Positions 1-64,000 of a stretch of DNA of 64,000 nucleotides are shown piece after piece. The notes below the pieces were generated by a model. That model had not been told where the DNA came from and made no database searches. It saw only the letters and a program-made list of their open reading frames with translations. A program made the translations under genes and the position numbers. The DNA is from a virus, in IMG/VR virus record IMGVR_UViG_3300036715_002161, positions 1-64,000 of that record; one strand, 5' to 3'. The stretch's first letter is position 1, and each line of letters starts with the position of its first letter.

Positions 1-2
1 CC

Positions 3-3000
3 TTGACCGAGCAGTTCCCTATTGAGAGCAAGAATTATATCTTACAGGTCAGTAATGTAAAAGCAGATCCTAAGAAGTTTACGGCAAATGATGAAAAGAC
101 GGCCATCCTACAATCCAAGTCTTTGACTTATCCAATTAGAGGAGACCTAACCTTGACCTCCAAGGCCACGGGTAAGGTAGTAGACCATATTACAAACTTC
201 CCTCTTATGGATGCCTTCCATATGACCAGTAAGCATACCCTGCTTTACAAAGGCAATAACTATATTGTTTCCAATCTTCTACAACTGCTTCCTGGAGTCT
301 ATACTCGTACCCGTGAAAATACCGGCGAACTAGAGGCCCACTTTAATACTGACAAGGGAGCTTCTTTTAGAATTGTCCTAGAGCCTAAGACTCAGCTTTT
401 CTACTTGGAGGCAGGTAATTCTGCCAACCCTATTGCCCCATTACTGACAAAAGTCTTCGGCCTTTCGGACTCGGAAATAGAAAAATATATACCAAAAGAA
501 GTCTGGGAAAGTAACAAGGTGGCCACAGCCGGTAAAGAAGATAAGATAATCAAAGCTCTTTACTCTAGGATGGTCTATTCTAAGGATCCTAATGTAACCC
601 TCCCCGTAATGATACAGGAACTTAAGGCCTCTATTGAGAAAACTGAACTACACCCTGAGACCACTAAGGCTCTACTCGGCTCTAGTTTCACCAATATTAC
701 TCCGGCGGTCTTCTTGACCACCTTGAAGAACCTGGTGCAGGTTCACAAAGGGGATAGGATTGAAGATAATCGGGATAGTCTTGAATTCAAAAAAGTCCAG
801 AACTTGCCCGACTTCTTAGCCACACGCTTCCGTAAAGGGCAAGAGTCCGTCCAAAGAATAAAGAATAATCTTCATTTCGGACTTGAAAAGATAGATCAGA
901 ATAATCCTAGAATTAGAGATGCCATTCCTAGTAAGCCTTATAGCAAAGTCTATTCTTCCTATTTACAAAAGAGCTCTTTGATCTCTACCCCATCTGAAAC
1001 CAACTCAATTGAGAGTTTGGAAAATGTCGGTAAGGTAACGATTTTGGGGCCTGAAGAGGGCGGTATTGGAGAGGAAAGGGCTGTCCCAATGGCCGCCCGT
1101 AATATCGACCCAAGTCACCTTGGTATTCTTGACCCGGCCCGTACTCCGGAATCTGGTCATGCAGGTATCGACCAAAGATTTGCCATTAATGCCATGAGGG
1201 ATAAGGCTGGCAAGATGTATGCCGAAGTAAAAGACTTGGCAGGTAAAATCAAACACTTGTCTGTTTTGGAAATGATGAGTTCTGTAATTGGATTCCCTGA
1301 TTCAGTAGAAGGAACTACTGTCCAGGCCCAAGATCATGGAGTCCTGAAACGGGTGCCAACCAAGTCAGTCAACTACTGGGTTTCCGACCCTACTTCAATG
1401 TACACCTACACTACTAACCTGGTCCCCTTCCTCAATAGTAACAGTTCGGGTAGATTGACCATGGCCGGTAAGTCTATTCCCCAGGCCCTTTCATTGGTTG
1501 ACCGAGAGGCTCCTTTGGTTCAGACCGTTATGGCCAACAAACAGACTTTTGCACATTACTTGGGAAGAAAGGTCTCTACCACGTCCAAAGTTGGGGGTAT
1601 AGTAGTCAAAGTAAATGATGAAGAAATACATCTCAAGTCTAAAGATGGATCTATAGAAAAAATTAAGGCAGTAAAGAATCTACCATTCAATATGAAGGGG
1701 TTTTTTGATGATGAGAAACCATTGGTATCCCTAGGACAGGATGTTGATAAATATACTGCCGTATATGAAAACAACTATACTAAGGATGGTCATCTTGCCC
1801 TTGGTAAAAACCTGGAAGTAGCCTATCTACCATGGAAAGGTTATAACCACGAAGATGGTATTGTAATATCCAAGGCTGCCGCCGAAGGGTTGAGTAGTCA
1901 CCATGCCTATAAAGTAGACTACGACGTAGTAATTGACACAGTTGCCAAAAAGAATTTGGTCAAACGTTTCTTCCCAGGTAAGTTTACTCCAGAGCAGTTA
2001 GCCAACTTAGACGACTCAGGGTATGCCAAAGTAGGAGTAGTAGTTCACAATGGTGATCCGGTCTATGCAGTCCTGGAAAAAAGAGAGCCTACTCCAGAGG
2101 ATAGAATACTAGGAAAACTACATAAGTTTCTGGTCAACCCCTATAGGCTGGTTACTGAAATATGGTCACATGAGGAACCTGGTTCTGTAGTAGATTCCCA
2201 TACTTCTGGTAACTCAATTCGTATCCTATTGCGAAGTGTAAAACCTTTGGAGATCGGTGATAAGCTCACGGGCCTTCATGGCAATAAGGGTATTGTATCC
2301 TTGATTCTACCTGACTCCAAGATGCCATATAATAAGGATACCGGCAAGACCGTTGACCTACTATTAAACCCGGCCTCTGTGACCAGTCGTATTAACCTAG
2401 GTCAAGTAATGGAAACCGTGGCCAGTAAGATTGCCGAAAAGACCGGTAAGCCTTATATGGTTAAGAATTACAGTAGTAACAGTAATGTAAAGGATCTTTC
2501 TGCCGAGCTTAAGAGCCATGGATTAAAAGACACTGAAAACCTGGTTGATCCTGAATCAGGCAAGGAATATAATAATATACTTAGTGGTAAACAGTATATT
2601 CTTAAATTGTATAAGACCACAGACAGCAATTATTCTGCCAGGAATGTAGGTGGGTATGATGCCGTTGGTCAGCCCGTCAAAGGTGGTGAAGAAGGCTCTA
2701 AGGCCGTGGGTTATATGGAAGTTCTTGGACTACTAGGCTCTAATGCCAGGCATAACCTGAAAGAGATCGGGACCACAAAGTCAGAAAATAACGAAGAGTA
2801 TTGGTCTAAGTTCATTAGAGGTGAAGCCCTGCCTAAGCCACGGTCTACCTTTGCTACTACTAAATTCTTAGACTATTTAAAAGCTTCTGGTGTCAATGTT
2901 AAAATTAGTAAAGACTCTTTGGTGGCTAGTCCTATGACTGACCATGACATCGTGTCTCAGTCAAACGGTGAAATTACTGAACCTTCAATCCTGAATTCCA

Positions 3001-3263
3001 GAAATCTGGAGCCAGAAGAGGGTGGACTATTCGACCAAGTTATTACTGGGGGTTTGAGGGGAAATAAGTGGAGTCACTATAGATTGGCCGAACCAGTTTT
3101 AAATCCTATTTTTGAGAACCCAGTCAAGAGTATCCTAGGATTAAGCACCAAGGAGTTTAATGATATTAACTCTGGTAAGATTGGGGTGGTCAAAAAAGAC
3201 AATAAATTTCATTTGGTTGATACGGTGAACGAGAATAGGTTTATACGGGAAGTTAAACATTAA
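3..3263 (+). CDS. Phage RNA polymerase beta subunit (probably 5'-partial)
   Basis: RpoB-like subunit of a phage multi-subunit RNA polymerase. Visible motifs are GYNHEDGIVIS near residue 612 (bacterial GYNYEDAI) and GDKLTGLHGNKGIVS near residue 752 (bacterial GDKMAGRHGNKG), then a VDLLLNP...SRINLGQ segment like the RpoB clamp/flap region. The last 60 residues (GLFDQVITGG...WSHYRLAEPVLNP) resemble the N-terminus of beta-prime, so the protein seems to carry the start of beta-prime at its C-terminus. The frame is open to the left edge and the first codon is TTG at base 3, so the true start probably lies outside. The next gene begins 1 nt after its stop. Family assignment is firm; the N-terminal limit is not. 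Confidence 0.88.
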   Translation: MTEQFPIESKNYILQVSNVKADPKKFTANDEKTAILQSKSLTYPIRGDLTLTSKATGKVVDHITNFPLMDAFHMTSKHTLLYKGNNYIVSNLLQLLPGVYTRTRENTGELEAHFNTDKGASFRIVLEPKTQLFYLEAGNSANPIAPLLTKVFGLSDSEIEKYIPKEVWESNKVATAGKEDKIIKALYSRMVYSKDPNVTLPVMIQELKASIEKTELHPETTKALLGSSFTNITPAVFLTTLKNLVQVHKGDRIEDNRDSLEFKKVQNLPDFLATRFRKGQESVQRIKNNLHFGLEKIDQNNPRIRDAIPSKPYSKVYSSYLQKSSLISTPSETNSIESLENVGKVTILGPEEGGIGEERAVPMAARNIDPSHLGILDPARTPESGHAGIDQRFAINAMRDKAGKMYAEVKDLAGKIKHLSVLEMMSSVIGFPDSVEGTTVQAQDHGVLKRVPTKSVNYWVSDPTSMYTYTTNLVPFLNSNSSGRLTMAGKSIPQALSLVDREAPLVQTVMANKQTFAHYLGRKVSTTSKVGGIVVKVNDEEIHLKSKDGSIEKIKAVKNLPFNMKGFFDDEKPLVSLGQDVDKYTAVYENNYTKDGHLALGKNLEVAYLPWKGYNHEDGIVISKAAAEGLSSHHAYKVDYDVVIDTVAKKNLVKRFFPGKFTPEQLANLDDSGYAKVGVVVHNGDPVYAVLEKREPTPEDRILGKLHKFLVNPYRLVTEIWSHEEPGSVVDSHTSGNSIRILLRSVKPLEIGDKLTGLHGNKGIVSLILPDSKMPYNKDTGKTVDLLLNPASVTSRINLGQVMETVASKIAEKTGKPYMVKNYSSNSNVKDLSAELKSHGLKDTENLVDPESGKEYNNILSGKQYILKLYKTTDSNYSARNVGGYDAVGQPVKGGEEGSKAVGYMEVLGLLGSNARHNLKEIGTTKSENNEEYWSKFIRGEALPKPRSTFATTKFLDYLKASGVNVKISKDSLVASPMTDHDIVSQSNGEITEPSILNSRNLEPEEGGLFDQVITGGLRGNKWSHYRLAEPVLNPIFENPVKSILGLSTKEFNDINSGKIGVVKKDNKFHLVDTVNENRFIREVKH

Positions 3264-3264
3264 A

Positions 3265-4401
3265 ATGAATAATCAAGAACCGAAAGTATCTGGAGAGGCC
3301 TTTAAGGCTCTACTATCAGGTCTAGACCCGGACAAGAAAATAGCAGAGATTACTGAAGAAATCAAGACGGCCAAGTCAATTTCTAAGAAAGACGAACTTA
3401 TTAAGCGTCTTAAGTATGTATCTGGCCTTAAAGGTTCTGGGCTGACGGCAGAAAACGCCTACATTCTAAATAACATACCAGTCTTACCTCCTACTATGCG
3501 TCCTACGGCCATCATGGGAAACCAGGCCAAGTTTGCTGACATTACCAGCATATATAAAGATCATATGCTGGTCAATAAACCTCTGGGTGAAAACAAGGAC
3601 TTATTGGAAAACTCTGAACTGATAAAAGAGAGGACTGATGCCTATAATGGTGTTAAGGCTATAATGGGCCTAGGGGAGGCTATAAGTCCTAATTCCAAGG
3701 GCAGGGGTGCCCGAGGGCTCTTGGCTCAAATCTCTGGCTCTGGAGGCCCTAAGACAGGCCTATTCCACTCTACTTTATTATCTAAAAAACAAGACTTCAG
3801 TGGTAGGGCCACGATTTCGGCAAATCCAGATCTAGGGTTTAACGAGGCAGCCGTGCCTATAGATATGCTGTGGACACTATATAAATTCCATATACTGAGA
3901 GATTTGGCCAAGCAGGGTCTTGATTATGTTACATCAGAAAAGGCTTGGAGTGATCGTAATACAGTAGCAACCAGCAGTTTTAATAAGGTCATAAAAAACA
4001 TACCTATAATTCTGAATAGGGCACCTACTCTTATGAAGTCTAATATAATTGCAATGATGCCTGTCCCGGTGGAGGGTAGTACTATTGGCATAAACCTCCT
4101 ACACCTCCGTTATTTTGCAGGGGATTTCGACGGTGACGCCTTGTCGATATTTTGCCCAATGTCACCAGAGGCTGTTAAAGAGGCCAAGGACAAGCTACTG
4201 CCCCAGCATCAAATGCATGATTACCGACTTGGTTTGGGTAATTCCCTCATAGGACCACAACACGAATCTATCCTAGGATCTTTCCACCTAACCAACCCGG
4301 CTTCTGGAACCCCTACCAAGTTTAAAACTGAGTCTGATGCCTTGAAGGCTTTCCATGCCGGACACCTGGAGGTTAACTCTCCTGTAGAAATTACTGGATG
4401 A
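3265..4401 (+). CDS. RNA polymerase beta-prime subunit, first segment (catalytic double-psi barrel)
   Basis: N-terminal/central part of beta-prime, 378 aa. It contains GRATISANPDLGF-like and ILNRAPTLMKS segments typical of RpoC, then the catalytic loop AGDFDGDALS around residues 284-293, matching NADFDGD with all three metal-binding aspartates. The protein stops after the segment that in RpoC precedes the conserved TTVGR stretch; that stretch and the rest of beta-prime are encoded at 13689-15521. Its TGA overlaps the ATG of the homing endonuclease (ATGA). It works as one chain of a split beta-prime with the beta subunit just upstream. Confidence 0.9.
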   Translation: MNNQEPKVSGEAFKALLSGLDPDKKIAEITEEIKTAKSISKKDELIKRLKYVSGLKGSGLTAENAYILNNIPVLPPTMRPTAIMGNQAKFADITSIYKDHMLVNKPLGENKDLLENSELIKERTDAYNGVKAIMGLGEAISPNSKGRGARGLLAQISGSGGPKTGLFHSTLLSKKQDFSGRATISANPDLGFNEAAVPIDMLWTLYKFHILRDLAKQGLDYVTSEKAWSDRNTVATSSFNKVIKNIPIILNRAPTLMKSNIIAMMPVPVEGSTIGINLLHLRYFAGDFDGDALSIFCPMSPEAVKEAKDKLLPQHQMHDYRLGLGNSLIGPQHESILGSFHLTNPASGTPTKFKTESDALKAFHAGHLEVNSPVEITG

Positions 4402-5339
4402 ACCTGGCCCAACGTAAGGCCTCTTTTATAGCCAAGGCCAAGAAGATCTATGGGGATAAATATGAATACGCAAGGTCAGAATACTTTAGGGCCAAGTCCA
4501 AGGTTACGGTAACTTGTAAAAAACACGGTGACTTTAACATTGTGGCCCATAACCTGATTCGTAAACAAGCCTCTTGTCCTAAGTGCGTCTCCCGTAATAA
4601 GTACGTTTCAGGTCCAGAAAGAGAATTGGCCGAATTCATTTCTGGGCTCGGCTTCGAAGTCATTACTAGTGATAGATCAATTCTCAAAGGCTTTGAAATT
4701 GACCTAGTAATACCTGAGGCCAAATTGGCCATCGAGTTTAATGGAATGTATTTCCACAGCCAACAACGTGGCAAAAGACAAGGGTATCACTTATCTAAGA
4801 CTACTAAGGCAGCAGAGGAGGGATATGACCTGATTCATATATGGGAAGACCAATGGAATACTCGTAAGGATCAGGTAAAGGAGTATTTGGTCAGACACCT
4901 TTCTTTTGATGGGCTAAAAAAAACCAGAATCAAGACTGTTACAGAACTCAGTCAAGCCCAGGCTCTCCTTTTTTTAGATCAGAACAGTATACTAGTAGAA
5001 CCACCTGAGTTTGACCGGGCCTTGGGCCTTTTTAAAAATAAGATTATTGTGGCCAGTATAACATTGGCCGACAACAAAATTACAAGCTATACCTTTCAGG
5101 CCACCGCCCCAAGTAATTCCTTGGAGATTCTCCTAAAAGGACTTGGGCCAGTAGAGGTCAACCTAGACAGGTGTCTCCTAGACCAAAAACACTTTATATC
5201 CCTTGGCTTTGAACTGGTAAGGACTAATAAACCAAAACTGTTTGCCTACTCTCTTAAGTCGGGGCTTAGGGAAATAGGTGAGAGAATGGTTAAGATATGG
5301 GATTGTGGGTCAGTCACACTGAGATTAGTTGGCCCTTAA
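4398..5339 (+). CDS. Vsr-like (EDxHD) homing endonuclease
   Basis: Residues 1-65 form a zinc-ribbon-like domain (FI.KAKKIYGDKYEY..., CKKHG, CPKC) common at the start of phage homing endonucleases. Residues 75-155 hold a Vsr/EDxHD-type nuclease core: GFEIDLVIPEAKLAIEFNG, then YHLSKT and GYDLIHIWEDQW. The C-terminal half has no recognised domain and may bind DNA. It starts inside the stop codon of the beta-prime first segment and ends 4 bp into the convergent dCMP deaminase gene. Such free-standing endonucleases are known to sit at breaks in split phage genes, and this one lies exactly at the beta-prime split. Confidence 0.8.
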   Translation: MNLAQRKASFIAKAKKIYGDKYEYARSEYFRAKSKVTVTCKKHGDFNIVAHNLIRKQASCPKCVSRNKYVSGPERELAEFISGLGFEVITSDRSILKGFEIDLVIPEAKLAIEFNGMYFHSQQRGKRQGYHLSKTTKAAEEGYDLIHIWEDQWNTRKDQVKEYLVRHLSFDGLKKTRIKTVTELSQAQALLFLDQNSILVEPPEFDRALGLFKNKIIVASITLADNKITSYTFQATAPSNSLEILLKGLGPVEVNLDRCLLDQKHFISLGFELVRTNKPKLFAYSLKSGLREIGERMVKIWDCGSVTLRLVGP

Positions 5340-5767
5340 ATTGATTTGACCACTACACCGGATTCTTCGAACATTTTTTTTGATATTTCAAAGGAGTCTT
5401 TCCATACCTGTTGTATGTTTAAAATTGATGGGATATAAACTTCTTTGATACCGGCCTGGATAATCAAACCAGCACAAGAGCTACATGGTGGCAGACCCCA
5501 GACTAGAATACTACAATCACAGGTGCTAGAACCGGCCCTGGCAGCATTGGTTATTGCATTGGCCTCAGCATGAACCGTATAGGCATATTTGCTTTCCTTG
5601 TCATAATACCTGTGGCTTAGGTGTTTTACCCCTCTGGGAAAACCATTCCATCCCTGGCTAACAATGTTTAGTCCTTTTCCAAAAATCAAGGCTCCAACTT
5701 TGGTACCAGGATCTACGGACATATTGGAAATGGCCTTGGCCACACCTATAAAATCAGCTATGTTCAT
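5336..5767 (-). CDS. Deoxycytidylate (dCMP) deaminase
   Basis: Converts dCMP to dUMP, feeding thymidylate synthesis together with the ThyA and DHFR genes nearby. Zinc-binding motifs of the cytidine deaminase fold are present: HAEANAI and PPCSSCAG. DPGTKVGALI and WNGFPRG are typical of phage dCMP deaminases. The ATG at 5767 gives a 143-aa protein beginning MNIADFIGVAKAIS, the normal family N-terminus; an in-frame start 66 bp upstream would add an unrelated 22-residue extension. It overlaps the 64-aa ORF upstream by 14 nt and converges with the homing endonuclease. Confidence 0.85.
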   Translation of the reverse strand: MNIADFIGVAKAISNMSVDPGTKVGALIFGKGLNIVSQGWNGFPRGVKHLSHRYYDKESKYAYTVHAEANAITNAARAGSSTCDCSILVWGLPPCSSCAGLIIQAGIKEVYIPSILNIQQVWKDSFEISKKMFEESGVVVKSI

Positions 5768-5948
5768 TAATAAATTTCTTCCAGGTTGTGTAACTACGAA
5801 TGAAACTACGGCGATAGCTTGGTAGTTTGGCATGGCTATATTTGATACCGATTAGGCATGACCTATAGATGGCTGCGCTTCTGGAGGCAAAATCTAAGGC
5901 AGCCTTAAGTCCCATGTTGTTCAAGATGACTAAGTGACGTGTCTCCAT
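5754..5948 (-). CDS. Small hypothetical protein between DHFR and dCMP deaminase
   Basis: A 64-aa ORF (METRHLVILNNMGLKAALDF...) starting 44 nt inside the end of the DHFR gene and ending 14 nt inside the deaminase gene. It fills the gap between two same-strand genes, which supports it. The long overlap with DHFR and lack of recognisable motifs keep confidence low. No function can be assigned. Confidence 0.4.
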   Translation of the reverse strand: METRHLVILNNMGLKAALDFASRSAAIYRSCLIGIKYSHAKLPSYRRSFIRSYTTWKKFINEHS

Positions 5949-6537
5949 CTGGTTTTCCTAAGATAATATTAAGGGCATGATCTAGAGTGTAGTTTCGGTT
6001 CTTCAGATACCCAGCCATGGCAGAGTGTCCTATCTGTTTGGCCTTTCGTCTCAGGCCTGCCGTCACTCCTGGCTTTTCATAGACCACAAAAACTACCGGG
6101 TCGGTCTCCCCTTTTTTACTGTAAACTAAGTCCATGAAAAAATATGGAAAATATGTGTCACCCTCAAAATACTTATTAATCATAGTGTAGTAGACGAAGT
6201 CAACTAGGTTGGCCTTTAAGGCCTGTTCGTAGATGGTAGCCCCACCAATAATAAAGGTTTCAAGCTCTGGGAAATTACTGGTTTCTTTAATGGCTGCTGC
6301 CAAAGATTTGACCACTATACACCCCGGGGCAATATAGCCCAAGTCTCTAGTAATGACAATATTAATTCTTTTAGGTAAGGCCCCTTTTAGGGATTCATAT
6401 GTCTTCCGGCCCATGATCACTATTTGTCCAATAGTCTTGGCCTTGAAAAAAGCCATGTCCTCTTTAATATCCCAGGGAATCTTGCCTTTGTTGCCTATAA
6501 TACCATTTTCTGATACTGCTACAATTACATTAATCAT
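5905..6537 (-). CDS. Dihydrofolate reductase
   Basis: Reduces dihydrofolate to tetrahydrofolate, needed because ThyA (11153-11932) oxidises the folate cofactor. Family motifs: NVIVAVSENGIIGNKGKIPW at the N-terminus, MGRKTYESL, and FIIGGATIYEQAL. The DHFR domain takes about 155 residues; a C-terminal extension of about 55 residues (GLRRKAKQIGHSAM...) has no known counterpart and may be a small fused domain. An intrinsic terminator lies just upstream on the same strand, so it needs its own promoter or read-through. Confidence 0.88.
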   Translation of the reverse strand: MINVIVAVSENGIIGNKGKIPWDIKEDMAFFKAKTIGQIVIMGRKTYESLKGALPKRINIVITRDLGYIAPGCIVVKSLAAAIKETSNFPELETFIIGGATIYEQALKANLVDFVYYTMINKYFEGDTYFPYFFMDLVYSKKGETDPVVFVVYEKPGVTAGLRRKAKQIGHSAMAGYLKNRNYTLDHALNIILGKPDGDTSLSHLEQHGT

Positions 6538-6546
6538 TATATCTCC

Positions 6547-6579
6547 AAAAAAAATACTAGGCCGGGCTTGGCCTAGTAT
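6547..6579 (-). terminator. Intrinsic terminator
   Basis: Perfect 10-bp stem (ATACTAGGCC / GGCCTAGTAT, loop of 6) followed on the minus strand by eight T residues. It ends the transcript of the 6584-7264 gene, before DHFR. Confidence 0.85.
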
Positions 6580-6583
6580 TTAC

Positions 6584-7264
6584 TTAAATACTACCGCAAG
6601 AGTTTTTCTTTGGCCATTTTTTGACACTGACAGCTACGGGCTTAATATGCTCCACTATTGCAACAGGTTTGACTGGCTCCACTATTGCAACAGGTTTGAC
6701 TGGCTCCACTACTGTAACAGGTTTGACTGGCTCCACTACTGTAACAGGTTTGACTGGCTCCACTACTGCAATAGGTTTGACTGGCTCCACTACTGCAATA
6801 GGCTCTGGAAATTTATATCCAGGCTGACAACTAGGAGCATCCTTCATCCGCTTAACCTGGCATAGGACCACTATGGAATCTTCCCTCATGCCACGATTCC
6901 AAAGGTCATCAGATAAACGTAGTGATTTACACTCTTCGTCAGACCAACTGGTCCCAAAATTTAACCCAAAGGCGGTCCCAGAGACACCGCCACCAGAAGT
7001 ACCCATACAGACGGCAGTAGGATACGAGATTATTGCTGCCAAGGCTGGGGTGTTTCTGATTGTAACTTTGGCCGGACTGGTATTGGTCAGGGTTACGGAC
7101 TGGTTACCACCAACCTGACTTTGCCCTTGCCCTTGCCCCTGCCCTTGCCCCTGCCCTTGGCTCATTCCAATATCAATGTCCGAAGACATTGACATGTAAT
7201 TCCCAGGTTGGTTGGCCATCGCCCCTGTGGTCAAAAACATTGCAACAATTACTAGATATTTCAT
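6584..7264 (-). CDS. Secreted repeat protein with QG and VEPVKP repeats
   Basis: A 226-aa protein with an N-terminal signal peptide ([17 protein letters not shown]), then a run of alternating Gln-Gly at residues 35-50. A central domain has conserved-looking cysteines ([12 protein letters not shown]..., DEECKSL, VLCQVKR, SCQPGY). The C-terminal region has about seven 9-residue units of the type VVEPVKPIA, encoded by 27-bp tandem repeats. The tail is short and basic. The repeat region is proline-rich, which could span the periplasm. Function unknown; it sits 3 nt downstream of a lipoprotein gene, probably co-transcribed. Confidence 0.75.
6650..6803 (+). repeat. 27-bp tandem repeat within secreted protein gene
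   Basis: Five to six copies of a 27-bp unit (core CAACAGGTTTGACTGGCTCC on the + strand) that keep the reading frame. Single-base differences at Ile/Val and Ala/Thr codons distinguish copies, consistent with recent slippage or recombination. Confidence 0.9.
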
Positions 7265-7267
7265 TTT

Positions 7268-7999
7268 TTATTTCCTTTGAAGTTGATGTAGTGCTTCTAC
7301 TGCCGTCTTTGCCTTACCTTCTCGGATAAGCTTGGCGGCGGCGTACTCTTGTTGAATTATAACACAGGAACCTGAAGAGCATTCATTACTACTATTGAAG
7401 TCCTCTGCCTCTTTAATTGCCTTGCGGTCAGAATCAGTATTGGGGTGGGACAGAAGATTGATAACTTTAATGCTATCGTCTTCGGTCCAATTACCCCAAC
7501 CATTTTCCTCTAGCTTGGCTATTTTCTTTGCCATTACTGACCCAACCTCTGGAGCAATAGTAGCCTTAGGCCGCCTGTCGGCATTAAGTATATCTACTTC
7601 CTCTTGGGTGAACAGGGGGTCAAGTTTCTGGTCTTCTTCCTTAGCATATCTCAACTGCTCCCGGAGATCATCTAACCTATTGGCCTCTGGTACCAGATTG
7701 GGATACATGGTAGTTATCCGCCATCTGTCAGTAAGGCCCGTAAGGTCGGTGGCTGCCTGGAAAAGGGTGTCCACTCTCTTACTATACCCCTCTACAAACA
7801 TTTCTTGTAGATGTGTTTGCCTTAGAGCACTTTGATATTCTGCATCCAGTCTTTTAAGCTCTTCTAAAGATCTAGCCGAGGATATAGGGGCGGGGGCAGG
7901 TTGAGTCGCTTCAGGGGCTGGAGCAGGACCTTGGCCCTGCTCCTGACGAGCACATCCAGAGGCCATTAATGCTATAAGTATTGCGGCTGCCAATTTCAT
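7268..7999 (-). CDS. Predicted lipoprotein
   Basis: A 243-aa protein with a lipoprotein signal peptide ending in the lipobox LMASGC near residue 16, then a Pro/Ala/Gln-rich linker and a predicted helical, charged body (SLEELKRLDAEYQSAL...). A C-terminal part contains a CSSGSC pair. It is the first gene after the extended -10 promoter at 8039-8047 and has the ribosome-binding site AAGGAGT before ATG. It is followed at 3 nt by another exported protein gene. Function unknown; membrane anchoring is inferred from the lipobox. Confidence 0.75.
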   Translation of the reverse strand: MKLAAAILIALMASGCARQEQGQGPAPAPEATQPAPAPISSARSLEELKRLDAEYQSALRQTHLQEMFVEGYSKRVDTLFQAATDLTGLTDRWRITTMYPNLVPEANRLDDLREQLRYAKEEDQKLDPLFTQEEVDILNADRRPKATIAPEVGSVMAKKIAKLEENGWGNWTEDDSIKVINLLSHPNTDSDRKAIKEAEDFNSSNECSSGSCVIIQQEYAAAKLIREGKAKTAVEALHQLQRK

Positions 8000-8038
8000 T
8001 TTACTACTCCTTGAATTGGGTCGATATTGACCTATGTA

Positions 8039-8047
8039 CTTATACCA
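8039..8047 (-). promoter_or_regulatory. Extended -10 promoter TGGTATAAG
   Basis: Minus-strand copy of the TGGTATAA element, about 40 bp upstream of the lipoprotein start at 7999. Confidence 0.6.
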
Positions 8048-8139
8048 TTTCTGAGGCTAATATCTAGCCCAGCTTCCTACTATCTTGACAAAGACCAAGG
8101 CTTCAGCCACATTTTCGCCGGGTTGGGCAGTAACCTGGG

Positions 8140-8475
8140 CTATGCATCAGTTTGGTAGTGCGCTGGATAAAATTTTTCAATTATTTTCCTTTTAAAATTA
8201 ATTCCGTCTTTTGTATAAAAATCGGCAGAAATTAAGGCATTCCTCATCCTCTCTCTGCCAACCGGATTGCTAGTCACAAGCTGCACCTTATCAGGTATAA
8301 ACTTATATTTAAGACCCCAGACTAAAATATCATACCCTGACTCATCTGCGCCCAGGTCGTGGTCCAGACATAGACATTTCCACCCACCAAAGGCAAGCAT
8401 TGCTTTACCAGCTCTTGGGGTACGAGCTATAACATCGACATTAAGATTTCTCAGGTCATCAATCAGCAGCCACAT
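8140..8475 (-). CDS. Cyclic-phosphate-processing receiver (cREC)-type protein
   Basis: A 111-aa single domain with receiver-like acidic motifs: IDDLRN at the N-terminus, then CLDHDLGADESGYDILVWGL. This pattern fits the small stand-alone cREC family of receiver-like domains found in phages and RNA-repair loci, in which the phospho-acceptor Asp is retained but no kinase partner is adjacent. The start is set by AGGAGGTC before ATG. It follows a predicted 23-aa membrane peptide gene. Family assignment is from motif recognition only. Confidence 0.6.
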   Translation of the reverse strand: MWLLIDDLRNLNVDVIARTPRAGKAMLAFGGWKCLCLDHDLGADESGYDILVWGLKYKFIPDKVQLVTSNPVGRERMRNALISADFYTKDGINFKRKIIEKFYPAHYQTDA

Positions 8476-8484
8476 TTGACCTCC

Positions 8485-8556
8485 TTAAAGGTGAGTGAGA
8501 AAATAGGCTACTGCCCAGGCTGATGATGCTATAGCAAATGCTTCTGGCCAATTCAT
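8485..8556 (-). CDS. Tiny membrane protein (23 aa)
   Basis: ATG overlaps the TGA stop of the PEP-CTERM gene (ATGA) and a GGAG lies upstream. The product is a 23-residue, mostly hydrophobic peptide (MNWPEAFAIASSAWAVAYFL...) with one possible membrane helix. It fills the gap before the cREC gene. Support is the overlap, ribosome-binding site and hydrophobicity only. Confidence 0.45.
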   Translation of the reverse strand: MNWPEAFAIASSAWAVAYFLTHL

Positions 8557-8969
8557 ACTAGTCTATTTCTCCGCTTCAAGGCTATCATTCCTAATCCACA
8601 CAAAATCAGTGCATAGGTTTCTGGTTCGGGCACAGCAGTAGTAGGTAGGTAGCAGTAATTAGCCACTACAAATTCCTCAGACCAAGAGTAACTATAGGCA
8701 GTCTGAATTGCGGAAGCCCCGGTTGAGTTAGCCATTACAAATTCCTCAAACCAAGAGTAACTATAGGCAGTCTGAATTGCGGAGGCCCTGGTTGGGTTAG
8801 CCATTACAAATTCTTTAGGCCAAGAGTAACTATAGGCAGTCTGAATTGCGGGGGCCCCGGTTGAGTTAGCCACTACAAATTCTTTAGGCCAAGAGTAACT
8901 ATAGGCAGTCTGAATTGCGGAGGCCACGGTTGAGATTGATAATAGTATTACTGCAAATAAGATTTTCAT
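8553..8969 (-). CDS. PEP-CTERM protein with 23-residue tandem repeats
   Basis: A 138-aa protein: signal peptide (MKILFAVILLSISTVASA), four near-identical 23-residue repeats (AIQTAYSYSW..EFVVAN), then a C-terminal PEP-CTERM sorting signal: VPEPETYALILCGLGMIALK followed by basic RRNR. PEP-CTERM tails are recognised by host exosortase and mark bacterial surface or biofilm proteins, chiefly in Gram-negative bacteria with an extracellular matrix. The phage presumably exploits host exosortase to display the repeat region; this is inference. A phage copy of this signal is unusual. Confidence 0.75.
   Translation of the reverse strand: MKILFAVILLSISTVASAIQTAYSYSWPKEFVVANSTGAPAIQTAYSYSWPKEFVMANPTRASAIQTAYSYSWFEEFVMANSTGASAIQTAYSYSWSEEFVVANYCYLPTTAVPEPETYALILCGLGMIALKRRNRLV
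8660..8935 (-). repeat. 69-bp tandem repeat (x4) in the PEP-CTERM gene
   Basis: Four in-frame 69-bp units, each encoding one 23-residue repeat. They differ at a few codons (Pro-Lys, Phe-Glu or Ser-Glu before Glu-Phe-Val). Confidence 0.9.
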
Positions 8970-9080
8970 TTTTTAAGCTGTCCAAAATAAGTTTTTCATT
9001 TAGTAAATACCTAGTATACCTGGCAGGAATAACTTTAACATATGCGGGGTATATAGTAAAATATCCGGATGGATTACCCT

Positions 9081-9245
9081 TTATCCAAATCGATACCCCC
9101 TTAATGTAGTCATATACTGGTTAATGTAGGTGAAACTTTCTCCTGTACTCAATCCCTCTAAAAACCACTGATCAAGATTTTTACTATATTTGTACGGTTG
9201 TATCCAATAAGATGGATGGAATAGTGCAAACAAAAAAGCTTTCAT
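9081..9245 (-). CDS. Small hypothetical protein (54 aa)
   Basis: ORF starting ATG at 9245, preceded by AAAGAAAGGG, encoding MKAFLFALFHPSYWIQPYKY... and ending at TAA 9083. It is aromatic-rich with a short hydrophobic N-terminus. It fills an otherwise empty interval on the coding strand of this block. No family recognised. Confidence 0.55.
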   Translation of the reverse strand: MKAFLFALFHPSYWIQPYKYSKNLDQWFLEGLSTGESFTYINQYMTTLRGYRFG

Positions 9246-9334
9246 AATACCCTTTCTTTAGAATATCGTACTAACCTATCCCTAAATGGATGTTAACTGG
9301 TCAGTAGAATTTGTTTAAATCTTACCTGTACCCT

Positions 9335-9547
9335 TTAAAGCCCTACCGAATTACATGGGACGTTGGCTATAGAAATAACCTGATATACTATATGGGTTTG
9401 AGAGGAGATGGTGGCATAACAAAGACCATGCTTATCTTTAAAATAGGTAAGTTCCTCTGTAACATCCGAGGCCACACCGGAGCTTACCTTTTCTGAGACA
9501 GTACATGCAGATAGGAGGATTACCCCTAATAAAAATAGTTTGTTCAT
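9335..9547 (-). CDS. Small predicted lipoprotein
   Basis: A 70-aa protein from ATG 9547 (ribosome-binding site AGGAGAG), with a lipoprotein signal MNKLFLLGVILLSAC and lipobox LLSAC. The mature part holds KHGLCYATI and VPCNSVGL, a cysteine pair that may form a disulfide. An in-frame ATG 48 bp upstream would spoil the signal peptide and is not preferred. Function unknown; probably a periplasm-facing outer-membrane lipoprotein. Confidence 0.65.
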   Translation of the reverse strand: MNKLFLLGVILLSACTVSEKVSSGVASDVTEELTYFKDKHGLCYATISSQTHIVYQVISIANVPCNSVGL

Positions 9548-9638
9548 AGATCTCTCCTGGGTCGTCAGTAAAATATTTTGTTCATTTAAATTCATCCGTT
9601 ACCTACTTATATCAAATTCAGGCCGTTATATGTAATAT

Positions 9639-10340
9639 TTAGTCCCCTCTTCTATCCTTAACTGGCTTACCATGGTGCTCTTTATGCTTCCAGACGTCAA
9701 AAGGAAATAGCAAAATTTTCATAATAAAAGAAGGCTCCTTTTGGGTCAAGGTAATACCTGGCAAGTTTAAGTGGTCATGCTCTTTCCTATTCCTAAGTCT
9801 ATTTAATAGTTGGCCCCAAGTCATCAAAGACAGAGGCCAAAGTAAAATTATTGGTCCAGTCAAAAGCAGGGCCATCGACAATATTAATAAGTATATCAAG
9901 ATAGACATTCTCGTAGACATTTGTCCCAGGAGCCAGACTGACTCATTTAAATGAAGGCATAAAAGATCTGCAACTACAGTGATAAACCTGTAAGGTCTTT
10001 GGTTGGACTTATATCGTTTTATCAATATCCACTCGGGATCGGCCTCTCTTCTACCTAGATTTCTATGGTGGGCAAAGTGGAAGTCTCTATATTTCTGCCA
10101 GTCAATACCCATCATACCCATGCCTAGGAAATGGATTAGTCTTGGATTACCATCGACCAATTTATGGGCTGCCATATGACCTATTACCAAGAGTCCGTGC
10201 TGACAAAGGCCAACTACTACCCAGGCAGTGACCCAGGCCACAGGGTGGTTTATCCATAGGGCCAAAACCATTGTTGCTGCAATGATTAAATACTCTGCTC
10301 CTACTTTTAAGTAAGCATTATAAATGTAATCTGTCTTCAA
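9639..10340 (-). CDS. Membrane fatty-acid desaturase
   Basis: Integral-membrane di-iron desaturase that introduces double bonds into acyl chains. All three histidine boxes are visible: GHMAAHK (HxxxH), HFAHHRN (HxxHH) and HKEHHGK (HxxHH), separated by hydrophobic membrane segments as in the family. The start is TTG at 10340 with GGAG 6 nt upstream; a TTG 12 bp earlier is also open. It lies in the minus-strand block of host-interaction and nucleotide genes. It probably remodels host membrane lipids during infection (inference); a phage-borne desaturase is an auxiliary metabolic gene. Confidence 0.8.
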   Translation of the reverse strand: MKTDYIYNAYLKVGAEYLIIAATMVLALWINHPVAWVTAWVVVGLCQHGLLVIGHMAAHKLVDGNPRLIHFLGMGMMGIDWQKYRDFHFAHHRNLGRREADPEWILIKRYKSNQRPYRFITVVADLLCLHLNESVWLLGQMSTRMSILIYLLILSMALLLTGPIILLWPLSLMTWGQLLNRLRNRKEHDHLNLPGITLTQKEPSFIMKILLFPFDVWKHKEHHGKPVKDRRGD

Positions 10341-10432
10341 TTTAGTCTCCAAACATAAGTTTCATTATACTATTCCTTCCAGAAGTTTCCTCGCATCGTT
10401 ATAGGTAGTGAGTTCCAACATAACCAACGACA

Positions 10433-10609
10433 TTACATTGGCCACAGTTGCCTCGATCCAAGTGTAGAAGCTCTTGGAAGTTCAAGCCAACCTTTACCTT
10501 TCTCTATTCGCATCGGTGTTGGTAAGGTATCTAACCCGGTCTGGTTACATATCAAGAGCGCATATTTTCCACGTTTGATTCCCATTACGATTATGTTATG
10601 ATTCAGCAT
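10433..10609 (-). CDS. Hypothetical protein (58 aa)
   Basis: Short ORF directly after the zinc-ribbon gene (ATG at 10609, within 2 nt of the upstream stop, GGAT upstream; a TTG at 10621 is an alternative). The sequence MLNHNIIVMGIKRGKYALLI suggests a beta-rich fold. No family recognised. Confidence 0.5.
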   Translation of the reverse strand: MLNHNIIVMGIKRGKYALLICNQTGLDTLPTPMRIEKGKGWLELPRASTLGSRQLWPM

Positions 10610-10610
10610 C

Positions 10611-10814
10611 TCAGGATCCAATCCTCATCATACCACAATCATTGCAACCATAGGACATATTGTCGTCCCAGAGATTAGAACTGCCGCATTTCCAACATCT
10701 GCCAGTATAGTCTCCGGTCGGTTGACTATGTGGATTCTTTGGTGTGGTTTTTGGACTATCTTCAGGGATTTCATATCCATGTTTAACAGTTGGTGCATAT
10801 TCGTCATAAGTCAT
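10611..10814 (-). CDS. Small zinc-ribbon protein
   Basis: A 67-aa protein whose C-terminal half has CWKCGSSNLW...YGCNDCG, a four-cysteine zinc ribbon; the N-terminal half is Pro/Thr-rich and probably disordered. The ribosome-binding site AGGAAG precedes ATG. It could bind nucleic acid or be an adaptor; no specific role visible. Confidence 0.65.
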   Translation of the reverse strand: MTYDEYAPTVKHGYEIPEDSPKTTPKNPHSQPTGDYTGRCWKCGSSNLWDDNMSYGCNDCGMMRIGS

Positions 10815-10907
10815 TTTGTCATCTTCCTAAGTAGGGACAGTTGTCCATCCCACGCCATAAACGGTCCGTCTATAGATCGTAATACCCCTTACGGGTTCAC
10901 CTATAGA

Positions 10908-11090
10908 TCATTTTACTAAACCCATTACTATACTAACTATACCCATAAAACAGAAGGAGAATACTACCCAGGGTAATAAGAGGGTGATACTCAAAAAGGC
11001 GGTTATTTGCCTGACCAATATAAATCTATTATTTTTGGTGAAATAGTATAATGGGAAAAGAATCATTTGTACCATATTTTCATAAGACAT
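10908..11090 (-). CDS. Small two-helix membrane protein
   Basis: A 60-aa protein with two hydrophobic stretches (MILFPLYYF and ITLLLPWVVFSFCFMGIVSI) and a strong AAAGGAGG ribosome-binding site before ATG 11090. It lies downstream of ThyA and upstream of the zinc-ribbon gene on the same strand. The gap 10815-10907 holds no convincing ORF. Function unknown. Confidence 0.6.
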   Translation of the reverse strand: MSYENMVQMILFPLYYFTKNNRFILVRQITAFLSITLLLPWVVFSFCFMGIVSIVMGLVK

Positions 11091-11152
11091 TTATTCCTCC
11101 TTTGGAATTTCTAATTATTACTTGTTTGGTCAAAGGTTTCCAGCTGGGAAAT

Positions 11153-11932
11153 TCATATGGCTACCTTGGCGCTTATTGCAGGATGGCTTTGATACGATTC
11201 CAAAGTAAAATCCTCAAATTTGAAATCATCTATACTCCTAACCTCTGGGTTGATCTTCATCTCTGGTAATGGATAAGGAGACCGGGTTAGTTGTAATTGG
11301 ATTTGTTCTTGGTGGTTGTCATAGATATGAGCATCTCCTATTGTATGTATGAATGAACCTGGCTTGAGTCCGGTGACCTGGGCTACCATCATTGTCAAAA
11401 GGGCATAGGAGGCTATGTTGAAGGGAGCGCCAAGTAGGGCGTCGAGCGATCTCTGGTACAGCTGACAACTTAGTTCTCCATCTTGTATATAGAACTGAAA
11501 AAAGGTGTGGCAAGGGGCTAAGGCCATCTTATCGAGATCAGACACATTCCAGGCAGACACAATTAACCGTCTGCTATTGGGATTAGTCTTAATCTCATTT
11601 ATAACCCAGGCCAATTGATCAAAGCCATTCCAATTGCGCCATTGTGCTCCGTAAACTGGGCCAAGGTCACCGTTTTCGTCTGCCCATTCATTCCAAATCC
11701 TTACCCCATTATTAGTAAGGTACTTGGTATTGGTATCACCACTTATTATCCAGAGAAGCTCTAGTATAATGGATTTGAGATGGACTTTCTTGGTAGTAAC
11801 CAAAGGAAATCCGTCGGCTAGGTTAAACCTCATCTGATATCCAAAAATAGAAGTAGTCCCAGTCCCGGTCCTATCTCCCTTTTTCTTACCCTTGTCTACA
11901 ATTTCTTGTAGTAGATCTAAATACTGTTTCAT
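11153..11932 (-). CDS. thyA: Thymidylate synthase ThyA
   Basis: Methylates dUMP to dTMP using methylene-tetrahydrofolate. It is full length (259 aa) with DRTGTGT at the N-terminus, [11 protein letters not shown], the catalytic cysteine in [13 protein letters not shown], and the substrate loop [18 protein letters not shown]. It partners DHFR and dCMP deaminase in the same minus-strand block. A second, unrelated thymidylate synthase (ThyX) is encoded at 46408-47076. Confidence 0.95.
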
Positions 11933-11948
11933 TTTAATTTTCCAATAT

Positions 11949-11977
11949 TAAAAAAGTCCTGGGAGACTTCCCAGGAC
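11949..11977 (-). terminator. Intrinsic terminator
   Basis: Perfect 9-bp stem GTCCTGGGA / TCCCAGGAC, loop of 4, followed on the minus strand by TTTTTT. It ends the small-gene operon 13157-11984 before ThyA. Confidence 0.85.
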
Positions 11978-11983
11978 CTTTAC

Positions 11984-12676
11984 TTAGGCCAAATCTACAA
12001 GCTTATTACGGATGTCGGTCATTAAACCATTAACCCATATCAAGCCTGGGTGATGCCTTACTGGGGTCTGATGCTTGTGACTTATCTTACCGGTAATCAG
12101 CAAGACATGATCCGCCCGTTTGGCCAATAACCCAAGAGTACTAACGGGTTGGTTGACTTCATAAAAGCCTAGGTTAAAGTCTTTACCAAACTCCGTCTTT
12201 ATCATTTTTTCCTGGCCTGGTAACAGACCGGCTACTACAACCCGTTTCAGTTTAGCCCGTTCAGGATTCTTGGCCATAGGAGACTCGAAGTACATATTCT
12301 CCAAAAGGAGGGCCATACGATCTTCTACTACCTCTTCTATTTCCTCTCGGATTATAAGCCCTAAATAGGTCAGGGCTTGTTCCATTTTCGAAGGTTCTTG
12401 GTGAACTTCTACAGGAGGTTGAGAAATGGCCGCAATAACCCTGGAAGTCAAGGTGTCTGGCAAAGGGTTTATTCTAACCCTGTATTCAAACATGGCCCTG
12501 AAAGGAGACCCCGGCGAAACCCTCTTTTGTCGATCAAGCTTCTTGTCCCTGTACAGCTGGGATAGGTGGCTAGAGATAGCCTCGATTTCCACTTGAGTCT
12601 TACCATTAAAATCCTTACAGGTATACCATCTACCAGGTTCCATAACCTTATAAACTTGTACTTTAGTCATTTTCAT
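11984..12676 (-). CDS. Hypothetical protein with N-terminal winged-helix-like region
   Basis: A 230-aa protein. Residues 1-70 (MEPGRWYTCKDF...EIEAISSHLSQLYRDKKLDRQ) look like a small DNA-binding or winged-helix unit with a basic wing. A central acidic helix (REEIEEVVEDRMALLLENMY) follows. The last 90 residues form an alpha/beta domain (LKRVVVAGLLPGQEKMI, ADHVLLITGKISHKH) reminiscent of small nucleotide- or partner-binding Rossmann-like domains such as DUF2325. Its start overlaps the upstream gene by 14 nt, and a terminator follows. Role unknown; possibly regulatory. Confidence 0.65.
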   Translation of the reverse strand: MKMTKVQVYKVMEPGRWYTCKDFNGKTQVEIEAISSHLSQLYRDKKLDRQKRVSPGSPFRAMFEYRVRINPLPDTLTSRVIAAISQPPVEVHQEPSKMEQALTYLGLIIREEIEEVVEDRMALLLENMYFESPMAKNPERAKLKRVVVAGLLPGQEKMIKTEFGKDFNLGFYEVNQPVSTLGLLAKRADHVLLITGKISHKHQTPVRHHPGLIWVNGLMTDIRNKLVDLA

Positions 12677-12854
12677 TGCATACTCCTTTATTAGAAATAT
12701 AACCTCTAAGAAAATCTACGAACGATCCTTTGAGGGCTTCTGCTTGATCCATGCCACATTCTACTGCCAGCCTCCGGAGTTCTTTTTTTACATCTCGGCA
12801 CTTGGCTTGGTAGACTTCGAATTCTATCAGTTTTTCTATAACTTGAACTCTCAT
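12663..12854 (-). CDS. Hypothetical protein (63 aa)
   Basis: Mostly helical 63-aa protein (MRVQVIEKLIEFEVYQAKCR...). Its ATG overlaps the TGA of the 44-aa gene upstream (ATGA) and its stop overlaps the next gene by 14 nt, so it is a link in a tightly coupled operon. No family recognised. Confidence 0.65.
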   Translation of the reverse strand: MRVQVIEKLIEFEVYQAKCRDVKKELRRLAVECGMDQAEALKGSFVDFLRGYISNKGVCNEND

Positions 12855-12985
12855 CTTCCAAACCTGGCCTTTCTTTCTCTGGTTCTTCTATGGAAAACCC
12901 TTGGGATCTCCGTGGGATCTTTGAAACCAATCAGTAGAAATACCAACGTGGAGATTCCCCAGATCAATAACAGGCTATGTACCAT
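12851..12985 (-). CDS. Small membrane protein (44 aa)
   Basis: ORF from ATG 12985 overlapping the end of the upstream gene by 11 nt and ending in an ATGA overlap with the next. The product has one hydrophobic helix (MVHSLLLIWGISTLVFLLIG) and a basic tail rich in Arg (HRRTRERKARFGR). The double overlap supports it over the competing 74-aa ORF in another frame. Confidence 0.6.
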   Translation of the reverse strand: MVHSLLLIWGISTLVFLLIGFKDPTEIPRVFHRRTRERKARFGR

Positions 12986-13157
12986 ATACTATTTCCCCCG
13001 TTTCAGAATTATATACATTCCATTGTTCCTGGGTTTGATCCTCAAACTTCTGGGCCGATTCTATGGCCTTATCCTTGGATTGAAACTCCCAAGGAATACC
13101 GGCCATACATAAAGGCTGTCCAGTATACGGTATCACCTTTCTATTCACATGAAACAT
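12975..13157 (-). CDS. Hypothetical protein (60 aa)
   Basis: First gene of the small operon after promoter 13198-13206; AAAGGAATT precedes ATG. The 60-aa product (MFHVNRKVIPYTGQPLCMAG...ESAQKFEDQT..WNVYNSETGE) has an alpha/beta look but no recognised family. Its stop overlaps the next gene. Confidence 0.6.
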   Translation of the reverse strand: MFHVNRKVIPYTGQPLCMAGIPWEFQSKDKAIESAQKFEDQTQEQWNVYNSETGEIVYGT

Positions 13158-13197
13158 ACTAATTCCTTTATAAACAGAGAAATGTTTCTCTACTATT

Positions 13198-13206
13198 GTT
13201 ATACCA
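13198..13206 (-). promoter_or_regulatory. Extended -10 promoter TGGTATAAC
   Basis: TTTTGGTATAACAATAG on the minus strand, with TAGTCA (-35-like) 17 bp upstream. It lies about 40 bp before the 13157 start. Near-identical copies are at 13636, 42466 and 42805. Confidence 0.65.
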
Positions 13207-13247
13207 AAATAAGTGTATTTTGACTAAAAAAATAAAGGACAAGGTTT

Positions 13248-13275
13248 AAAAAACAGGGCTCTGAATTGAGCCCTG
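13248..13275 (-). terminator. Intrinsic terminator
   Basis: Stem CAGGGCTC / GAGCCCTG followed on the minus strand by TTTTTT, directly after the 13282 gene. The copy at 42531-42558 has a compensatory base-pair change. Confidence 0.85.
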
Positions 13276-13281
13276 CTGTTG

Positions 13282-13581
13282 TTACATAGCTCCGACCGTG
13301 TGGTCATCAAGCGATGCTTGGTCCTCAACCTCCCGTGTTTCTTTAACACGTTTGTAGGTCAAGTATACACTGGTAGAAACCATCAATCCAAGCAGGTACA
13401 GGTACCAGTTGGACTTGAAGTGATTCAAGACCTTAGATGTAAAACCTTCTTCTTGGGTGGCCTTGGCCAACATACCCTCAGCCTCTTTACGAAGGGCCTC
13501 AATTTCGTCAGGGCTGCGGCCAGCTTCTCTGGCAGCTTCCATCAGTTTTTCAACGGCTTGGTCTTTTGTAGTTGCATTCAT
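13282..13581 (-). CDS. Membrane-anchored helical protein (paralogue of 42565-42750)
   Basis: A 99-aa protein: charged N-terminal helix (EKLMEAAREAGRSPDEIEAL...), one membrane helix (WYLYLLGLMVSTSVYLTY) and a short tail ending DDHTVGAM. The segment FTSKVLNHFKSN and the tail recur in the 61-aa protein at 42565-42750, and the two genes share promoter, leader and terminator. AAGGAGT precedes ATG. Function unknown. Confidence 0.7.
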   Translation of the reverse strand: MNATTKDQAVEKLMEAAREAGRSPDEIEALRKEAEGMLAKATQEEGFTSKVLNHFKSNWYLYLLGLMVSTSVYLTYKRVKETREVEDQASLDDHTVGAM

Positions 13582-13635
13582 TTGTAATACTCCTTAGATT
13601 ATATTTGGACAAACGGTATGTTTTATCCTACTATT

Positions 13636-13644
13636 GTTATACCA
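13636..13644 (-). promoter_or_regulatory. Extended -10 promoter TGGTATAAC
   Basis: Drives the 13282-13581 gene. About 65 bp of promoter plus leader (to ATG 13581) is nearly identical to that of the paralogue at 42565-42750. Confidence 0.65.
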
Positions 13645-13677
13645 AGATATGATACCAATATCTAATTATTTAGGGTT

Positions 13678-13684
13678 TAAAATA
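13678..13684 (+). promoter_or_regulatory. Candidate phage-RNAP promoter TAAAATA
   Basis: TAGGGTTTAAAATA ends 4 nt before the ATG of beta-prime segment 2. It matches six other plus-strand unit starts and implies a leaderless mRNA. Confidence 0.5.
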
Positions 13685-13688
13685 TAGA

Positions 13689-15521
13689 ATGACTATCACT
13701 ACTCCAGGATCTTTGGCCATCAAGGCCTCCTTACCAACTCAAAAGTCTAGAGATGTCTATGACCTGGCCCAGCCATTGGACAAGCATGGCATCTCCAATC
13801 TAATTAATAACCTACTGGAAAACGGTGGTCCAGAAGCTCATAATACCATCAATACTCTTACCAAGAAATTCTTCGATACAGCTACTGAAATCGGTGCCAC
13901 AACCCCCCTTGAGGCATATACAAACGAGTCCGATGAAAGACAAGCCACCCTCAAAGAATTTGAATTTAAGGTCAATCAAATACTGGCCAGTAAGCAGACC
14001 AAACAAGAGCAGGCAGCTGCCTTGGGTAAACTTGCAGGAGAATATCAGGGTAGAATAAGTAAGCAGAACTTACAGTACATGTTGGGCAAAGGATCTGTAG
14101 TGGCCCAAATGTCCAATGTAGGAGCACGAGCCACAACTGGTCAGTTGGCCCAGGCTACATACTCCCCCCTGATGGCAGCCGACATCAAGGGTAATCCAAT
14201 TCCAGTAGTAGTAAAACATAGTTTTGCCGAAGGGCTTACTACTGCCGAGCATTTAGCAATGGCCTATTCTGGTAGGGCCAGTACCGTCTTGGCCCAATTG
14301 GCCACCCAGTATCCTGGTGCCTTGTTTAAAAAACTAACTCCTTCTGTTTTTCACGAGGTGATTACCGTCAAAGACTGTGGAACGAAGAACGGTGTTCAAA
14401 TTCCTACCTCAGACAAACTAGCCTCAGTAGGCAAATTTGAGGCCAAGACCAATAAGTTAGTAGACTTAGAGTATCTAAAGAGCAAAATCAATGACGGCCA
14501 AAAATTCTTGCTCCTTAGAAGTAGTCTAACCTGTGAGGCCAAACAAGGACTATGTCAAATGTGTTACGGCCTGGCAGCCAACGGTAGACCTCCAGAAATA
14601 GGCACCAACCCAGGTATTATTGCAGCTCAGAGTATTTCTGAAGTCTTGACCCAGGCAATGTTATCGGTCAAACATACTGGTAGTGGAGCTGGTGCCCGTA
14701 GAAATGCCTATGAGTCGGCTGCTAATCTTCTAAATAACCCAAGACAGAACTTCCAAGACGAAGCCACCCTTTCCACCCTAAACGGCAAAGTTACGGACAT
14801 TAAAAAAACTGCTCTGAATGACACCAATATTTCAGTAAATGGTATTCAGCACTTCGTTGACCGTCATGAAACCCCATTGGTTTCTGTGGGCCAGAAGGTA
14901 AGACTGGGAGACGTTCTCTCTACTGGCGTTACCAACCCTAGACAGTTGGTAGATCTAAAAGGAGCCGGGGCAGGTAGAATCTCTTTGTCTAACCAACTAA
15001 GGGAAGTCTATTCTAGTGGGTCTGGTAAAGGATTGGATCCACGACACTTTGATGTCATTTCTAGAAACATGATCAAGCACGTAGTAGTCCAAGACCCGGG
15101 TCTTAGCGGACTCTTGGTTGGTGACACAGTGGATATTGGTAGTCTGAACCAGCACCTTGCAGAAAACTCCAAAGAAATTGCAGTGGATCAGGCCTTAGGA
15201 AAATCATTGGCCAAAGGTTCTCTAGAACTTACTCCTGGAACAATCCTGGGGCAGAATCATCTGGATTATCTTAAAGATGAAGGAGTCAAGTTGGTTTCAG
15301 TTTCAACAGATAACCTTAAGGTCAAACCTATTGTCCCCGGGCTTCAGACAAATAAGCTATTGGATAAAAACTGGGTTTCTAAATTGGCCTTTAACCATCT
15401 GTCAAAGACAATTCAAGAGGCTGCCTTCTTTAATCATAAATCACCGATACACTCTACAGAGCCTATTACTAGCTATGTAATGGGTAATGAATTTGGAGAT
15501 GGTACTGATGGGAAATACTAG
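13689..15521 (+). CDS. RNA polymerase beta-prime subunit, second segment
   Basis: C-terminal beta-prime chain, 610 aa. It begins at ITTPGSLAIKASLP, equivalent to the RpoC TTVGR stretch, exactly where the first segment (3265-4401) stops. Later landmarks are HSFAEGLTTAEHLAMAYSGR (the FREGL...THGARKG region before the trigger loop), RSSLTCEAKQGLCQMCYG with a cysteine pair, and GIIAAQSISEVLTQAMLSVK (RpoC GVIAAQSIGEPGTQ). No Shine-Dalgarno is visible; the ATG lies 4 nt after a TAAAATA box. It must assemble with the other chains into one polymerase. Confidence 0.9.
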   Translation: MTITTPGSLAIKASLPTQKSRDVYDLAQPLDKHGISNLINNLLENGGPEAHNTINTLTKKFFDTATEIGATTPLEAYTNESDERQATLKEFEFKVNQILASKQTKQEQAAALGKLAGEYQGRISKQNLQYMLGKGSVVAQMSNVGARATTGQLAQATYSPLMAADIKGNPIPVVVKHSFAEGLTTAEHLAMAYSGRASTVLAQLATQYPGALFKKLTPSVFHEVITVKDCGTKNGVQIPTSDKLASVGKFEAKTNKLVDLEYLKSKINDGQKFLLLRSSLTCEAKQGLCQMCYGLAANGRPPEIGTNPGIIAAQSISEVLTQAMLSVKHTGSGAGARRNAYESAANLLNNPRQNFQDEATLSTLNGKVTDIKKTALNDTNISVNGIQHFVDRHETPLVSVGQKVRLGDVLSTGVTNPRQLVDLKGAGAGRISLSNQLREVYSSGSGKGLDPRHFDVISRNMIKHVVVQDPGLSGLLVGDTVDIGSLNQHLAENSKEIAVDQALGKSLAKGSLELTPGTILGQNHLDYLKDEGVKLVSVSTDNLKVKPIVPGLQTNKLLDKNWVSKLAFNHLSKTIQEAAFFNHKSPIHSTEPITSYVMGNEFGDGTDGKY

Positions 15522-16377
15522 TGTTTCCTCGGCCAGGTATAACAAAGTCCAACACTATGCGGTAATTACTCAAAATCTGTTAAAACAATATTTTCCAGAC
15601 CTAGCCCGTATTCCTGACATTGTCTATATTGCCATGGCAATATGGGGACATGAAAGTAGTTTCAATATGTCCTGGAGTAATACTAAATTCTGGGGAGAGA
15701 ACTCTGGCCTCAATGGTAGTAGTTCTATCCATCCAGGGGTAACTCCTTCTAATTTTGGATCACTTATCCCCCAGTATATGAATAGCCCAGCCATTAGGAG
15801 CTTGATTTCTAACGGGTCCACCCCTTCACAAGTACTTATAAATATCAATCAAGGCAGGGCTGCCCACGGGGCCTCTGGGGTAATGGGATGTTACTGTGTA
15901 AAAAACACCGGCCCTAATATAGATATGTTTGGGCACAGCTATTACCGAAAAGTTATCACAGACCTTGGTTTAGAAGTCAATCCTGGGGAAAGTATAATAG
16001 CACTATTTCCTGATAATGATACGGGGTTAACCAGGTCCATTGCAGCTGGATTACTAGTTTTAGATTCTAAATATAAAATTTATCGTAGACACAAAAGATC
16101 GGTCCATGATTCTATAGTCGCAGCCACTATAGCCTATGTTGGTAGGGGAGCGGATATTAATGGATATATCGCCAGTAATAGGGCTATTGATGTAAATAGT
16201 AAAACTGATGGTATTGCCATACTATTGGCCAACTCTAACATAACTAAATCTGGACTAGATGCCTTCAATCAAGTGGCGAACTATAGTGATTCCTTAAAAC
16301 CCGTAGAGGCTGACAGCAAACAGACTACGGTGGCCGCAACAAACAGCACACCTAAAGGGACAATAGGCTGTTCCTAG
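15508..16377 (+). CDS. Lytic-transglycosylase-like virion protein
   Basis: A 289-aa protein. The stretch YIAMAIWGHESSFN around residue 40 resembles the catalytic-glutamate motif of SLT/goose-lysozyme-like transglycosylases, and GRAAHGASGVMGCY resembles the following substrate-groove motif. Residues 130-250 appear to be a second helical domain; the tail is Thr/Ala-rich. It would cut peptidoglycan during entry or act at the baseplate. The ATG at 15508 has GGAG at 15495; the start overlaps the RNAP gene by 14 nt. Assignment is moderate, from motifs only. Confidence 0.5.
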   Translation: MGNTSVSSARYNKVQHYAVITQNLLKQYFPDLARIPDIVYIAMAIWGHESSFNMSWSNTKFWGENSGLNGSSSIHPGVTPSNFGSLIPQYMNSPAIRSLISNGSTPSQVLININQGRAAHGASGVMGCYCVKNTGPNIDMFGHSYYRKVITDLGLEVNPGESIIALFPDNDTGLTRSIAAGLLVLDSKYKIYRRHKRSVHDSIVAATIAYVGRGADINGYIASNRAIDVNSKTDGIAILLANSNITKSGLDAFNQVANYSDSLKPVEADSKQTTVAATNSTPKGTIGCS

Positions 16378-16379
16378 GT

Positions 16380-16386
16380 TAAAATA
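16380..16386 (+). promoter_or_regulatory. Candidate phage-RNAP promoter TAAAATA
   Basis: TAGGTTAAAATA immediately after the transglycosylase-like gene, 30 nt before the ATG at 16417. Confidence 0.5.
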
Positions 16387-16416
16387 AGTCTATAATCTTT
16401 TGGACCCTATATTAAT

Positions 16417-18252
16417 ATGGACTTTTCAGCGCAGGCAATTACCAAAATTCTCCAGCTATTTCCCAAGCTTTCTCAATTCATTGTGTCCTTTAAGGACATT
16501 ACTGAGGAAATGAATCGGGAAGGTGACGACACCCAGGCAGGAGTCTGTGTTGTGTCTTTTGGTGGTCAGATGTATTTCATTCCTGTGGTGGCTAAGGCAG
16601 GCGTCGTTCAACCTATTGACTCAATCTTTAACCCGGCTGCCTCAGAATTTCTACCCATGACAAAAGGTTTTGTAGAGAACTTGACCGAAACCCAGTCCTT
16701 GAACCAAATGGGTAAATCTACCAAGATTCCCCAGACAGTAATACAAAATCCAAGCCTACATAACCTGGTGGTACCTCCACGAACAGGTAAGGTGGCATAC
16801 GCCTCTACAGGTAGATTTATTGATCTCCTGGCCTCAAGCTCTAATATGGTCAAGAAGGCCTTTACTGAAGTCCTTAGAAACAATTCTGAAATGGCCAACG
16901 GGCTAGACAGTCACTTTGACATCAGTTCTATTGTTCAAGCCTTGAAAAGTAAAGTGGAATCTGAAACTGGTACAACTCCAGAAGTAAAGGTCATGGTAAT
17001 TACTGGTGGAGACAACCTGTCTGAGCCTGAGATTCAAAGTATCCTGGACAAAGGGTATGCAGTCCGTGGTAAACAAACCAATCCACGAATTGTGGTAGAT
17101 GCCTGCCTATCTGGGGCTGTCAGACAACTGGGGGCACTAGACTCAAATATGACCTTCGAGATTGTCTTGAAGTCAGGAGAAACCCGTCAAGGTACGGTAA
17201 TGAAACAAACCTTACCTACCGATGGCACCGCCAATCCGTTATTTGTCTTATTTTCTAATGGAGATTTTTCTACTACACATAAATCAGTAGGGGCCGGTCA
17301 GGGAGTTCAAGGGCATTCTGTTCTTAAGCAAGTGTTCCAAAACTGTCCTCCTATGGTTCCTAGTCAGGTATTGGGCGGCACCAAGGTAATGATTTTGACT
17401 CCATGTCTAGAAATGGCTGGAGCCTTTAGAGTCAATCGGGCTATGGCCTCCTCTATAGGTATAACATTATACTGTAGATCTTTAGTCACTGACCAGCCTA
17501 TGACCATCAATGCCTATGCAAACTGTACCAATATTACTAAAATTAGCGACGATGAGGTAATCATTCCAGCTGATACCTTGATGGTAGAACTAGGCAAAGA
17601 CATTTATTGTGAACTGGAATGTAATCCAAATACGGCCCAGATGAAAATCCAAATGGCTAGTATGATGCATCTAGGTGACCATGGTGTCATCAGTCATGAC
17701 GGAGTTGAGTTTACCTTTAATAACAAGCCTGTGGCCTCTGCCGCCTCAATGATTGGTAATTTGATTGATCTAGGCATTGACCCTGATATGGCCGAATCCT
17801 TCATGGAAAAAGCTAGGATCAGAAAACAGTTTAAGTTTTTGATGTCTAAAAAGGCCGACTTCAGTACTGGAGATATTCCTACCTTTGGAGAGTTTCCAGG
17901 AGATCCCTCTAACGATTATTCCTTTGGCCCAAGCATGGTTGGTAATACTAACCAGTCCTTCAGTACCAACGATGACCAGACAATCGAAGCCACCTTGTTG
18001 GCCGAGCTATTACAGGCTCCTGATATGAATGAGTATGTGTCAGAATACTTGCCAGACATTAAAACAAGCATAGACCGGTTAGGTAGACTGCTACTACTTT
18101 ACCGGCTGAACATGTCCAAAATGTTTAATGGTAGTAATGCTTCTGAGATTTTGGCCCTGGTTGGTTCACTTAGAAACGTGTATAGATCTTTGGGCGATGC
18201 CTACTTGAAGCTGAGTAGACTTGCATCAGAGCCTAATGAACCCAAAGAATAA
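16417..18252 (+). CDS. Large virion-associated protein of unknown function
   Basis: A 611-aa protein at the head of the capsid-side operon. N-terminal residues 25-90 (AGVCVVSFGGQMYFIPVV...) look beta-rich; residues 180-450 contain a mixed alpha/beta region (VMVITGGDNLSEPEIQSILD); the C-terminus (YLPDIKTSIDRLGRLLLLYR) is helical. No signal peptide or membrane segment. The position between RNAP and the maturation protease suggests a structural or ejected internal protein. No family recognised. Confidence 0.7.
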   Translation: MDFSAQAITKILQLFPKLSQFIVSFKDITEEMNREGDDTQAGVCVVSFGGQMYFIPVVAKAGVVQPIDSIFNPAASEFLPMTKGFVENLTETQSLNQMGKSTKIPQTVIQNPSLHNLVVPPRTGKVAYASTGRFIDLLASSSNMVKKAFTEVLRNNSEMANGLDSHFDISSIVQALKSKVESETGTTPEVKVMVITGGDNLSEPEIQSILDKGYAVRGKQTNPRIVVDACLSGAVRQLGALDSNMTFEIVLKSGETRQGTVMKQTLPTDGTANPLFVLFSNGDFSTTHKSVGAGQGVQGHSVLKQVFQNCPPMVPSQVLGGTKVMILTPCLEMAGAFRVNRAMASSIGITLYCRSLVTDQPMTINAYANCTNITKISDDEVIIPADTLMVELGKDIYCELECNPNTAQMKIQMASMMHLGDHGVISHDGVEFTFNNKPVASAASMIGNLIDLGIDPDMAESFMEKARIRKQFKFLMSKKADFSTGDIPTFGEFPGDPSNDYSFGPSMVGNTNQSFSTNDDQTIEATLLAELLQAPDMNEYVSEYLPDIKTSIDRLGRLLLLYRLNMSKMFNGSNASEILALVGSLRNVYRSLGDAYLKLSRLASEPNEPKE

Positions 18253-18898
18253 GTTTAATCTTACGGTCGATGCCATTAAAGGTTTGGACTCTAGGGTGGA
18301 CTCTATTCTGGAAAATCCAGATGGGGTATTAGGATTACAGTTCAAAGAAGCAAAGGCAGCCTACAACAATCCACTTAAAAAACGATATATAGAAGCCAGT
18401 CTAATCTGTAGCCAGGACTTTGAAAAGATTGCCGAAGTCTTGGAAGTAGACTTGGAGGTATTAAAAGTTTATTCTGAGTTCTTTTTTAGCATAACATCTT
18501 GGGATAGACTGACTAAAATAGATCATATAGACCGAGTTTCTGAAGTAGACCTGGCCGAGGGTAGTCTCAAAAGATGGGCCTTGAATCATGGGCTTGATTT
18601 TATATCCTGGAGACTAGGTAAGACGGCAGAGATTAGTCCTGTTACTGGACTGCAAGACCTGTTTAACATTTGCCTTTTTAAATCCAAAGAGGCAATGTAC
18701 AATTCCTCTACTAGTGAGACCGGTAAGGAAAGTGTTAAATGGGTCAAGCTGAGTACTGACATTTCTAGACTGTTGAAACTTTGGGTGATGGACTCCAATG
18801 CCGCCAGAAAAGACTTAGAAATTGCAATACGAGAAGTACTACCGGAGTTTGATGGTTTGGACTCCATACTAGAAGAGAATTTAGGCAATGACAATTGA
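18236..18898 (+). CDS. Helical protein with HTH-like segment
   Basis: A 220-aa, largely helical protein starting at ATG 18236 inside the previous gene's end. EASLICSQDFEKIAEVLEV followed by DLEVLKVYSEFFF looks like a helix-turn-helix of the kind found in small terminase subunits, but the order of genes does not prove that. It overlaps the next ORF by 11 nt, showing translational coupling. Function uncertain. Confidence 0.6.
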   Translation: MNPKNKFNLTVDAIKGLDSRVDSILENPDGVLGLQFKEAKAAYNNPLKKRYIEASLICSQDFEKIAEVLEVDLEVLKVYSEFFFSITSWDRLTKIDHIDRVSEVDLAEGSLKRWALNHGLDFISWRLGKTAEISPVTGLQDLFNICLFKSKEAMYNSSTSETGKESVKWVKLSTDISRLLKLWVMDSNAARKDLEIAIREVLPEFDGLDSILEENLGNDN

Positions 18899-19934
18899 TT
18901 TAACACCATCCCTTTTACAGGCAATGTCCGTAAGAGCAGTAACCTCATTTATGAGCAAAGAAGCCTCTTTGACCGAGGCAGTAGCTTACGAAGCAAAGGC
19001 ATCTGAACTTAATCCGGAGCAGACTAAGAGACTTATCGAGGCCTCTAACTCCATTGCCTACCTTAGACAGTTACAAGACAATACTGACCGGACTTTTGAG
19101 TTTCCTGTCTGTAGGTATGAAGACGTACTAAATCATATGATTACTCCAGGAGTGCATGTTCCTAGGGATGCTATAGTACCAGAAGTAATTTCCCCACTTA
19201 GTAAAGTTGCCACTTGGAGCAGCTGTCTGACAGAGCATGAAAAGCTTGCAATGATTTCTAAAGAAGTTATTAGTCAGAAGAGCTACTTGACCAAGCTTTC
19301 CTATGATAAAGAAGAATGTTTTTATAAGATCAATTCAGCAGTAAAAGGTCTGGCCTCTGAAAAGAACCTTATGAGTAAAGTGGCCTATGTAACCAAAGAC
19401 AGCCCAGATGACCTGGCTAGACTTAGGGGTCTTTTGGGTCTTACAAAGTCGGCCTCAGAAAAAGTGTTGTTCAGAGACGCTGATCTTGTCCGGGTTGAAA
19501 AATTGTATGGCTTATTGAAACAGGCCGAAGCCTTGGTGACAGAATATAACTCAGTATCTGCCTCAGTAGGTCGGGCAACAAATGCCCTTGAAAAAACTGC
19601 CGTCTTTGGGTTTGTAGGAGGCCTGATTGGTAAGGGTATAAAAGGGGTTTCTAACCTGGCCGTCAATACTGCCAAAAATATGTCAGCTACTAGTAAGGGT
19701 TTGGACCACATGGTGGGTAAGGTCGGTATACCTAATAGGGAGGCTGCCATCTCCCAATATACAAGTGATGCCGGGATGTATGGAAAAGATGCGGCAGAGG
19801 CCAAACATGGATTTAAACTTACCACAGCCGGGAAACTTGGAGTAGGTGGTATTGTATCGGCCACTGCTGGATTGTCGTTGGCCAAAAAAGAAGATAGCGT
19901 CTGGACCAAACTACATCCAGACACAGGGAATTAA
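18888..19934 (+). CDS. Hypothetical virion-module protein
   Basis: A 348-aa protein. The N-terminal 240 residues are helical (LTEAVAYEAKASELNPEQTK...). The segment ALEKTAVFGFVGG leads into a glycine-rich hydrophobic stretch (GLIGKGIKGV) and ends with another (LGVGGIVSATAGLSLAK). This arrangement recurs in the following four or five proteins. It may be an internal or ejected head protein. No family recognised. Confidence 0.65.
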   Translation: MTIDLTPSLLQAMSVRAVTSFMSKEASLTEAVAYEAKASELNPEQTKRLIEASNSIAYLRQLQDNTDRTFEFPVCRYEDVLNHMITPGVHVPRDAIVPEVISPLSKVATWSSCLTEHEKLAMISKEVISQKSYLTKLSYDKEECFYKINSAVKGLASEKNLMSKVAYVTKDSPDDLARLRGLLGLTKSASEKVLFRDADLVRVEKLYGLLKQAEALVTEYNSVSASVGRATNALEKTAVFGFVGGLIGKGIKGVSNLAVNTAKNMSATSKGLDHMVGKVGIPNREAAISQYTSDAGMYGKDAAEAKHGFKLTTAGKLGVGGIVSATAGLSLAKKEDSVWTKLHPDTGN

Positions 19935-19949
19935 AAAGGAACTTAAGAA

Positions 19950-20450
19950 ATGGAACAACTAATAAAAGAAGCAGTAGAGCAGTTTGAAACCCAGGCAGAG
20001 AAAGAGGCCTTCTTAGACGGCCTTATGGAGAAAGTAGCTTTTACCCTGGACCCAAAATTCACGGCAGAGGCCTTCGGTTCTGCCGGTAAAGGCGTGGCTG
20101 GTCTAGGGATTGCCCTGGCTGGTGCTGCCCTGGCCACTGGAATTTATAAGGCCACAAAAATAGTAAGTAGCTCTGAGCTTAGAACGGCATTTTTCAAATC
20201 TTTAGCCCAGGTTATGAATACCAACAAAATTATTAAGGCTTCTCCTGAAAAGGCCAGGCAGTACGCCGAAACCATTTTCAAGTTCGCCCCCAATGTCGCA
20301 GGAGATCCTAACCTGCTAAGTTCGATTCTTAGTAATGTAATCCAAGGTGAGGGTGTGGATGCTGGAACAATTAAGGCTCTAGTTGACCTAGAAGGTAGAT
20401 ACTTAGATAATAATAGTCCCAGGGGAATCCCTAGTTTTGGAAGGGTTTAA
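19950..20450 (+). CDS. Hypothetical protein with hydrophobic helix
   Basis: A 166-aa protein: acidic N-terminal helix (MEQLIKEAVEQFETQAEKEA), the EKVA motif, a Gly/Ala-rich hydrophobic helix (GKGVAGLGIALAGAALATGI), then a helical C-terminus. Same strand and tight spacing as its neighbours. Possibly an internal head protein. Confidence 0.65.
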   Translation: MEQLIKEAVEQFETQAEKEAFLDGLMEKVAFTLDPKFTAEAFGSAGKGVAGLGIALAGAALATGIYKATKIVSSSELRTAFFKSLAQVMNTNKIIKASPEKARQYAETIFKFAPNVAGDPNLLSSILSNVIQGEGVDAGTIKALVDLEGRYLDNNSPRGIPSFGRV

Positions 20451-20455
20451 AGAAA

Positions 20456-21181
20456 ATGAATAAGTATATAGAAAAGATTGCAGTTAGTATGCCTTTAGTA
20501 GGAGCAGCAGTTGGTGGGGTAGCTGGAGCTCTGTCAAACAAAGATCACAGAGTTCGCAATGGGATTATTGGTGCAGGTCTTGGTACATATCTTGGTGAGG
20601 GGGGAGATTCATTAGGGTATAAGGAAGGATATTCAAAGGCTTCGAAAATGAAGTATAATCAAAAGTATTCCTTTGGGCAGGGTGTGGAACACGAAGGTTT
20701 AAATAAAATGAATAAGTATCTAGAAAAGATTGCACTTCGTATGCCTTTAACAGGAGCAGTATTTGGTGGGGTAGCTGGAGCTTTGTCAAACAAAGATCAT
20801 AGAGTTCGCAATGGGCTTATTGGTGCAGCTCTTGGTGGGAGCCTATTGCCCTTAGCAGAAGAAGTGGGAAGTGAAAGAGGATTCTCTGAGGGTCAGGTAA
20901 AGAGTAATCATCCTCTAGCTGAGTCCTTTATAAGTGGTAAGGAGCATGGCAAAAATATTGTACTAGAAAAGTCAGCAGAACTCTCTGGCTTTGGAATGGT
21001 GGACAGTATTACTCACTCTAACCTTAAGGCCAAGTATGATGAATTAGTCAAGAGTCATGCCGCCCTACAAAAGGCCCATACCTACTTAAAGGCTGAGTCT
21101 GGTCTGAATAAACAGATAAGGGATTCTGGGTTGTCCAAATTGGCTGGCCAAATCTCCTTAGGGAAAAGAGATCTGGGTTAA
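20456..21181 (+). CDS. Internally duplicated protein with two MNKYxEKIA units
   Basis: A 241-aa protein whose first half is a tandem duplication. Residues 1-40 (MNKYIEKIAVSMPL... ALSNKDHRVRNGIIGA) are repeated from residue 86 (MNKYLEKIALRMPL... ALSNKDHRVRNGLIGA). Each copy has a Gly/Ala-rich hydrophobic stretch. The internal Met at 20711 could also serve as a start. The C-terminal third is helical (HAALQKAHTYLKAESGLNKQ). The N-terminal motif is shared with at least four other proteins in the window. Confidence 0.7.
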   Translation: MNKYIEKIAVSMPLVGAAVGGVAGALSNKDHRVRNGIIGAGLGTYLGEGGDSLGYKEGYSKASKMKYNQKYSFGQGVEHEGLNKMNKYLEKIALRMPLTGAVFGGVAGALSNKDHRVRNGLIGAALGGSLLPLAEEVGSERGFSEGQVKSNHPLAESFISGKEHGKNIVLEKSAELSGFGMVDSITHSNLKAKYDELVKSHAALQKAHTYLKAESGLNKQIRDSGLSKLAGQISLGKRDLG

Positions 21182-22702
21182 ATGTTTAAACTCCTAGACA
21201 ATTCAGAAGAAACTATTACTATAATCGACCTGGCCGGGCCGGATCAAGGTTTGGTCAAGGCCGCTGCTCATCAGGATTTGGTAGACTATGTAAAAACCAT
21301 TAGACCAAAGGCAGGTAAATCCTATCTCCATATAAATGCAATGGGAGCCGGGGAATACTATGGCTCAAATCGTAATGGTGACTACTTTCCAGAGGCACAG
21401 TTAATCGAATACCATAAGACTTTTGAAACTAGTCCAGCCCATCTTTTCAGACATCATATAAACAAAGATCCAAAAAGGGCCAATGGCGTGGTCTTGCTGG
21501 CAATCTATAATAAAACAATGCACAGGGTTGAACTGATTGTAGAAGCGGACAAATCCTTGACTTCTGACATAGAGGCCCGTATTGCCAGAGGCGATTACCC
21601 AGCCACATCAATGGCCTGTAAAACTCCTTTTGATACTTGTTCTATCTGTAATAATAGAGCTCATACTAGGGCTGAATATTGTAGTCATTTATCCAACGAG
21701 TTAAACCGAGTCTATACAGATGGTCGTAGGGTAATGGCCTTGAACAATGGCCCACTTAAATTCTTTGACATTAGCTTGGTGGTAAAACCTGCTGACCCTA
21801 CTAGTTCCATACTTGTAAAGGTGGCCGGGGAAGACAGGGTAATAGGTTCTGCCGAGATGGCTGACCTGGAAAACTTGGCCGAAGGAGAAAAACGAGCCGA
21901 GCAGTATAAGTTGTCTGAACTTGTGAAAGAGATTAGAGGTGACGTGGTGTCATCAGAAGCCTTGGACAATATTTTGAACAAGACCTCAGATCTTCCAATG
22001 TCCCTGGCCCATTCCTTGAGTGTCTTTAGTCTGGCTGAAGTTTTGAATTCAATGGCAACTGCCGGGATTAGTCCTTCTATAGGGTTCTTGGCCGAACTGA
22101 TTGCCCCTAACCTTAAAGGTGTAGGGCCTGTCGTAGAAGCTATGATGTCGGAGATTCATCCAGATACTATAATGGAGGTTTACAAGGTTGAAAAAAGCCT
22201 AGGACAAAATCCATTGGTTGACCATGCCTTGGCCAAACATCTAGACTCTTCTTCCTTGTTACCTGCATATGTGGAAAAACGGGCTTCTGGCATCGGGTAT
22301 GCAGGACTAGGTCCACATATAGAACCTTTGTATGACCACTCTGTAGCCCAACCTGAACAAAGACCAGACCTGAGCTCCTTTCTAAAAACCAACTATCCAA
22401 TTCTTATGGCTCTGGGTGGTGGGGCCCTTATGGCCAAATGGTACATAAACAAGGAAATAGAGGCTAAACTTCAAAATAATGCTAAAATAGTTATTATAAA
22501 GCAGGCTTCGGATTATCGAGTGGCTTCTGTTCTTAGTAAGAACGGGCTTCCTGAAAGTAATAACGACGCCGAGCCAGTAAATTCCGAGAGGCTTATTTCT
22601 AAGATAATTAGAAGGCTATTTAGGATGAATAAGACTACCGGTAAAATTGCTGGCGGTATTAAAGTTGGAGATATAGTGTATAATGTATCTCAATCAAATT
22701 AA
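21182..22702 (+). CDS. Probable prohead maturation protease
   Basis: A 506-aa protein. Residues 45-200 (SNRNGDYFPEAQLIEYHKTF, HRVELIVEADK, TSMACKTPFDTCSICNNRA, YCSHL) match the pattern of large head-maturation proteases/structural proteins of myoviruses that carry a Cys-rich insert in the protease core. The downstream part is helical, ending in a hydrophobic segment (YPILMALGGGALMAKWYI). It lies upstream of the major capsid protein, as expected. Catalytic residues cannot be fixed by eye, so the protease call is tentative. Confidence 0.5.
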   Translation: MFKLLDNSEETITIIDLAGPDQGLVKAAAHQDLVDYVKTIRPKAGKSYLHINAMGAGEYYGSNRNGDYFPEAQLIEYHKTFETSPAHLFRHHINKDPKRANGVVLLAIYNKTMHRVELIVEADKSLTSDIEARIARGDYPATSMACKTPFDTCSICNNRAHTRAEYCSHLSNELNRVYTDGRRVMALNNGPLKFFDISLVVKPADPTSSILVKVAGEDRVIGSAEMADLENLAEGEKRAEQYKLSELVKEIRGDVVSSEALDNILNKTSDLPMSLAHSLSVFSLAEVLNSMATAGISPSIGFLAELIAPNLKGVGPVVEAMMSEIHPDTIMEVYKVEKSLGQNPLVDHALAKHLDSSSLLPAYVEKRASGIGYAGLGPHIEPLYDHSVAQPEQRPDLSSFLKTNYPILMALGGGALMAKWYINKEIEAKLQNNAKIVIIKQASDYRVASVLSKNGLPESNNDAEPVNSERLISKIIRRLFRMNKTTGKIAGGIKVGDIVYNVSQSN

Positions 22703-22721
22703 TAATTTAAAGGAAAATTAC

Positions 22722-24317
22722 GTGAATCACAATCTAGACCAATTACTGAAAGACCTGGAAATTGAAACTGGCATGGAAAAGGTAGCTGCCGCTCCAAATG
22801 TAAGCCAAGAACTGGCAGACATCTTAGGAGCCAAAGACGAAATGTCTATGACCAAAAAGGCTCAACTAGAAGGCGAGAAATTGGCCCAGAAACTGATGGA
22901 GAAATTTGCCACAGAAATTAGTAATGGCAATGACCTTATGGTGGCTGAAGCCCCTGCGGCCACTCCGATAGACCCTGGTACGGTTGCAGAAGTTACACAA
23001 GATACTTTACAAAAAGCAATAGATAATGGAGTACAGACAGCCGATCAGGCAGACACGGTTTTCGATGACCAAAAGGATCAGAATATGAATAAACTAGCAA
23101 CAGAAATTACCGAACAAAATGCTGAAATGATGGCAACCCAGGCAGTAGCAGATCCCACTCCAAGTGAAGGTCAACCCAATGAAGTTCTACAGGCAATTAT
23201 CGACAAAACGGTTGCAGCCGGTGGTACCTCAAACAATATTGATGCTGATGCCGTTGAAAAGGCTGCGGCCTGCTCTGCCCTCGTAGAGGCTGGAATGGAT
23301 TTTGAATCAGCAGTTGACCTGGTAAAACAAGCAGAAGTAGCGATCCAGGCTGACGACTTTGAAATGCAAAAACGTGCCGCCCTTGGTGAACTCCTAGAGG
23401 CTGGTATTGACTATGACCAAGCAGTAGAACTTGTAAAAGAGGCTACTGAGGGTATTGTTGACAAAGCTAAGAAATACCTTCCAGCAGCTGGCTTAGTTGC
23501 TGGAGTATTAGCTGGTGAGAAGCTCGGGGGTACTCTTGGGGCTAAACTTGGAGTTAAAGCTTTGGCTCATGATGCGGATGCTTTAGCTAGAGGTAAGCCA
23601 AGAGGACTAGTATTAGATGAGGAATTAGGTGCTAACTTAGGGTCGATTGCTGGCGGAGCAGCTGGGTTATATGCAGGAAGAAAATTAAAAGCAGTTGACC
23701 ACGACTTTGAAATGCAAAAACGTGCCGCCCTCAGTGAACTTCTAGAAGCTGGTGTTGACTATGACCAAGCAGTAGAACTTGTAAAGGAGGCTGCTGAGGG
23801 TATTGTTGACAAAGCTAAGAAATACCTTCCAGCAGCTGGCTTAGTTGCTGGAGCAGCAGTTGGTGCGAAGCTCGGGGCTCCTCTTGGGGGTAAACTTGCA
23901 GTTAAAGCTTTTACTAAAGGGGTCACGGATGCGGATGCTTTGGTTAGAGCTAAGCTAGGAGGACTCCTATTAGGTCCGGTAGTAGGTGCTAACTTAGGTA
24001 TGATTGCTGGCGGAACAGCTGGATTATATGCAGGAAAAAAATTAAAAGCAGTTGACCATGACTTTGAAATGCAAAAACGTGCCGCCCTTAGTGAACTCCT
24101 AGAGGCTGGTATTGACTATGACCAAGCAGTAGAACTTGTAAAAGAGGCTGCTGACGGTATTGTCGACAAAGCTAAAGAAAATGCTATCGTAAACTCAGCA
24201 ATGGAAATGACCAGTCATGACAAGACTGCCGCTCTTGGTGAACTCCTAGAGGCCGGTATTGACTATGATCAAGCAGTAGAACTTGTAAAAGAGGCTTGTG
24301 AATCCTTAGAGGCATGA
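22722..24317 (+). CDS. Modular repeat protein of the head region
   Basis: A 531-aa protein from GTG 22722 (AAAGGA upstream; the longer ORF from 22683 overlaps the previous gene). The N-terminal 200 residues are acidic and helical. It then alternates two modules: a 27-residue helical unit (AALGELLEAGIDYDQAVELV-KEA, four good copies plus a diverged one) and a Gly-rich hydrophobic unit (KYLPAAGLVAGAAVGAKLG, two copies). The same modules make up the protein at 25103-26029. Possible roles are scaffold or ejected internal protein; unknown. Confidence 0.65.
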   Translation: MNHNLDQLLKDLEIETGMEKVAAAPNVSQELADILGAKDEMSMTKKAQLEGEKLAQKLMEKFATEISNGNDLMVAEAPAATPIDPGTVAEVTQDTLQKAIDNGVQTADQADTVFDDQKDQNMNKLATEITEQNAEMMATQAVADPTPSEGQPNEVLQAIIDKTVAAGGTSNNIDADAVEKAAACSALVEAGMDFESAVDLVKQAEVAIQADDFEMQKRAALGELLEAGIDYDQAVELVKEATEGIVDKAKKYLPAAGLVAGVLAGEKLGGTLGAKLGVKALAHDADALARGKPRGLVLDEELGANLGSIAGGAAGLYAGRKLKAVDHDFEMQKRAALSELLEAGVDYDQAVELVKEAAEGIVDKAKKYLPAAGLVAGAAVGAKLGAPLGGKLAVKAFTKGVTDADALVRAKLGGLLLGPVVGANLGMIAGGTAGLYAGKKLKAVDHDFEMQKRAALSELLEAGIDYDQAVELVKEAADGIVDKAKENAIVNSAMEMTSHDKTAALGELLEAGIDYDQAVELVKEACESLEA

Positions 24318-24652
24318 ACAAGTATTTGGAAAAGATAGCAGAATCTTTAGAGGACAAGGATAAGTCTAGTCCTCTAAAGGTAATGGTTATGATGGGTGCT
24401 GCTTCTCTTCCTCTTCATGCAGCCGGTGCAGCAATAGGCCACAAATTAGGAACTAAATTTCCAGGCATGGCCTTAAAGGTTCCAGAAAGTTTAGCCTCAA
24501 CAACCATGCCCTTTATGAAAAAAACAGTTGGGGAGTTTGCCGACATAGATGCCCCTAGTCTGGGGCAATTTGTAGGGTCTGGAGTGGCAGGCGGCATAGC
24601 TGACTATGCAGTTTTAAAACATGAGCAAAGAAAAAATGAACGAAATCAATAA
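24314..24652 (+). CDS. MNKYLEKIA-tagged small protein
   Basis: A 112-aa protein starting MNKYLEKIAESLEDKD, overlapping the previous stop (ATGA). Its body has two Gly/Ala-rich hydrophobic stretches (MMGAASLPLHAAGAAIGH and FVGSGVAGGIADYAV). It is followed by a basic tail that overlaps the next gene by 32 nt. Probable internal or ejected head protein by analogy with its neighbours; no family recognised. Confidence 0.6.
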   Translation: MNKYLEKIAESLEDKDKSSPLKVMVMMGAASLPLHAAGAAIGHKLGTKFPGMALKVPESLASTTMPFMKKTVGEFADIDAPSLGQFVGSGVAGGIADYAVLKHEQRKNERNQ

Positions 24653-25106
24653 TCTGTTAAAACAGAGTGTCGCCCTAGAGAAAAAAGCATATTCTGAATA
24701 TGTCAAAACTGCAACTTCTGAATCTATTAAATCACTGGTGACGGCTGGCCTCCCCTTTGAAAAAGCTGCCTCTCTTGTTGCAGCAGAGTTTGAAGTATCT
24801 GAAGACATAAGAGACAAAGTTTCTACCATTTCTATGATGGATAAAGTTGCAGAATATGTAGACTTCCTAGAAAGCAAAGTTCAAAATCTTGAAACCACTT
24901 CTAAAGAACAGGCAATCAAAGAGCCGATGACTAAACTAGCCTCTTTTGGCCTGGAAGAAGAAGAGCTTAAAACTTTGTCTGGTCTGGATTCAAAACTGCT
25001 GGAGAAAATTGCAGCAGCCTCAGGTCCCCTGGAAATGGGTCATAGAGTCGGTCCTAGTCTAAACAGGACTGACCCCTTAATTAGCTGGATTCTGGGGACA
25101 GCATGA
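24621..25106 (+). CDS. Helical protein, possible scaffold component
   Basis: A 161-aa, charged helical protein (coiled-coil-like FLESKVQNLETTSKEQA) containing a diverged copy of the 27-residue module (SLVTAGLPFEKAASLVAAE) and LLEKIAAAS near the C-terminus. Starts inside the previous gene and overlaps the next by 4 nt. High charge and helicity before the capsid gene would suit a scaffold, but this is inference. Confidence 0.55.
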   Translation: MSKEKMNEINNLLKQSVALEKKAYSEYVKTATSESIKSLVTAGLPFEKAASLVAAEFEVSEDIRDKVSTISMMDKVAEYVDFLESKVQNLETTSKEQAIKEPMTKLASFGLEEEELKTLSGLDSKLLEKIAAASGPLEMGHRVGPSLNRTDPLISWILGTA

Positions 25107-26029
25107 ATAAGTATCTGGAAAAAGCTAAGAAATACCTTCCAGCAGCTGGCTTAGTTGCTGGAGCAGCAGTTGGTAGGAAGCTCGGGCCTCCTCTTGTGGC
25201 TAAACTTGGAGTTAAAGCTTTGACTCATGGGGTCACAGATGTGGAGGCTTTAGCTAGAGGTGAGCGAAGAGGACTCCTATTAGGTGAGATATTCGGTGCT
25301 AACTCAGGGATGGTTGCTGGCGGAATAGCTGGGGCCGCAAGTGGTATAGCCATCCAGAAAATGACCAGTCATGATAAGACTGCCGCCCTTGGTGAACTCC
25401 TAGAGTATGGTATTGACTATGACCAAGCAGTAGAGCTTGTAAAAGAGGCTGCTGGGCCAGAATATTTGAAAGACGAAGTAAAGTATGTGGACTCTGTCCT
25501 AGCTAATGAACAAAAAAACAAGCCTAATTCTTTAATAAACATTGCCAAAAAAAGTAACCCCGTTGGCGCAGCACTTGGTGTACTCACAGCTATAGAGGTA
25601 GGTAAGAGGGCCTTCCATGCCATCCAGAAAATGACTAGTCATGATAAGACTGCCGCCCTTAGTGAACTCCTAGAAGCTGGTGTTGACTATGATCAAGCAG
25701 TAGAACTTGTAAAAGAGGCTGCTGGCGGTATTGTTGACAAAGCTAAGGAATACCTTCCAGCAGCTGGATTAGTTACTGGAGCATTAGTTGGTGCGAAGCT
25801 CGGGGTTCCTCTTGGGGCTAAGCTTGGGGCTAACTTTTTGGCTCATGGGGCCACAGGTGCGGATTTTTTAGCTAAGGCTGGCCTAGGACTCATAGGAGGT
25901 ACGGTAGTAGGTACTGGCGTAGGGGTAGGTACTGGTGCAGTAGCTGGGGCATATACAGGAAAAAAATTAAAAGAAGCTATGAAAAACCCAATTTTAAAAC
26001 ATATTGCAGAAAAAGGTAATACTAACTAA
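25103..26029 (+). CDS. Chimeric modular repeat protein
   Basis: A 308-aa protein whose first seven residues are the MNKYLEK tag, fused directly onto the KAKKYLPAAGLVAG module found inside the 22722-24317 protein. Three Gly-rich hydrophobic regions alternate with two copies of AALxELLExGIDYDQAVELV. It looks like a product of recombination between the tag and internal repeats. Last gene before the capsid promoter. Function unknown. Confidence 0.6.
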   Translation: MNKYLEKAKKYLPAAGLVAGAAVGRKLGPPLVAKLGVKALTHGVTDVEALARGERRGLLLGEIFGANSGMVAGGIAGAASGIAIQKMTSHDKTAALGELLEYGIDYDQAVELVKEAAGPEYLKDEVKYVDSVLANEQKNKPNSLINIAKKSNPVGAALGVLTAIEVGKRAFHAIQKMTSHDKTAALSELLEAGVDYDQAVELVKEAAGGIVDKAKEYLPAAGLVTGALVGAKLGVPLGAKLGANFLAHGATGADFLAKAGLGLIGGTVVGTGVGVGTGAVAGAYTGKKLKEAMKNPILKHIAEKGNTN

Positions 26030-26056
26030 ACTAATTACAACTCTTTGTTTTTAGGC

Positions 26057-26063
26057 TAAAATA
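26057..26063 (+). promoter_or_regulatory. Candidate phage-RNAP promoter TAAAATA
   Basis: TAGGCTAAAATA upstream of the decoration and capsid genes; the expected initiating A is 5 nt downstream at 26069. Confidence 0.55.
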
Positions 26064-26081
26064 ATATTATGTAACAACTCC

Positions 26082-26103
26082 CCAGGTCCGTGACCTGGTT
26101 TTT
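26082..26103 (+). promoter_or_regulatory. Stem-loop in the capsid mRNA leader
   Basis: CCAGGTC / GACCTGG (7 bp, loop of 3) followed by five T residues, between the TAAAATA box and the ribosome-binding site AAAGGA of the 26118 gene. It could be a stabilising 5' hairpin or a weak attenuator. Confidence 0.5.
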
Positions 26104-26117
26104 AAAGGAAAAATAAG

Positions 26118-26810
26118 ATGTTAATGGAATCAAGAGCAGAGGTAATTCGCGGTTGGCCTAATGATGGCGCCCGTGAACGGAATGAAAATGTAGCCTCAGG
26201 CTCATTACTTAATACTGGTGACCTGGTCATCAAACAACCAGATGGTTCAGTAGCCCTGTCTACTGCCACGGCAACCAAACGTGTCGGCCTTGTAGTCCGT
26301 GGCAATGCTCCAGGTCAAGATGCTTCAGCAGCTAATGCTGTTGGTGATTTTTCCTATACGACTCCTGTTACTGCTATGTCCGGTGCTGCCGGTGTAGTAA
26401 CTGTCACCGTGGCAACTACCTCAGGTATGGTAGTTGGCAGCATTGTAACCATCGCCGGTGTTACTCCTGCCGGTTATAATGGTACTTTTGCAGTAACGGG
26501 CTTTACCTCAACAACTTTTACCTATGCAAATGCTACTACTGCTGCCGTTACTGTCCAAGGTAATTCTACTCTAAATCGTGGTTTCAACAACACGGGCAGA
26601 GCCGTTGTTCTGTGGGGCAACTATATCGTTCGTACTACTGGATATGCAGCCGGTGCCTATGTTCCAGGCTCACCTGTTACTTCTACCAATGGTGTATTCT
26701 CTCTGGCTAACGGTACTACTGACCCTGAAGTTGGTTTCGTCCTATCTGTACAAGGCGCTGTCGCTGGTGTTTCAGGTCAGACTGCTCATCTTGTAATTAA
26801 TGCATATTAA
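26118..26810 (+). CDS. Probable capsid decoration protein
   Basis: A 230-aa, beta-rich, Thr/Ala/Gly-rich protein immediately before the major capsid protein and with the same leader. N-terminal 70 and C-terminal 70 residues form the core (SGSLLNTGDLVIKQPDGSVA, GRAVVLWGNYIVRT). Residues 75-150 look like an inserted Ig-like domain (VTVTVATTSGMVVGSIVTI...). Position and composition fit a head decoration/stabilisation protein. Confidence 0.6.
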   Translation: MLMESRAEVIRGWPNDGARERNENVASGSLLNTGDLVIKQPDGSVALSTATATKRVGLVVRGNAPGQDASAANAVGDFSYTTPVTAMSGAAGVVTVTVATTSGMVVGSIVTIAGVTPAGYNGTFAVTGFTSTTFTYANATTAAVTVQGNSTLNRGFNNTGRAVVLWGNYIVRTTGYAAGAYVPGSPVTSTNGVFSLANGTTDPEVGFVLSVQGAVAGVSGQTAHLVINAY

Positions 26811-26824
26811 AAGGACAAACTAAA

Positions 26825-27727
26825 ATGTATAACACTGAAACTCTAAATGTACAAATGATCAATCAGGCTTTTTCTGATAAGATCGAAGCAGGTATGACCA
26901 AGGAAGCTGGCGTTGCCATGACTGCCTTTGTCCGGCAAAGACTGCGTGAAGAATCGTTTGCTCGTAAAATTCTCGAGCCAATGATGATCACGGCTGCTGA
27001 CCTGGATCGTCAATCAACGGACACTCCTACGATCATTGCAGAAAAAGAGCCTGATTCTGTGGCCGTCTCAATGGCCTTCTCTGGCCGTCCTGACAACCGT
27101 TACTTTACCGGTGCTCGTTATCCCGTACAGTTTACCAAGATTTCTAGCCCACGCTTTGAAAAGAGCATGGCTGAACTGGCAACCTATCGTACGGACATCT
27201 CTACGGTTCTGCAACAGAACTCAGTAAAAGACCTACAACGTCAAGAAGATACTAACTTCTTCAGTAGCTGTATGACCATGGCAACCCAGTTTAGTAACTA
27301 CAGTACTATTACTGGTCTTTCCGGTGGCTCTTTGACCGTTCAAGGTCTGATGCAGGCTGTTCGTCTGATGACTAAAAATCAACTGCCAGTTGGTAAAATT
27401 CTGATCAACCAAAGCACCTATGCAGGTCTACTGGCTCAACCAGCTACGACCCTGGGTAGCCCATTGGCTAGCGGTCTGGTTTCTGGTAAAGAGAACCTGG
27501 ATAATTTCTTCGGTTTCCCCTTTGTTGTAACCAACAAAAATGACATCGTTCAAGATAATCGGGTTATGATCTTTACGGCTCCTGAGTATCTAGGTCAGTT
27601 TTATCTACTGAAGGATGCTACGGTTTACCTGGAAAGTCGCTCTGATATAATTTCATTTGAGAGCTATGAATACCTAGGTATTGGTCTTGGTAACACTAAC
27701 GGTGTAGTAGCAGTTGACTTCATCTAA
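26825..27727 (+). CDS. Major capsid protein (HK97-like)
   Basis: A 300-aa protein followed directly by a strong terminator. Codon usage is more CGT- and CTG-rich than its neighbours, as in highly expressed genes. The N-arm contains KEAGVAMTAFVRQRLREESF. The body has P-domain and E-loop-like segments (AVSMAFSGRPDNRYFTG, FTKISSPRFEKSM), and the C-terminus (VYLESRSDIISFESYEYLGI) resembles HK97-fold major capsid proteins of myoviruses. N-terminal processing by the upstream protease is possible. Confidence 0.8.
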   Translation: MYNTETLNVQMINQAFSDKIEAGMTKEAGVAMTAFVRQRLREESFARKILEPMMITAADLDRQSTDTPTIIAEKEPDSVAVSMAFSGRPDNRYFTGARYPVQFTKISSPRFEKSMAELATYRTDISTVLQQNSVKDLQRQEDTNFFSSCMTMATQFSNYSTITGLSGGSLTVQGLMQAVRLMTKNQLPVGKILINQSTYAGLLAQPATTLGSPLASGLVSGKENLDNFFGFPFVVTNKNDIVQDNRVMIFTAPEYLGQFYLLKDATVYLESRSDIISFESYEYLGIGLGNTNGVVAVDFI

Positions 27728-27746
27728 TAGCTAAAAAAAACTGTCG

Positions 27747-27777
27747 AAAACGCCCTGGACAAAATTCAGGGCGTTTT
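27747..27777 (+). terminator. Terminator after the capsid gene, probably bidirectional
   Basis: 11-bp stem AAAACGCCCTG / CAGGGCGTTTT. T-rich on both sides (T run on the minus strand too), separating the capsid operon from the convergent 27783 gene. Confidence 0.85.
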
Positions 27778-27782
27778 CCATT

Positions 27783-27935
27783 TTAATCCTCCGAGTCAAT
27801 CATTTCGGCTAAGTATTCTTCTATGTCATTGTGACGCTTTTCAAATTCGTCCTGATCACCATAGCAGATGTCACTCTCCTTTGCCCAACGAGAATATTCA
27901 TATAATTGTTCCCAGTGTTCTTTAGTCAGCACCAT
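27783..27935 (-). CDS. Small acidic protein (50 aa)
   Basis: ORF from ATG 27935, overlapping the upstream gene by 14 nt; product MVLTKEHWEQLYEYSRWAKE... is acidic and helical. It ends just before the capsid terminator. No family recognised. Operon position is the main support. Confidence 0.55.
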   Translation of the reverse strand: MVLTKEHWEQLYEYSRWAKESDICYGDQDEFEKRHNDIEEYLAEMIDSED

Positions 27936-28095
27936 TATCAATCACCTTTTTACATTTACGACATTTACTTTGACTGTGACTAAGAACTACTTTCTTACCA
28001 CACTCATTTGAAATCCGGAATGACTTAGTAATCTCTCCGGTCACAGGGTCAACCACGGTTGACCATATCTTTACTTCTCTGTATTTACACTGCAT
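27922..28095 (-). CDS. Small zinc-binding protein (57 aa)
   Basis: ORF from ATG 28095 inside the end of the nucleotidyltransferase gene. Product has an N-terminal CKYR and a C-terminal CRKCKK with another Cys between (SNECGKK), i.e. a possible zinc site, and is strongly basic. Overlaps both neighbours, forming a three-gene minus-strand operon. Confidence 0.55.
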   Translation of the reverse strand: MQCKYREVKIWSTVVDPVTGEITKSFRISNECGKKVVLSHSQSKCRKCKKVIDNGAD

Positions 28096-29027
28096 ACATC
28101 CATCTCCATTTGTATCTTAAACCTACTCCAAAGTCTTAGAATTTCAGGCTCAACCTCCTGGATTTCTGGGTCAATATTCATACGCAAATATCTAAGAAGC
28201 AGACCTAGATCAGGCCCATCCAATCCTGTCAAACCCCTAACCAAGAACCCATTTATCTTTTGTCTACGGGCCCGGTCCAGATCATACTCCTGTCTTACAT
28301 CTTCTACTAGTCCAGGTAACTCTGGGAACTTGGAAAATAGAATATAACCCGGTATTCTCTTAGGCAGGTCTTTGATATATTCCAGGAACTGGATATAGAC
28401 AGGCCTATGTCTATTACCAGAAATCAGGTTGTCCAGTTGAAATATCTCAGGAGAAAACATAGGGCTGGAGATTATAAAATCGAAGATGTCCTTTAGACTG
28501 ACAAACCCATTTTTATAGGTGTCATAGCTAAGTCCCAAAGAGCCTAGAATTTCTACTGGATCCTTAGATACATAAATAATACCCTTCTTAAGAGTTCCAT
28601 CCATGACCTCAAAAAGGAGTCCTTTGTGGCCATATTTAAATCCATTACTGTGGAAGATAGTTCCCAGCAGGTTGCCTAGGTCATTATAAGATAGATAGTA
28701 GTAGGCTGATTTAAAATCTGAGTCGTCAACCACAATAAAGTCCACCTGTACTTCTTTATATTTGATTGAGAAATAGGGACCGTTTAAACAGATGGCATCG
28801 GTGTTAAAGATTCTCTTCAACAACTCTATAAATACAGGATCCCATCCGGAGATAATTATATCTATATCTCCATGGGATTCTTTGGCTAAGTAACTTGCAG
28901 GTACTCTGAATTTTACGGTGTTGGGTAAATATTTCAGAAGCTTATATTCAATTTCTTCCTTTAAGATGACGTATCTATCGTTAGATACTCTAGTGACACC
29001 AAAGGCTTTTAATGCATTGCCACCCAT
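28071..29027 (-). CDS. Nucleotidyltransferase-fold protein
   Basis: A 318-aa protein. SHGDIDIIISG (residues 51-61) followed by VQVDFIVVDD is the Pol-beta-superfamily nucleotidyltransferase pattern (DxD plus a later Asp). The C-terminal half is helical (FLEYIKDLPKRIPGY..., RARRQKINGFLVRGL). The substrate is unknown: tRNA, protein or nucleotide modification are all possible. First gene after promoter 29059-29067; AGGAAAT precedes ATG. Confidence 0.6.
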   Translation of the reverse strand: MGGNALKAFGVTRVSNDRYVILKEEIEYKLLKYLPNTVKFRVPASYLAKESHGDIDIIISGWDPVFIELLKRIFNTDAICLNGPYFSIKYKEVQVDFIVVDDSDFKSAYYYLSYNDLGNLLGTIFHSNGFKYGHKGLLFEVMDGTLKKGIIYVSKDPVEILGSLGLSYDTYKNGFVSLKDIFDFIISSPMFSPEIFQLDNLISGNRHRPVYIQFLEYIKDLPKRIPGYILFSKFPELPGLVEDVRQEYDLDRARRQKINGFLVRGLTGLDGPDLGLLLRYLRMNIDPEIQEVEPEILRLWSRFKIQMEMDVCSVNTEK

Positions 29028-29058
29028 TTTAATTTCCTAAAATCTTGTTTGTATATTA

Positions 29059-29067
29059 CTTATACCA
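29059..29067 (-). promoter_or_regulatory. Extended -10 promoter TGGTATAAG
   Basis: Minus-strand copy about 35 bp upstream of the nucleotidyltransferase start, 28 bp from the divergent plus-strand TAAAATA box. Confidence 0.6.
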
Positions 29068-29094
29068 TAGAATAGGTATTTAATCTAATAGGGT

Positions 29095-29101
29095 TAAAAT
29101 A
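29095..29101 (+). promoter_or_regulatory. Candidate phage-RNAP promoter TAAAATA
   Basis: TAGGGTTAAAATA ends 5 nt before the ATG at 29107; no ribosome-binding site fits between. Confidence 0.55.
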
Positions 29102-29106
29102 TCACT

Positions 29107-29628
29107 ATGAACAAATATCTAAATTGGATTGAAAAAGAGGCCAACCTGCTTACCGGTGTCCTCAGCTCTTTGGGTAGAGCTGGTCTAAAGGCATCCTCAG
29201 GACTTAAATCTATTGCAACAGATGCCCTTGGTGGCCCTAGGATGAACCTAATCAATGAAGCTAAATTCGGCGGCAATGGGACGGCTAGGCAACTTCATAG
29301 TACCAGTCAGGCAATGAACAAATTACCTACTAGACCGGTAGGTGTAAAGTCGATTAATGCCAATTTCAATGCCAACCTAAGAGCACAGAAGAGACTGGTA
29401 AGACCTTTAGCCTCTGCCCCGGCTCCTCTCAAGTCTGATGGTATGGGTGGCTTTGTTCGTAACCCAGAATCTACAGACTTTAAGAATGCCGGTAATGCCA
29501 AACTAGACCAGGCCAGTAAACAAACACTTGACGGTAGACTTAAGCTGGGTGTAGTATCTGGCTTGGGTTTATATGGAGCCCATAAAATTATGTCACCTAG
29601 TGACCAAAATCAATATAGCAACTATTAA
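29107..29628 (+). CDS. MNKYL-tagged basic protein
   Basis: A 173-aa basic protein starting MNKYLNWIEKEANLLTGVLS, a variant of the shared N-terminal tag, followed by a low-complexity basic region (NANFNANLRAQKRLVRPLAS). The start lies 5 nt after a TAAAATA box, so translation is probably from a leaderless mRNA. First gene of the neck/tail operon. Function unknown; possibly packaged in the head. Confidence 0.6.
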   Translation: MNKYLNWIEKEANLLTGVLSSLGRAGLKASSGLKSIATDALGGPRMNLINEAKFGGNGTARQLHSTSQAMNKLPTRPVGVKSINANFNANLRAQKRLVRPLASAPAPLKSDGMGGFVRNPESTDFKNAGNAKLDQASKQTLDGRLKLGVVSGLGLYGAHKIMSPSDQNQYSNY

Positions 29629-29640
29629 AAGGGAAATAAA

Positions 29641-30018
29641 ATGAGTAAAATTCTAGTAAACAAAACAATCGGTACTGTCCATTTAAACGGTGGTGCCATG
29701 CAGATTGCCCCCGGCGGTACTATTACCATTTCCAATATGGAATCAGAAATCCCAGAAGTAATGAATGCCCTTAGACATGGTATTGTAGAGATGGTTGACA
29801 CCCAGGGTGAAGTAGGTAATGTACCTCTTCCAGAAATGCCTGCCGCCCCCGTCATCGAAAACCCCGGTAAGGTGATCAACGAAGTCGAGGCCCCTAGTCC
29901 AAAACCAAAGGCATCTAAGAAAGTAGTAGACGCTGTTGTAGTTGAAGAAACTACTGATGCTGCTGAAGCTCCTGCTCCTGCTGCTGCTGCTGAAGCTCCT
30001 GCTCCTGCTGCTGAATGA
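29641..30018 (+). CDS. Small structural protein with Ala/Pro tail
   Basis: A 125-aa protein; the N-terminal 60 residues are a beta-type domain (ILVNKTIGTVHLNGGAMQIA), the C-terminal half is an Ala/Pro/Glu linker ending in APAPAAAAEAPAPAAE encoded by short CTGCTG/CTCCTG repeats. Four nt overlap with the next gene. Probably a head-tail joining or decoration component; uncertain. Confidence 0.55.
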   Translation: MSKILVNKTIGTVHLNGGAMQIAPGGTITISNMESEIPEVMNALRHGIVEMVDTQGEVGNVPLPEMPAAPVIENPGKVINEVEAPSPKPKASKKVVDAVVVEETTDAAEAPAPAAAAEAPAPAAE

Positions 30019-30455
30019 TTTCTCCAGTCTTGACCGTAGAAGAAGTCTCGGAATACATTAGAGACAAGGCGGAAAATAACCTCCTCATAGACGGAGTGGA
30101 GTTTTCTCCTACGGTTATTTCTGTGGCAATGGATCTTGCAGTTAGTGAATACAATCTTATCCCACCATTGAGCCTGGCCACAGTAAGTATTTTTCCAAGT
30201 AAGGCCTTACTTATGTCTGGGACACTTTATAAAATGTTCCTAGGTCAGGCGGCTCTTTTGGCTAGAAATACCATGAGCTATTCTGACGGTGGGATAAGTA
30301 TCCCTGTAGAAGAACGATTTCAACTATATGCTACTCTTGGCAACATGTACCAACAAGAGTTCCAGACAAGTGCTAGGGCTTTAAAAACCCACTTAAACCT
30401 GGAATCAGGTTGGGGTAATGTCTCAAGTGAATACGCCTATATACCTGTATGGTAA
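30015..30455 (+). CDS. Neck/head-completion-like protein
   Basis: A 146-aa helical protein (SVAMDLAVSEYNLIPPLSLA, ARNTMSYSDGGISIPVEERF). Composition and position, right after the head genes and before tail genes, fit a connector or head-completion protein. No specific family recognised. Confidence 0.5.
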   Translation: MISPVLTVEEVSEYIRDKAENNLLIDGVEFSPTVISVAMDLAVSEYNLIPPLSLATVSIFPSKALLMSGTLYKMFLGQAALLARNTMSYSDGGISIPVEERFQLYATLGNMYQQEFQTSARALKTHLNLESGWGNVSSEYAYIPVW

Positions 30456-30460
30456 ACTAA

Positions 30461-30940
30461 ATGTCAATACCACAAACACCAATAAGATACTATGTAGAAG
30501 GCGATCCTTATTATTGGTCTATTGATAATAGACCTCTGACAGATTTGGCCGCTAATCAAGCTACTGTAGCTTCTATGCTCAATCTATTTTTAAGCAGAGG
30601 GCTAGTTTCTATAACCTCTACTTCTGGTGCCGTCATTTCCGCCGGTCAAGTTTTGACGGGGAATATACTCAGGTCAGGTCCTTTGGCTGGCTTTTCGGAT
30701 ACAACTGATTCGGCCTTTAATATTTTGGCCATGATTCCCAATGTCTTTGTTGGATTGAATTTAGAATTAGTAGTGGCAAATACCTCAGGATTTACTCAGA
30801 CTTTGCTGGGCGGTTCCAGTGTAACCATCTCTGGGGTGGCCACCATTGCAAGTAATACCAGTAGAAAGTTTATCCTGACAGTTACTAACGTCCTTTCCCC
30901 GGCTCTTACCCTCAAAACCATTTCTTCTGGTGGAGTTTAA
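30461..30940 (+). CDS. Tail/baseplate structural protein
   Basis: A 159-aa beta-rich protein starting MSIPQTPIRYYVEGDPYYWS; the Y-W-DNRPLTDLAANQA segment is of a type seen at the start of phage baseplate or fibre-attachment proteins. One-nucleotide spacing to the next gene. Exact role unknown. Confidence 0.5.
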   Translation: MSIPQTPIRYYVEGDPYYWSIDNRPLTDLAANQATVASMLNLFLSRGLVSITSTSGAVISAGQVLTGNILRSGPLAGFSDTTDSAFNILAMIPNVFVGLNLELVVANTSGFTQTLLGGSSVTISGVATIASNTSRKFILTVTNVLSPALTLKTISSGGV

Positions 30941-31792
30941 ATGCTGGCCTTTAGCCCTAGGCCAGATTCTTTTTTAAAATTCCAGGAGATTGGGCTTGGT
31001 CTAAAAAGCCCTACGACGGCTGCAATAAAGGTCAAGATCAATATAGTTTTTTTAAAAGAGGCAGTAGTGGAGTGGGTCATACCAGCTACTTGGAACAACT
31101 GTACCTTTAATGTCTATTCAAGCCCTAATGAACAAGGACCTTTTGTAAAGATTAATACAAGTGCCTTGGTCGGCAATCATTTTGTGGACTCCACAATAAA
31201 GTCCGATTCTAAATACAGAACCAGCTTCTTTGTAGTAGAAGTGGAGTTTCCTACTGGGCAAAAGACAAAGTCGTTCCCGGTGACTTGGGAGAATAAACGT
31301 AGCAGTTGGGTAGAGCTAAGGGCCAAGGAGATCCAACGAAGAGAATCTCTTCTATTGTCTAAATTTACAGGGGTTGATTCCTATATATTTAAAAAGAGGA
31401 CTTTTGGTAAACGATGTAATGTCTGCTGGGATACTGAACTAGAAAAAGTTACTCAAGATCATTGCCAAACCTGTTTGGGCACTTCTTTTATAGGTGGTTA
31501 TTTCCCAGGATTTAAGACCAAGATACAATATGATCCAACCCCTAACCAATCTGTATTGGCCAGTCAGGGTAGTATAGAACAGAATACTATTCCCGCCTGG
31601 ACCGTAGGCTACCCTAAAATAGATACCTTCGATATAATATTTCGAATACCTGATTCTAGTATGTATAGGGTTAATGTTATACAGACTACGGAACTTCAAT
31701 CTGTACTGGTCCGCCAAATGTTACAGATAACCGAACTTGACAAAGAGAGTGTAGAGTTTAATCTAGTCTATAAGGCAATTCAAAATATATGA
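30941..31792 (+). CDS. Structural protein with zinc-finger insertion
   Basis: A 283-aa protein. The N-terminal part is beta-rich (VVEWVIPATWNNCTFNVY). Residues 150-185 contain KRCNVCWDTELEK...DHCQTCLGTSF, a CxxC...CxxC zinc ribbon often seen in phage baseplate/neck proteins. The C-terminal part is again beta-rich. Overlaps the next gene by 4 nt. Probably tail-associated. Confidence 0.55.
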   Translation: MLAFSPRPDSFLKFQEIGLGLKSPTTAAIKVKINIVFLKEAVVEWVIPATWNNCTFNVYSSPNEQGPFVKINTSALVGNHFVDSTIKSDSKYRTSFFVVEVEFPTGQKTKSFPVTWENKRSSWVELRAKEIQRRESLLLSKFTGVDSYIFKKRTFGKRCNVCWDTELEKVTQDHCQTCLGTSFIGGYFPGFKTKIQYDPTPNQSVLASQGSIEQNTIPAWTVGYPKIDTFDIIFRIPDSSMYRVNVIQTTELQSVLVRQMLQITELDKESVEFNLVYKAIQNI

Positions 31793-32361
31793 TATTCTCT
31801 CCTGCCTACCTGTCGTCTCGCATCATTAGGCCTTTACGGTATATGTTTGAAAACTATGTAGACCCTGAGCTTAAATGGGATTCTGACGAAGTTAAAAGCA
31901 ATATCGAAATTGACACAATAAATAACTTCAATAAAAAAGTCATTCAGGCCAAGCCTCGTATACTGATTAGCCGAGGTAGCCATATAATTGACAAGACCGG
32001 TCTTTCTGACAATATGATGACTTCAAAAGGGCCCAGGTCTGAACTTGGTCTTACCAAGGAGACTAAACTAGTATTGATAAACGGTACTGTCCAGATATTA
32101 ATCCAGTCAAGATTCGAAGGTACCTGTGAAAAGATTACAGATTATACAGAACACTTTCTGGTTTGGGCGGCACAGTTTTTGTGTAATACTCAAGGATTTA
32201 AAACCTTTGGATTACCTCTTCAGGTAAGTCCTTGTACCCCAAACCGGGAGGATAATGAGATATTCGAAGTCTCCCTTGGTATACCTTGGAGCATGGAAGA
32301 AAGCTGGAGCATAAGTGACGATGCCATAGTTTTGAAAAACATTAACTTTAGTATAGACTAA
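31789..32361 (+). CDS. Tail-completion/neck-type protein
   Basis: A 190-aa protein (RPLRYMFENYVDPELKWDSD, TVQILIQSRFEGTCEKITDY) directly before the tail sheath gene, the usual place of tail-terminator or neck proteins in myoviruses. No family recognised with certainty. Confidence 0.5.
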   Translation: MIFSPAYLSSRIIRPLRYMFENYVDPELKWDSDEVKSNIEIDTINNFNKKVIQAKPRILISRGSHIIDKTGLSDNMMTSKGPRSELGLTKETKLVLINGTVQILIQSRFEGTCEKITDYTEHFLVWAAQFLCNTQGFKTFGLPLQVSPCTPNREDNEIFEVSLGIPWSMEESWSISDDAIVLKNINFSID

Positions 32362-32365
32362 GAGT

Positions 32366-32372
32366 TAAAATA
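32366..32372 (+). promoter_or_regulatory. Candidate phage-RNAP promoter TAAAATA
   Basis: TAAGAGTTAAAATA just after the stop at 32361 and upstream of the tail sheath (ATG 32397, TAGGAATA before it). Confidence 0.5.
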
Positions 32373-32396
32373 AAGTATTATTTAGGAATATAATAA

Positions 32397-35033
32397 ATGT
32401 CTTATATCAAGCCAAGCCCCCAGATTTATCAGGAGTTACAAAACTCCGGTGGTGTAGCCAATTCCACCCCTGATCTGGATACCTGTATTATTGGTCCGCT
32501 GTATAATAACCTGGCCTATGTCCCAGGTAGCTTGGCTAGCCAAATTGAAACGGCGGCCAAATCAACTGTCTATACCACTGGTTCTATGACGGCCAAGTCT
32601 GCCCTGTTGACCGTAACCGCCACTGGTAGTATTGCAGTCGGAGCAGTAGCCCTGGTCCCAGGAGCTGGTCTAGGGGCGGCCACCCTACAGGCAATAGTCC
32701 TAGGGATTGCAGGTAATGTAATTACTCTAGATACTGTAGCCAGTACCACTGTGACTGATGTACTTGTCTCTACTAAAGCTTCTATTACAAATCCACAGGC
32801 GTCCAATACTTTCTCTCTACCCAATCAAATCCCAGGTCAGATGGTAGATGCTTCCTCGATTAACTTGGTAGTAAGCAATGCTAAAGTTCAGACTATGCTC
32901 ACCGGTTTTCTAGGGCAATCAGGCTCTAGTCTATTATCTGTCCTAATTCCCAGTGGTATTACAGGAACCGGTACTGGCGGAACTAACTCTCTGACACTGA
33001 ATAGTGTATCGAGTGCTAATAAACTAGTTGTTGGTGATGTAATCTCTGTGGCAGGTACCACTTTTGCAGGTGGTGGGTCCTCAGCTATTATTACATCTAA
33101 AACTAGTACTGTATTGACCCTATCAGCTGCCCTGGTAGGCACAGTAAATACTGCCGCCGTCACAAAGACGATTCCGTCTAACTTGAACAGTGTGACCAAT
33201 ACCCTTAGAGCTGAACCAGGTGATACACTAAGCCTATCTTATGTAAATACTTCTGGCTCTTCAGTACTGTACAGTTCAGTTATTAGAAGTGTAGTTACCT
33301 CTACAGGTAACAGTGGCACTATGTCTACTATCAATGCATTTGATCAAATGCCTGCTGATATGAGTTTTGTAGGTGTAGGTACCATTTCACTAAGTACTCC
33401 TACGACACTGACCTTAGTATCTAATCCAGGTTTTGCCGCCGGGCAAAAAATAGTTGTATCTGGAGCTGGCACGAGTGGTTCTGACCTAGTTACTGATATT
33501 ACTGGTTTGTCAGGTCTGACCTTAACTCTTCTTGCCGGGGCAAGTACTGCCGTAGCAGGGGCCGCCGTTATTAGTAGTCCTACCGTCTCTTTGATGGTCT
33601 TAAAGTCATATCAGGATTTGGTCGTTCCAATTACACGTCCAATTTCAGGCGGAACCTCATATAACACTACTGCCACTGGAACTACCGGTAATGTAGTAAT
33701 TAATCCCAACCCAGAAGTTAATTTTGGACAGATTGCCTCAGGCGATGTTTACTTCGGCTACAGAGCTCTTCGTACCGACAAGACCAATCAGATCCTTACT
33801 ATAAATAACGCAAGTGATGCAGCAGGCCAACTTGGTGATCTTACAGATGCCAACCCTCTGGGTCTAGGATGTATAATGGCCTTGGCCAATACTACTGGCC
33901 GTATCAAGGCTATTGCAGTTGGAAGTGAAGATCTTTTTGGATATGAACAAGCTTTATTTACCAGTCAGGCAGAACGACTATATTGTATCGTACCATTGAC
34001 CCAAGACCCCTCTATTCTAGAGGCATGTAGTCTACATGCAATAGAACAGTCTACACCAGACAAAGCAGCCTGGAGAGTGGTAGTTGTTAATAAGGCTATT
34101 CCACAGAATTTAGATATTGGTGCCGCCTCTGCGACCAATCCTACTGTTGGGGCTTCTATAGCCCTGTCAGGTAGTAGCTATGTTCTTACCTCTACGGCCT
34201 CAACCTTTATAAGTGATGGTATCTCTGCCGGAGATACGGTCAAAGTGGTTGCAACCAGTCTAGGGGCTACAAACCTTTCTTATACTGTCCTATCTATTGT
34301 CAGTAATCAGCAATTGGTTATTTCAGCCACTTCCGGAGCTACAGCAGTACAGTTATACATTTCCCGCCCCTTGACCCGTAGCCAACAGGCCGCCGAGGTT
34401 GCTGCAAGTGCCCATAACTATAATTCTAACCGTACTTGGATGGTTGGTCCCGATGTAGCTGGTATTGAAGTAGATGGAGTGGTAAAGAATCTTCCAGGTT
34501 ATTATATTGCATGTGCCCATGCCGGTCTTGTTTCAGGTCTACCCGTTCAACAAGGTATGACCAACATCGGTGTTGCAGGTATTACCAATCTAGTCCATTC
34601 CAACTATTATTTTTCCAAGGACGACCTCAATACAATGGCCGCAGCCGGTGTATGTATGTATGTCCAAGATAGTCAGACGGGTACACCTTATATTAGACAT
34701 GCTCTTACCACGGATACTACAGTTCTAGAGTATCGTGAACAGCTTGTTGTAAAAAACTGGGACTTCCTGTCTTACTTTTATTATGATCTGGTTAAGTCCT
34801 TTATCGGAACCTGGAATACCACTACGGCAACCTTTGGTATTATTCGCCAAACCATTGATGCAGGCTCTGCCCTATTGAAGAGTAAGCCTCTTCCCAGAAT
34901 TGGTCCTCCCTTGATTGATGCAAAAATTAAAAGCATGGGACAAGATCCGGTTAACAAAGATACTGGTAATGTAGTTATGTCAGTCAGTGTAGTTTATCCA
35001 TTAAACTATCTGAATATTTATTTAGTTATTTAA
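32397..35033 (+). CDS. Contractile tail sheath protein
   Basis: An 878-aa protein, longer than most sheaths. N-terminal residues (PQIYQELQNSGGVANSTPDL... IIGPLYNN) and the C-terminal domain (KDDLNTMAAAGVCMYVQDSQ, VVKNWDFLSYFYYDLVKSFI, MSVSVVYPLNYLNIY) have the conserved sheath architecture. Residues 60-400 hold Thr/Ser/Val-rich repeats that look like inserted Ig-like or decoration domains exposed on the tail. Followed by the tube gene 12 nt downstream, the classic sheath-tube pair. Confidence 0.8.
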   Translation: MSYIKPSPQIYQELQNSGGVANSTPDLDTCIIGPLYNNLAYVPGSLASQIETAAKSTVYTTGSMTAKSALLTVTATGSIAVGAVALVPGAGLGAATLQAIVLGIAGNVITLDTVASTTVTDVLVSTKASITNPQASNTFSLPNQIPGQMVDASSINLVVSNAKVQTMLTGFLGQSGSSLLSVLIPSGITGTGTGGTNSLTLNSVSSANKLVVGDVISVAGTTFAGGGSSAIITSKTSTVLTLSAALVGTVNTAAVTKTIPSNLNSVTNTLRAEPGDTLSLSYVNTSGSSVLYSSVIRSVVTSTGNSGTMSTINAFDQMPADMSFVGVGTISLSTPTTLTLVSNPGFAAGQKIVVSGAGTSGSDLVTDITGLSGLTLTLLAGASTAVAGAAVISSPTVSLMVLKSYQDLVVPITRPISGGTSYNTTATGTTGNVVINPNPEVNFGQIASGDVYFGYRALRTDKTNQILTINNASDAAGQLGDLTDANPLGLGCIMALANTTGRIKAIAVGSEDLFGYEQALFTSQAERLYCIVPLTQDPSILEACSLHAIEQSTPDKAAWRVVVVNKAIPQNLDIGAASATNPTVGASIALSGSSYVLTSTASTFISDGISAGDTVKVVATSLGATNLSYTVLSIVSNQQLVISATSGATAVQLYISRPLTRSQQAAEVAASAHNYNSNRTWMVGPDVAGIEVDGVVKNLPGYYIACAHAGLVSGLPVQQGMTNIGVAGITNLVHSNYYFSKDDLNTMAAAGVCMYVQDSQTGTPYIRHALTTDTTVLEYREQLVVKNWDFLSYFYYDLVKSFIGTWNTTTATFGIIRQTIDAGSALLKSKPLPRIGPPLIDAKIKSMGQDPVNKDTGNVVMSVSVVYPLNYLNIYLVI

Positions 35034-35045
35034 TAGGAAATTAAC

Positions 35046-35717
35046 ATGGCTGTAGAATCAGTAAATGATAGATTAGGCACTACCGTAGGTGCGGGCTTTG
35101 CTCCAGACTTTGACTGGAAAGGCAACTACGTATCCAGCCTTAATGATGATGGTCTTGAGCGATTTAGTCAATATTCGGCTTCACCAGATAGTACTCTGCT
35201 TTTGGCGGGGCCTGCCCGGTTTTCGGCAATTAGCTCACCCACGGTGTCCTTGACCCCAATCGGTCTAGTAGATGGTATTGGTATCCAACAGAATCCAAGC
35301 CTTAGTAGACTTTATGAGATTGGTTCTAACCGCAGTTTCTTCACTCGTGGTAAAACCGTCTCAAGTGTAAGCTTTAGTAAGATGTTGGCCGACCAGGCAA
35401 ACATCTTGGCCGCATGTACCCAAAATTCATATAAGCCTGTTACCGATTCTACTGGTACCAAAGCTCCGGGTAATAATACCAATCCAGAGATTCAAATGAA
35501 CTTGGACTCAGAAGTTTTTGGGGTTCCATTCGGCCTTCTATTAGTATTCAAGTCTAGGGGTGGTGATGACTCTGGTACAGGTAAAATCCTGACGGCTATC
35601 TACTTAGAAAATTGCATGTTTGCCAACTATAGTTTTAGTATAAGCTCAGGCCAACCTGTAATCATGGACTCTGTGGCAATGGAATATGATCGAACCGTTC
35701 CAGTCTCTCTGGTCTAA
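35046..35717 (+). CDS. Tail tube protein
   Basis: A 223-aa beta-rich protein immediately after the sheath, in the canonical myovirus position, with residues 95-215 (GKTVSSVSFSKMLADQANIL, YSFSISSGQPVIMDSVAMEY) resembling tube monomers. A strong terminator follows. Forms the inner tube through which DNA passes (family knowledge). Confidence 0.65.
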   Translation: MAVESVNDRLGTTVGAGFAPDFDWKGNYVSSLNDDGLERFSQYSASPDSTLLLAGPARFSAISSPTVSLTPIGLVDGIGIQQNPSLSRLYEIGSNRSFFTRGKTVSSVSFSKMLADQANILAACTQNSYKPVTDSTGTKAPGNNTNPEIQMNLDSEVFGVPFGLLLVFKSRGGDDSGTGKILTAIYLENCMFANYSFSISSGQPVIMDSVAMEYDRTVPVSLV

Positions 35718-35728
35718 AAAGAAAAGTA

Positions 35729-35757
35729 AAAACCCGTAGCTTTTACGGGTTTTTTTT
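35729..35757 (+). terminator. Intrinsic terminator after the tail tube
   Basis: AAACCCGTA / TACGGGTTT stem with a 4-nt loop followed by eight T residues. Confidence 0.9.
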
Positions 35758-35770
35758 CGGGGTAATTAAA

Positions 35771-36808
35771 TTGAGTATTTTAAATAGTTCTTTCAGATCT
35801 GATTCTGGCATGATGGAGGCCATAGTTACCTCTGTAGATCCCATTAAGTTCTTGTGTGACTGTAAAACCCTTAAAGGACAACGTCTACGAGGTGTTACCT
35901 GGCTACTTTCCAGCAGAACAGACAGCTTCACCCCAACTTCTGGAGACAGAGTGTTAATAACTACTGCTACCTCATATCCTTTAATACTAGGTCTAATTCC
36001 AGCCATAGGGCCTTCAGTTGATTTTTCTTCACAAATAGGTACCACAGGTCCCTCTACGGACCAAGGATCAGCTACAGGCCTTTCTAGTGGCTTTCAAAGC
36101 AATCCGTATAAACCAGCAGATTTTACTGCCGGAGATCATATCCAGACTAACTTGTCAGGAGGATTGGTAGGACTTCTGAGAGAGGGTACTGCTCTGGTAA
36201 GGGCAAGTCCCCTGGCCCAAATAATAGTCTCTAGGTGGGATGATCTGGTGAGAGTGGTTGGCCGCAACTATGATCTGATGTGTGATTTCAGTAGTGAGAC
36301 CATAGCCAATATATATGGCAGGCTATATAGATATTATGGATTTAACCGGGATTTAACCGGATCTAAGAATAGTCATTTTGAGTACACTGAAATCCATGGA
36401 GATGTAGCCGCAGGAGAACACTGTAAGGACGCACCTTTTGGAACACCTAAGCCAATACCCAGCCCAATTTCTATAGTAATTAAAAAAAGACTGATAGGTG
36501 CGGGTAGTGCTGGGGATGTAATGGTAGAAACCCTGGATGAATCTGGGGAAATGATAATTGTAATCGGTAACAGTACTCAGACGGCAAATGCCGGTACGAT
36601 AATAGACCGGGTCGGGACTTCGACTAGGACTACTGTAGCCAATCAAATACAGGACATTGTATCCAACTCTTCAGTAACCATCAATCCAAGTTCAATTTCA
36701 ATAAACTTCAATGATGTTTCCACGGCCATCTTTGATTCAACCGGGGTTAGAATAGAATCTCATAGTCATTATATGAGAGTGGATACTTCCGGAGTTCATT
36801 TTGGCTAA
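35771..36808 (+). CDS. Baseplate hub/spike protein (gpV- or gp5-like)
   Basis: A 345-aa protein. The N-terminal 80 residues look like an OB-fold (EAIVTSVDPIKFLCDCKTLK, GDRVLITTATSYPLILG). The C-terminal 100 residues are rich in I/V/T alternation (SSVTINPSSISINFNDVSTA) as in a triple-stranded beta-helix spike. The start is TTG at 35771 in the longest ORF; ATG 35810 is an alternative. The tip could be the PAAR protein at 58343. Confidence 0.55.
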   Translation: MSILNSSFRSDSGMMEAIVTSVDPIKFLCDCKTLKGQRLRGVTWLLSSRTDSFTPTSGDRVLITTATSYPLILGLIPAIGPSVDFSSQIGTTGPSTDQGSATGLSSGFQSNPYKPADFTAGDHIQTNLSGGLVGLLREGTALVRASPLAQIIVSRWDDLVRVVGRNYDLMCDFSSETIANIYGRLYRYYGFNRDLTGSKNSHFEYTEIHGDVAAGEHCKDAPFGTPKPIPSPISIVIKKRLIGAGSAGDVMVETLDESGEMIIVIGNSTQTANAGTIIDRVGTSTRTTVANQIQDIVSNSSVTINPSSISINFNDVSTAIFDSTGVRIESHSHYMRVDTSGVHFG

Positions 36809-36837
36809 AACTAGGCCTCCCAATAGGGAGGATAGTT
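36808..36837. terminator. Hairpin at the end of the tail operon
   Basis: AAACTA..CCTCCC / GGGAGG.TAGTTT imperfect stem with AATA loop between convergent units; T-run weak on both strands. Confidence 0.5.
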
Positions 36838-36841
36838 TAGG

Positions 36842-36949
36842 TTAATTAAAAGGTACTACAAACCTCTGTACTGCTTTATTGTAAAGATCCGGTACTTCCA
36901 CAAGATGGTATCCTTTCAGAGGTATAGGCCTCAGGGAAATGCTAGCCAT
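36842..36949 (-). CDS. Small ORF (35 aa) at the left end of the island
   Basis: ATG 36949 to TAA 36844, first ORF after promoter 36987-36995; product MASISLRPIPLKGYHLVEVP... No good ribosome-binding site, so weakly supported. Confidence 0.35.
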   Translation of the reverse strand: MASISLRPIPLKGYHLVEVPDLYNKAVQRFVVPFN

Positions 36950-36986
36950 AACATTTGAGAAATCCCTAAGACTTCTATCTACTATT

Positions 36987-36995
36987 CTTATACCA
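36987..36995 (-). promoter_or_regulatory. Extended -10 promoter TGGTATAAG
   Basis: TTTTTGGTATAAGAATAG on the minus strand at the left boundary of the accessory island. Confidence 0.6.
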
Positions 36996-37026
36996 AAAAT
37001 CAGAGTCCTTATTTAAAACCTTGGTA
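36987..37026 (+). repeat. Left copy of the island-flanking direct repeat
   Basis: CTTATACCAAAAA...TTTAAAAC-CTTGGTAACT recurs in the same orientation at 53123-53166, so both ends of the 16-kb island carry the same promoter-plus-tail sequence. Confidence 0.6.
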
Positions 37027-37028
37027 AC

Positions 37029-37433
37029 TTATATTGAGCTGATCAGTTCCTCTGGAATTTCAACCTCATCACCAAGTTTGCTGGCAACGTAGCAGCGCAT
37101 GGCTGTTATGAGTGGGGTGGGCCCAAACTTAATCCAATTTCCTTCGTAGTTGTGTATGTGACATTCACATTGGCTTTCTAGTCTGTATGCTTCAAGCCAT
37201 GTATGCTGTGTAAGCCCTTTGATGCGATCAATAATAGGCCCGCCTTGTTCCCAGTCGGTTGAAGGATTGAAATACACACGACTTCCGCCGTGATCTGGGT
37301 CGCCCCCAACACAGATAAGAAGCCACTTGCCCTCAATCAATTTGACATTACCAATTGGGTACATGGCATCTTCACACTTCGCCACCGCCCAATCCAGGGC
37401 TAGTCCGGTTAGTTCTTCTGTTTTCATTTTCAT
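37029..37433 (-). CDS. DUF2591-type phage protein (copy 1)
   Basis: A 134-aa protein with the family pattern: N-terminal TEELTGLALDWAVAKCE, central WEQGGPIIDR, C-terminal GPTPLITAMRCYVASKLGDE. Function unknown in the family; widespread in Gram-negative phages. The first of four copies in this island (see 37430, 38017, 39523). The end of the upstream copy (EELK) supplies its ribosome-binding site, so translation is coupled. Confidence 0.75.
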   Translation of the reverse strand: MKMKTEELTGLALDWAVAKCEDAMYPIGNVKLIEGKWLLICVGGDPDHGGSRVYFNPSTDWEQGGPIIDRIKGLTQHTWLEAYRLESQCECHIHNYEGNWIKFGPTPLITAMRCYVASKLGDEVEIPEELISSI

Positions 37434-38020
37434 TTCAGCTCCTCCGGCATTTCAACTTCTTCACCAAGCCTGCTGGCAACATAGTATCGTAGGGCAGCAA
37501 TGAGTAGGGTTTCCCCATAGCTTATCCTTCCATATAAATAACCTCGGGCTTGCCACTTCCCTGCAATCCAGTTCGCCCCTATCTTCTCACGCTCAATAAT
37601 AGGCCCGCCTTGTTCCCAATAAGTGGATGGATTCCATGGCATCCACAAGTCCCAGTGATCTGGTAACTCGTTACCGTCTTCAGTTTGTCCCCTTACTTCC
37701 ATACTTCCACCTATGCTGAATCTAACCTTGCGATTATCACACTTTGCCACAGCCCAATTTAGAGCAGTGCCTGTTAGTTCTGCTATTTTGATTTTCATTT
37801 CAATCCCCCTTATCCCGTCTAGGTCCTCAACCCATATACTAGTATGGTTATTGGCCCATACATTCCCAATGCAGAGCAGCTTCCCACTCTCTGTCCTGGG
37901 GCAACAATCCATGCTTTTGTTTTCCCATATGTAGCAGCCTAAGCACTTGCCCTTGATGGGAGTAGGCATTGTCTTGAGACTCACCTCCCTGACTATAGTA
38001 ACGTTCGTTTTGATTTTCAT
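37430..38020 (-). CDS. Cys-rich domain fused to DUF2591-type domain (copy 2)
   Basis: A 196-aa protein: residues 1-70 are a Cys-rich domain (SLKTMPTPIKGKCLGCYIWE) homologous to the separate protein at 39077-39526. Residues 75-196 are a DUF2591 domain (AELTGTALNWAVAKCD, YWEQGGPIIERE). A full DUF2591 N-terminus with internal MKIKIAEL shows that two formerly separate genes were joined. Confidence 0.7.
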   Translation of the reverse strand: MKIKTNVTIVREVSLKTMPTPIKGKCLGCYIWENKSMDCCPRTESGKLLCIGNVWANNHTSIWVEDLDGIRGIEMKIKIAELTGTALNWAVAKCDNRKVRFSIGGSMEVRGQTEDGNELPDHWDLWMPWNPSTYWEQGGPIIEREKIGANWIAGKWQARGYLYGRISYGETLLIAALRYYVASRLGEEVEMPEELK

Positions 38021-38505
38021 TTCAGTTCCTCAGGTATTTCAACTTCTTCACCAAGTGTGTTGGCAACATAACATCGTAGGGCAGCAATGAGTGGAGTTGG
38101 GCCGACATATGTGTCACTTTTGTAAAGTATTATAGATTTGTCTTCGTGCCAGGTAGTGTAGCTCCAATCCCAGGATTGCGATTCTATTGTTGCTACCCAG
38201 TAGTTGCACGGCTTACCTAAATCACGGGAACACTGAAAGATACCAATACCCTCACGCTCAATAATAGGCCACATATCAGCGCCCGTGTACTCAACGGGAT
38301 TACCGAATAGACCTACAGGCTTGCCGTTCAGCAAGAAACGATGCTCCCCTACCTTGTTCTTGTAGGTAGTGTTTGGATTGATGTCATCCCAGTTCCACAC
38401 CTGGGGCACTCTTTCGTTCATTACAACGGCTACTTGCATACCTTCTGCTTTGGCCATCAGCCAGTCGAGCTGCAACTTGGTTGCGTCTGCTACTTTTATT
38501 TTCAT
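38017..38505 (-). CDS. DUF2591-type phage protein (copy 3)
   Basis: A 162-aa protein (ADATKLQLDWLMAKAEGMQV, WPIIEREGIGIFQC, GPTPLIAALRCYVANTLGEE). ATG 38505 has GGAGGG 7 nt upstream. Overlaps copy 2 by 4 nt. Same unknown function. Confidence 0.75.
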   Translation of the reverse strand: MKIKVADATKLQLDWLMAKAEGMQVAVVMNERVPQVWNWDDINPNTTYKNKVGEHRFLLNGKPVGLFGNPVEYTGADMWPIIEREGIGIFQCSRDLGKPCNYWVATIESQSWDWSYTTWHEDKSIILYKSDTYVGPTPLIAALRCYVANTLGEEVEIPEELK

Positions 38506-38559
38506 AGGTAACCCTCCAGAGCCTAGTCTATTTCAACTTCTTGTGCATAGAGTCCGACC

Positions 38560-38844
38560 TCATGTTTTCAACTCCAGATTATGAAGTAAAGTTTCAACTG
38601 CGCACAGCGTCTCCCATGTCGGCGCTTTAGACGTCCCCACTTCCCCGCCGATGCATTCATTCGCCAGCTTGCTTAAGGCCGCCAGCATATCCGGTGCCGC
38701 CGCGATTAAGTGGGCATTTGCTTTTTCGGTTGCTAGAGGAAGCTCCATGTTGTCACATTGACAGATAATACCAATCCCATCCCGTGCGTAAACACGGTGA
38801 GGGTTGGTGCCTTTGACGACCCAGGGGCCTGGTGTATGTCTCAT
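38560..38844 (-). CDS. HTPGPW-type phage protein
   Basis: A 94-aa protein starting MRHTPGPWVV and containing NAHLIAAAPDMLAALSKLA, a very common phage hypothetical family. ATG 38844 overlaps the stop of the upstream gene (ATGA), preferred over a longer ORF in the same frame. Confidence 0.75.
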   Translation of the reverse strand: MRHTPGPWVVKGTNPHRVYARDGIGIICQCDNMELPLATEKANAHLIAAAPDMLAALSKLANECIGGEVGTSKAPTWETLCAVETLLHNLELKT

Positions 38845-39080
38845 GTTTTCACTCCATCTAAGATATTCGTTGCATCCCCGGCGGTGATGATGCCCATTAA
38901 ACGCAGTGCAATTACGTTTGGCACTGTTGCCGCAATCCATACGTCATACATACCCGAGGTCCAGTTAGGGTGCTTGCTCTTTTTTATCAGGTCGGGAAGT
39001 TGGGCGATGCCTTTGTCGTTGGCGGCAAAGTGAATGTCCACGCCACGCCGAAAGCCCACGCAGAAAATATCAGGGTTCAT
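38841..39080 (-). CDS. Hypothetical protein (79 aa)
   Basis: MNPDIFCVGFRRGVDIHFAA...; linked by 4-nt overlaps to both neighbours. No family recognised. Confidence 0.6.
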   Translation of the reverse strand: MNPDIFCVGFRRGVDIHFAANDKGIAQLPDLIKKSKHPNWTSGMYDVWIAATVPNVIALRLMGIITAGDATNILDGVKT

Positions 39081-39526
39081 TTCGACTCCTCAATGAGCCC
39101 GCGCCACGGGGCGTGCTTGTACTTTGTGCTCTGATCATGGTGCTTGCACCCGAACTCGTATATCGCATTCTGCTTGCCACAGCCCCAGATGTACCAGACC
39201 TCACCGTCGAAGTAGTGATAGTTATTATCATCATCTTGGACATCGAATAGAGTGTCAGGTATTACTGAGAACTGGCGCTGATACAGGCCTGGTTCTTGGG
39301 GCAGGGTGTATCCGTCCTGCCAACTACTGACCACATAGACTGGCGTGGCCTCAACCCAAACAATATCTTCCTCTTCCTCTTGGCAGATCAAGTGTCCGTC
39401 CTTCCCCCCGGAGCAGTCCTTGGTGTTGTAGTTCTCAAACAGGTAACAGCCGAAGCATAGGCCCTTCCTGGGGGCTGGCATTTTCTTGAGACTCACACCT
39501 TTGATCGTAATAGTTTTGGTTTTCAT
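39077..39526 (-). CDS. Cys-rich phage protein
   Basis: A 149-aa protein whose first 60 residues (VSLKKMPAPRKGLCFGCYLF, KDCSG, LICQEEEEDIVWVEA) match the N-terminal domain of the 37430-38020 fusion; the rest holds DDDNNYHYFDGEVWYIWGCG. Four cysteines in the shared domain may bind zinc. Coupled to both neighbours by 4-nt overlaps. Confidence 0.65.
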   Translation of the reverse strand: MKTKTITIKGVSLKKMPAPRKGLCFGCYLFENYNTKDCSGGKDGHLICQEEEEDIVWVEATPVYVVSSWQDGYTLPQEPGLYQRQFSVIPDTLFDVQDDDNNYHYFDGEVWYIWGCGKQNAIYEFGCKHHDQSTKYKHAPWRGLIEESK

Positions 39527-39894
39527 TTCAGATCCTCTGGAATTTCCACTTCGTCACCCAGCTTGCTGGCAACGTAACAGCGCATGGCTGCGATTATAGG
39601 CGTGGGGCCATAACTCCACAGTGCTTTTCTATCTCTATACGTACGTGCTCCCCATCCGGCTGTACCGTTAGGATCTCTTATGATGTCTATGCTTTCCCGC
39701 TCAATAATCGGCCCGACTTCTTCCCAACCCAGGAACGGCGTGTAGCAGGCTGGAGATGGTAGCTCAGGTACAACAATCTGATCACTTGCATAGTGTATCC
39801 CTATTGTTTCTCCCCACACCAAGTGTGGCATCTCTATCATGCAGACGGAATAGCAAAGGGCCTTTCCCGATAGTTCTGCTGTTTTGATTTTCAT
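39523..39894 (-). CDS. DUF2591-type phage protein (copy 4)
   Basis: A 123-aa protein from ATG 39894 (MKIKTAELSGKALCYSVC..., WEEVGPIIERESIDI, GPTPIIAAMRCYVASKLGDE). The in-frame upstream extension lacks a match to other copies. Function unknown. Confidence 0.72.
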   Translation of the reverse strand: MKIKTAELSGKALCYSVCMIEMPHLVWGETIGIHYASDQIVVPELPSPACYTPFLGWEEVGPIIERESIDIIRDPNGTAGWGARTYRDRKALWSYGPTPIIAAMRCYVASKLGDEVEIPEDLK

Positions 39895-40002
39895 TCTAAG
39901 TCCTTGAAGCAAAGTGTAGCGTAGTGGGTTCAGCCTCTCCAGCATGTTTTGATATCAAATTAGTGGGGTACTTTTCATCTTCAGTTCTCCTATGGTCAGT
40001 CT

Positions 40003-40605
40003 TTAGGACCTTTCCATATCTCTTGCAGTCTCTTGCCATGGCGCTCGGCCTTCACACATTTTGATGAACATCGCTTTTTGAGCTTCTTCCTCAGTATCCC
40101 TATCAGAAGCCCATAGAGTAGCCTGCTCTGCTGCTTGTGGAGCATACTTCGAAGTAACCCAGACAGCAGCGCGAGAAGCATCCCATTCATCGGCGTTCTG
40201 TGCAGCGCGAGCTGCATCCCTAGCAGCAACCCACGCATCAGTTAAGTCCATATCTGTAGCCCTTCCATTGGCGTATAACGTTGCTATGTCCAGAGCTATT
40301 AAGCTATGTGGACTAGTCATCAAGTGTTGTACCCTTCTAGCACACCAAACAGCAAATAGACGTGCGTCTCTTTCTATACCTGGGATACAGCGGAGCGCCC
40401 ATAATGCGTTATCTAGACAGTTACTATGTACTATTGAAGACAGTAGTATATCTCCCTTATGTGCGTAACGTATATAGGATTTTCTAATGGAATCTTTGCA
40501 GGTGAAGGGGAGTCCCTGAAGGCTTCTAACTACCTTGTTATAACTTTCAAAATAGGCTCCTTTTTTACGTAGATCGGAAAGGGTTACTGTAATAGGATAG
40601 TTCAT
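40003..40605 (-). CDS. Ala-rich phage protein (paralogue of 43814-44395)
   Basis: A 200-aa protein. The conserved N-terminal 110 residues (NKVVRSLQGLPFT, ALWALRCIPGIERDARLFAV) are followed by an Ala-rich helical repeat region (AWVAARDAARAAQNA), and a C-terminal MFIKMCEGRAPWQ. Both ends are nearly identical in the 43814 paralogue while the Ala-rich part has diverged in length. Function unknown. Confidence 0.7.
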   Translation of the reverse strand: MNYPITVTLSDLRKKGAYFESYNKVVRSLQGLPFTCKDSIRKSYIRYAHKGDILLSSIVHSNCLDNALWALRCIPGIERDARLFAVWCARRVQHLMTSPHSLIALDIATLYANGRATDMDLTDAWVAARDAARAAQNADEWDASRAAVWVTSKYAPQAAEQATLWASDRDTEEEAQKAMFIKMCEGRAPWQETARDMERS

Positions 40606-40647
40606 TTTAGTTCCTCTGCTATCGCTGGTTATCTCTACGTTAGACTC

Positions 40648-40923
40648 CTAAACCAGCGAGTATCCGTCCTCAAAAGCTTTTGCTGGTGAATATGACTGAT
40701 ACCCGTCCTCATATACAACATAGTAGCCGCCCACATCAGGACTGTGCTTTTGCATATATTCATGCGGCACACGAAACGGTTCATACCTCGTGTTGGCTGG
40801 GTGAATCATCATGCTGCCGTCACTCTCATTTCCTGGTTGAGTCGGGTCAACCATGTTGTAAATTTTCAGCGCCCACACTTCCTTGTGGCATCTGTACTTT
40901 GGCATTTCTAAGCTTGCATTCAT
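40648..40923 (-). CDS. Phage protein, KYRCHKEVWALKI family
   Basis: A 91-aa protein from ATG 40923 (AAAGGAAA upstream) with PKYRCHKEVWALKI and YYVVYEDGYQSYSPAKAFED, a common phage hypothetical family of unknown function. Confidence 0.72.
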   Translation of the reverse strand: MNASLEMPKYRCHKEVWALKIYNMVDPTQPGNESDGSMMIHPANTRYEPFRVPHEYMQKHSPDVGGYYVVYEDGYQSYSPAKAFEDGYSLV

Positions 40924-40960
40924 GGTATTTCCTTTGTTGCGCCACACTTCAAGGGCAGTG

Positions 40961-41023
40961 GGCTAACCCTACGTTCGAGCGGACGCTGGTAAAGCGTCAT
41001 GCCCCTCAACTACACGTTATGGC
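40961..41023 (+). other. attC-like site
   Basis: R''-type core GGCTAAC, L''-like CGTTCGAGCGGACGC, spacer, L'-like GCGTC.TGCCCCTCAAC, and terminal core GTTATGG; arms pair with an extra C on the left side, as in integron attC sites. The TAA stop of the 41017 gene is formed by the right core on the minus strand. Confidence 0.7.
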
Positions 41024-41262
41024 ACACGAACCACTACGCGCCACTTGAATATAAAAAATCCACGCATCTCTACGTGCCCGATCTTTCCTTTTACCATTTC
41101 GTTAAAGCTTTCTACGGTCATCCATCCGTCTATGTCCGTCTTGATCGCCTTGGCTGCTTGAGATACATCCAAGATAATTACTTCTGATAATCCCCATCCG
41201 CAGCGATGGAATAGACATACGTCGCCTTTCTTGTATGCCACTTGTGCTGTTTCGAGTTTCAT
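41017..41262 (-). CDS. Hypothetical protein (81 aa)
   Basis: MKLETAQVAYKKGDVCLFHR...; beta-rich, ends ...VVVRVP with its TAA inside the attC-like core GCCATAAC. Ribosome-binding site GAGGGGGAT lies in the end of the upstream gene. No family recognised. Confidence 0.6.
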   Translation of the reverse strand: MKLETAQVAYKKGDVCLFHRCGWGLSEVIILDVSQAAKAIKTDIDGWMTVESFNEMVKGKIGHVEMRGFFIFKWRVVVRVP

Positions 41263-41263
41263 T

Positions 41264-41521
41264 TCAATCCCCCTCTATGGTTGTTAAGTTAATTTGGAAA
41301 TACTCAGCCAGCTCGGACCTATTTCTCATTACACTAAAGTAGGTACTGCCAATATTACAATCTTCAGGTTTGGGATAATCGGGGAACTCACCGTCCCAGT
41401 TAACCACGGCTATCTCTGTGCGCCACTGCAAAGCCTGCCCATCAGTCTTGAATAATCGCAGTAGCGTGCAGTACTTAGTAATCCACTGTGCTACTACTAC
41501 GCTTTGCTGTTCTTCACTCAT
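41264..41521 (-). CDS. Hypothetical protein (85 aa; paralogue of 47600-47854)
   Basis: MSEEQQSVVVAQWI..., QALQWRTEIAVVNWDGEFPD, AEYFQINLTTIEGD: more than half identical by eye to the 47600 protein, including both termini. Function unknown; duplicated within the island. Confidence 0.68.
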   Translation of the reverse strand: MSEEQQSVVVAQWITKYCTLLRLFKTDGQALQWRTEIAVVNWDGEFPDYPKPEDCNIGSTYFSVMRNRSELAEYFQINLTTIEGD

Positions 41522-41522
41522 G

Positions 41523-41747
41523 TCAGCTTTCCTTTGTTACCGCCGAAAAGAACCTGTCGCCTTTACCTGTAGGCTGTACAGTCATTGGGTCAAATCCCAT
41601 CTTCTCGCCAAGTTTGGCCCAGGCTGCATTTGCGTTTTCCTGAACGCTACGCACCGTGGCACATTGGAGCGCGATCATCGGTACTGGCCTCATTGCGTCA
41701 AACAGCGCAGTAAGATCATCGGCTGTCATTTCATAGTTTGTCCGCAT
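41523..41747 (-). CDS. Hypothetical protein (74 aa)
   Basis: Helical, MRTNYEMTADDLTALFDAMR...NANAAWAKLGEKMGFD; AAAGGAAA before ATG. Typical phage small protein of unknown function. Confidence 0.6.
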   Translation of the reverse strand: MRTNYEMTADDLTALFDAMRPVPMIALQCATVRSVQENANAAWAKLGEKMGFDPMTVQPTGKGDRFFSAVTKES

Positions 41748-41759
41748 TTCGTTTCCTTT

Positions 41760-42086
41760 TCAAATTGCTCGTGTCTTCAAAACCTCGCCTGCTTCAAGTA
41801 ATGCAGCAGGATCGTATGCTATACCCACGGACCCATCAGCCCTGCGAATGACCAGTCTAGCGAAAAGGTTGGCAATTTTTCTGAGTCGCTCAATCTCGGC
41901 TGCCTCATCTCGCAAAGTGAGAAGGTCTGCAATCGCATTGGAGTACTTGTTAATGGCATTGACGGCATCATTGTGGTGTACCCCAAACATATCACCGTCG
42001 TCAAAGGCGAAGGCTATCTTTGCTAACTTCTCCGCATCTTTCAGTGCGGCTATCGCCCTGTTAATTACTTCGTTCTTTGTGTCCAT
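41760..42086 (-). CDS. Hypothetical helical protein (108 aa)
   Basis: MDTKNEVINRAIAALKDAEK...NAIADLLTLRDEAAEIERLR; coiled-coil-like. The ribosome-binding site CGGAGAAA lies next to the left core of the attC-like site 42097-42150. No family recognised. Confidence 0.6.
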   Translation of the reverse strand: MDTKNEVINRAIAALKDAEKLAKIAFAFDDGDMFGVHHNDAVNAINKYSNAIADLLTLRDEAAEIERLRKIANLFARLVIRRADGSVGIAYDPAALLEAGEVLKTRAI

Positions 42087-42096
42087 ATTTTCTCCG

Positions 42097-42150
42097 ATTT
42101 AACCTGGCAGTCTAGCTGACCCTTACAAGTTGCTCACTTTTGCGTTAGGC
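42097..42150 (+). other. attC-like site
   Basis: 54-bp site with outer cores ATTTAAC and GTTAGGC and a TTGCTCACTTTTGC right arm typical of attC. Left arm GTCTAGC pairs with GCTCAC allowing one extra base. The stop of the 42145 gene is formed by the right core (GCCTAAC). Confidence 0.6.
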
Positions 42151-42405
42151 CAACTCAAATACATGGAATATTAGGTAGCCTCCGTGAATCCCATAGGTTC
42201 CCACGTACTCGCCCGGACCGTCATGTATTAGATTGCCTGTGCCGTAGGTGGCAAAGTTGCGGGGCACGATAGGTTCCATCTCATCCACTAAAGCCCACAG
42301 TTGTGGTATGCCGTCTTGTGCTTGCACCTTAAGTAGCTTCGCACCCTTGTGGATGTGTAGGGTTTGCAAGTCAGTAACTGTCAGCGTCCATTTCAAAATT
42401 TTCAT
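42145..42405 (-). CDS. Phage protein of DUF7352-like type
   Basis: An 86-aa protein from ATG 42405 (TTGGAGAG upstream): KWTLTVTDLQTLHIHKGAKL, QDGIPQLWALVD and GTGNLI are the pattern of a common small phage beta-sandwich family. Its TAA lies in the attC-like core. Function unknown. Confidence 0.68.
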   Translation of the reverse strand: MKILKWTLTVTDLQTLHIHKGAKLLKVQAQDGIPQLWALVDEMEPIVPRNFATYGTGNLIHDGPGEYVGTYGIHGGYLIFHVFELA

Positions 42406-42465
42406 GTTCTCTCCAAGGTTATGCGGGCCATTACTAATATAAATAGAGAGTATCTCTCTACTATT

Positions 42466-42474
42466 GTTATACCA
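42466..42474 (-). promoter_or_regulatory. Extended -10 promoter TGGTATAAC
   Basis: Same sequence context as 13198 (TTTTGGTATAACAATAGTAGAGA), upstream of the 42145 gene. Confidence 0.65.
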
Positions 42475-42530
42475 AAATAAGTGTACTTTGACTAAAAAAA
42501 ATAAAGGACCTGGTAAGGTCACCCTTATTT

Positions 42531-42558
42531 AAAAAACAGCGCTCTGAATTGAGCGCTG
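42531..42558 (-). terminator. Intrinsic terminator, covaried copy
   Basis: CAGCGCTC / GAGCGCTG stem plus minus-strand TTTTTT; differs from 13248-13275 by a G-C to C-G swap in both arms. Confidence 0.85.
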
Positions 42559-42564
42559 CTGTTG

Positions 42565-42750
42565 TTACATAGCTCCGACCGTGTGGTCATCAAACACCTC
42601 TGATAGACTGGTCTTCAGATACTGTTCTACCTTGTAACACCCATAGGCCGTGATAGAAAGCCCCAGTATACTCAGATAGGTGTCATAGTTGGACTTAAGG
42701 TGATCCAAGACCTTAGATGTAAAACTTGCTTCTTTGGCAGGTGCATTCAT
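42565..42750 (-). CDS. Membrane-anchored protein (paralogue of 13282-13581)
   Basis: A 61-aa short form: MNAPAKEASFTSKVLDHLKS, one membrane helix (YDTYLSILGLSITAYGCY) and the same tail DDHTVGAM. It lacks the N-terminal charged helix of the 13282 protein. Promoter, leader and terminator are near-identical to that locus. Confidence 0.7.
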   Translation of the reverse strand: MNAPAKEASFTSKVLDHLKSNYDTYLSILGLSITAYGCYKVEQYLKTSLSEVFDDHTVGAM

Positions 42751-42804
42751 TTGTAATACTCCTTATATTATATTTGGACAAACGGTATGTTTTATCCTAC
42801 TATT

Positions 42805-42813
42805 GTTATACCA
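42805..42813 (-). promoter_or_regulatory. Extended -10 promoter TGGTATAAC
   Basis: Upstream of 42565-42750. A hairpin ACCAAG / CTTGGT lies further upstream at 42860-42880 (minus-strand terminator-like). Confidence 0.65.
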
Positions 42814-42892
42814 AAATAAGTGTACTTTGACTAAAAAAATAAAGGGCCTAGAGTAGTGACCAAGGTTTTACTTGGTAAGGTCTACCACTATT

Positions 42893-42946
42893 TAAAAACC
42901 CTGACCCGCAAAAGCTTCATCCGGTTAACTCTATGTTATGTGTCAC
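42893..42946 (+). other. Truncated attC-like site
   Basis: Right half only: CCGCAAAAGC, ATCCGGTTAACTCTATG and core GTTATGT, then CACTTGGT. It aligns with the complete site at 51360-51422; the left half is replaced by the phage promoter block. The stop of the 42936 gene (ACATAAC) is in the core. Confidence 0.55.
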
Positions 42947-43202
42947 TTGGTACGTTGGTTATTTCAGCATTATAGCGAGTATTCCATCGCTCTATTGCCT
43001 GCTCTTTGTCACGCCCGATCCGTTCGATCATCCGGCTTGGGCCAGGGGCTTCAGCGCACCAATGCCGCACCGAAACGCTGACCGGGTCGCTATACCTCAT
43101 GCCAACCCAGACTCTCCCGTTGTCTTTGAATTCGGTTATACCGCCGGGACAAAACGGGCACGGTAGCAACCGCTTCAAATCTTCATCCTTAGCTTCTATC
43201 AT
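42936..43202 (-). CDS. Lar-type zinc-finger protein
   Basis: An 88-aa protein: LLPCPFCPGG near the N-terminus, HWC in the middle, and DKEQAIERWNTR: the pattern of restriction-alleviation (Lar)-type zinc-finger proteins of phages. Lar eases host type I restriction in the prototype; here only the fold is supported. The C-terminus ...VPSDT ends in the attC-like core. AGGAGG precedes ATG. Confidence 0.65.
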   Translation of the reverse strand: MIEAKDEDLKRLLPCPFCPGGITEFKDNGRVWVGMRYSDPVSVSVRHWCAEAPGPSRMIERIGRDKEQAIERWNTRYNAEITNVPSDT

Positions 43203-43357
43203 TTCAGCCTCCTATCATCTGTCTGCACCTCTTGCAGTCTCTTGCCACAGTGCATTTTATTATCCGATGGTGTGCCCTCGCTTATGTCAAAAAGGTTTCC
43301 GCATCCGGTAACCCAAAAGCCATTATTGTCTTCAACCCAGTTACACTGTTCACTCAT
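43199..43357 (-). CDS. Small Cys-containing phage protein
   Basis: 52 aa from ATG 43357, overlapping the upstream stop (ATGA): CNWVEDNNGFWVTGCGNLFD. Homologous to the adjacent upstream protein (43354-43539) but with fewer cysteines. Function unknown. Confidence 0.6.
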   Translation of the reverse strand: MSEQCNWVEDNNGFWVTGCGNLFDISEGTPSDNKMHCGKRLQEVQTDDRRLK

Positions 43358-43539
43358 TTCAATTGTTCCTTTGTTAGAAGGCTCTCGCCACAGTATGGGC
43401 ATACACGTGAGTGCCTCTCTGACCGGTTTCCCCTGACGAACCCAAAGCAGTTTCCGCAGGTGCTAACCCAAAAACCTTCTCCGTCGTTGTCTTCGACCCA
43501 TGTATATGTTTTGTCTTCATGCAGTAGTGTATCCATCAT
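43354..43539 (-). CDS. Small zinc-ribbon phage protein
   Basis: 61 aa: WVEDNDGEGFWVSTCGNCFG...SRVCPYCGESLL, two CxxC knuckles. Tandem paralogue of the 43199 gene. AAAAGGAGA precedes ATG. Confidence 0.65.
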   Translation of the reverse strand: MMDTLLHEDKTYTWVEDNDGEGFWVSTCGNCFGFVRGNRSERHSRVCPYCGESLLTKEQLK

Positions 43540-43550
43540 TTCTCCTTTTC

Positions 43551-43583
43551 AAAGTGCCTCACTTCAAAGGTAGGCGGTTAACC
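43551..43583 (+). repeat. Recurrent 33-bp leader element (copy 1 of at least 4)
   Basis: AAAGTGCCTCACTTCAAAGG followed by TAGGCGGTTAACC. Related copies at 48993-49025, 49341-49373 and 49618-49650, and a shorter form at 40940-40967. Each lies between a ribosome-binding site/start codon and an attC-core-like (T/C)TAAC. Confidence 0.7.
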
Positions 43584-43817
43584 TTAGCCACCTATGCGCC
43601 GGTACTCCATGCATACAGTATCTGTGACCGTCTGCATGGTTGCTATCTTCCCTATATACATTGGCTGTATATGTGTGCGATACACAGGATTCACGCATTC
43701 CCAGTCGCCTTTCTTAAGTTCAAATGTTGGCTGATTGATTTCTTTCCATAAGCCAACACTAACAACAGCAAAGATGCCTGTTAAGATAACTACTATAATC
43801 CATTCCATACGATTCAT
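43584..43817 (-). CDS. Small membrane protein
   Basis: 77 aa from ATG 43817 (overlaps the upstream stop): one membrane helix (MEWIIVVILTGIFAVVSVGL) then KKGDWECVNP...TDTVCMEYRR with a cysteine pair. Probably inner-membrane with a small outer domain; function unknown. Confidence 0.65.
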   Translation of the reverse strand: MNRMEWIIVVILTGIFAVVSVGLWKEINQPTFELKKGDWECVNPVYRTHIQPMYIGKIATMQTVTDTVCMEYRRIGG

Positions 43818-44395
43818 ATTTTCTCCTCTGTTTGCCATGGCGCTCGGCCTTCACACATTTTGATGAACATCGATTTCTGAGCATCTTCCTCAGAAGCTCC
43901 AGTAGCAGCCCTAGCAGCAAACGCAGCAGCCCCCGCAGCAGCCTTAGCAGCCCTAGCAGCAAACGCAGCAGCAAACGCAGCAGTCCCTTCAGTAGTCCAC
44001 GCAGCAGCATTCGCAGCAGTCCACGCAGCAGCCAATTCAGAATCCGTAGCCTCTCCATTGGCATAGCGCTCAGCTACGTCTGGCGCGGCTATGCTGCGTG
44101 GATCAGTCATCAAGTGTTGCACCCTCCTAGCACACCAAACAGCAAATAGGCGGGAGTCCCTTTCTGTACCTGGAATACATAGGAGAGCCCACAGGGCATC
44201 ACCCAGGCAATTACTAGAGACTATGGAAGCCAACGGTAGAGGCCCCCTATGTTCGTAGCTGATGTAGTATTCTCGGGTGGAATCCAGGCTGGTGAACGGG
44301 AGTCCCTGAAGGCTTCTAACTACCTTGTTATATCCATTAAAGCAGGCTCTTTTTTTACTTAGGGAGGAAAGGGTTATTGTTAGCGGGTAGTTCAT
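43814..44395 (-). CDS. Ala-rich phage protein (paralogue of 40003-40605)
   Basis: 193 aa; NKVVRSLQGLPFT and RLFAVWCARRVQHLM as in the 40003 copy, followed by an almost pure Ala repeat region (AAFAARAAKAAAGAAAFA). The Ala tract is encoded by GCAGCA-type repeats and clearly expands or contracts. Function unknown. Confidence 0.7.
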   Translation of the reverse strand: MNYPLTITLSSLSKKRACFNGYNKVVRSLQGLPFTSLDSTREYYISYEHRGPLPLASIVSSNCLGDALWALLCIPGTERDSRLFAVWCARRVQHLMTDPRSIAAPDVAERYANGEATDSELAAAWTAANAAAWTTEGTAAFAAAFAARAAKAAAGAAAFAARAATGASEEDAQKSMFIKMCEGRAPWQTEEKI

Positions 44396-44461
44396 AGTGG
44401 TGTTCCTTGAATGTTATCTGGCAGCATCTTGGCGCGTCTTCTGTACCGGGCAATTAACTTA

Positions 44462-44959
44462 TTACTTGGGCGTAGTGTAGAGCGGGAGACAAAAACTCTC
44501 ATTCCAACCATCAGTCGTCTTTGCAAAAGAGTGGTAATGCCAATCTCCTGCATCGTCCACTAGGAATCGAGAATAGCCATAAGGCTTACTCTGTACTTTG
44601 TAGGCGGCAATGCGCTCTTCAAGCACCGCCGCGTAGCCGTCCATGCAACGGGCTTGGTTGCGCAACCGTGACTGTTCGGCTTCCGACAGATCGGCAAACT
44701 GAATCGTATGAAAGAAGGTAGATAACTTTATCAGCTTCTTGTCGAGTTCGGCCTTCTCAGTTAAAACGCGTTTATGGACGTAGGTTTTGAATGCGTCTTC
44801 TGGCCGATGATTGATCTCTTCCATTTGTGCTATTAGTGCTTCTCTGAGTACAATGATGGCTGGACGGCATTTCTTTTCCCATATTCTGTAGTAACTGCCG
44901 CCCAGTATAGATATTTCTTCTAGCGCCTCAAGCGCCAGTTCCATTGCTTTCTTGCTCAT
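44462..44959 (-). CDS. MSKKAME-type phage protein (copy 1)
   Basis: 165 aa from ATG 44959 (GGAGATT upstream). N-terminal unit MSKKAMELALEALEEISI is common in phages; C-terminal unit SKPYGYSRFLVDDAGDWHYH resembles the end of the 45883 protein. One of three paralogues in a row. Function unknown. Confidence 0.68.
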   Translation of the reverse strand: MSKKAMELALEALEEISILGGSYYRIWEKKCRPAIIVLREALIAQMEEINHRPEDAFKTYVHKRVLTEKAELDKKLIKLSTFFHTIQFADLSEAEQSRLRNQARCMDGYAAVLEERIAAYKVQSKPYGYSRFLVDDAGDWHYHSFAKTTDGWNESFCLPLYTTPK

Positions 44960-44960
44960 A

Positions 44961-45518
44961 TCAATCTCCATAAGGTAGTCCATCTGTAAGCGCATTGCCA
45001 GCGTTTCCTTGCTGCTCCGGGTTGTTCGGGTTAGGCGACACACCATTAGTATTGAGCACATTTATAGGTATCCCAATGCAGGCATTAACGCAGGCCGCAA
45101 TCCGCTTAGCGTCGGACTCAGAAATTGCGTAGCCGATTTTCTCTCCCGGTGGGCAGACATACCAGCCATCTATATCCTCACCATATCCCCATATCGTGCC
45201 GCCTAACCCTACATTCGAGAGCGACTCCCCAAAAGCGTAGCTCGCCATCGCGGCGCGCAACATTTCAACTTCGGCATTCGAGTCGGACTCACCCTGCTGC
45301 TTGATTGCTTCAACAGTCGAAGCGTGACAACCCATGCGTTCGCAGCCACCTACAAACCCTTCTAATGAGCAGCCATCTTCAAACTCTGGGCCATTATCTT
45401 GTTGAGTGATCGCTTCCTTAAGTGCGGCGATGGCAGCATCACTTTTAGGAATCGCCCGCGTCTGCTCACGGTGATATTCCAGCGCCTCAAGTGCCTGTTC
45501 CATTGCTTTCTTGCTCAT
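44961..45518 (-). CDS. MSKKAME-type chimeric phage protein (copy 2)
   Basis: 185 aa from ATG 45518. N-terminal MSKKAMEQALEALEYHREQT, then a segment ESLSNVGLGG that is a translated attC half-site, then a second domain (DIDGWYVCPPGEKIGYAISE...AACVNACIG). The tail NAGNALTDGLPYGD also ends the upstream protein. Looks like a gene fused across a former attC-like site. Confidence 0.62.
   Translation of the reverse strand: MSKKAMEQALEALEYHREQTRAIPKSDAAIAALKEAITQQDNGPEFEDGCSLEGFVGGCERMGCHASTVEAIKQQGESDSNAEVEMLRAAMASYAFGESLSNVGLGGTIWGYGEDIDGWYVCPPGEKIGYAISESDAKRIAACVNACIGIPINVLNTNGVSPNPNNPEQQGNAGNALTDGLPYGD
45193..45225 (+). other. attC half-site inside a coding region
   Basis: GCCTAACCCTACATTCGAGAGCGAC matches the left half of the complete site at 49876-49964 but lacks a right half; it is translated in the minus-strand gene. 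Confidence 0.5.
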
Positions 45519-45519
45519 T

Positions 45520-45780
45520 TCAATCTCCATAGGGTAGTCCATCCGTAAGTGCGTTGCCAGCGTTAGCCACCTCATTCTCATAATCTGGCGGGTCCACGAA
45601 ATAAAAATTTCTCGGCAAAGGTGCAAGGCCATCAAGTTTTGCAGCAAGCATCCAGAGAAGTTTTTCCCGAACTACAACGCCATCCACTTCAGTAACAAAG
45701 TGGTCGCCCTCTTGCCACACAAATACAGGAAACCTTCCACAGTACGTTAGGTGCAGCGTTATTGCTTCGTTTTTGTTCAT
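45520..45780 (-). CDS. Hypothetical protein (86 aa)
   Basis: MNKNEAITLHLTYCGRFPVF..., EKLLWMLAAKLDGLAPLPRN; last 14 residues NAGNALTDGLPYGD are shared, at DNA level, with the next gene's end, reflecting a duplicated 40-bp segment containing an attC-like core (GGCTAAC). Confidence 0.6.
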   Translation of the reverse strand: MNKNEAITLHLTYCGRFPVFVWQEGDHFVTEVDGVVVREKLLWMLAAKLDGLAPLPRNFYFVDPPDYENEVANAGNALTDGLPYGD

Positions 45781-45809
45781 GTTTTACTCCGTTGTTAGCC
45801 GTGGTCGAA

Positions 45810-45881
45810 CTATTCAATCGCCGCCATAGCGAATTTCTTACGAATCGCATCAATACAATCACATGGGGTTGTATCTGGCAT
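45810..45881 (-). CDS. Tiny ORF (23 aa), doubtful
   Basis: ATG 45881 just after the stop of 45883-46182; MPDTTPCDCIDAIRKKFAMA. GGAT upstream. Only weak support. Confidence 0.3.
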   Translation of the reverse strand: MPDTTPCDCIDAIRKKFAMAAIE

Positions 45882-45882
45882 C

Positions 45883-46182
45883 TTATCCAACTCTATCACC
45901 TAAGTAGAGTGGGCGGCAAAGAGAGACATTCCAACCCTCAGTTGTCATTGCAATAGAATGTAAACGCCGATAACCTAGATCGTCTAACATGTATCTAGCA
46001 TAGCCGAACGGCTCATCCAGCTGCTTGATCGCTTCTTTGAGTACATCTGTGGCTGTGCATCCATAGAATAGAGCTTCTTGCAGGACCGACATTCCAGCAT
46101 TTGATCCTGAGTGCTTATGTGCTATAGTTGCGTCCCATTTTTCTAAGGCATCAAGCGCCAGTTCCATTGCTTTCTTGCTCAT
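45883..46182 (-). CDS. MSKKAME-type phage protein (copy 3)
   Basis: 99 aa: MSKKAMELALDALEKWDATI..., then PFGYARYMLDDLGYRRLHSI and LCRPLYLGD as in copy 1. GGGAGATT before ATG. Function unknown. Confidence 0.68.
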   Translation of the reverse strand: MSKKAMELALDALEKWDATIAHKHSGSNAGMSVLQEALFYGCTATDVLKEAIKQLDEPFGYARYMLDDLGYRRLHSIAMTTEGWNVSLCRPLYLGDRVG

Positions 46183-46382
46183 TTCAATCTCCCTGGGGTA
46201 GTATCAATGGTTAGCGCCAACTCTTGCAAGTCTGCCATTACTTCTTTATTCATGGCTATACACCAGGCAGCGAATCTGTAGCGAGTCCAGCGCATAGGTG
46301 CATCGTCGTCAATAATCTGGCACAAAGCCCATGCAATGCGGTCTTTTGTACTTGCGGTTTCTTTGTCGTATGGTATGTACAT
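46179..46382 (-). CDS. Hypothetical protein (67 aa)
   Basis: MYIPYDKETASTKDRIAWAL...YRFAAWCIAMNKEVMAD; overlaps the next gene by 4 nt. No family recognised. Confidence 0.58.
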   Translation of the reverse strand: MYIPYDKETASTKDRIAWALCQIIDDDAPMRWTRYRFAAWCIAMNKEVMADLQELALTIDTTPGRLK

Positions 46383-46407
46383 ATCAATCCCCTTGGTTAT
46401 GGGTTAC

Positions 46408-47076
46408 TTACAGGGTTTCTTTAAAGTGCTTCATTGTAACTGGGCAGACGGCAGTCGCCAGTTCCAGTAAAGCCTCAGCGTACACCCGGATTTCGTACTG
46501 GGCATGTGCATGAAGTCGAAGACGCAAGAAGTGCATGAGGTTGTGTAGGTCGACCGAGGCAAACATATGGCTGTAGGTACCCGTAGTGAGTACTGACCTG
46601 GCTAGCTCTCTTGGACAGCCTTCCCTGATGAGGCTCTGGTATACCTCAAAGCATGAGTTGTTGGCAGCATCGATAGTCAGCTGGAATTTGCTGGCTAATG
46701 GATGTACTTCCTCAGTCCTCATTTGTTTATTGTCCTTGCTTTGCGTGGTTATTTGAGCCAGCTCCGGTACGTAGTACTCTTCTGGTAGCTCTGCGTACCT
46801 AGCACTAACTTCATTGTAGCTCCAGGTGCGGTGGCGGTGCCACTGTCTCAATACGAAGATGGGGGCCTTCACCTCAAAGGTGAACTGCACCGACTCAAAG
46901 GGGCTTGTGTGTTTGTTATTCAGCAGGTACTTGATGAGCTTCTCATCCTTACCCGAATCCTCTCCTGTGCGCCACTCCGCTGCATAGCTTACGCGAGCTG
47001 CCCGCACTATGGATAGATCACTGCCCATACTATCTACTAGCCTGACTAACCCACGGTCCAATACTTTGAATTCCAT
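46408..47076 (-). CDS. thyX: Flavin-dependent thymidylate synthase ThyX
   Basis: 222 aa from ATG 47076 (CAGGAGATT upstream; the GTG 24 bp earlier lacks one). The diagnostic ThyX motif RHRTWSYNEVSARYAEL is present, with flanking SYAAEWRTG and KHTSPFESVQFTFEV. Makes dTMP with FAD and NADPH, leaving tetrahydrofolate, so independent of DHFR. Redundant with the ThyA gene at 11153. Codon use is richer in G+C third positions than the phage core, consistent with separate acquisition. Confidence 0.92.
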   Translation of the reverse strand: MEFKVLDRGLVRLVDSMGSDLSIVRAARVSYAAEWRTGEDSGKDEKLIKYLLNNKHTSPFESVQFTFEVKAPIFVLRQWHRHRTWSYNEVSARYAELPEEYYVPELAQITTQSKDNKQMRTEEVHPLASKFQLTIDAANNSCFEVYQSLIREGCPRELARSVLTTGTYSHMFASVDLHNLMHFLRLRLHAHAQYEIRVYAEALLELATAVCPVTMKHFKETL

Positions 47077-47096
47077 TTTAATCTCCTGTAGTTCGT

Positions 47097-47333
47097 TCAC
47101 GTTGGGGCTGTCTCTGATTGGGGAATATCAAGGAATCTCACATGCTCTAAAGGTACATTGCTTATAGTTCCATCTGGCCACTCAACAATTGCAGTTGTGT
47201 AGTTACCCGCACAAGTCGCGAACTCTTCGTAGTTCACGCCGAATTGATGAAACATCGCTTCGCCCTTTTCCTCCAGTCTCCATACACCGCTGGGGAACTG
47301 CTTTTTAAGCTCACTTACCATTACTTTACGCAT
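47097..47333 (-). CDS. Hypothetical protein (78 aa)
   Basis: MRKVMVSELKKQFPSGVWRL...YTTAIVEWPDGTISNVPLEH; beta-rich, no family recognised. GAAAGGAAATG upstream of ATG. Confidence 0.6.
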   Translation of the reverse strand: MRKVMVSELKKQFPSGVWRLEEKGEAMFHQFGVNYEEFATCAGNYTTAIVEWPDGTISNVPLEHVRFLDIPQSETAPT

Positions 47334-47370
47334 TTCATTTCCTTTCTTTCATCTTGGTGCATATCACGGG

Positions 47371-47598
47371 TTAGGGGTAGGCGGCTAACCTTACTTTGGG
47401 GCGTAGCGGGCACCATTTTGGTATCGCCTGTTTATTATCGTTCCATTTGCGCAGAGCTATACGCTTGTTGTGATGTGCTTTGCATGTCCACTCATCTATT
47501 GACTCGAATACATCCGCTTTGTGGAAGCGTTTGCTCTCATGATTAGGGCACCACCCGCAGTCCGCCACTGTCCTTATAAACTGTACTGTTTCAGTCAT
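47371..47598 (-). CDS. Small zinc-finger phage protein
   Basis: 75 aa with CGWCPNHE, WTCKAHHNKR and KWCPLRP, a likely zinc site. The C-terminal VRLAAYP is translated from attC-flank sequence and the TAA lies in a core-like CCCCTAAC. GGAGGGGG before ATG. Confidence 0.6.
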   Translation of the reverse strand: MTETVQFIRTVADCGWCPNHESKRFHKADVFESIDEWTCKAHHNKRIALRKWNDNKQAIPKWCPLRPKVRLAAYP

Positions 47599-47599
47599 T

Positions 47600-47854
47600 T
47601 CAATCCCCCTCCATGGTTGTGAAGAAAGTTTGGAAATACTCGGCCCGCTCAGTCATATTGCTCATTAGATAAAAGTATATGCAGCCAATATCACAATATT
47701 CAGGTTCAGGATCATCAGGGAACTCATCGGCCCAGTTAGCCACGGCTATCTCTGTGCGCCACTGAAAAGCCTGCTCCTTAGTCTTGAACACCCGCACCTC
47801 TGTGCTATCTACTGTTTTGTATAATGCTACTACGCTTTGCTGTTCTTCACTCAT
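47600..47854 (-). CDS. Hypothetical protein (84 aa; paralogue of 41264-41521)
   Basis: MSEEQQSVVALYKTVDSTEV..., QAFQWRTEIAVANWADEFPD, AEYFQTFFTTMEGD. Second copy of this family in the island; function unknown. Confidence 0.68.
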   Translation of the reverse strand: MSEEQQSVVALYKTVDSTEVRVFKTKEQAFQWRTEIAVANWADEFPDDPEPEYCDIGCIYFYLMSNMTERAEYFQTFFTTMEGD

Positions 47855-47881
47855 GTCAACTTACCTTTGAACGCTGTGATT

Positions 47882-48073
47882 CTATTCATGCTCGGCCCTG
47901 GCCTCAAGTACCCTGTAGTCCTTACTGTACTGATCGTTTAATTCCCCCCACAGTGGGTCATCTGCTGTGAGTTTGGTAGGCTTATGCGCCCAAATCTCAT
48001 TTGTTATCGCTGCACCCACTATACCTCCCATGACCATTGAGACCGAAGCCAAAAGCAAATCGTGGTTAATCAT
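47882..48073 (-). CDS. Small membrane protein (63 aa)
   Basis: N-terminal membrane helix (LLASVSMVMGGIVGAAIT) then an acidic soluble tail. ACGGAGT upstream. Overlaps the 48066 gene by 8 nt. Function unknown. Confidence 0.6.
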   Translation of the reverse strand: MINHDLLLASVSMVMGGIVGAAITNEIWAHKPTKLTADDPLWGELNDQYSKDYRVLEARAEHE

Positions 48074-48293
48074 TTTCTACTCCGTAACTTGGTGTAAAAC
48101 AAGTTGAACAAACGCAGCACACGCAACATTCAATATCTGGCCGATCATTATCCTCAAAGCTTTTAATGTCTTGCTCAGTATATCCTGCATCTTTCCGGTT
48201 TTTTGCACTCCAGTCACCACTCCCTCCACCCCAATCAGAATCAAGGCGAAAGTGTCCAATTCTTGTGCTTTTACAGTTAGGGCAAATCTGCAT
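48066..48293 (-). CDS. Zinc-finger phage protein (paralogue of the 51623-52048 N-terminus)
   Basis: 75 aa: MQICPNCKSTRIG, then KDAGYTEQDIKSFEDNDRPD and CCVCCVCSTCFTPS. Cys-rich, probably zinc-binding. The 51623 protein has a nearly identical first 65 residues but then continues into a second domain. AGGAGAGAG before ATG. Confidence 0.66.
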   Translation of the reverse strand: MQICPNCKSTRIGHFRLDSDWGGGSGDWSAKNRKDAGYTEQDIKSFEDNDRPDIECCVCCVCSTCFTPSYGVEND

Positions 48294-48507
48294 AACTCTC
48301 TCCTATTAAGCTAGATGGACTGAAGTATTTAATAAGCGAAAACATGGCATCTTTGTCTTGCGACCATTTGCACTTCACAATAACCTGGGTTGTCGTGTTC
48401 TCGCCTTCCTTGGGTCGCAGCACCTTTAACGCTTTTGCCCAGCCATACCTTGGATGGTCTTTGTGCCTGTAGCTTTTGTCAATCACTATGTCTTTTGCTC
48501 TCATCAT
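48277..48507 (-). CDS. Hypothetical protein (76 aa)
   Basis: From ATG 48507 (CGGAGAAA upstream): MMRAKDIVIDKSYRHKDHPR...; a small beta-type domain (TQVIVKCKWSQDKDAMFSLI) resembling phage KTSC/SH3-like small proteins, not assigned. Overlaps the 48066 gene by 17 nt. Confidence 0.6.
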   Translation of the reverse strand: MMRAKDIVIDKSYRHKDHPRYGWAKALKVLRPKEGENTTTQVIVKCKWSQDKDAMFSLIKYFSPSSLIGESYADLP

Positions 48508-48532
48508 TTTCTCCGTCCTGTAGCTCAATACT

Positions 48533-48976
48533 TCAAACATCGCTTTCCTCCACTAAGCCCTGAGGTGTCGGCAGCTTAGTGGTGTCCACTCCGAAGCAAC
48601 TTTGCATGAAGCGTGTAGTCGCTGCGTTGGCCTCGTCGGGCAGTATGCCTTCGTACAGCATATTCATCGCAATCTCGCAGTGCCATCCCCACGCATATTT
48701 GGGGTCATCTCGCATTTCACTCTTCAAGATTTCGAGCGCCGCCTCAATGCGACTTGGTGTCTTGGTGTCGCCATCTAGGCTGCACCGCGCCGGCCATTGA
48801 GAGAACGGTTCGCAGGTGCTGTCAACCCCGCGCAGTTCCATAAAAGCTTTGATTTCTTCAGCCATCGGGGCAGAGTTGTTGGCCGAAGCAGTCAAAGGCT
48901 TGTTACGCATTGTAAGATAGTCGCCGAAGTCTAACAGCACTCCCGCAACAATGTGATCCAGTCGTTCAAGGCTCAT
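48533..48976 (-). CDS. Phage protein of WHC-IAMN type
   Basis: 147 aa: the C-terminal part DDPKYAWGWHCEIAMNML...DEANAATTRFMQSCFGVDTT is a common phage hypothetical family. N-terminal 60 residues are variable. AAAGGAAAT before ATG. Function unknown. Confidence 0.65.
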   Translation of the reverse strand: MSLERLDHIVAGVLLDFGDYLTMRNKPLTASANNSAPMAEEIKAFMELRGVDSTCEPFSQWPARCSLDGDTKTPSRIEAALEILKSEMRDDPKYAWGWHCEIAMNMLYEGILPDEANAATTRFMQSCFGVDTTKLPTPQGLVEESDV

Positions 48977-49024
48977 AGTTTAATTTCCTTTTAAAGTTCC
49001 GCACTTTGAAGGTAGGCGGCTAAC

Positions 49025-49324
49025 CTACCAAATAGCAACCAACTTTCGTCCGTTTGCTTTGTCGCCATCTATCAGTTCAATCCTAACGCCAGGAACAAAA
49101 GTAATTGCTTCGGCTACATTATCACCTTGCTGCGTAGTTACTTGTACAACACACCCAACACCATCAATCTGCATTGCCTTTGTTGACTTCATCCACCCTT
49201 GCGCCGTGGAGGATGCTTTGCAAATAAGCTGGAATGTATCACCATTGCCAAACACTTTCAAGTCGTTAATATTCGCAGTTGCTCCTTTCACCTCTGTGAT
49301 GTCCATCAATTTAGGTTCTGTCAT
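49025..49324 (-). CDS. Small beta-rich phage protein
   Basis: 99 aa from ATG 49324 (AGAGGAAAG upstream): LKVFGNGDTFQLICKASSTA..., GWMKSTKAMQIDGVGCVVQV. Typical phage hypothetical family. The longer ORF reads through the leader element at 49341-49373 and is not preferred. Confidence 0.66.
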   Translation of the reverse strand: MTEPKLMDITEVKGATANINDLKVFGNGDTFQLICKASSTAQGWMKSTKAMQIDGVGCVVQVTTQQGDNVAEAITFVPGVRIELIDGDKANGRKLVAIW

Positions 49325-49417
49325 CTTACTTTCCTCTTTCAAAATGCCGCACTTCAAAGGTAGGCGGTTAACCTCTTGCTCCGTATCAAATACGTTCAAG
49401 CGGATTATGTAGCACTG

Positions 49418-49600
49418 TCATTTCGGCTTAGTGGCGTCTCCGATGTTCTTCATCACACCTTTGAGTGCAGTAGCGGTATGAGGCTCATCCTTATCGGTGA
49501 GTGCTCCTCCCATTGTTATCACGTCAGCGACAATCGCAACAGGTGTTTCGACAACAACACCAATAACTGCCTTGGTCAAATTCTCAAGTAATCCAAACAT
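49418..49600 (-). CDS. MFGL-type small membrane-associated protein (copy 1)
   Basis: 60 aa: MFGLLENLTKAVIGVVVETP, VADVITMGGALTDKDEPHTA; paralogue of 50241-50435. One amphipathic or membrane helix. Common small phage family of unknown function. Confidence 0.65.
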   Translation of the reverse strand: MFGLLENLTKAVIGVVVETPVAIVADVITMGGALTDKDEPHTATALKGVMKNIGDATKPK

Positions 49601-49642
49601 AGTCTATTCATCCTTTTAAAGTGCCTCACTTCAAGGGTAGGA

Positions 49643-49687
49643 GGCTAAACCATTTTCTCGGTATCTGGTGCATATCACGGGTTAGGC
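49643..49687 (+). other. Degenerate attC-like site
   Basis: GGCTAAAC left core and GTTAGGC right core 30 bp apart; internal arms weak (GGTGCATATCACGG). The same right-hand motif (GCATATCACGGGTTAGG) occurs at 47360-47377 and, diverged, at 52545-52567. Confidence 0.4.
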
Positions 49688-49935
49688 CACTCTGCCACGG
49701 TGGTAACGTCCTTCGATGCTCCGCACCGTATGCACAAATAGCCTGTGGTAGCCCACTTCAACCCGTCGCTGTCTGGTTGCAGGTCTAACATTCCACATGT
49801 GACCGACCATCGGTGCAAACCAAGCCAACAAAGCATCGGCGTGTACCCAACTTTTGCCGCCAACGATTGCTTCTGGCCTAACCCTACATTCGAGAGGGAC
49901 GCTCCTTCAGCAGTTTCATTATTGTTTGAGTTCAT
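49675..49935 (-). CDS. Zinc-ribbon-like protein starting inside an attC-like site
   Basis: 86 aa. Start ATG 49935 lies in the loop of attC-like site 49876-49964, so residues 11-20 (GASLSNVGLG) are translated attC. The rest has CWLGLHRWSVTCGML and YLCIRCGASKD, a likely zinc ribbon. Overlaps the end of the upstream gene by 17 nt within the loop. Confidence 0.62.
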   Translation of the reverse strand: MNSNNNETAEGASLSNVGLGQKQSLAAKVGYTPMLCWLGLHRWSVTCGMLDLQPDSDGLKWATTGYLCIRCGASKDVTTVAEWPNP

Positions 49936-49964
49936 CAGTCGCGCCCCTCAATTCAGCGTTAGCC
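49876..49964 (+). other. attC-like site containing a gene junction
   Basis: Left core GCCTAAC, arm ATTCGAGAGGGACGC, 38-nt loop, right arm GCGCCCCTCAAT, right core GTTAGCC. The loop carries, on the minus strand, the stop of the 49919 gene and the start of the 49675 gene. Confidence 0.72.
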
Positions 49965-50203
49965 ACCTCAAACTGAGATCCGTGGTAAACCTCTTTATTC
50001 GTGTAGTCTGAGATTTGCCACATTCCAGACCCTTCGTTAAACCACCACGCTAGATCTGGATAATTATCGTCCGGCTTGCTTAACTGGAATAGCGTCCCAC
50101 CTACTTTCCTTAGGTGCGTAGCTGCGGCACGTCTAGTGGCTAACACTTTGGTCAAGCGGGACTGGCCGTCAGCGGCTTCGGTTGTTTCTTGTGTTTCACT
50201 CAT
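49919..50203 (-). CDS. Hypothetical protein with both ends in attC-like sites
   Basis: 94 aa. Starts ATG 50203 in the loop of site 50138-50251 (AGGAGATAAGC before it) so that residues 12-21 (ADGQSRLTKV) are translated attC. It ends in the loop of site 49876-49964 (tail NAELRGATDELK). The middle (GTLFQLSKPDDNYPDLAWWF) is beta-type. No family recognised. Confidence 0.62.
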   Translation of the reverse strand: MSETQETTEAADGQSRLTKVLATRRAAATHLRKVGGTLFQLSKPDDNYPDLAWWFNEGSGMWQISDYTNKEVYHGSQFEVANAELRGATDELKQ

Positions 50204-50251
50204 TGCTTATCTCCTGTTGTTGCGGCCAGCCCCTTACCTTCTACGTTATGT
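50138..50251 (+). other. attC-like site carrying ribosome-binding site and start codon
   Basis: 114 bp: left core GGCTAAC, arm GGTCAAGCGGGACTGGCC, loop, right arm GCGGCCAGCCCCTTACC, right core GTTATGT. Arms resemble Vibrio VCR repeats. AGGAGAT plus ATG of the 49919 gene sit in the loop. Confidence 0.75.
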
Positions 50252-50435
50252 CACTATCTATGGCCTTGTTAACGCTCTTTCCAGCCGCATTAAGTAAGTC
50301 GCCAGTGCGTCCGAATGGGTGGTCATCCTCATGGTCAGCACTTGCGAATAATGTCAATATATCAACTACGAGTGCGACTGGTGTTAATGCCACGGCAACT
50401 GCTGCCTTTGTCAAATTTCTAAGTATTCCAAACAT
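50241..50435 (-). CDS. MFGL-type small membrane-associated protein (copy 2)
   Basis: 64 aa: MFGILRNLTKAAVAVALTPV, LTLFASADHEDDHPFGRTGD; paralogue of 49418-49600. Its stop lies just inside the 50138-50251 site. Function unknown. Confidence 0.65.
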   Translation of the reverse strand: MFGILRNLTKAAVAVALTPVALVVDILTLFASADHEDDHPFGRTGDLLNAAGKSVNKAIDSDIT

Positions 50436-50455
50436 TTTTCTCTTTCAAAGTTATA

Positions 50456-50474
50456 CCTAACCCGCGTTAGGTGC
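50456..50474 (+). other. Collapsed attC-like site (cores only)
   Basis: ACCTAACCCGCGTTAGGT: two attC cores almost back to back with no stem. Probably a deletion remnant; the stop of the HD gene is in it. Confidence 0.5.
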
Positions 50475-50921
50475 TTCCAAATGCTGAAGCTCCAGATAAA
50501 AACGGTGATACTCGGCAATCCGCTCGACGTCCTTCGGGCGCACGCCCTTTAGTCGGCGAATGTCGCTGTTGTGGCGCAGGTCTGCCATCTTCACCATCAC
50601 TGCGTCAGGATTTGCTTTTACTCGTGCCTTGTAGTCGTCGTATGCCTCGCCATCAACCTTGGTGAGCGCCACGATGCCGGCAATTACGCGCTCGGAAAAA
50701 CCGTTGTAGCGCAGCGTTCCGACGCCATCCTCTACACGCTTAAATGTGTCTTCCACAAGGTCGTGCCCAAGGGCAATACACATCAGTTCCTCGTCGTCGG
50801 TCTTCAAGTAATGCATCACCTTCAGCGGGTGCAGGATGTACGGGTTTCCACCCTTGTCAAACTGGCCGTCATGTCGGTTTGTCGCCAGCACAAGCATTCT
50901 GGAAAGCTGCTCGCCTTTCAT
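50457..50921 (-). CDS. HD-domain hydrolase, SpoT/MESH1-like
   Basis: 154 aa with NRHDGQFDKGGNPYILHPLK, CIALGHDLVEDT and VMVKMADLRHNSD, the signature of small (p)ppGpp hydrolases of the HD superfamily. It could hydrolyse host alarmones or related nucleotides; substrate not shown. Lies between a complete attC-like site (50954-51005) and a collapsed one, so it is bounded like a cassette. AGAAAGGTGG before ATG. Confidence 0.8.
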   Translation of the reverse strand: MKGEQLSRMLVLATNRHDGQFDKGGNPYILHPLKVMHYLKTDDEELMCIALGHDLVEDTFKRVEDGVGTLRYNGFSERVIAGIVALTKVDGEAYDDYKARVKANPDAVMVKMADLRHNSDIRRLKGVRPKDVERIAEYHRFYLELQHLEAPNAG

Positions 50922-50953
50922 TTGTCGCCACCTTTCTCTGTAGTTGCCGCCGC

Positions 50954-51005
50954 ACCTAACAAGTCGTTGCAGGCGGCGGCCAGCCCTTTACCCCCTACGT
51001 TAGCG
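50954..51005 (+). other. attC-like site
   Basis: 52 bp: cores ACCTAAC and GTTAGCG, arms GTTGCAGGCGG / CCAGCCCTTTACCCCC. The TAA of the 51000 gene lies in the right core. Confidence 0.65.
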
Positions 51006-51338
51006 TCCATCATCTTCACGCATGATGTCGCCGTTGAGTTCGATCCGTTTACGGTCAAGCTGGCGGACTGTTTCGATCACATCGCTTGCCCAAAAAACCT
51101 CGGCCTGGGTGTACTTAGTGCCATATTCTCTGTTTATAATCTGAGCCTTGTACTCGGCAGCAAACCAAGACCGCCCAGCAAAGGTATATGCCACGGCAGC
51201 CAACCCGGCGGTAATCGCCAAAAGGAATCCGAGCACCCCAGCCATAGTGCCTATGCCGTCATAGGTTTCTCTGCTGTACCACATCAGTGCTACTGCAATA
51301 ACGCTAGCTGCAATAATTGCTACAAGTATTAAAATCAT
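51000..51338 (-). CDS. Two-helix membrane protein
   Basis: 112 aa from ATG 51338 (AAGGAGATAAAG upstream): helices MILILVAIIAASVIAVALMW and GVLGFLLAITAGLAAVAYTF, then a soluble charged tail. Stop in the attC-like core. Function unknown. Confidence 0.66.
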   Translation of the reverse strand: MILILVAIIAASVIAVALMWYSRETYDGIGTMAGVLGFLLAITAGLAAVAYTFAGRSWFAAEYKAQIINREYGTKYTQAEVFWASDVIETVRQLDRKRIELNGDIMREDDGR

Positions 51339-51359
51339 CTTTATCTCCTTCAAAGTTAT

Positions 51360-51422
51360 GCCTAACCCTACGTTAAACCCGGACTCCGCAAAAGCGCGTA
51401 TCCGATTAACTCTACGTTATGC
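51360..51422 (+). other. attC-like site
   Basis: 63 bp: GCCTAAC, arm CGTTAAACCCGGACTCCGC, AAAA loop, arm GCGCGTATCCGATTAACTC, core GTTATGC. Best-preserved compact site. The truncated copy is at 42893-42946. Confidence 0.75.
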
Positions 51423-51626
51423 GTCACTTGGTGTATAATCTGCGTTAGGCGCCTTCCAGTTTTCATAATTAGCTCTTATGCGGTTGCATCGGTGACAATC
51501 GCACATAGCATCGTATGACTCATAGTTGCTAGTTGCTTTCAGGTAGGATATCCACTCGTGAACGGCAGCTAACCCGGCGTTCGAGCGCACGGGCAACGGC
51601 GCGGCTTCTTTTTCAGCTTCGTTCAT
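51417..51626 (-). CDS. Hypothetical protein spanning two attC-like sites
   Basis: 69 aa. Starts ATG 51626 in the loop of site 51567-51671, so residues 9-19 (PLPVRSNAGLA) are translated attC; ends TAA in the core of site 51360-51422 (...YTPSDA). Middle has YDAMCDCHRCNRIRANYENW, a likely zinc site. Function unknown. Confidence 0.62.
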   Translation of the reverse strand: MNEAEKEAAPLPVRSNAGLAAVHEWISYLKATSNYESYDAMCDCHRCNRIRANYENWKAPNADYTPSDA

Positions 51627-51671
51627 GGTTTCTCCTCGCGCCGTTCCCCGGCGCTCAACTTTGCGTTAGGC
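51567..51671 (+). other. attC-like site carrying ribosome-binding site and start codon
   Basis: 105 bp: AGCTAAC, arm GCGTTCGAGCGCACGGGC, loop, arm GCCGTTCCCCGGCGCTCAAC, core GTTAGGC. The minus-strand loop has AGGAGAAACC and an ATGA overlap joining genes 51623 and 51417. Confidence 0.75.
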
Positions 51672-52048
51672 ATCACCTCCCACCAAGTCTGTGGAGCGTA
51701 TCTTTCAAGCGGGGAATCGAAGTCCCCCAAGTACAATTTGCCATCGTCGCCCTGCAAAACAGTGTGGTATTGGTCACGGTCATGTGAATTAAACAATGTG
51801 TCCCCTGCCTTGATTTCAGTTCCGTTCTTGTCTTGCATTGCGTCACTTGGTGTAAAACAAGTTGAACATACGCAGCACACGCAACATTCAATATCTGGCC
51901 GCTCGTTATCCTCAAAGCTTTTAACGTCTTGCTCGGTATACCCTGCGTCTTTCCCGTTTTCTGCACCCCAATAACCGCTCCCTCCATAATTATGATTGAT
52001 GCTAAGGCGTCCAATTCTTGTGCTTTTACAGTTAGGGCAAATTTGCAT
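51623..52048 (-). CDS. Zinc-finger domain fused to a YopX-like domain
   Basis: 141 aa. Residues 1-66 nearly duplicate the 48066 protein (MQICPNCKSTRIG, CCVCCVCSTCFTPSDA). Residues 67-125 start with Met (MQDKNGTEIKAGDTLFN...DGKLYLGDFD), the look of YopX-type phage proteins. The tail NAKLSAGERREEKP is translated attC. The junction lies at the codons that, in other cassettes, run into a core stop. Confidence 0.62.
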   Translation of the reverse strand: MQICPNCKSTRIGRLSINHNYGGSGYWGAENGKDAGYTEQDVKSFEDNERPDIECCVCCVCSTCFTPSDAMQDKNGTEIKAGDTLFNSHDRDQYHTVLQGDDGKLYLGDFDSPLERYAPQTWWEVMPNAKLSAGERREEKP

Positions 52049-52071
52049 AACTCTCTCCTATTTAACACCGT

Positions 52072-52099
52072 GCCTAACAAATCATTCCAGGCGTTATAC
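52072..52099 (+). other. Short attC-like remnant
   Basis: GCCTAACAAATCATTCCAGG, then core GTTATAC; stems lost. TAA of the 52094 gene is in the core. Confidence 0.45.
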
Positions 52100-52471
52100 C
52101 TTGCCCAAAATATGAGACAGTGCCCAGTATTCTGGGTTGAAAAACGCCGCCACAATCCCCTGCGCTGATCCAATCACTACCACCTGAGTGGTAATAAAAT
52201 AAACAGCTGTTGCAATCCATGCCAAAACTGCGCCTTCGTGTTCCCATTCAGCTTCTGGGTATTTATTATATTCAGTCTTAGCTGGTTTTGTGGTTTTATC
52301 TTTAACAAACCGCATCAAGACAATTGCCAATATCACCATCACGATGTCCGTAACTAAATCAATGCCACCACTTATAGGCGCTTGGTGCAGCAAAACATCC
52401 CACAAATGCTGTGCTGTTGTTCCAAGCTTCTCGGCCAGTTTCTCAATCAGCGCTGTTGTTTTATCGTCCAT
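52094..52471 (-). CDS. Membrane protein, holin-like topology
   Basis: 125 aa: N-terminal helix (TALIEKLAEKLGTTAQHLWD), membrane helix (LVTDIVMVILAIVLMRFV), charged loop, second hydrophobic region (LAWIATAVYFITTQVVVIGS). Similar small proteins occur in many phages near lysis genes; a holin role is only a possibility. CTGGAGAT before ATG. Confidence 0.6.
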   Translation of the reverse strand: MDDKTTALIEKLAEKLGTTAQHLWDVLLHQAPISGGIDLVTDIVMVILAIVLMRFVKDKTTKPAKTEYNKYPEAEWEHEGAVLAWIATAVYFITTQVVVIGSAQGIVAAFFNPEYWALSHILGKV

Positions 52472-52497
52472 CTTTATCTCCAGTTAAAAGGTATACA

Positions 52498-52567
52498 AAT
52501 CATTCTAGGTGACGGGCGAAAATCCGCCATCCTCTGAGTTAATGCTTGTTGCGTATCACGGATTAGC
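52498..52567 (+). other. Degenerate attC-like site
   Basis: ACAAATCATTCTAGG, internal hairpin GGGCGAAAATCCGCC, TGAGTTAATGCTTG and right core ATTAGCC; left core lost. Confidence 0.4.
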
Positions 52568-52579
52568 CTTTACAATTTT

Positions 52580-52786
52580 CTAGATTTCCCGCGCCGCATT
52601 AGCCCATGCTTCATCCTCAGTTCTGCCAAGTCCTAATAGTCTACGGGAGAATCTTTCTGGCCAATACCTCTCGTTAAGCCATTTTTTTTGGTCGGGGCTT
52701 ATGTACCATACACTCCATTCACCAGTGCTTTCATGCTCTATGCTGGCCTGAGGGTAGAGAATTAATACCTTGTCTTTACTATTCAC
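52580..52786 (-). CDS. Hypothetical protein (68 aa)
   Basis: GTG start at 52786 overlapping the upstream TGA (GTGA). Product: ASIEHESTGEWSVWYISPDQ...GLGRTEDEAWANAAREI, typical of small phage proteins of unknown role. Confidence 0.6.
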   Translation of the reverse strand: MNSKDKVLILYPQASIEHESTGEWSVWYISPDQKKWLNERYWPERFSRRLLGLGRTEDEAWANAAREI

Positions 52787-53109
52787 TCTCGTCTCCGGTA
52801 GGCCTGAATATCATCCCGCATGAATGCATTCTGTAATACATAAAAGAAAAACCGAGACACAATTCCCAACCCGATTAATGCTACCCAGCTTTTAACTTCA
52901 AGGCCAAACCCAAAAGTCCACGCGGCAACGGCAATCGCAAGATCAATCGTGTATGTAACCCACGCCCTGAAGAATCTAAACGTATTACTCGGGGCTGGCG
53001 CTGAACCCAGCATCTCACTTTTTAGTTCAACACCAAACCTGGCAATCATTCCTGCCTGCCGCTCATTAAATCCTGCCGTCCGTGCTTCGGCATAGGTCCC
53101 AAATTTCAC
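52783..53109 (-). CDS. Membrane protein, right-most gene of the island
   Basis: 108 aa from GTG 53109 with AAGGAG 8 nt upstream; longer ORF starts inside the promoter and is rejected. N-terminal FGTYAEARTAGFNERQAGMI is a helical unit; two membrane helices follow (AWVTYTIDLAIAVAAWTFGF, VALIGLGIVSRFFFYVL). Function unknown. Confidence 0.62.
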   Translation of the reverse strand: MKFGTYAEARTAGFNERQAGMIARFGVELKSEMLGSAPAPSNTFRFFRAWVTYTIDLAIAVAAWTFGFGLEVKSWVALIGLGIVSRFFFYVLQNAFMRDDIQAYRRRE

Positions 53110-53122
53110 TGCATTCTCCTTA

Positions 53123-53131
53123 CTTATACCA
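53123..53131 (-). promoter_or_regulatory. Extended -10 promoter TGGTATAAG
   Basis: Fires into the island from the right. The transcript start would be only about 10 nt before the GTG at 53109. The following bases to 53166 repeat those at 36987-37026. Confidence 0.6.
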
Positions 53132-53166
53132 AAAACCAAGGTCTATGTTTAAAACTCTGGTAACTC
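53123..53166 (+). repeat. Right copy of the island-flanking direct repeat
   Basis: CTTATACCAAAAA...GTTTAAAACTCTGGTAACT; same orientation as 36987-37026. Confidence 0.6.
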
Positions 53167-54120
53167 TACTATTTCTGGGTTAAGTGCGTCCTTCAACTTA
53201 TCAAATAAGGGCTCTGCTCCCTGCGGATTCAATTGGTTAAACCACCCCAACCTTCCCGTTAGGTAGTTTTTAAACTCTCCAGAGGTCATACTATTCTTGA
53301 CCGCCTCAGGTTCAAGTCCATAAAGACTTACGTTGTGAACCATGGCCCGAAGCTTTTTACGCTCATGTCTGATCAGATTAGTTTTCTGATTTACTACTAC
53401 CCCACATACATAGTGTCGATTCTTTTTGGTCATAACCTTGGTTTTGGCATTATTAATCTTAAAGCCAAAAGTGGTCAAGGTCTGTTTAATAAAAGCCAAG
53501 ACCTCGCCTATTTCCATTCTCCCAGTGGAGGAAATAGTAATGTCATCGGCATAGATCGTCAAGGTAAGATCTCTTTCTCTACAGTACGATTCTAAGATGG
53601 GGCCAAAAGTCTTAGCTATTACCAGGTTACTAATCTTAGGGCTTGTAATGGCTCCTTGTGGGACAAAGAATTTATAAGTACAAAGTTCAGAAATCAGTCT
53701 TGCTGGTTTAGGACCAAATCCATCATCAGTAAAGATTTTCATCAAATGGTCTTGATGTATACTGGTAAAGAAGTCATTAAGATCGACGCTTACTACTACG
53801 CTTTTGCCCACATGACTCTGAGCCATCTTAGGTATAGATCTGGCCTTTTCAAAAGCATGAATATATCCAGGTATATCATAAGTACTCAAGACTCTGCTAA
53901 GTAGTCTATATTGAACTAATCTCATTTGCCCAGAAGGATTGTAGATATTCCTAAAGCCTCCAGATCTTTTAGGAATCCGAAAGAAGCTGTAATGTTCTAA
54001 TTTGTTCAGACCAAGCCAAGTCAGCCTCCGAGCATTCCCCACTTCCAATATCTGAGATAATTCCAGGTTTGTCTCTGGTCGCACGAACGGGGGTGGAGGT
54101 AACTGCATTTGATCCGACAT
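53149..54120 (-). CDS. Reverse transcriptase (retron/Abi-like)
   Basis: 323 aa from ATG 54120 (AAAAGGAAAG upstream). RT motifs in order: FFRIPKRSGGFRNI (RT1), VVVSVDLNDFFTSI (RT3), PQGAITSPKISNL near residue 154 (RT4), the catalytic YADD near residue 190 (RT5), then CGVVVN and a basic thumb (RHERKKLRAMVHNV). Size fits retron-type RTs; the NAxxH and VTG hallmarks are replaced by HAFEKARSI and CGV. No msr-msd RNA, template/variable repeat pair or maturase domain was found nearby, so the subclass is open. Downstream of a DEDD exonuclease gene. Confidence 0.85.
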   Translation of the reverse strand: MSDQMQLPPPPFVRPETNLELSQILEVGNARRLTWLGLNKLEHYSFFRIPKRSGGFRNIYNPSGQMRLVQYRLLSRVLSTYDIPGYIHAFEKARSIPKMAQSHVGKSVVVSVDLNDFFTSIHQDHLMKIFTDDGFGPKPARLISELCTYKFFVPQGAITSPKISNLVIAKTFGPILESYCRERDLTLTIYADDITISSTGRMEIGEVLAFIKQTLTTFGFKINNAKTKVMTKKNRHYVCGVVVNQKTNLIRHERKKLRAMVHNVSLYGLEPEAVKNSMTSGEFKNYLTGRLGWFNQLNPQGAEPLFDKLKDALNPEIVELPEF

Positions 54121-54373
54121 AAACTTTCCTTTTAAGTAATTGTAATCCAGAGGCTGGGTATAGTTTTTTGTTATAAGATAAAAAACCATTTTTAAGAACA
54201 GAGGGGGTCATATCTAAATGAACAAATAATCTAGACTCTACCCCTATAACTACTCGGAAATAATCCCAGGCCTCATCCTGCTGATTAAAAATGGCGAAAG
54301 TATTCTTTTTGTATACAAGATCTGGGCTTTGACCTTTATATCCTTTCGGATGGATGGCCGTTTCAACCGTCAT
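53969..54373 (-). CDS. Hypothetical protein overlapping the reverse transcriptase start
   Basis: 134 aa with a good ribosome-binding site (AGAGGATAG). N-terminal 85 residues (YKKNTFAIFNQQDEAWDYFR, VVIGVESRLFVHLD) look like a real domain. The last 50 overlap the reverse transcriptase gene by 152 nt in another frame, an unusually long overlap. No family recognised. Confidence 0.55.
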   Translation of the reverse strand: MTVETAIHPKGYKGQSPDLVYKKNTFAIFNQQDEAWDYFRVVIGVESRLFVHLDMTPSVLKNGFLSYNKKLYPASGLQLLKRKVYVGSNAVTSTPVRATRDKPGIISDIGSGECSEADLAWSEQIRTLQLLSDS

Positions 54374-54377
54374 AAGA

Positions 54378-54920
54378 CTATCCTCTAAGTTTATATATTG
54401 ATATTAAATTCTCTGCCTGGGCACGAGCATCTGACCCGGCATGATGGGCTAACATTGGTCTTGTATGTATCCAACCTCTGGCCAGGTTGGAATCTTTAAA
54501 CTCAGCCAAGACCGTGCGATAGCATCTGTTGTTTCTAAAAGACCAAGGTACAGAGTAATTAATACTAGTGTAGGCATTGGCCAAAATTACATTATCAAAA
54601 TCAGACCCATTACCCCAAACTTTAATCTCTGAGCTGGAGCTATAAGAGAAGAAAAACTCAGAGAAATCGGCCAAGGCATCAGGCAGGCTTACTCCATGCT
54701 TGAATTCCGCCCTAGCGGCATCGGACTGTTCTAACCACCAAAGAACAGTGTCTGCATCCATTGTTCCACCACACTCTACGGAACTAATCAGGCTAACCTT
54801 CCTATAAAAATCCATTCCTATGGTAAAATTCTTCAGGTCTACCTCTATTGCTCCGATTGCAGTGATTGCAGCATTCGGGCCAGTGCCCATTGTTTCTAAG
54901 TCTAGTACTAGGTTTTTCAT
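54378..54920 (-). CDS. DEDD-family 3'-5' exonuclease
   Basis: 180 aa: NLVLDLETMGTGPNAAITAI (Exo I with D-E), KVWGNGSDFDNVILANAY (Exo II) and AHHAGSDARAQAENL (Exo III, H-x4-D). Pattern as in phage DexA-like exonucleases that degrade DNA or RNA from the 3' end. Four nt upstream of the 134-aa ORF and one transcript with the reverse transcriptase, so a shared nucleic-acid pathway is possible. Confidence 0.8.
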   Translation of the reverse strand: MKNLVLDLETMGTGPNAAITAIGAIEVDLKNFTIGMDFYRKVSLISSVECGGTMDADTVLWWLEQSDAARAEFKHGVSLPDALADFSEFFFSYSSSSEIKVWGNGSDFDNVILANAYTSINYSVPWSFRNNRCYRTVLAEFKDSNLARGWIHTRPMLAHHAGSDARAQAENLISIYKLRG

Positions 54921-55051
54921 ACTGCTACCTTACGGTCTTCAAAAAGCTTTTCTAAGAGGCCAGCACCAAATGTACAGATTTGAGCTATTAGAGAAGCTAT
55001 TTGAATGATTACTTTGAAAGATGAATAAACTGACTGTAAAAAGACCCACAT
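54917..55051 (-). CDS. Small membrane-associated protein (44 aa)
   Basis: ATG 55051 with TAAGGAATA upstream; TGA overlaps the exonuclease ATG (ATGA). Product MWVFLQSVYSSFKVIIQIAS... is one hydrophobic helix plus a charged tail (LLEKLFEDRKVAV). First gene after promoter 55116. Confidence 0.6.
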   Translation of the reverse strand: MWVFLQSVYSSFKVIIQIASLIAQICTFGAGLLEKLFEDRKVAV

Positions 55052-55070
55052 ATAATATTCCTTAGAGTTG

Positions 55071-55109
55071 AAAAAAAAGAGGTACGAGTTTGGCTAGCAT
55101 AACGTCCTC
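55071..55109 (-). promoter_or_regulatory. Possible transcription attenuator
   Basis: Minus-strand stem GAGGACG / CGTACCTC (one bulge) followed by eight T residues, between promoter 55116-55124 and the first gene. The loop contains a 12-codon ORF (MLAKLVPLFFQL). Confidence 0.45.
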
Positions 55110-55115
55110 AAAATG

Positions 55116-55124
55116 CTTATACCA
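55116..55124 (-). promoter_or_regulatory. Extended -10 promoter TGGTATAAG with -35
   Basis: TTTTTTTGGTATAAGC preceded at 16 bp by TAGACA (5/6 match to TTGACA). Drives the exonuclease-reverse transcriptase unit. Confidence 0.65.
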
Positions 55125-55129
55125 AAAAA

Positions 55130-55671
55130 ACTTGAAATGTCTAGGTACCCCTTTTTAGGTTTGTCAAAGCCCTTTTCCAAACTTTTCGTTTGAAATCAAG
55201 TACTTACCTTCCCAACTGACAAACTGACAAACTTTCTTGAAAAAAATGCCCCCACCTCTATATAAAAAGCTCTATTAGAACGAAAGTATGACAACCTCTA
55301 TATATATATATAATATAATATAATATAATATATATATATAGAACAAGGGGTTAGCTCTTTTTTGTAGAGACCCAGGCTTTTCCTTTTATAGAGGTTGGCA
55401 AATAATTTTATGCTGTAGACAGAAAAGATGTGCCATTTTCACGAAAAGTTTTGTCAGTTTGTCAATAATGGGGTTAAGTGCTTGATTTTAAAAAGAAATC
55501 CAACTGACAAAACTATTTTCCCATTTGTCAATAACTGACAAAGTATAGATAACTCTTTGTTTTAATTAACTTTTTTAATTTGTCCATTTTGTCAATAAAA
55601 TCCAAAAATTGACAAACTGACAAAATGCCTCTGACAGACTTTTGGAGTTTTGTCAGTAATTTGTCATAGAC
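55130..55671. other. Iteron-rich AT intergenic region, candidate replication origin
   Basis: No gene in 540 bp. About 14 copies of TTTGTCA/TGACAAA in both orientations, several as tandem pairs (ACTGACAAACTGACAAAC at 55215, TTTGTCAGTTTGTCAATAA at 55452, TTGACAAACTGACAAAATG at 55609). An alternating AT tract at 55303-55341 is enclosed by an 11-bp inverted repeat (CAACCTCTATA at about 55300 / TATAGAGGTTG at about 55388). Lies between divergent operons of DNA-metabolism genes. Confidence 0.55.
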
Positions 55672-55678
55672 TAAAATA
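55672..55678 (+). promoter_or_regulatory. Candidate phage-RNAP promoter TAAAATA
   Basis: TAGACTAAAATA ends 5 nt before ATG 55684; no ribosome-binding site. Confidence 0.55.
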
Positions 55679-55683
55679 ATGCA

Positions 55684-56088
55684 ATGACTGATGTATTGCT
55701 TACCCGACAACTTCACCAGGCCGACAGGGCCGGTAGACACTACGACTACCGAATTGTAATTGGTGACAAGGCCTTGTCTTGGGCCACTAAAAAAGAAATG
55801 CCCGACCCAGGGAAATCCATTGTCTTATGGGAACAACCGGTTCATACTGCCTCTTATGCTCTTACAGAGAATCTGGTAATTCCCAAGGGTAACTACGGAG
55901 CTGGTACTACAGAGCTCCAGTTTGTAAGAAAGGCTACTATGGAAGACCACGGTAAGGATACTTATACTTTGAATGTCAAAGATGGGTCTAGATTTTTGTT
56001 GAAGAAGATACCAGCCTACGGAGAAACGGCCTGGCTGTTTAAAAATATGCCTAATAAATACTTAGAGAAGCTATCTCACTATGCGTAA
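55684..56088 (+). CDS. LigD-type 3'-phosphoesterase domain protein
   Basis: 134 aa: HYDYRIVIGDKALSWATKKE matches the HYDLRLE...SWAVPKG core of the phosphoesterase domain of bacterial LigD, with VIPKGNYGAGTTELQF as the second core motif. It would clean 3' ends before ligation; a DNA ligase is encoded 2.6 kb downstream. C-terminal residues NKYLEKLSHYA echo the shared N-terminal tag. Probably read from a leaderless mRNA. Confidence 0.75.
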   Translation: MTDVLLTRQLHQADRAGRHYDYRIVIGDKALSWATKKEMPDPGKSIVLWEQPVHTASYALTENLVIPKGNYGAGTTELQFVRKATMEDHGKDTYTLNVKDGSRFLLKKIPAYGETAWLFKNMPNKYLEKLSHYA

Positions 56089-56776
56089 ATCCAGAAGACC
56101 AAAAACCTCCTTGAGAGAGTCACCCTATTCACTACCAGAACAGGCATATCATAGAGAGCCTGAACCGATAAGACCTAAGACGGCAAACCAGGATAGATAC
56201 ATCAAAGCAATCAAGACGGGTAAGGTAATCTTTGGTACCGGCTCTGCCGGGTCTGGTAAAAGCTTTATTGCAGCCTCCATGGCTGCCGATATGATTCGTA
56301 ACGGGGAATTCAGCAAGTTACTGATCATTCGACCAGCAGTAGGGGCCCAGGAGGACCTTGGATTTATACCCGGGGAATTGGAAGAGAAGTATGCCCCTTA
56401 TATTTTCCCAATTAAGGAAATCCTATACGAACGGCTGGGCAAGAGCCAGACAGATTATATGCTTAAGGTTGGTAAGATTGAAGGTGCCCCGATTGCCTTC
56501 CTTAGAGGTAGGACTTTTAAGGATTGTGTCGTCCTTGTGGATGAAGCTCAGAATATTACTCCCGGACAGATGAAACTAATACTTACTCGTATCGGAGAAA
56601 ACTGCAAAATGATTATTACTGGTGACTCAAGCCAAAGGGATCTGACTGGCAAGTCAGGATTAAATGATGCCATAGAAAAGATTGGCTGGATTCCTCAGGT
56701 TAAGGTAGTTACCTTTACGGCTGCTGATGTTGTCCGGTCTGGTATTTGTGGAGATATTGTTTCCAGCTATGAATAA
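56081..56776 (+). CDS. phoH: PhoH-family ATPase
   Basis: 231 aa: Walker A GTGSAGSGKSF, IRPAVGAQEDLGFIPGELEE, Walker B VVLVDEAQN and the ITGDSSQ sensor-like motif: a typical phage PhoH. Predicted ATP-dependent RNA/DNA helicase-like role, often part of phage phosphate-stress or RNA metabolism genes. Overlaps neighbours by 8 nt on both sides. Confidence 0.88.
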   Translation: MRKSRRPKTSLRESPYSLPEQAYHREPEPIRPKTANQDRYIKAIKTGKVIFGTGSAGSGKSFIAASMAADMIRNGEFSKLLIIRPAVGAQEDLGFIPGELEEKYAPYIFPIKEILYERLGKSQTDYMLKVGKIEGAPIAFLRGRTFKDCVVLVDEAQNITPGQMKLILTRIGENCKMIITGDSSQRDLTGKSGLNDAIEKIGWIPQVKVVTFTAADVVRSGICGDIVSSYE

Positions 56777-58340
56777 GTACCTAGAAAAAATAGCCTTGGA
56801 CTTAATGGGTCTTACTCATCCCTTAAAGCCTTCAGTCTTAAAGGCTGGAGCCTTGAAATTTAAAAGTCTGAGGGCTGCTGACACCTTTAAAATTCCCGCT
56901 AAAGTAATGGGTTTAGACAAGGCTGCTGCCGACCTTTCTCCTAGACAGGAAAAAGCCTTGAAGAAGATGGATGACACAGGCGGAGTAATTCTCAACCATT
57001 CTACTGGTAGTGGTAAAACTAGAGTCTTTTTAGTTGCCGCCCAGAGAGCTTTAGAGGCCAATCCCAACAAAAGGGCCTTACTAGTGGCCCCGGCCAGTCT
57101 GACTAATAACGTCGACAAAGAGATCTTAAAACACAATATTAAGCTAGACCGGGACAGATTGGATGTACTGTCTTATGAAAAGGCCGTCATTGACTCTGAC
57201 AAGCTTTCAAAAAATAAGTATGCCTTGGCTATTGCTGATGAAGCCCAGAAGCTCCGCAATATAGGAACCAAAAGACACTCCGTTATTTCTGAGCTTTTTA
57301 AAGACTCTGACAAAAGACTGTTGGCCTCGGCCACTCCTGACTACAATAATGTTTCTGATATCGGGGCCATGGTAAACTTGGCCGCTGGTAGCAAGGTTAT
57401 GCCTGAGGGAAAGCAAGCCTTTGACGAAAGGTATGTTGATAAAAAGATGGTCTCGGCCCCTATTCTACAACGTATCTTTGGTGCCCCGCCAAAAGAAGTC
57501 TCCAATATTAAAAATAAAAAAGAGCTGGCCTCAGTGGTCAATAAATATTCTGACTACTACAACAGCAGCGAAGACCCAGAGTCGGCCAAGCATTTTGCCC
57601 GCAAAGAAGAGAAGGTCATAGACGTCAAGATGAGTGCCCTTCAGCACCGTCTTTATAAGTATTCGGAAGATAGTCTACCTTGGCACCTCAAGATTAAAAT
57701 CCGGGCTGGTATGCCTTTAGATAAAAAAGACTCTGCCCAGATACAGGCCTTTAGTTCTAACATTAGACAAATCTCTAATTCTACCAGGAAGTACCTGCCT
57801 AATTACGAAGATCCTACTCCCAAGATTAAGGCCGCAGTAGATAGTCTGGAAAAAGACTACCGGACAAACAAGGAATTCCGTGGAGTGGTCTACTCCAATT
57901 TCCTGGAGGCTGGCCTTAATGACTACTCAAGAGAATTGACCAAAAGAAAGATACCACATAATATATTTACCGGTTCTTTGAACAAAAATCAAAAAAGCGC
58001 AATGGAAGAAGAGTATAATACTGGCAAGGTACCGGTCTTATTGATTTCTAGTTCTGGTGCCGAAGGACTTAACCTTTTAAAAACCAGGAAGCTTCAGATC
58101 CTGGAAAATCACTGGAATGAGTCTAAGATTAAACAGGTAATGGGTAGATCTATTAGATATGATTCTCATAAAGATTTACCAGAGAAAGATCGGGTAGTAG
58201 AAATTGAAAGATATAACTCAGTCTTCCCCGATGGAATCCTTGGCAAGTCTAGGAGTAATAGTATTGATACCTATATGATGCATAATGCAGCCCACAAACA
58301 AAGTCTGTCAGATCAGATGAATAAACTATATGATAGGTGA
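56769..58340 (+). CDS. SNF2/DEAD-like helicase with MNKYLEKIA tag
   Basis: 523 aa from ATG 56769 (the longer ORF reads the end of phoH). N-terminus MNKYLEKIALDLMGLTHPLK is the shared tag. Helicase motifs: NHSTGSGKTRVFLVAA (I), LLVAPASL (Ia), AIADEAQKLRN (II), LLASATP (III), then C-terminal RGVVYSNFLEAGL, LLISSSGAEGLNL (V) and VMGRSIRYDSH (VI). DNA translocase or remodeller. The tag suggests it may be packaged in the virion. Confidence 0.85.
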   Translation: MNKYLEKIALDLMGLTHPLKPSVLKAGALKFKSLRAADTFKIPAKVMGLDKAAADLSPRQEKALKKMDDTGGVILNHSTGSGKTRVFLVAAQRALEANPNKRALLVAPASLTNNVDKEILKHNIKLDRDRLDVLSYEKAVIDSDKLSKNKYALAIADEAQKLRNIGTKRHSVISELFKDSDKRLLASATPDYNNVSDIGAMVNLAAGSKVMPEGKQAFDERYVDKKMVSAPILQRIFGAPPKEVSNIKNKKELASVVNKYSDYYNSSEDPESAKHFARKEEKVIDVKMSALQHRLYKYSEDSLPWHLKIKIRAGMPLDKKDSAQIQAFSSNIRQISNSTRKYLPNYEDPTPKIKAAVDSLEKDYRTNKEFRGVVYSNFLEAGLNDYSRELTKRKIPHNIFTGSLNKNQKSAMEEEYNTGKVPVLLISSSGAEGLNLLKTRKLQILENHWNESKIKQVMGRSIRYDSHKDLPEKDRVVEIERYNSVFPDGILGKSRSNSIDTYMMHNAAHKQSLSDQMNKLYDR

Positions 58341-58342
58341 CT

Positions 58343-58651
58343 ATGAATTCAATTTGTAGAATAGGTGATATTGTAACCGGCACATGTCTAGTAAGTACCA
58401 CTGGACACCCAAGAAGTTTTACCGGGACTTGGACTACTGGAAGTCAAGTGGTTTTTGCTGACAACATAGGGGTAGTCAGACTTGGGGACTCTGGTATTAC
58501 TGATTGTAATCATACTTTTATAGCAATAACTGGATCTCCTTATAGCACCGTAGAAGGACTGCCTTTGATCAAGGTAGGGGATACTGTTGAAGTAATAGGT
58601 GGTGGTACCGGAACTGCAATAACTGGTAGCCCTATGGGAGACTCCTTCTAA
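58343..58651 (+). CDS. PAAR-domain spike-tip protein
   Basis: 102 aa from ATG 58343. CRIGDIVTGTC, TGSQVVFADNIGVVRLGD, CNHTFIAITGS and a Gly-rich end GGGTGTAITGSPMGDS make the PAAR pattern. It caps the baseplate spike (35771-36808) and binds metal through Cys/His. Oddly placed among DNA-repair genes rather than tail genes. Confidence 0.78.
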   Translation: MNSICRIGDIVTGTCLVSTTGHPRSFTGTWTTGSQVVFADNIGVVRLGDSGITDCNHTFIAITGSPYSTVEGLPLIKVGDTVEVIGGGTGTAITGSPMGDSF

Positions 58652-59529
58652 TGTTTACTAGGGCCAAATACAAACAAGGACAAGACTGGACCTCTTTGGA
58701 AAATCCGGCGGCATCGGTCAAACTGGACGGTGGTCATTATTTTTTGGCAATAGACAACCATGGAGAAGCCAAGTTTATCAGTCGTCGTAAAGGGGTTAAG
58801 GGTAATTACCCAGAAAGACAGGCAAGCCTACCTCACCTGTCTGGTCCTTACCCAGAAGACTTTAGAGGAAACGTATTTTCGGTCGAGCTTATCCATACTG
58901 GCCACCACCCAGGTCCAGAATCCCATCCTCAGGCCTCTGGAATTTTAAATAGTCTACCAGATAGGGCAATGGCCACCCAAGTTGCCACAGGCCCAATTAG
59001 GGCAGTCTTATTAGATGTAATACACCCCGCCCTTCCTACTTATGGTCAGAAGATCTCATATTTGAAATCCCTGGAAACCCAGTATAATAAACCAAATGTA
59101 TTATATGCTATACCAGTAGAAACTAATCCCAGTAGAATTGCTGACCTTATTGACTCTACTCGCAGTGAAGGTAGAGAGGGTGTAATCATTACCTCAATGA
59201 CCGCCCCCGAGACTAATAACCCTAGGATAAAAATAAAGCACTGTCAGACTTATAACTTGGTAGTGACTGGAATCACTCAGGAGGTAGGTCAAGACACGCG
59301 GCCAAAAGAATCAGCCGGGGCCTTGATTGTATCGGACTCTACTGGTAGAGAAGTAGCCTCGGTAGGCACTGGTCTAAGTCATGATCTTCGTAAAGAAATA
59401 TGGAAAAACAAACCAGCCTGGATTGGTAAACTTATTCAGGTCAAGACCTTCGGCCTTAAGGTAAACCGACTTGCTTCCCCTGTATTCAATGGGGATGCCG
59501 ATGGTGAAGTTGATACCATACCGAGCTAA
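58651..59529 (+). CDS. ATP-dependent DNA ligase
   Basis: 292 aa. Motif I VKLDGGHYF (Lys nucleophile), motif III-like FSVELIHTG, motif IV EGREGVIIT, motif V RIKIKHCQTY, then an OB-fold region (YNLVVTGITQEVGQ). Seals nicks; works with the separate LigD-type phosphoesterase gene at 55684. Start overlaps the PAAR stop by 1 nt. Confidence 0.87.
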   Translation: MFTRAKYKQGQDWTSLENPAASVKLDGGHYFLAIDNHGEAKFISRRKGVKGNYPERQASLPHLSGPYPEDFRGNVFSVELIHTGHHPGPESHPQASGILNSLPDRAMATQVATGPIRAVLLDVIHPALPTYGQKISYLKSLETQYNKPNVLYAIPVETNPSRIADLIDSTRSEGREGVIITSMTAPETNNPRIKIKHCQTYNLVVTGITQEVGQDTRPKESAGALIVSDSTGREVASVGTGLSHDLRKEIWKNKPAWIGKLIQVKTFGLKVNRLASPVFNGDADGEVDTIPS

Positions 59530-59533
59530 AATA
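59527..59533 (+). promoter_or_regulatory. Candidate phage-RNAP promoter TAAAATA
   Basis: GAGCTAAAATA includes the ligase stop codon (TAA) and ends 5 nt before ATG 59539. Confidence 0.5.
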
Positions 59534-59538
59534 GTCCT

Positions 59539-60093
59539 ATGACAGAATTAGAATCAAAAATAATTGAGCAGATTATCCAGGCCTATAAAAATCAGGGAGT
59601 GAACCCTAGAAAAATAATGGATAACCCTATTTTTCTACACCTGCCCCTGGCATCAAAAATAGAAGTAATTAAGCAATATAGCTTGGCCTTGAGGTCTAAT
59701 CCAGAAACCTCTGCCGCCAATACAGCCATACAGGCACTTAAATCTGGGCTGTCGGGAGCCGTCCTGTCTGCTGGCATATCTGGCCTCAGTCAGAAGACAA
59801 AACTGCTGAGTCCATTAGTAAGAGGCCCAAAAGGGTTTAATTCAACTAACCTTGCATATGCCGCTGGAATCGGGGCAAGTCTAGGTATTATTAAAAGTTT
59901 AGTCTTTTCGCAAATGAAAAGAATGGATGACCAAAGATTTAGCAATATGGTGGCCAATAATTCCCCAGAGACGGTACTTGGTATCAATTATACAACTGGA
60001 AAACTAAATCCAGAATCAGTAAATTCAAACCCTATTATTTCTCAACTGAGTTTGATGAACAATGTATTACATGGCGAGATACATAGAGGATGA
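59539..60093 (+). CDS. Hypothetical protein with hydrophobic segment
   Basis: 184 aa: helical N-terminus (KIIEQIIQAYKNQGVNPRKI), Gly/Ala-rich hydrophobic stretches (AVLSAGISGL, AYAAGIGASLGII). Start 5 nt after TAAAATA, no ribosome-binding site. Resembles the head-module proteins in composition. Function unknown. Confidence 0.6.
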   Translation: MTELESKIIEQIIQAYKNQGVNPRKIMDNPIFLHLPLASKIEVIKQYSLALRSNPETSAANTAIQALKSGLSGAVLSAGISGLSQKTKLLSPLVRGPKGFNSTNLAYAAGIGASLGIIKSLVFSQMKRMDDQRFSNMVANNSPETVLGINYTTGKLNPESVNSNPIISQLSLMNNVLHGEIHRG

Positions 60094-60118
60094 ACCTCAT
60101 TAATAAGGTAAATATAGG

Positions 60119-60976
60119 ATGTTAGCACACAATTTAAAGGAGATCCTTACACTGATCCCAGAAGCCTCCGAACTAGTAAAACAGGCTTCTATAGAAGAAG
60201 AGTTCCCTACAAATAATAAGGACTCGGTCTGCGCCTCCTACCTACGTATGAATTACTTGACCAAGGTGGCCAATCTAAATATTGCCCCAGAGACTAAATC
60301 TAAGATTATCAAGGCAGCCTCTTTGTATCAAGTAAGAGACAGACTGGACACGATGTCTAGAAAGTTTAATCCATCGCTTGAAAAGACGGCCAGTCAAAAG
60401 GCCGATGAATTAATTATTGAATTTGAAGACAGCGTTGGCAATCCTTTGGGCTTAGAAAAAATAGCCTCTTTGGCCGAAGCAATTGTTGACCAGGATTTAA
60501 ACCTATATAATAATCCTATGGTAGACTTATATGCCGTAAAGGGTTGGTTAAATAAAGAGGCCGCAGTAAAGACCTTAGCCAACCGCTTCTATCAGACCAA
60601 AGATCAAGACTTTGTCAAAATTGCCCGTATGGTTTTGGACAATGTAAGAGAAGACGACCAGAGTCAAATTAGACAAGTCTGCCGGACTGTGACCCAGTTG
60701 GATAAACGAGCAGGCCTAGACCTTATTGGGTTCAACTTCTATAAAGAGGCCCTTATTACAAAAGAAGCTGCCTTTAAGTCAGTATTAAAGATTAAGCTTT
60801 TAAACAAAGAAATTCCATACGAGACTATTGCCAAATTTGGCAAAGAGCGTATTGGTCAAGTCTTGGGTAGTTCTGTCTCAGAAGGTATGAATGACGACCC
60901 CGTCAATAATAAGTATCTTATCGAGTCCCTACCTAAAGATTTACAGACAGTCTTGGTAAAGGTATTAAATGTCTGA
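60119..60976 (+). CDS. Hypothetical helical protein with EKxA/KEA motifs
   Basis: 285 aa, all-helical, with repeated short motifs (SLEKTASQ, LEKIASLAEA, LNKEAAVKTL, ITKEAAFKS) like those in head-module proteins. Overlaps the next gene by 8 nt. Possibly an internal virion protein; no family recognised. Confidence 0.6.
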   Translation: MLAHNLKEILTLIPEASELVKQASIEEEFPTNNKDSVCASYLRMNYLTKVANLNIAPETKSKIIKAASLYQVRDRLDTMSRKFNPSLEKTASQKADELIIEFEDSVGNPLGLEKIASLAEAIVDQDLNLYNNPMVDLYAVKGWLNKEAAVKTLANRFYQTKDQDFVKIARMVLDNVREDDQSQIRQVCRTVTQLDKRAGLDLIGFNFYKEALITKEAAFKSVLKIKLLNKEIPYETIAKFGKERIGQVLGSSVSEGMNDDPVNNKYLIESLPKDLQTVLVKVLNV

Positions 60977-61502
60977 CCTTGGATTAGCCTCCTTAAAGGA
61001 TATTAGAGATAACCTGGACCGTATATTTGGTGAGGGTCTTTGGGAAAACCTTGAGACGGAAACCATTTCTCTTACCTTGGATGTTGTCCTAGACCCTTTG
61101 GCCAGAGACAAAATCTCTTTGTTAAGGGTATTGGCTCATGACCCCGACCTATTTTTTGAAGATCCTATGGTATTTCTACATGGTGTAGAGGTTATTAATA
61201 ATAATGTGGCCGACTTCGATTTCCTGCCCGTCCCCTCTACCTTGGAGGCAATATATGCCATTGACCAGGTCAATGAACTTATTGACGAACCGGTTAAAGT
61301 CTCTGACTTTTCTCTTGGGGTAAAAAAAACCTTGGCCAACATTTTGGTCCAAGATGGATTTTCCCACATACCAAGCCAACTCTCTGGGGTACCCTTGGGT
61401 TGGATAACCAACTTTCCGGAGACACAAGATAAGACAGATGTTTCAAACCGGGACTTGGCAATTAAGGCCTACTCTAAACATATGATGGATGAGCAAAAAT
61501 AA
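60969..61502 (+). CDS. Hypothetical protein (177 aa)
   Basis: Acidic protein (GLWENLETETISLTLDVVLD, TLEAIYAIDQVNELIDEPVK), start overlapping the previous gene. Virion-type position and composition; no family recognised. Confidence 0.6.
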   Translation: MSDLGLASLKDIRDNLDRIFGEGLWENLETETISLTLDVVLDPLARDKISLLRVLAHDPDLFFEDPMVFLHGVEVINNNVADFDFLPVPSTLEAIYAIDQVNELIDEPVKVSDFSLGVKKTLANILVQDGFSHIPSQLSGVPLGWITNFPETQDKTDVSNRDLAIKAYSKHMMDEQK

Positions 61503-61906
61503 TGGAATACATGTTAGGTCAACCCATTACCATAGTATTTCCCAGTCAAGGATTAATTTCAGGTCTTACTAGTTTCCCAGATCTTAGAATTTTTGTAGAT
61601 GGTGTCCTGACACCTGAAACAGTAACTTTTAGGGACTTGAGCAATGGGTTATATTCTATGTCTTTTAACTCCAATGCTTCTGGTGCCTATACCGTGTACA
61701 TTCAAGGAGCCATTCAAACTAGGTTCAATGTTGTAACCCGTGATGTCTATAGCTTCCTTAGAAATATAGAAGATGAGGCCATAGGCAGTTGGACTTGGAA
61801 TAAAGTAACCGGAGTAATGTCTATTATAAGACAAGATAGTTCTATTCTCGGTACATTTAAAATAATTGACACAGCAGACTCCTCTTCCAGAGAGCGTCTA
61901 GGCTAA
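61502..61906 (+). CDS. Beta-rich probable structural protein
   Basis: 134 aa beta-sandwich-like protein (LTSFPDLRIFVDGVLTPETV, SMSFNSNASGAYTVYIQGAI) overlapping the previous stop by 1 nt and followed by a terminator. Likely tail or baseplate component; unproven. Confidence 0.55.
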   Translation: MEYMLGQPITIVFPSQGLISGLTSFPDLRIFVDGVLTPETVTFRDLSNGLYSMSFNSNASGAYTVYIQGAIQTRFNVVTRDVYSFLRNIEDEAIGSWTWNKVTGVMSIIRQDSSILGTFKIIDTADSSSRERLG

Positions 61907-61909
61907 AAA

Positions 61910-61945
61910 AATCCCGAAAGTATTTTCCGGGATTAGGGATTTTTT
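61910..61945. terminator. Bidirectional terminator
   Basis: AATCCCG / CGGGATT stem with T runs on both strands, between convergent genes ending at 61906 and 61947. Confidence 0.8.
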
Positions 61946-61946
61946 C

Positions 61947-62834
61947 TTAGGCCGCCAACAAAATAGCCTTATCAAATTCTATAGAAGCTATTTTCATCAG
62001 AGTATCAATATTTGATCCGGGAAGGGTATAACCGCTCTGCCAGGAGTCTTGACTTACTAATTCTCTCAAGTATTTAAAATCTGTATGCCTATAAATACAC
62101 CCAGAGTCTAACCCGATGTCAATTCTGTGGTAATCAATATCTTTGGCATAGTAGATATTTTGTACCACAGAAAAAGCCGTGGCCGCAACCAAAACATTAA
62201 TAGCCATAGTCTGATCCAGGTCAGCGCAGCTGGCCGTAGAAGTAGTCTCAACCATCTGATTAAAATAGTCTACATCCATATACAGAGAAGGTACTCTAAC
62301 ACTAAAGGGGACACTCTTATTACTTATAAGTTTTTCCAAGATTTCTCCAGAGGCTTGACATGCACTTGGACTACTAGTCCCCATTACTTTTACCTGGCCA
62401 TAATTATCTCCATTACCAGTATCTATGATTATGCCTACCACTGAATTGGCGGAAATCCATGCCTGAATATCTTTCCTAGAGGATACCGAGTCTACACATA
62501 GTATGTGTAATGCTACTTCACCATACTCCATAGTATTAGACTGTGAATCTGTAATTGAGGTAGTCTCTGCCTTAATATTAATATCATAGGCTTTGGCATA
62601 CCGAGCAGCTAATACCTCTGACTTATATTTACCGACGTCAGAAGTCACAAAATTTTGTCTACTTAAATTTTTAGCCTCTACAGTGTCAAAATCAAAAAGG
62701 ACAATCTCCGGATTAATTACATGTGGCAGACTTTTAAGAAACTGAGCCACCAATGGAACCAGTCTAGAACCAGTTCCACCACATCCATGTATGTATACTT
62801 TGTTAGGAAATAGGCTTGAAGTGTTATATATCAT
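61947..62834 (-). CDS. ThiF/E1-like adenylyltransferase
   Basis: 295 aa: nucleotide-binding YIHGCGGTGSRLVPLVAQFL, then LFDFDTVEAKNLSRQNF (the E1/ThiF DxD-x-NxxRQ signature) and KYKSEVLA. A cysteine-containing stretch (SACQASGE) could serve as the active-site Cys. E1-like enzymes activate ubiquitin-like C-termini; the JAMM protease gene lies 7 nt upstream, the arrangement of PRTRC-type and other bacterial ubiquitin-like systems. Confidence 0.8.
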   Translation of the reverse strand: MIYNTSSLFPNKVYIHGCGGTGSRLVPLVAQFLKSLPHVINPEIVLFDFDTVEAKNLSRQNFVTSDVGKYKSEVLAARYAKAYDINIKAETTSITDSQSNTMEYGEVALHILCVDSVSSRKDIQAWISANSVVGIIIDTGNGDNYGQVKVMGTSSPSACQASGEILEKLISNKSVPFSVRVPSLYMDVDYFNQMVETTSTASCADLDQTMAINVLVAATAFSVVQNIYYAKDIDYHRIDIGLDSGCIYRHTDFKYLRELVSQDSWQSGYTLPGSNIDTLMKIASIEFDKAILLAA

Positions 62835-62841
62835 TTCTTAT

Positions 62842-63837
62842 TTATCCTATAAATCCGTTGGTCGCATAGTGTCTTCTGCCATTTTCTGTCAGATTCTGAT
62901 AGGCTTCATTAATAATAAGTTTTAGATTTTCATCATTGTGATGATTGTCCATTACAAAATCAAGGGCATCTCCGATTATATATTCATAGTCATCATCCCC
63001 TAGTCCTACGGGATCAATGTCTTCCAGTCGTCTACGTCTACCACCATTATCAAAATCTACGGGAGGGATAATATAATCATCCTCTTGAAAGCCATACAGC
63101 TTAGAGCTTTCCTGGTCATAAAAAGGAGTGATCTGTCCGTATTTGGGGGGATAATTATGTGGCTCCGGAACAGAAATTTGATCTAGCCAGGTAGGATCGA
63201 TTTGTACTATGTCCAAAGAGGGTATCTCAAAGATCTCATCAACTTGTACTGGATAGTTAAGTTCACGGAAGTTGAACCGGAACACCATGGTAGGCTCCTT
63301 GTCCAGATTACCAATTACTCCTGAATAATAGATACAGCCTTTATCATTATTATTGTCTGTACCACTAAAGAAGCTACTCATTGTATTATGGGAGTGCATG
63401 TCTAAGACAATAATACTGCCTGATGGTAGAGTGCTTGCATCATACGAAAAAGATACTGCCGCCTTTGATACCGTCTGTTTCGGGACCGAGACATGATACC
63501 CCTTTTCTTTTGTCCATAAGACAAAACAGTGGGCTTCATATTCAGCCTTCTTATGAGTAATTACTTCTTTAAAAAACTTGGTGATTTGATGGAGAATAGA
63601 CTTTGGGATTTTGCCATCTGGTAAGAAGTTCAGTTCCTCTTTTAATTTGTCTCCGTCACCAACTGCTTCTGCCGGTAGGCTTGGGATTTTCAGGCGGACA
63701 CTACGACCACCTACCAGGTTTTGATGTTTTAGAAACCCATCAGAAGTCGTTACATAGATGGTTGAATAGGATCCGACTACATCTTTGAATTCATCTTCTG
63801 AACAAACACAGGAGACATATGGTACAAGAATTTTCAT
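62842..63837 (-). CDS. JAB/JAMM metalloprotease-domain protein
   Basis: 331 aa. Residues 146-163 (LDMHSHNTMSSFFSGTDN) are a complete JAMM zinc motif, HxH-x7-SxxD, as in deubiquitinases and PRTRC protein A. Flanks: EAHCFVLWTKEKGYHV and GCIYYSGVIGN. The C-terminal 120 residues are acidic and probably disordered. Likely partner of the E1-like protein next to it: removes or processes a ubiquitin-like protein. Target unknown. Confidence 0.8.
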   Translation of the reverse strand: MKILVPYVSCVCSEDEFKDVVGSYSTIYVTTSDGFLKHQNLVGGRSVRLKIPSLPAEAVGDGDKLKEELNFLPDGKIPKSILHQITKFFKEVITHKKAEYEAHCFVLWTKEKGYHVSVPKQTVSKAAVSFSYDASTLPSGSIIVLDMHSHNTMSSFFSGTDNNNDKGCIYYSGVIGNLDKEPTMVFRFNFRELNYPVQVDEIFEIPSLDIVQIDPTWLDQISVPEPHNYPPKYGQITPFYDQESSKLYGFQEDDYIIPPVDFDNGGRRRRLEDIDPVGLGDDDYEYIIGDALDFVMDNHHNDENLKLIINEAYQNLTENGRRHYATNGFIG

Positions 63838-63850
63838 TTTTAAGTCCTCG

Positions 63851-64000
63851 TCATGCTAATTGGTGTAAAGTTGGCAATATTTCACTCAGGTCATTCGCCA
63901 CAGGAGTTGGAGCTAGATGTGGACTATCCCGTAGCATATAGTACGGAAAGGTTTCGGCATCTTCTAGGATTTTATACCAGGAGGAAACATTGCCTCTGAA
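63851..64000 (-). CDS. C-terminal end of a further gene of the E1/JAMM cluster (partial)
   Basis: 49 codons from the right edge to TGA 63851, in frame through FRGNVSSWYKILEDAETFPY. Same strand, 13 nt before the JAMM gene. The rest lies outside the window; family not recognisable. Could encode the ubiquitin-like or E2-like partner. Confidence 0.5.
   Translation of the reverse strand, partial: FRGNVSSWYKILEDAETFPYYMLRDSPHLAPTPVANDLSEILPTLHQLA

What the first reader, a model, noticed from the sequence alone, without database searches (positions are those of the whole stretch)
40961..52567. A phage accessory region punctuated by integron attC-like sites (cassette array without integrase)
Seen: at least seven sites (40961, 42097, 49876, 50138, 50954, 51360, 51567) have outer cores RYYYAAC and GTTRRRY-like plus imperfectly paired inner arms such as CGTTCGAGCGGAC / GTC.TGCCCCTCAAC. 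Others are degraded or halved (42893, 45193, 49643, 50456, 52072, 52498). Known: this is the anatomy of integron attC sites. Inference: phage early genes have been gathered or shuffled as integron-like cassettes, or attC-bearing genes were captured from a chromosomal array. No integron integrase is encoded in the window. I do not know of a described phage with such an array.
Basis: partly seen in the sequence, partly recalled or inferred. Interest (0 to 1): 0.88.

Follow-up and report, generated by a model that had tools for sequence, protein, structure and literature searches.

The report
Phage integron sites that start genes
A complete-looking 138-kb phage genome carries a run of genuine integron recombination sites but no integron enzyme, and several of these sites, like many in other phages, hold the start codon for the gene behind them, so genes without a start of their own could be swapped in frame.

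Summary
The sites are real. A covariance model built only from bacterial chromosomal attC sites hits the 138-kb phage genome six times. Half-sites are also confined to 40.6-53.2 kb of that strand. No integron integrase or other tyrosine recombinase was found in the genome, which has near-perfect end repeats. This is a CALIN (attC cluster without integrase). Phage CALINs are already described (Qi et al. 2023, PMC9892861), so that part is not new.

What I found in addition: three of the four intact sites at 49.9-51.7 kb have an enlarged loop holding a Shine-Dalgarno and ATG. The ORF starts inside attC, reads through the recombination core and continues into a cassette without its own start. Among long-loop attC sites this holds for 27/46 in phage contigs but 1/39 in bacterial integrons (p=8e-9), against 3.5/46 expected from shuffling. 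One phage methyltransferase sits headless behind different attC leaders, while isolated phages give it its own ATG. I propose attC sites that double as in-frame translation-start joints. Expression and recombination are untested.

The parts
40961..41022 (-). attC site, short loop (R'' CCATAAC ... R' GTTAGCC)
   Evidence: R1 53.0 bits, E 1e-11
42097..42150 (-). degenerate attC site
   Evidence: R1 18.3 bits, E 0.034; 0.004 unfiltered
49876..49964 (-). attC site, long loop with Shine-Dalgarno + ATG; leader MNSNNNETAEGASLSNVG runs through the core in frame GGG|TTA|G
   Evidence: R1 49.4 bits, E 9e-11; ORF analysis
50138..50251 (-). attC site, long loop with AGGAG + ATG; leader MSETQETTEAADGQSRLTKV
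   Evidence: R1 29.3 bits, E 3e-5
50954..51005 (-). degraded attC-like site (R' GTTAGGT)
   Evidence: R1 9.3 bits, not significant; 3' half 11.5 bits, 5' half 8.9 bits
51360..51422 (-). attC site, short loop; the following gene has its own SD + ATG
   Evidence: R1 49.4 bits, E 9e-11
51567..51671 (-). attC site, long loop with GAGGAG + ATG; leader MNEAEKEAAPLPVRSNAG; the stop of the upstream ORF overlaps the ATG (ATGA)
   Evidence: R1 46.6 bits, E 6e-10; related sites keep the stem by paired changes; DNA fold z -3.3
45201..45221 (-). attC 3' half-site (L'-R') inside an ORF; fuses an upstream protein to a cassette body in frame
   Evidence: 3' half 28.0 bits; same body on a different upstream ORF in G004/G005
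42922..42941 (-). attC 5' half-site (R''-L'')
   Evidence: 12.3 bits
40626..40645 (-). attC 5' half-site after the stop of ORF 40648-40947
   Evidence: 13.9 bits
52072..52092 (-). attC 3' half-site (GAATGATTTGTTAGGC)
   Evidence: 14.9 bits
50455..50472 (-). collapsed R''/R' pair without stem
   Evidence: R1 11.5 bits, E 0.31; sequence CCTAACGCGGGTTAGG
51417..51626 (-). ORF that starts inside attC 51567-51671 (headless cassette)
   Evidence: no alternative SD+start within 75 nt of the core
49919..50203 (-). ORF that starts inside attC 50138-50251; its C-terminal tail ...NAELRGATDELKQ is read from the 5' half of attC 49876-49964
49675..49935 (-). ORF that starts inside attC 49876-49964
51623..52048 (-). 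ORF whose tail ...PNAKLSAGERREEKP* is read from the 5' half of attC 51567-51671 and overlaps the next ATG
   Evidence: same type of tail in phages G036 and G039
40648..40947 (-). cassette gene shared with another phage (G003), together with the attC before it
   Evidence: 89% over 40647-41021, no homology on either side
40600..53140 (-). whole accessory array carrying full, degraded and half attC sites

Best explanation
The region is an attC cassette array without integrase in a tailed phage. Its recombination sites are true integron attC sites of the type found in chromosomal integrons of freshwater Beta- and Gammaproteobacteria. In this and other phages many attC sites have an enlarged variable terminal loop that carries a Shine-Dalgarno sequence, an ATG and a short polar leader. 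The ORF starts inside the attC, is read through the crossover core in a preferred frame (GGG|TTA|G) and continues into a cassette gene that has no start of its own. In some sites the upstream gene also ends inside the attC, with its stop overlapping that ATG. The attC would thus act as both recombination site and translational joint: an integrase supplied by the host, or by phages that encode one, moves a headless cassette behind any such site and it is translated at once. Shown by sequence: attC identity, architecture, enrichment over bacterial sites, headlessness, preferred frame, one gene family behind different leaders. Inferred: translation from these starts, recombination by IntI, and that selection for compact polycistronic expression produced the design.
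For: A model from bacterial attC sites hits six sites in the phage and none elsewhere in 138 kb, and its training sites come from loci of which a number carry an IntI-like gene. The same model finds two sites in phage TJE1 (E 0.001-0.002), a phage with published attC sites that work with IntI1 (PMC9892861). Start-bearing sites: 27/46 long phage sites against 1/39 long bacterial sites, p=8e-9; 3.5/46 expected after shuffling the loops. Of 29 start-bearing sites 23 lack another SD+start within 75 nt after the core, while 101 of 118 ordinary phage attC sites have one there. Frame: 23/29 in GGG|TTA|G, although two frames are open. Five related sites keep the hairpin by paired changes while the loop keeps SD, ATG and frame. 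One methyltransferase family lies headless behind unrelated leaders in L022 and L034 and behind a third attC-like leader in L007. It occurs in 234 isolated-phage records with alignments starting just after the leader in the best rows, and in three that I read it has its own ATG there. A cassette body at 45027-45225 is fused in frame to different upstream ORFs in two phages through an attC 3' half. Hallmark genes show that most contigs examined are phages.
Against: All evidence is sequence. Leader peptides are not conserved as protein (mostly non-synonymous differences), so coding selection on them is not shown; only SD, ATG and frame persist. Most of the phage sites were reached from one attC type, so the fraction is not a census. 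One bacterial start-bearing site exists (L155), so it is not exclusive to phages. Only three of the six window sites give the canonical hairpin as best DNA fold, and only one is clearly more stable than shuffles. No cassette gain or loss between close relatives was seen, and the block shared with G003 starts at R'', not at R'. Several window sites are degraded, so the array may be partly dead.
Confidence: 0.72

Rival explanations
1. An ordinary phage CALIN: a piece of a host chromosomal integron captured by the phage, now decaying. Start codons in the loops are incidental or are the known short ORFs that help ribosomes pass the attC hairpin.
For: Phage CALINs are described (PMC9892861). Short ORFs within attC that relieve the hairpin barrier by termination-reinitiation are described for bacterial integrons (review PMC8876359, section 3.2). 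Several window sites are degraded or halved.
Against: The known short ORFs end and the next gene reinitiates at its own start; here the ORF does not end but becomes the next gene's N-terminus, and 23/29 of those genes have no other SD+start nearby. Frequency is 27/46 against 1/39 in bacteria and 3.5/46 by chance. Frame preference and paired stem changes are not expected from decay.
Confidence: 0.2
2. The start-bearing format belongs to integrons of some unsampled bacterial lineage, and the phages only pick up those cassettes.
For: One start-bearing site lies in a Nitrosomonas MAG next to chromosomal genes such as glutamate dehydrogenase (L155). Hosts of these phages are unknown.
Against: The long-loop pattern that hits 16 viral stretches hits 0 of 49 genomes with the same attC type and 0 of 399 genomes of the order of G055. 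Carriers are unrelated phages with different portal and terminase families.
Confidence: 0.15
3. Shared phage early-gene junctions that only resemble attC and spread by ordinary homologous or illegitimate recombination.
For: ThyX at 46388-47089 is 99% identical to G004 without attC at its borders, so gene exchange without attC does occur here. The block shared with G003 includes R'' and L'' of the upstream site.
Against: Match to a model built from bacterial integron sites, at 1e-11 for the best, with both halves, both spacers and extrahelical base.
Confidence: 0.08

Closest known systems
CALINs in virulent and temperate phages (Qi et al. 2023, PMC9892861)
   Same: Several attC sites in one orientation with small accessory ORFs, no integrase, in a tailed phage; methyltransferase cassettes.
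   Different: The words 'start codon', 'translation' and 'ribosome' do not occur in that paper. The window has more degraded and half sites, and start codons in three loops.
Chromosomal integron attC sites of Gallionellales, Nitrosomonadales, Methylococcales, Burkholderiales and relatives
   Same: Consensus TAACGTAAAGTTGAGGGGC...CCGCTCGAACGCCGGGTTAG, spacers and extrahelical base.
   Different: Bacterial sites mostly have short loops (130 of 150 are 60-69 nt) and almost never a start codon read into the next cassette.
ORF-11 in attI1 of class 1 integrons
   Same: A recombination site that supplies SD and ATG to help translate a cassette poor in start signals (PMC8876359).
   Different: ORF-11 normally stops at the core (TAG) and the cassette's own start is used by coupling; it lies in attI, once per integron. 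Here it lies in attC, is repeated along the array and is read into the cassette as its N-terminus.
Short ORFs within attC and fused cassettes of class 1 integrons
   Same: Translation through or out of an attC region; ORF fusions between cassettes (PMC8876359, PMC4670013).
   Different: Known fusions come from partial or total loss of attC; here the attC is kept intact and is part of the coding sequence.

Membership tests
integron attC site | R'' (RYYYAAC) and R' (GTTRRRY) cores with L''/L' arms and about 5-nt spacers | tested here: met
   R1 alignments; core GTTAGNN in all five strong sites
integron attC site | conserved secondary structure with extrahelical base, by covariance model | tested here: met
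   E 1e-11 to 3e-5 for five sites, 0.03 for the sixth; IntegronFinder's own model was not available
integron attC site | single-stranded bottom strand folds into the recombinogenic hairpin | tested here: inconclusive
   Canonical fold is best for 49876, 50138 and 51567; z -3.3 only for 51567, others -1.1 to +0.6
integron attC site | recombined by an integron integrase | not testable with these tools
   needs the attC x attI conjugation assay
CALIN | at least two attC sites within about 4 kb, no intI nearby | tested here: met
   four significant sites within 49876-51671; no TIGR02249 or PF00589 match in 138 kb
complete integron | intI gene with attI site | tested here: not met
phage-borne CALIN (Qi et al. 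2023) | CALIN located in a genuine phage genome | tested here: met
   TerL, portal, primase, RNR and phage RNA polymerase subunits; 178-bp end repeat with one mismatch
attC with short self-terminating ORF / ORF-11-like coupling | the ORF in the site ends before or near the next gene, which uses its own start | tested here: not met
   ORFs cross the core and form the next gene; 23/29 lack another SD+start within 75 nt

The most novel reading that the evidence does not exclude
Phages have evolved their own integron cassette format: attC sites whose loop carries ribosome binding site, start codon and leader, headless cassettes in a preferred reading frame, and upstream genes that end inside the attC, so that each integrase-mediated move makes an in-frame protein start or fusion. 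Some phages, such as G037 with IntI between terminase and portal genes, would supply the integrase.
Probability: 0.5. Interest if true: 0.87.

Novelty: new variant of a known kind. Interest (0 to 1): 0.76.

Why it matters
Integron cassettes are thought of as self-contained promoterless genes, and their attC hairpin as an obstacle to translation. If phage attC sites carry the start signal, the site becomes a universal connector: any cassette in the right frame is expressed wherever it lands, and swaps make new N-termini or fusions. That would explain how phages keep dense, quickly changing accessory arrays, give a direct link between phage and bacterial integron gene pools, and mean that gene finders place starts wrongly in such arrays. 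It can be tested with a reporter and the standard recombination assay.

Tried and rejected
(1) Strict regular-expression and folding scans for attC found only one or two sites because real R''/R' pairs differ from the consensus; replaced by the covariance model. (2) Rfam has no family that hits the window. (3) Plasmid collection: no similar DNA. Phage collection by distant blastn: only ThyX, an HD-domain gene and a few small genes. (4) A viral scan for the repeated cassette-start motif gave nothing. (5) Idea that leader peptides are conserved proteins: rejected, differences are mostly non-synonymous. (6) Idea that start-bearing attC is exclusive to phages: rejected, one bacterial case. (7) Idea that close relatives would show cassette gain and loss: G001 and G002 are identical to the window phage. 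(8) The start-bearing call at 40961 (leader MTLYQRPLERRV) is a false positive: the next gene has its own start in another frame. (9) Polaribacter phage P12002L sites are not found by R1, so the model is narrow. (10) A second long-loop pattern of the 50138 type gave only two viral stretches and one bacterial match whose printed sequence shows no ATG: too few to use.
Full report
WHAT WAS CLAIMED.

THE GENOME. The window is the first 64 kb of a 138,036-bp virus record. The remaining 74 kb were fetched. Its ends share 178 bp with one mismatch, so the genome is probably complete. It encodes a large terminase, portal, primase, ribonucleotide reductase, nicotinamide phosphoribosyltransferase and RNA polymerase subunits. 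No match to the integron integrase family TIGR02249 or to PF00589 was found.

THE SITES ARE REAL attC SITES. I first searched 11.3 million bacterial and archaeal contigs for a paired motif taken from the strongest site; this gave 98 stretches, largely in Betaproteobacteria, Gallionellales and Methylococcales. They are canonical attC sites, and a number of the 8-kb loci contain an IntI-like recombinase. From 37 of these bacterial sites I built a covariance model. It finds six sites in the 138-kb phage genome, all on the minus strand, at six of the seven reader coordinates, and nothing elsewhere. Position matrices for the two halves of attC, trained on bacterial sites, find 13 five-prime and 9 three-prime halves in the array against two each in the rest of the genome. 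As a benchmark, the model also finds two sites in phage TJE1, one of the phages whose attC sites were shown to recombine with IntI1 (PMC9892861). I did not check that those are the same two sites. The model was seeded from a window motif, so the test is independent for position, strand and 5' half, but not wholly for the 3' half of sites 40961 and 51567.

PRIOR ART. Qi et al. 2023 (PMC9892861) describe 17 attC clusters without integrase in phages. The array as such is therefore a new member of a known kind.

START CODONS INSIDE attC. Sites 49876, 50138 and 51567 have long loops. Each holds a Shine-Dalgarno sequence and ATG, and the ORF runs through L' and R' into the next cassette. In all three the core is read GGG|TTA|G or GTG|TTA|G. 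At 51567 the upstream ORF reads into the 5' half of the same site and its TGA overlaps the ATG. To test whether this is general I collected attC sites from phage contigs with the same model and from bacterial loci. Of 149 distinct phage sites 29 are start-bearing (28 without the false positive at 40961); of 150 bacterial sites none is. Because bacterial loops are mostly short, I compared long sites only (>=75 nt): 27/46 phage against 1/39 bacterial, p=8e-9. Dinucleotide shuffling of the phage loops gives 3.5 of 46. 23 of 29 use the same frame although two frames are open. 23 of 29 following genes have no other SD+start within 75 nt of the core, whereas 101 of 118 ordinary phage attC sites are followed by one.

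STRUCTURE AND CODING TOGETHER. Five sites of one size (105 nt), from the window phage and four other contigs, keep the hairpin through paired changes (for example AACGGCG/CGCCGTT against AACAGCG/CGCTGTT, and the GGGG or GGGC / GCCC arm against AGCC / GGCT), while SD, ATG, length and frame stay. The leader residues change freely. This fits a leader that serves initiation rather than protein function.

HEADLESS CASSETTES BEHIND DIFFERENT LEADERS. A DNA methyltransferase body follows the leader MKVEQLQTENSAAGGLSDLTTG in L022 and VTTETANEHDVGQSRSTDG in L034, and lies behind a third attC-like joint in L007. In isolated phages the same family is common (234 records). In the three I read it begins with its own ATG directly before the homologous part (MKTILDPCSG, MSVRVLDPCC, MNAQILDPCC). 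So the gene has lost its start in the cassette form. In the window the body at 45027-45225 is joined in frame, through an attC 3' half, to an upstream protein unlike the one in G004 and G005, where the body is 92% identical.

CASSETTE EXCHANGE. The block 40647-41021 (attC plus following gene) is 89% identical in phage G003, with no homology on either side. It begins at R'' and not at the R' crossover, so one attC x attC event does not explain it neatly. ThyX is 99% identical in G004 without attC borders, so ordinary recombination also acts here. Close relatives G001 and G002 are identical and give no information on turnover.

SOURCE OF INTEGRASE. Of 37 attC-bearing viral contigs, two carry an integrase above the family cut-off. 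G037 is a phage contig with TerL, an attC array including a start-bearing site, IntI and portal, in that order. The window phage would depend on a host or a co-infecting phage (inference).

ARE THE OTHER CONTIGS PHAGES? Portal, terminase, tape measure, tail sheath or head-tail genes of different families occur in G003, G004, G006, G012, G020, G037, G039, G042 and a tail protein in G013. No hallmark was found in the single protein tested from G038; only a weak ejection-protein match in G007.

HOW IT MOST LIKELY WORKS. Shown: attC identity, lack of integrase, start-bearing architecture, enrichment, headlessness, frame preference, and one gene family behind different leaders. Inferred: translation starts in the attC loop, the hairpin is opened by ribosomes finishing the upstream gene (ATGA overlap), and IntI from elsewhere moves cassettes in frame. 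Known relatives of this idea are ORF-11 in attI1 and short self-terminating ORFs in attC (PMC8876359); neither is read into the cassette as its N-terminus. Paper searches found no description of the format, but the library is limited to open-licence papers.

LIMITS. Sequence evidence only; the phage sample grew from one attC type; E-values from the model are rough; DNA folds of short window sites are not better than shuffles.

Noticed in passing
window 53149-54189 (-): Reverse transcriptase gene (RVT_1, YADD motif; PHROG phrog_2825 'polymerase') directly upstream of the array; relatives about 51% identical in two other viral contigs (L058, L059). Function unknown.
   Followed up: partly
window 46388-47089: ThyX gene 99% identical to a different phage contig (G004), with borders just outside the ORF and no attC there: recent gene exchange by another route.
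   Followed up: partly
L194 (contig G037) 2500-13000: Phage contig with terminase, attC array including a start-bearing site, a full integron integrase (465 bits to TIGR02249), a DNA methyltransferase cassette and a portal gene: a complete-looking integron inside a phage packaging/head module.
   Followed up: partly
window 43547-43584, 48989-49026, 49337-49374, 49614-49651, 40932-40969: Five copies of a cassette-start motif GTTARCC-GCCTACC(T/C)TTGAAGTG-GGCACTTTGAAA before gene starts; a viral scan for it gave no other contig.
   Followed up: partly
window 40003-40605 / 43814-44395; 41264-41521 / 47600-47854; 48066-48293 / 51623-52048; 37029-39945: Duplicated gene families within the array (70-90% identical stretches), as if genes were copied in place.
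   Followed up: no
window 42458-42507 and 42797-42846 (also near 37.0 and 53.15 kb): Repeated promoter-like element TTTTGGTATAACAATAGTAG, perhaps a phage-specific early promoter.
   Followed up: no
window 61947-63837 (-): ThiF-family (E1-like) gene next to a JAB-domain gene, as in ubiquitin-like conjugation pairs.
   Followed up: no
L003 2756-5551 and 8197-10992 (-): Two ORFs of identical length (932 aa); the second matches DNA primase families. Possible duplication.
   Followed up: no
window 46424-46489: Two contigs of the same phage from other samples (G001, G002) both end here, overlapping by 66 bp; may be a variable joint or an assembly break.
   Followed up: no
Ordinary phage attC sites are followed by an SD+start within 75 nt in 101/118 cases, bacterial ones of the same attC type in only 17/147.
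   Followed up: no
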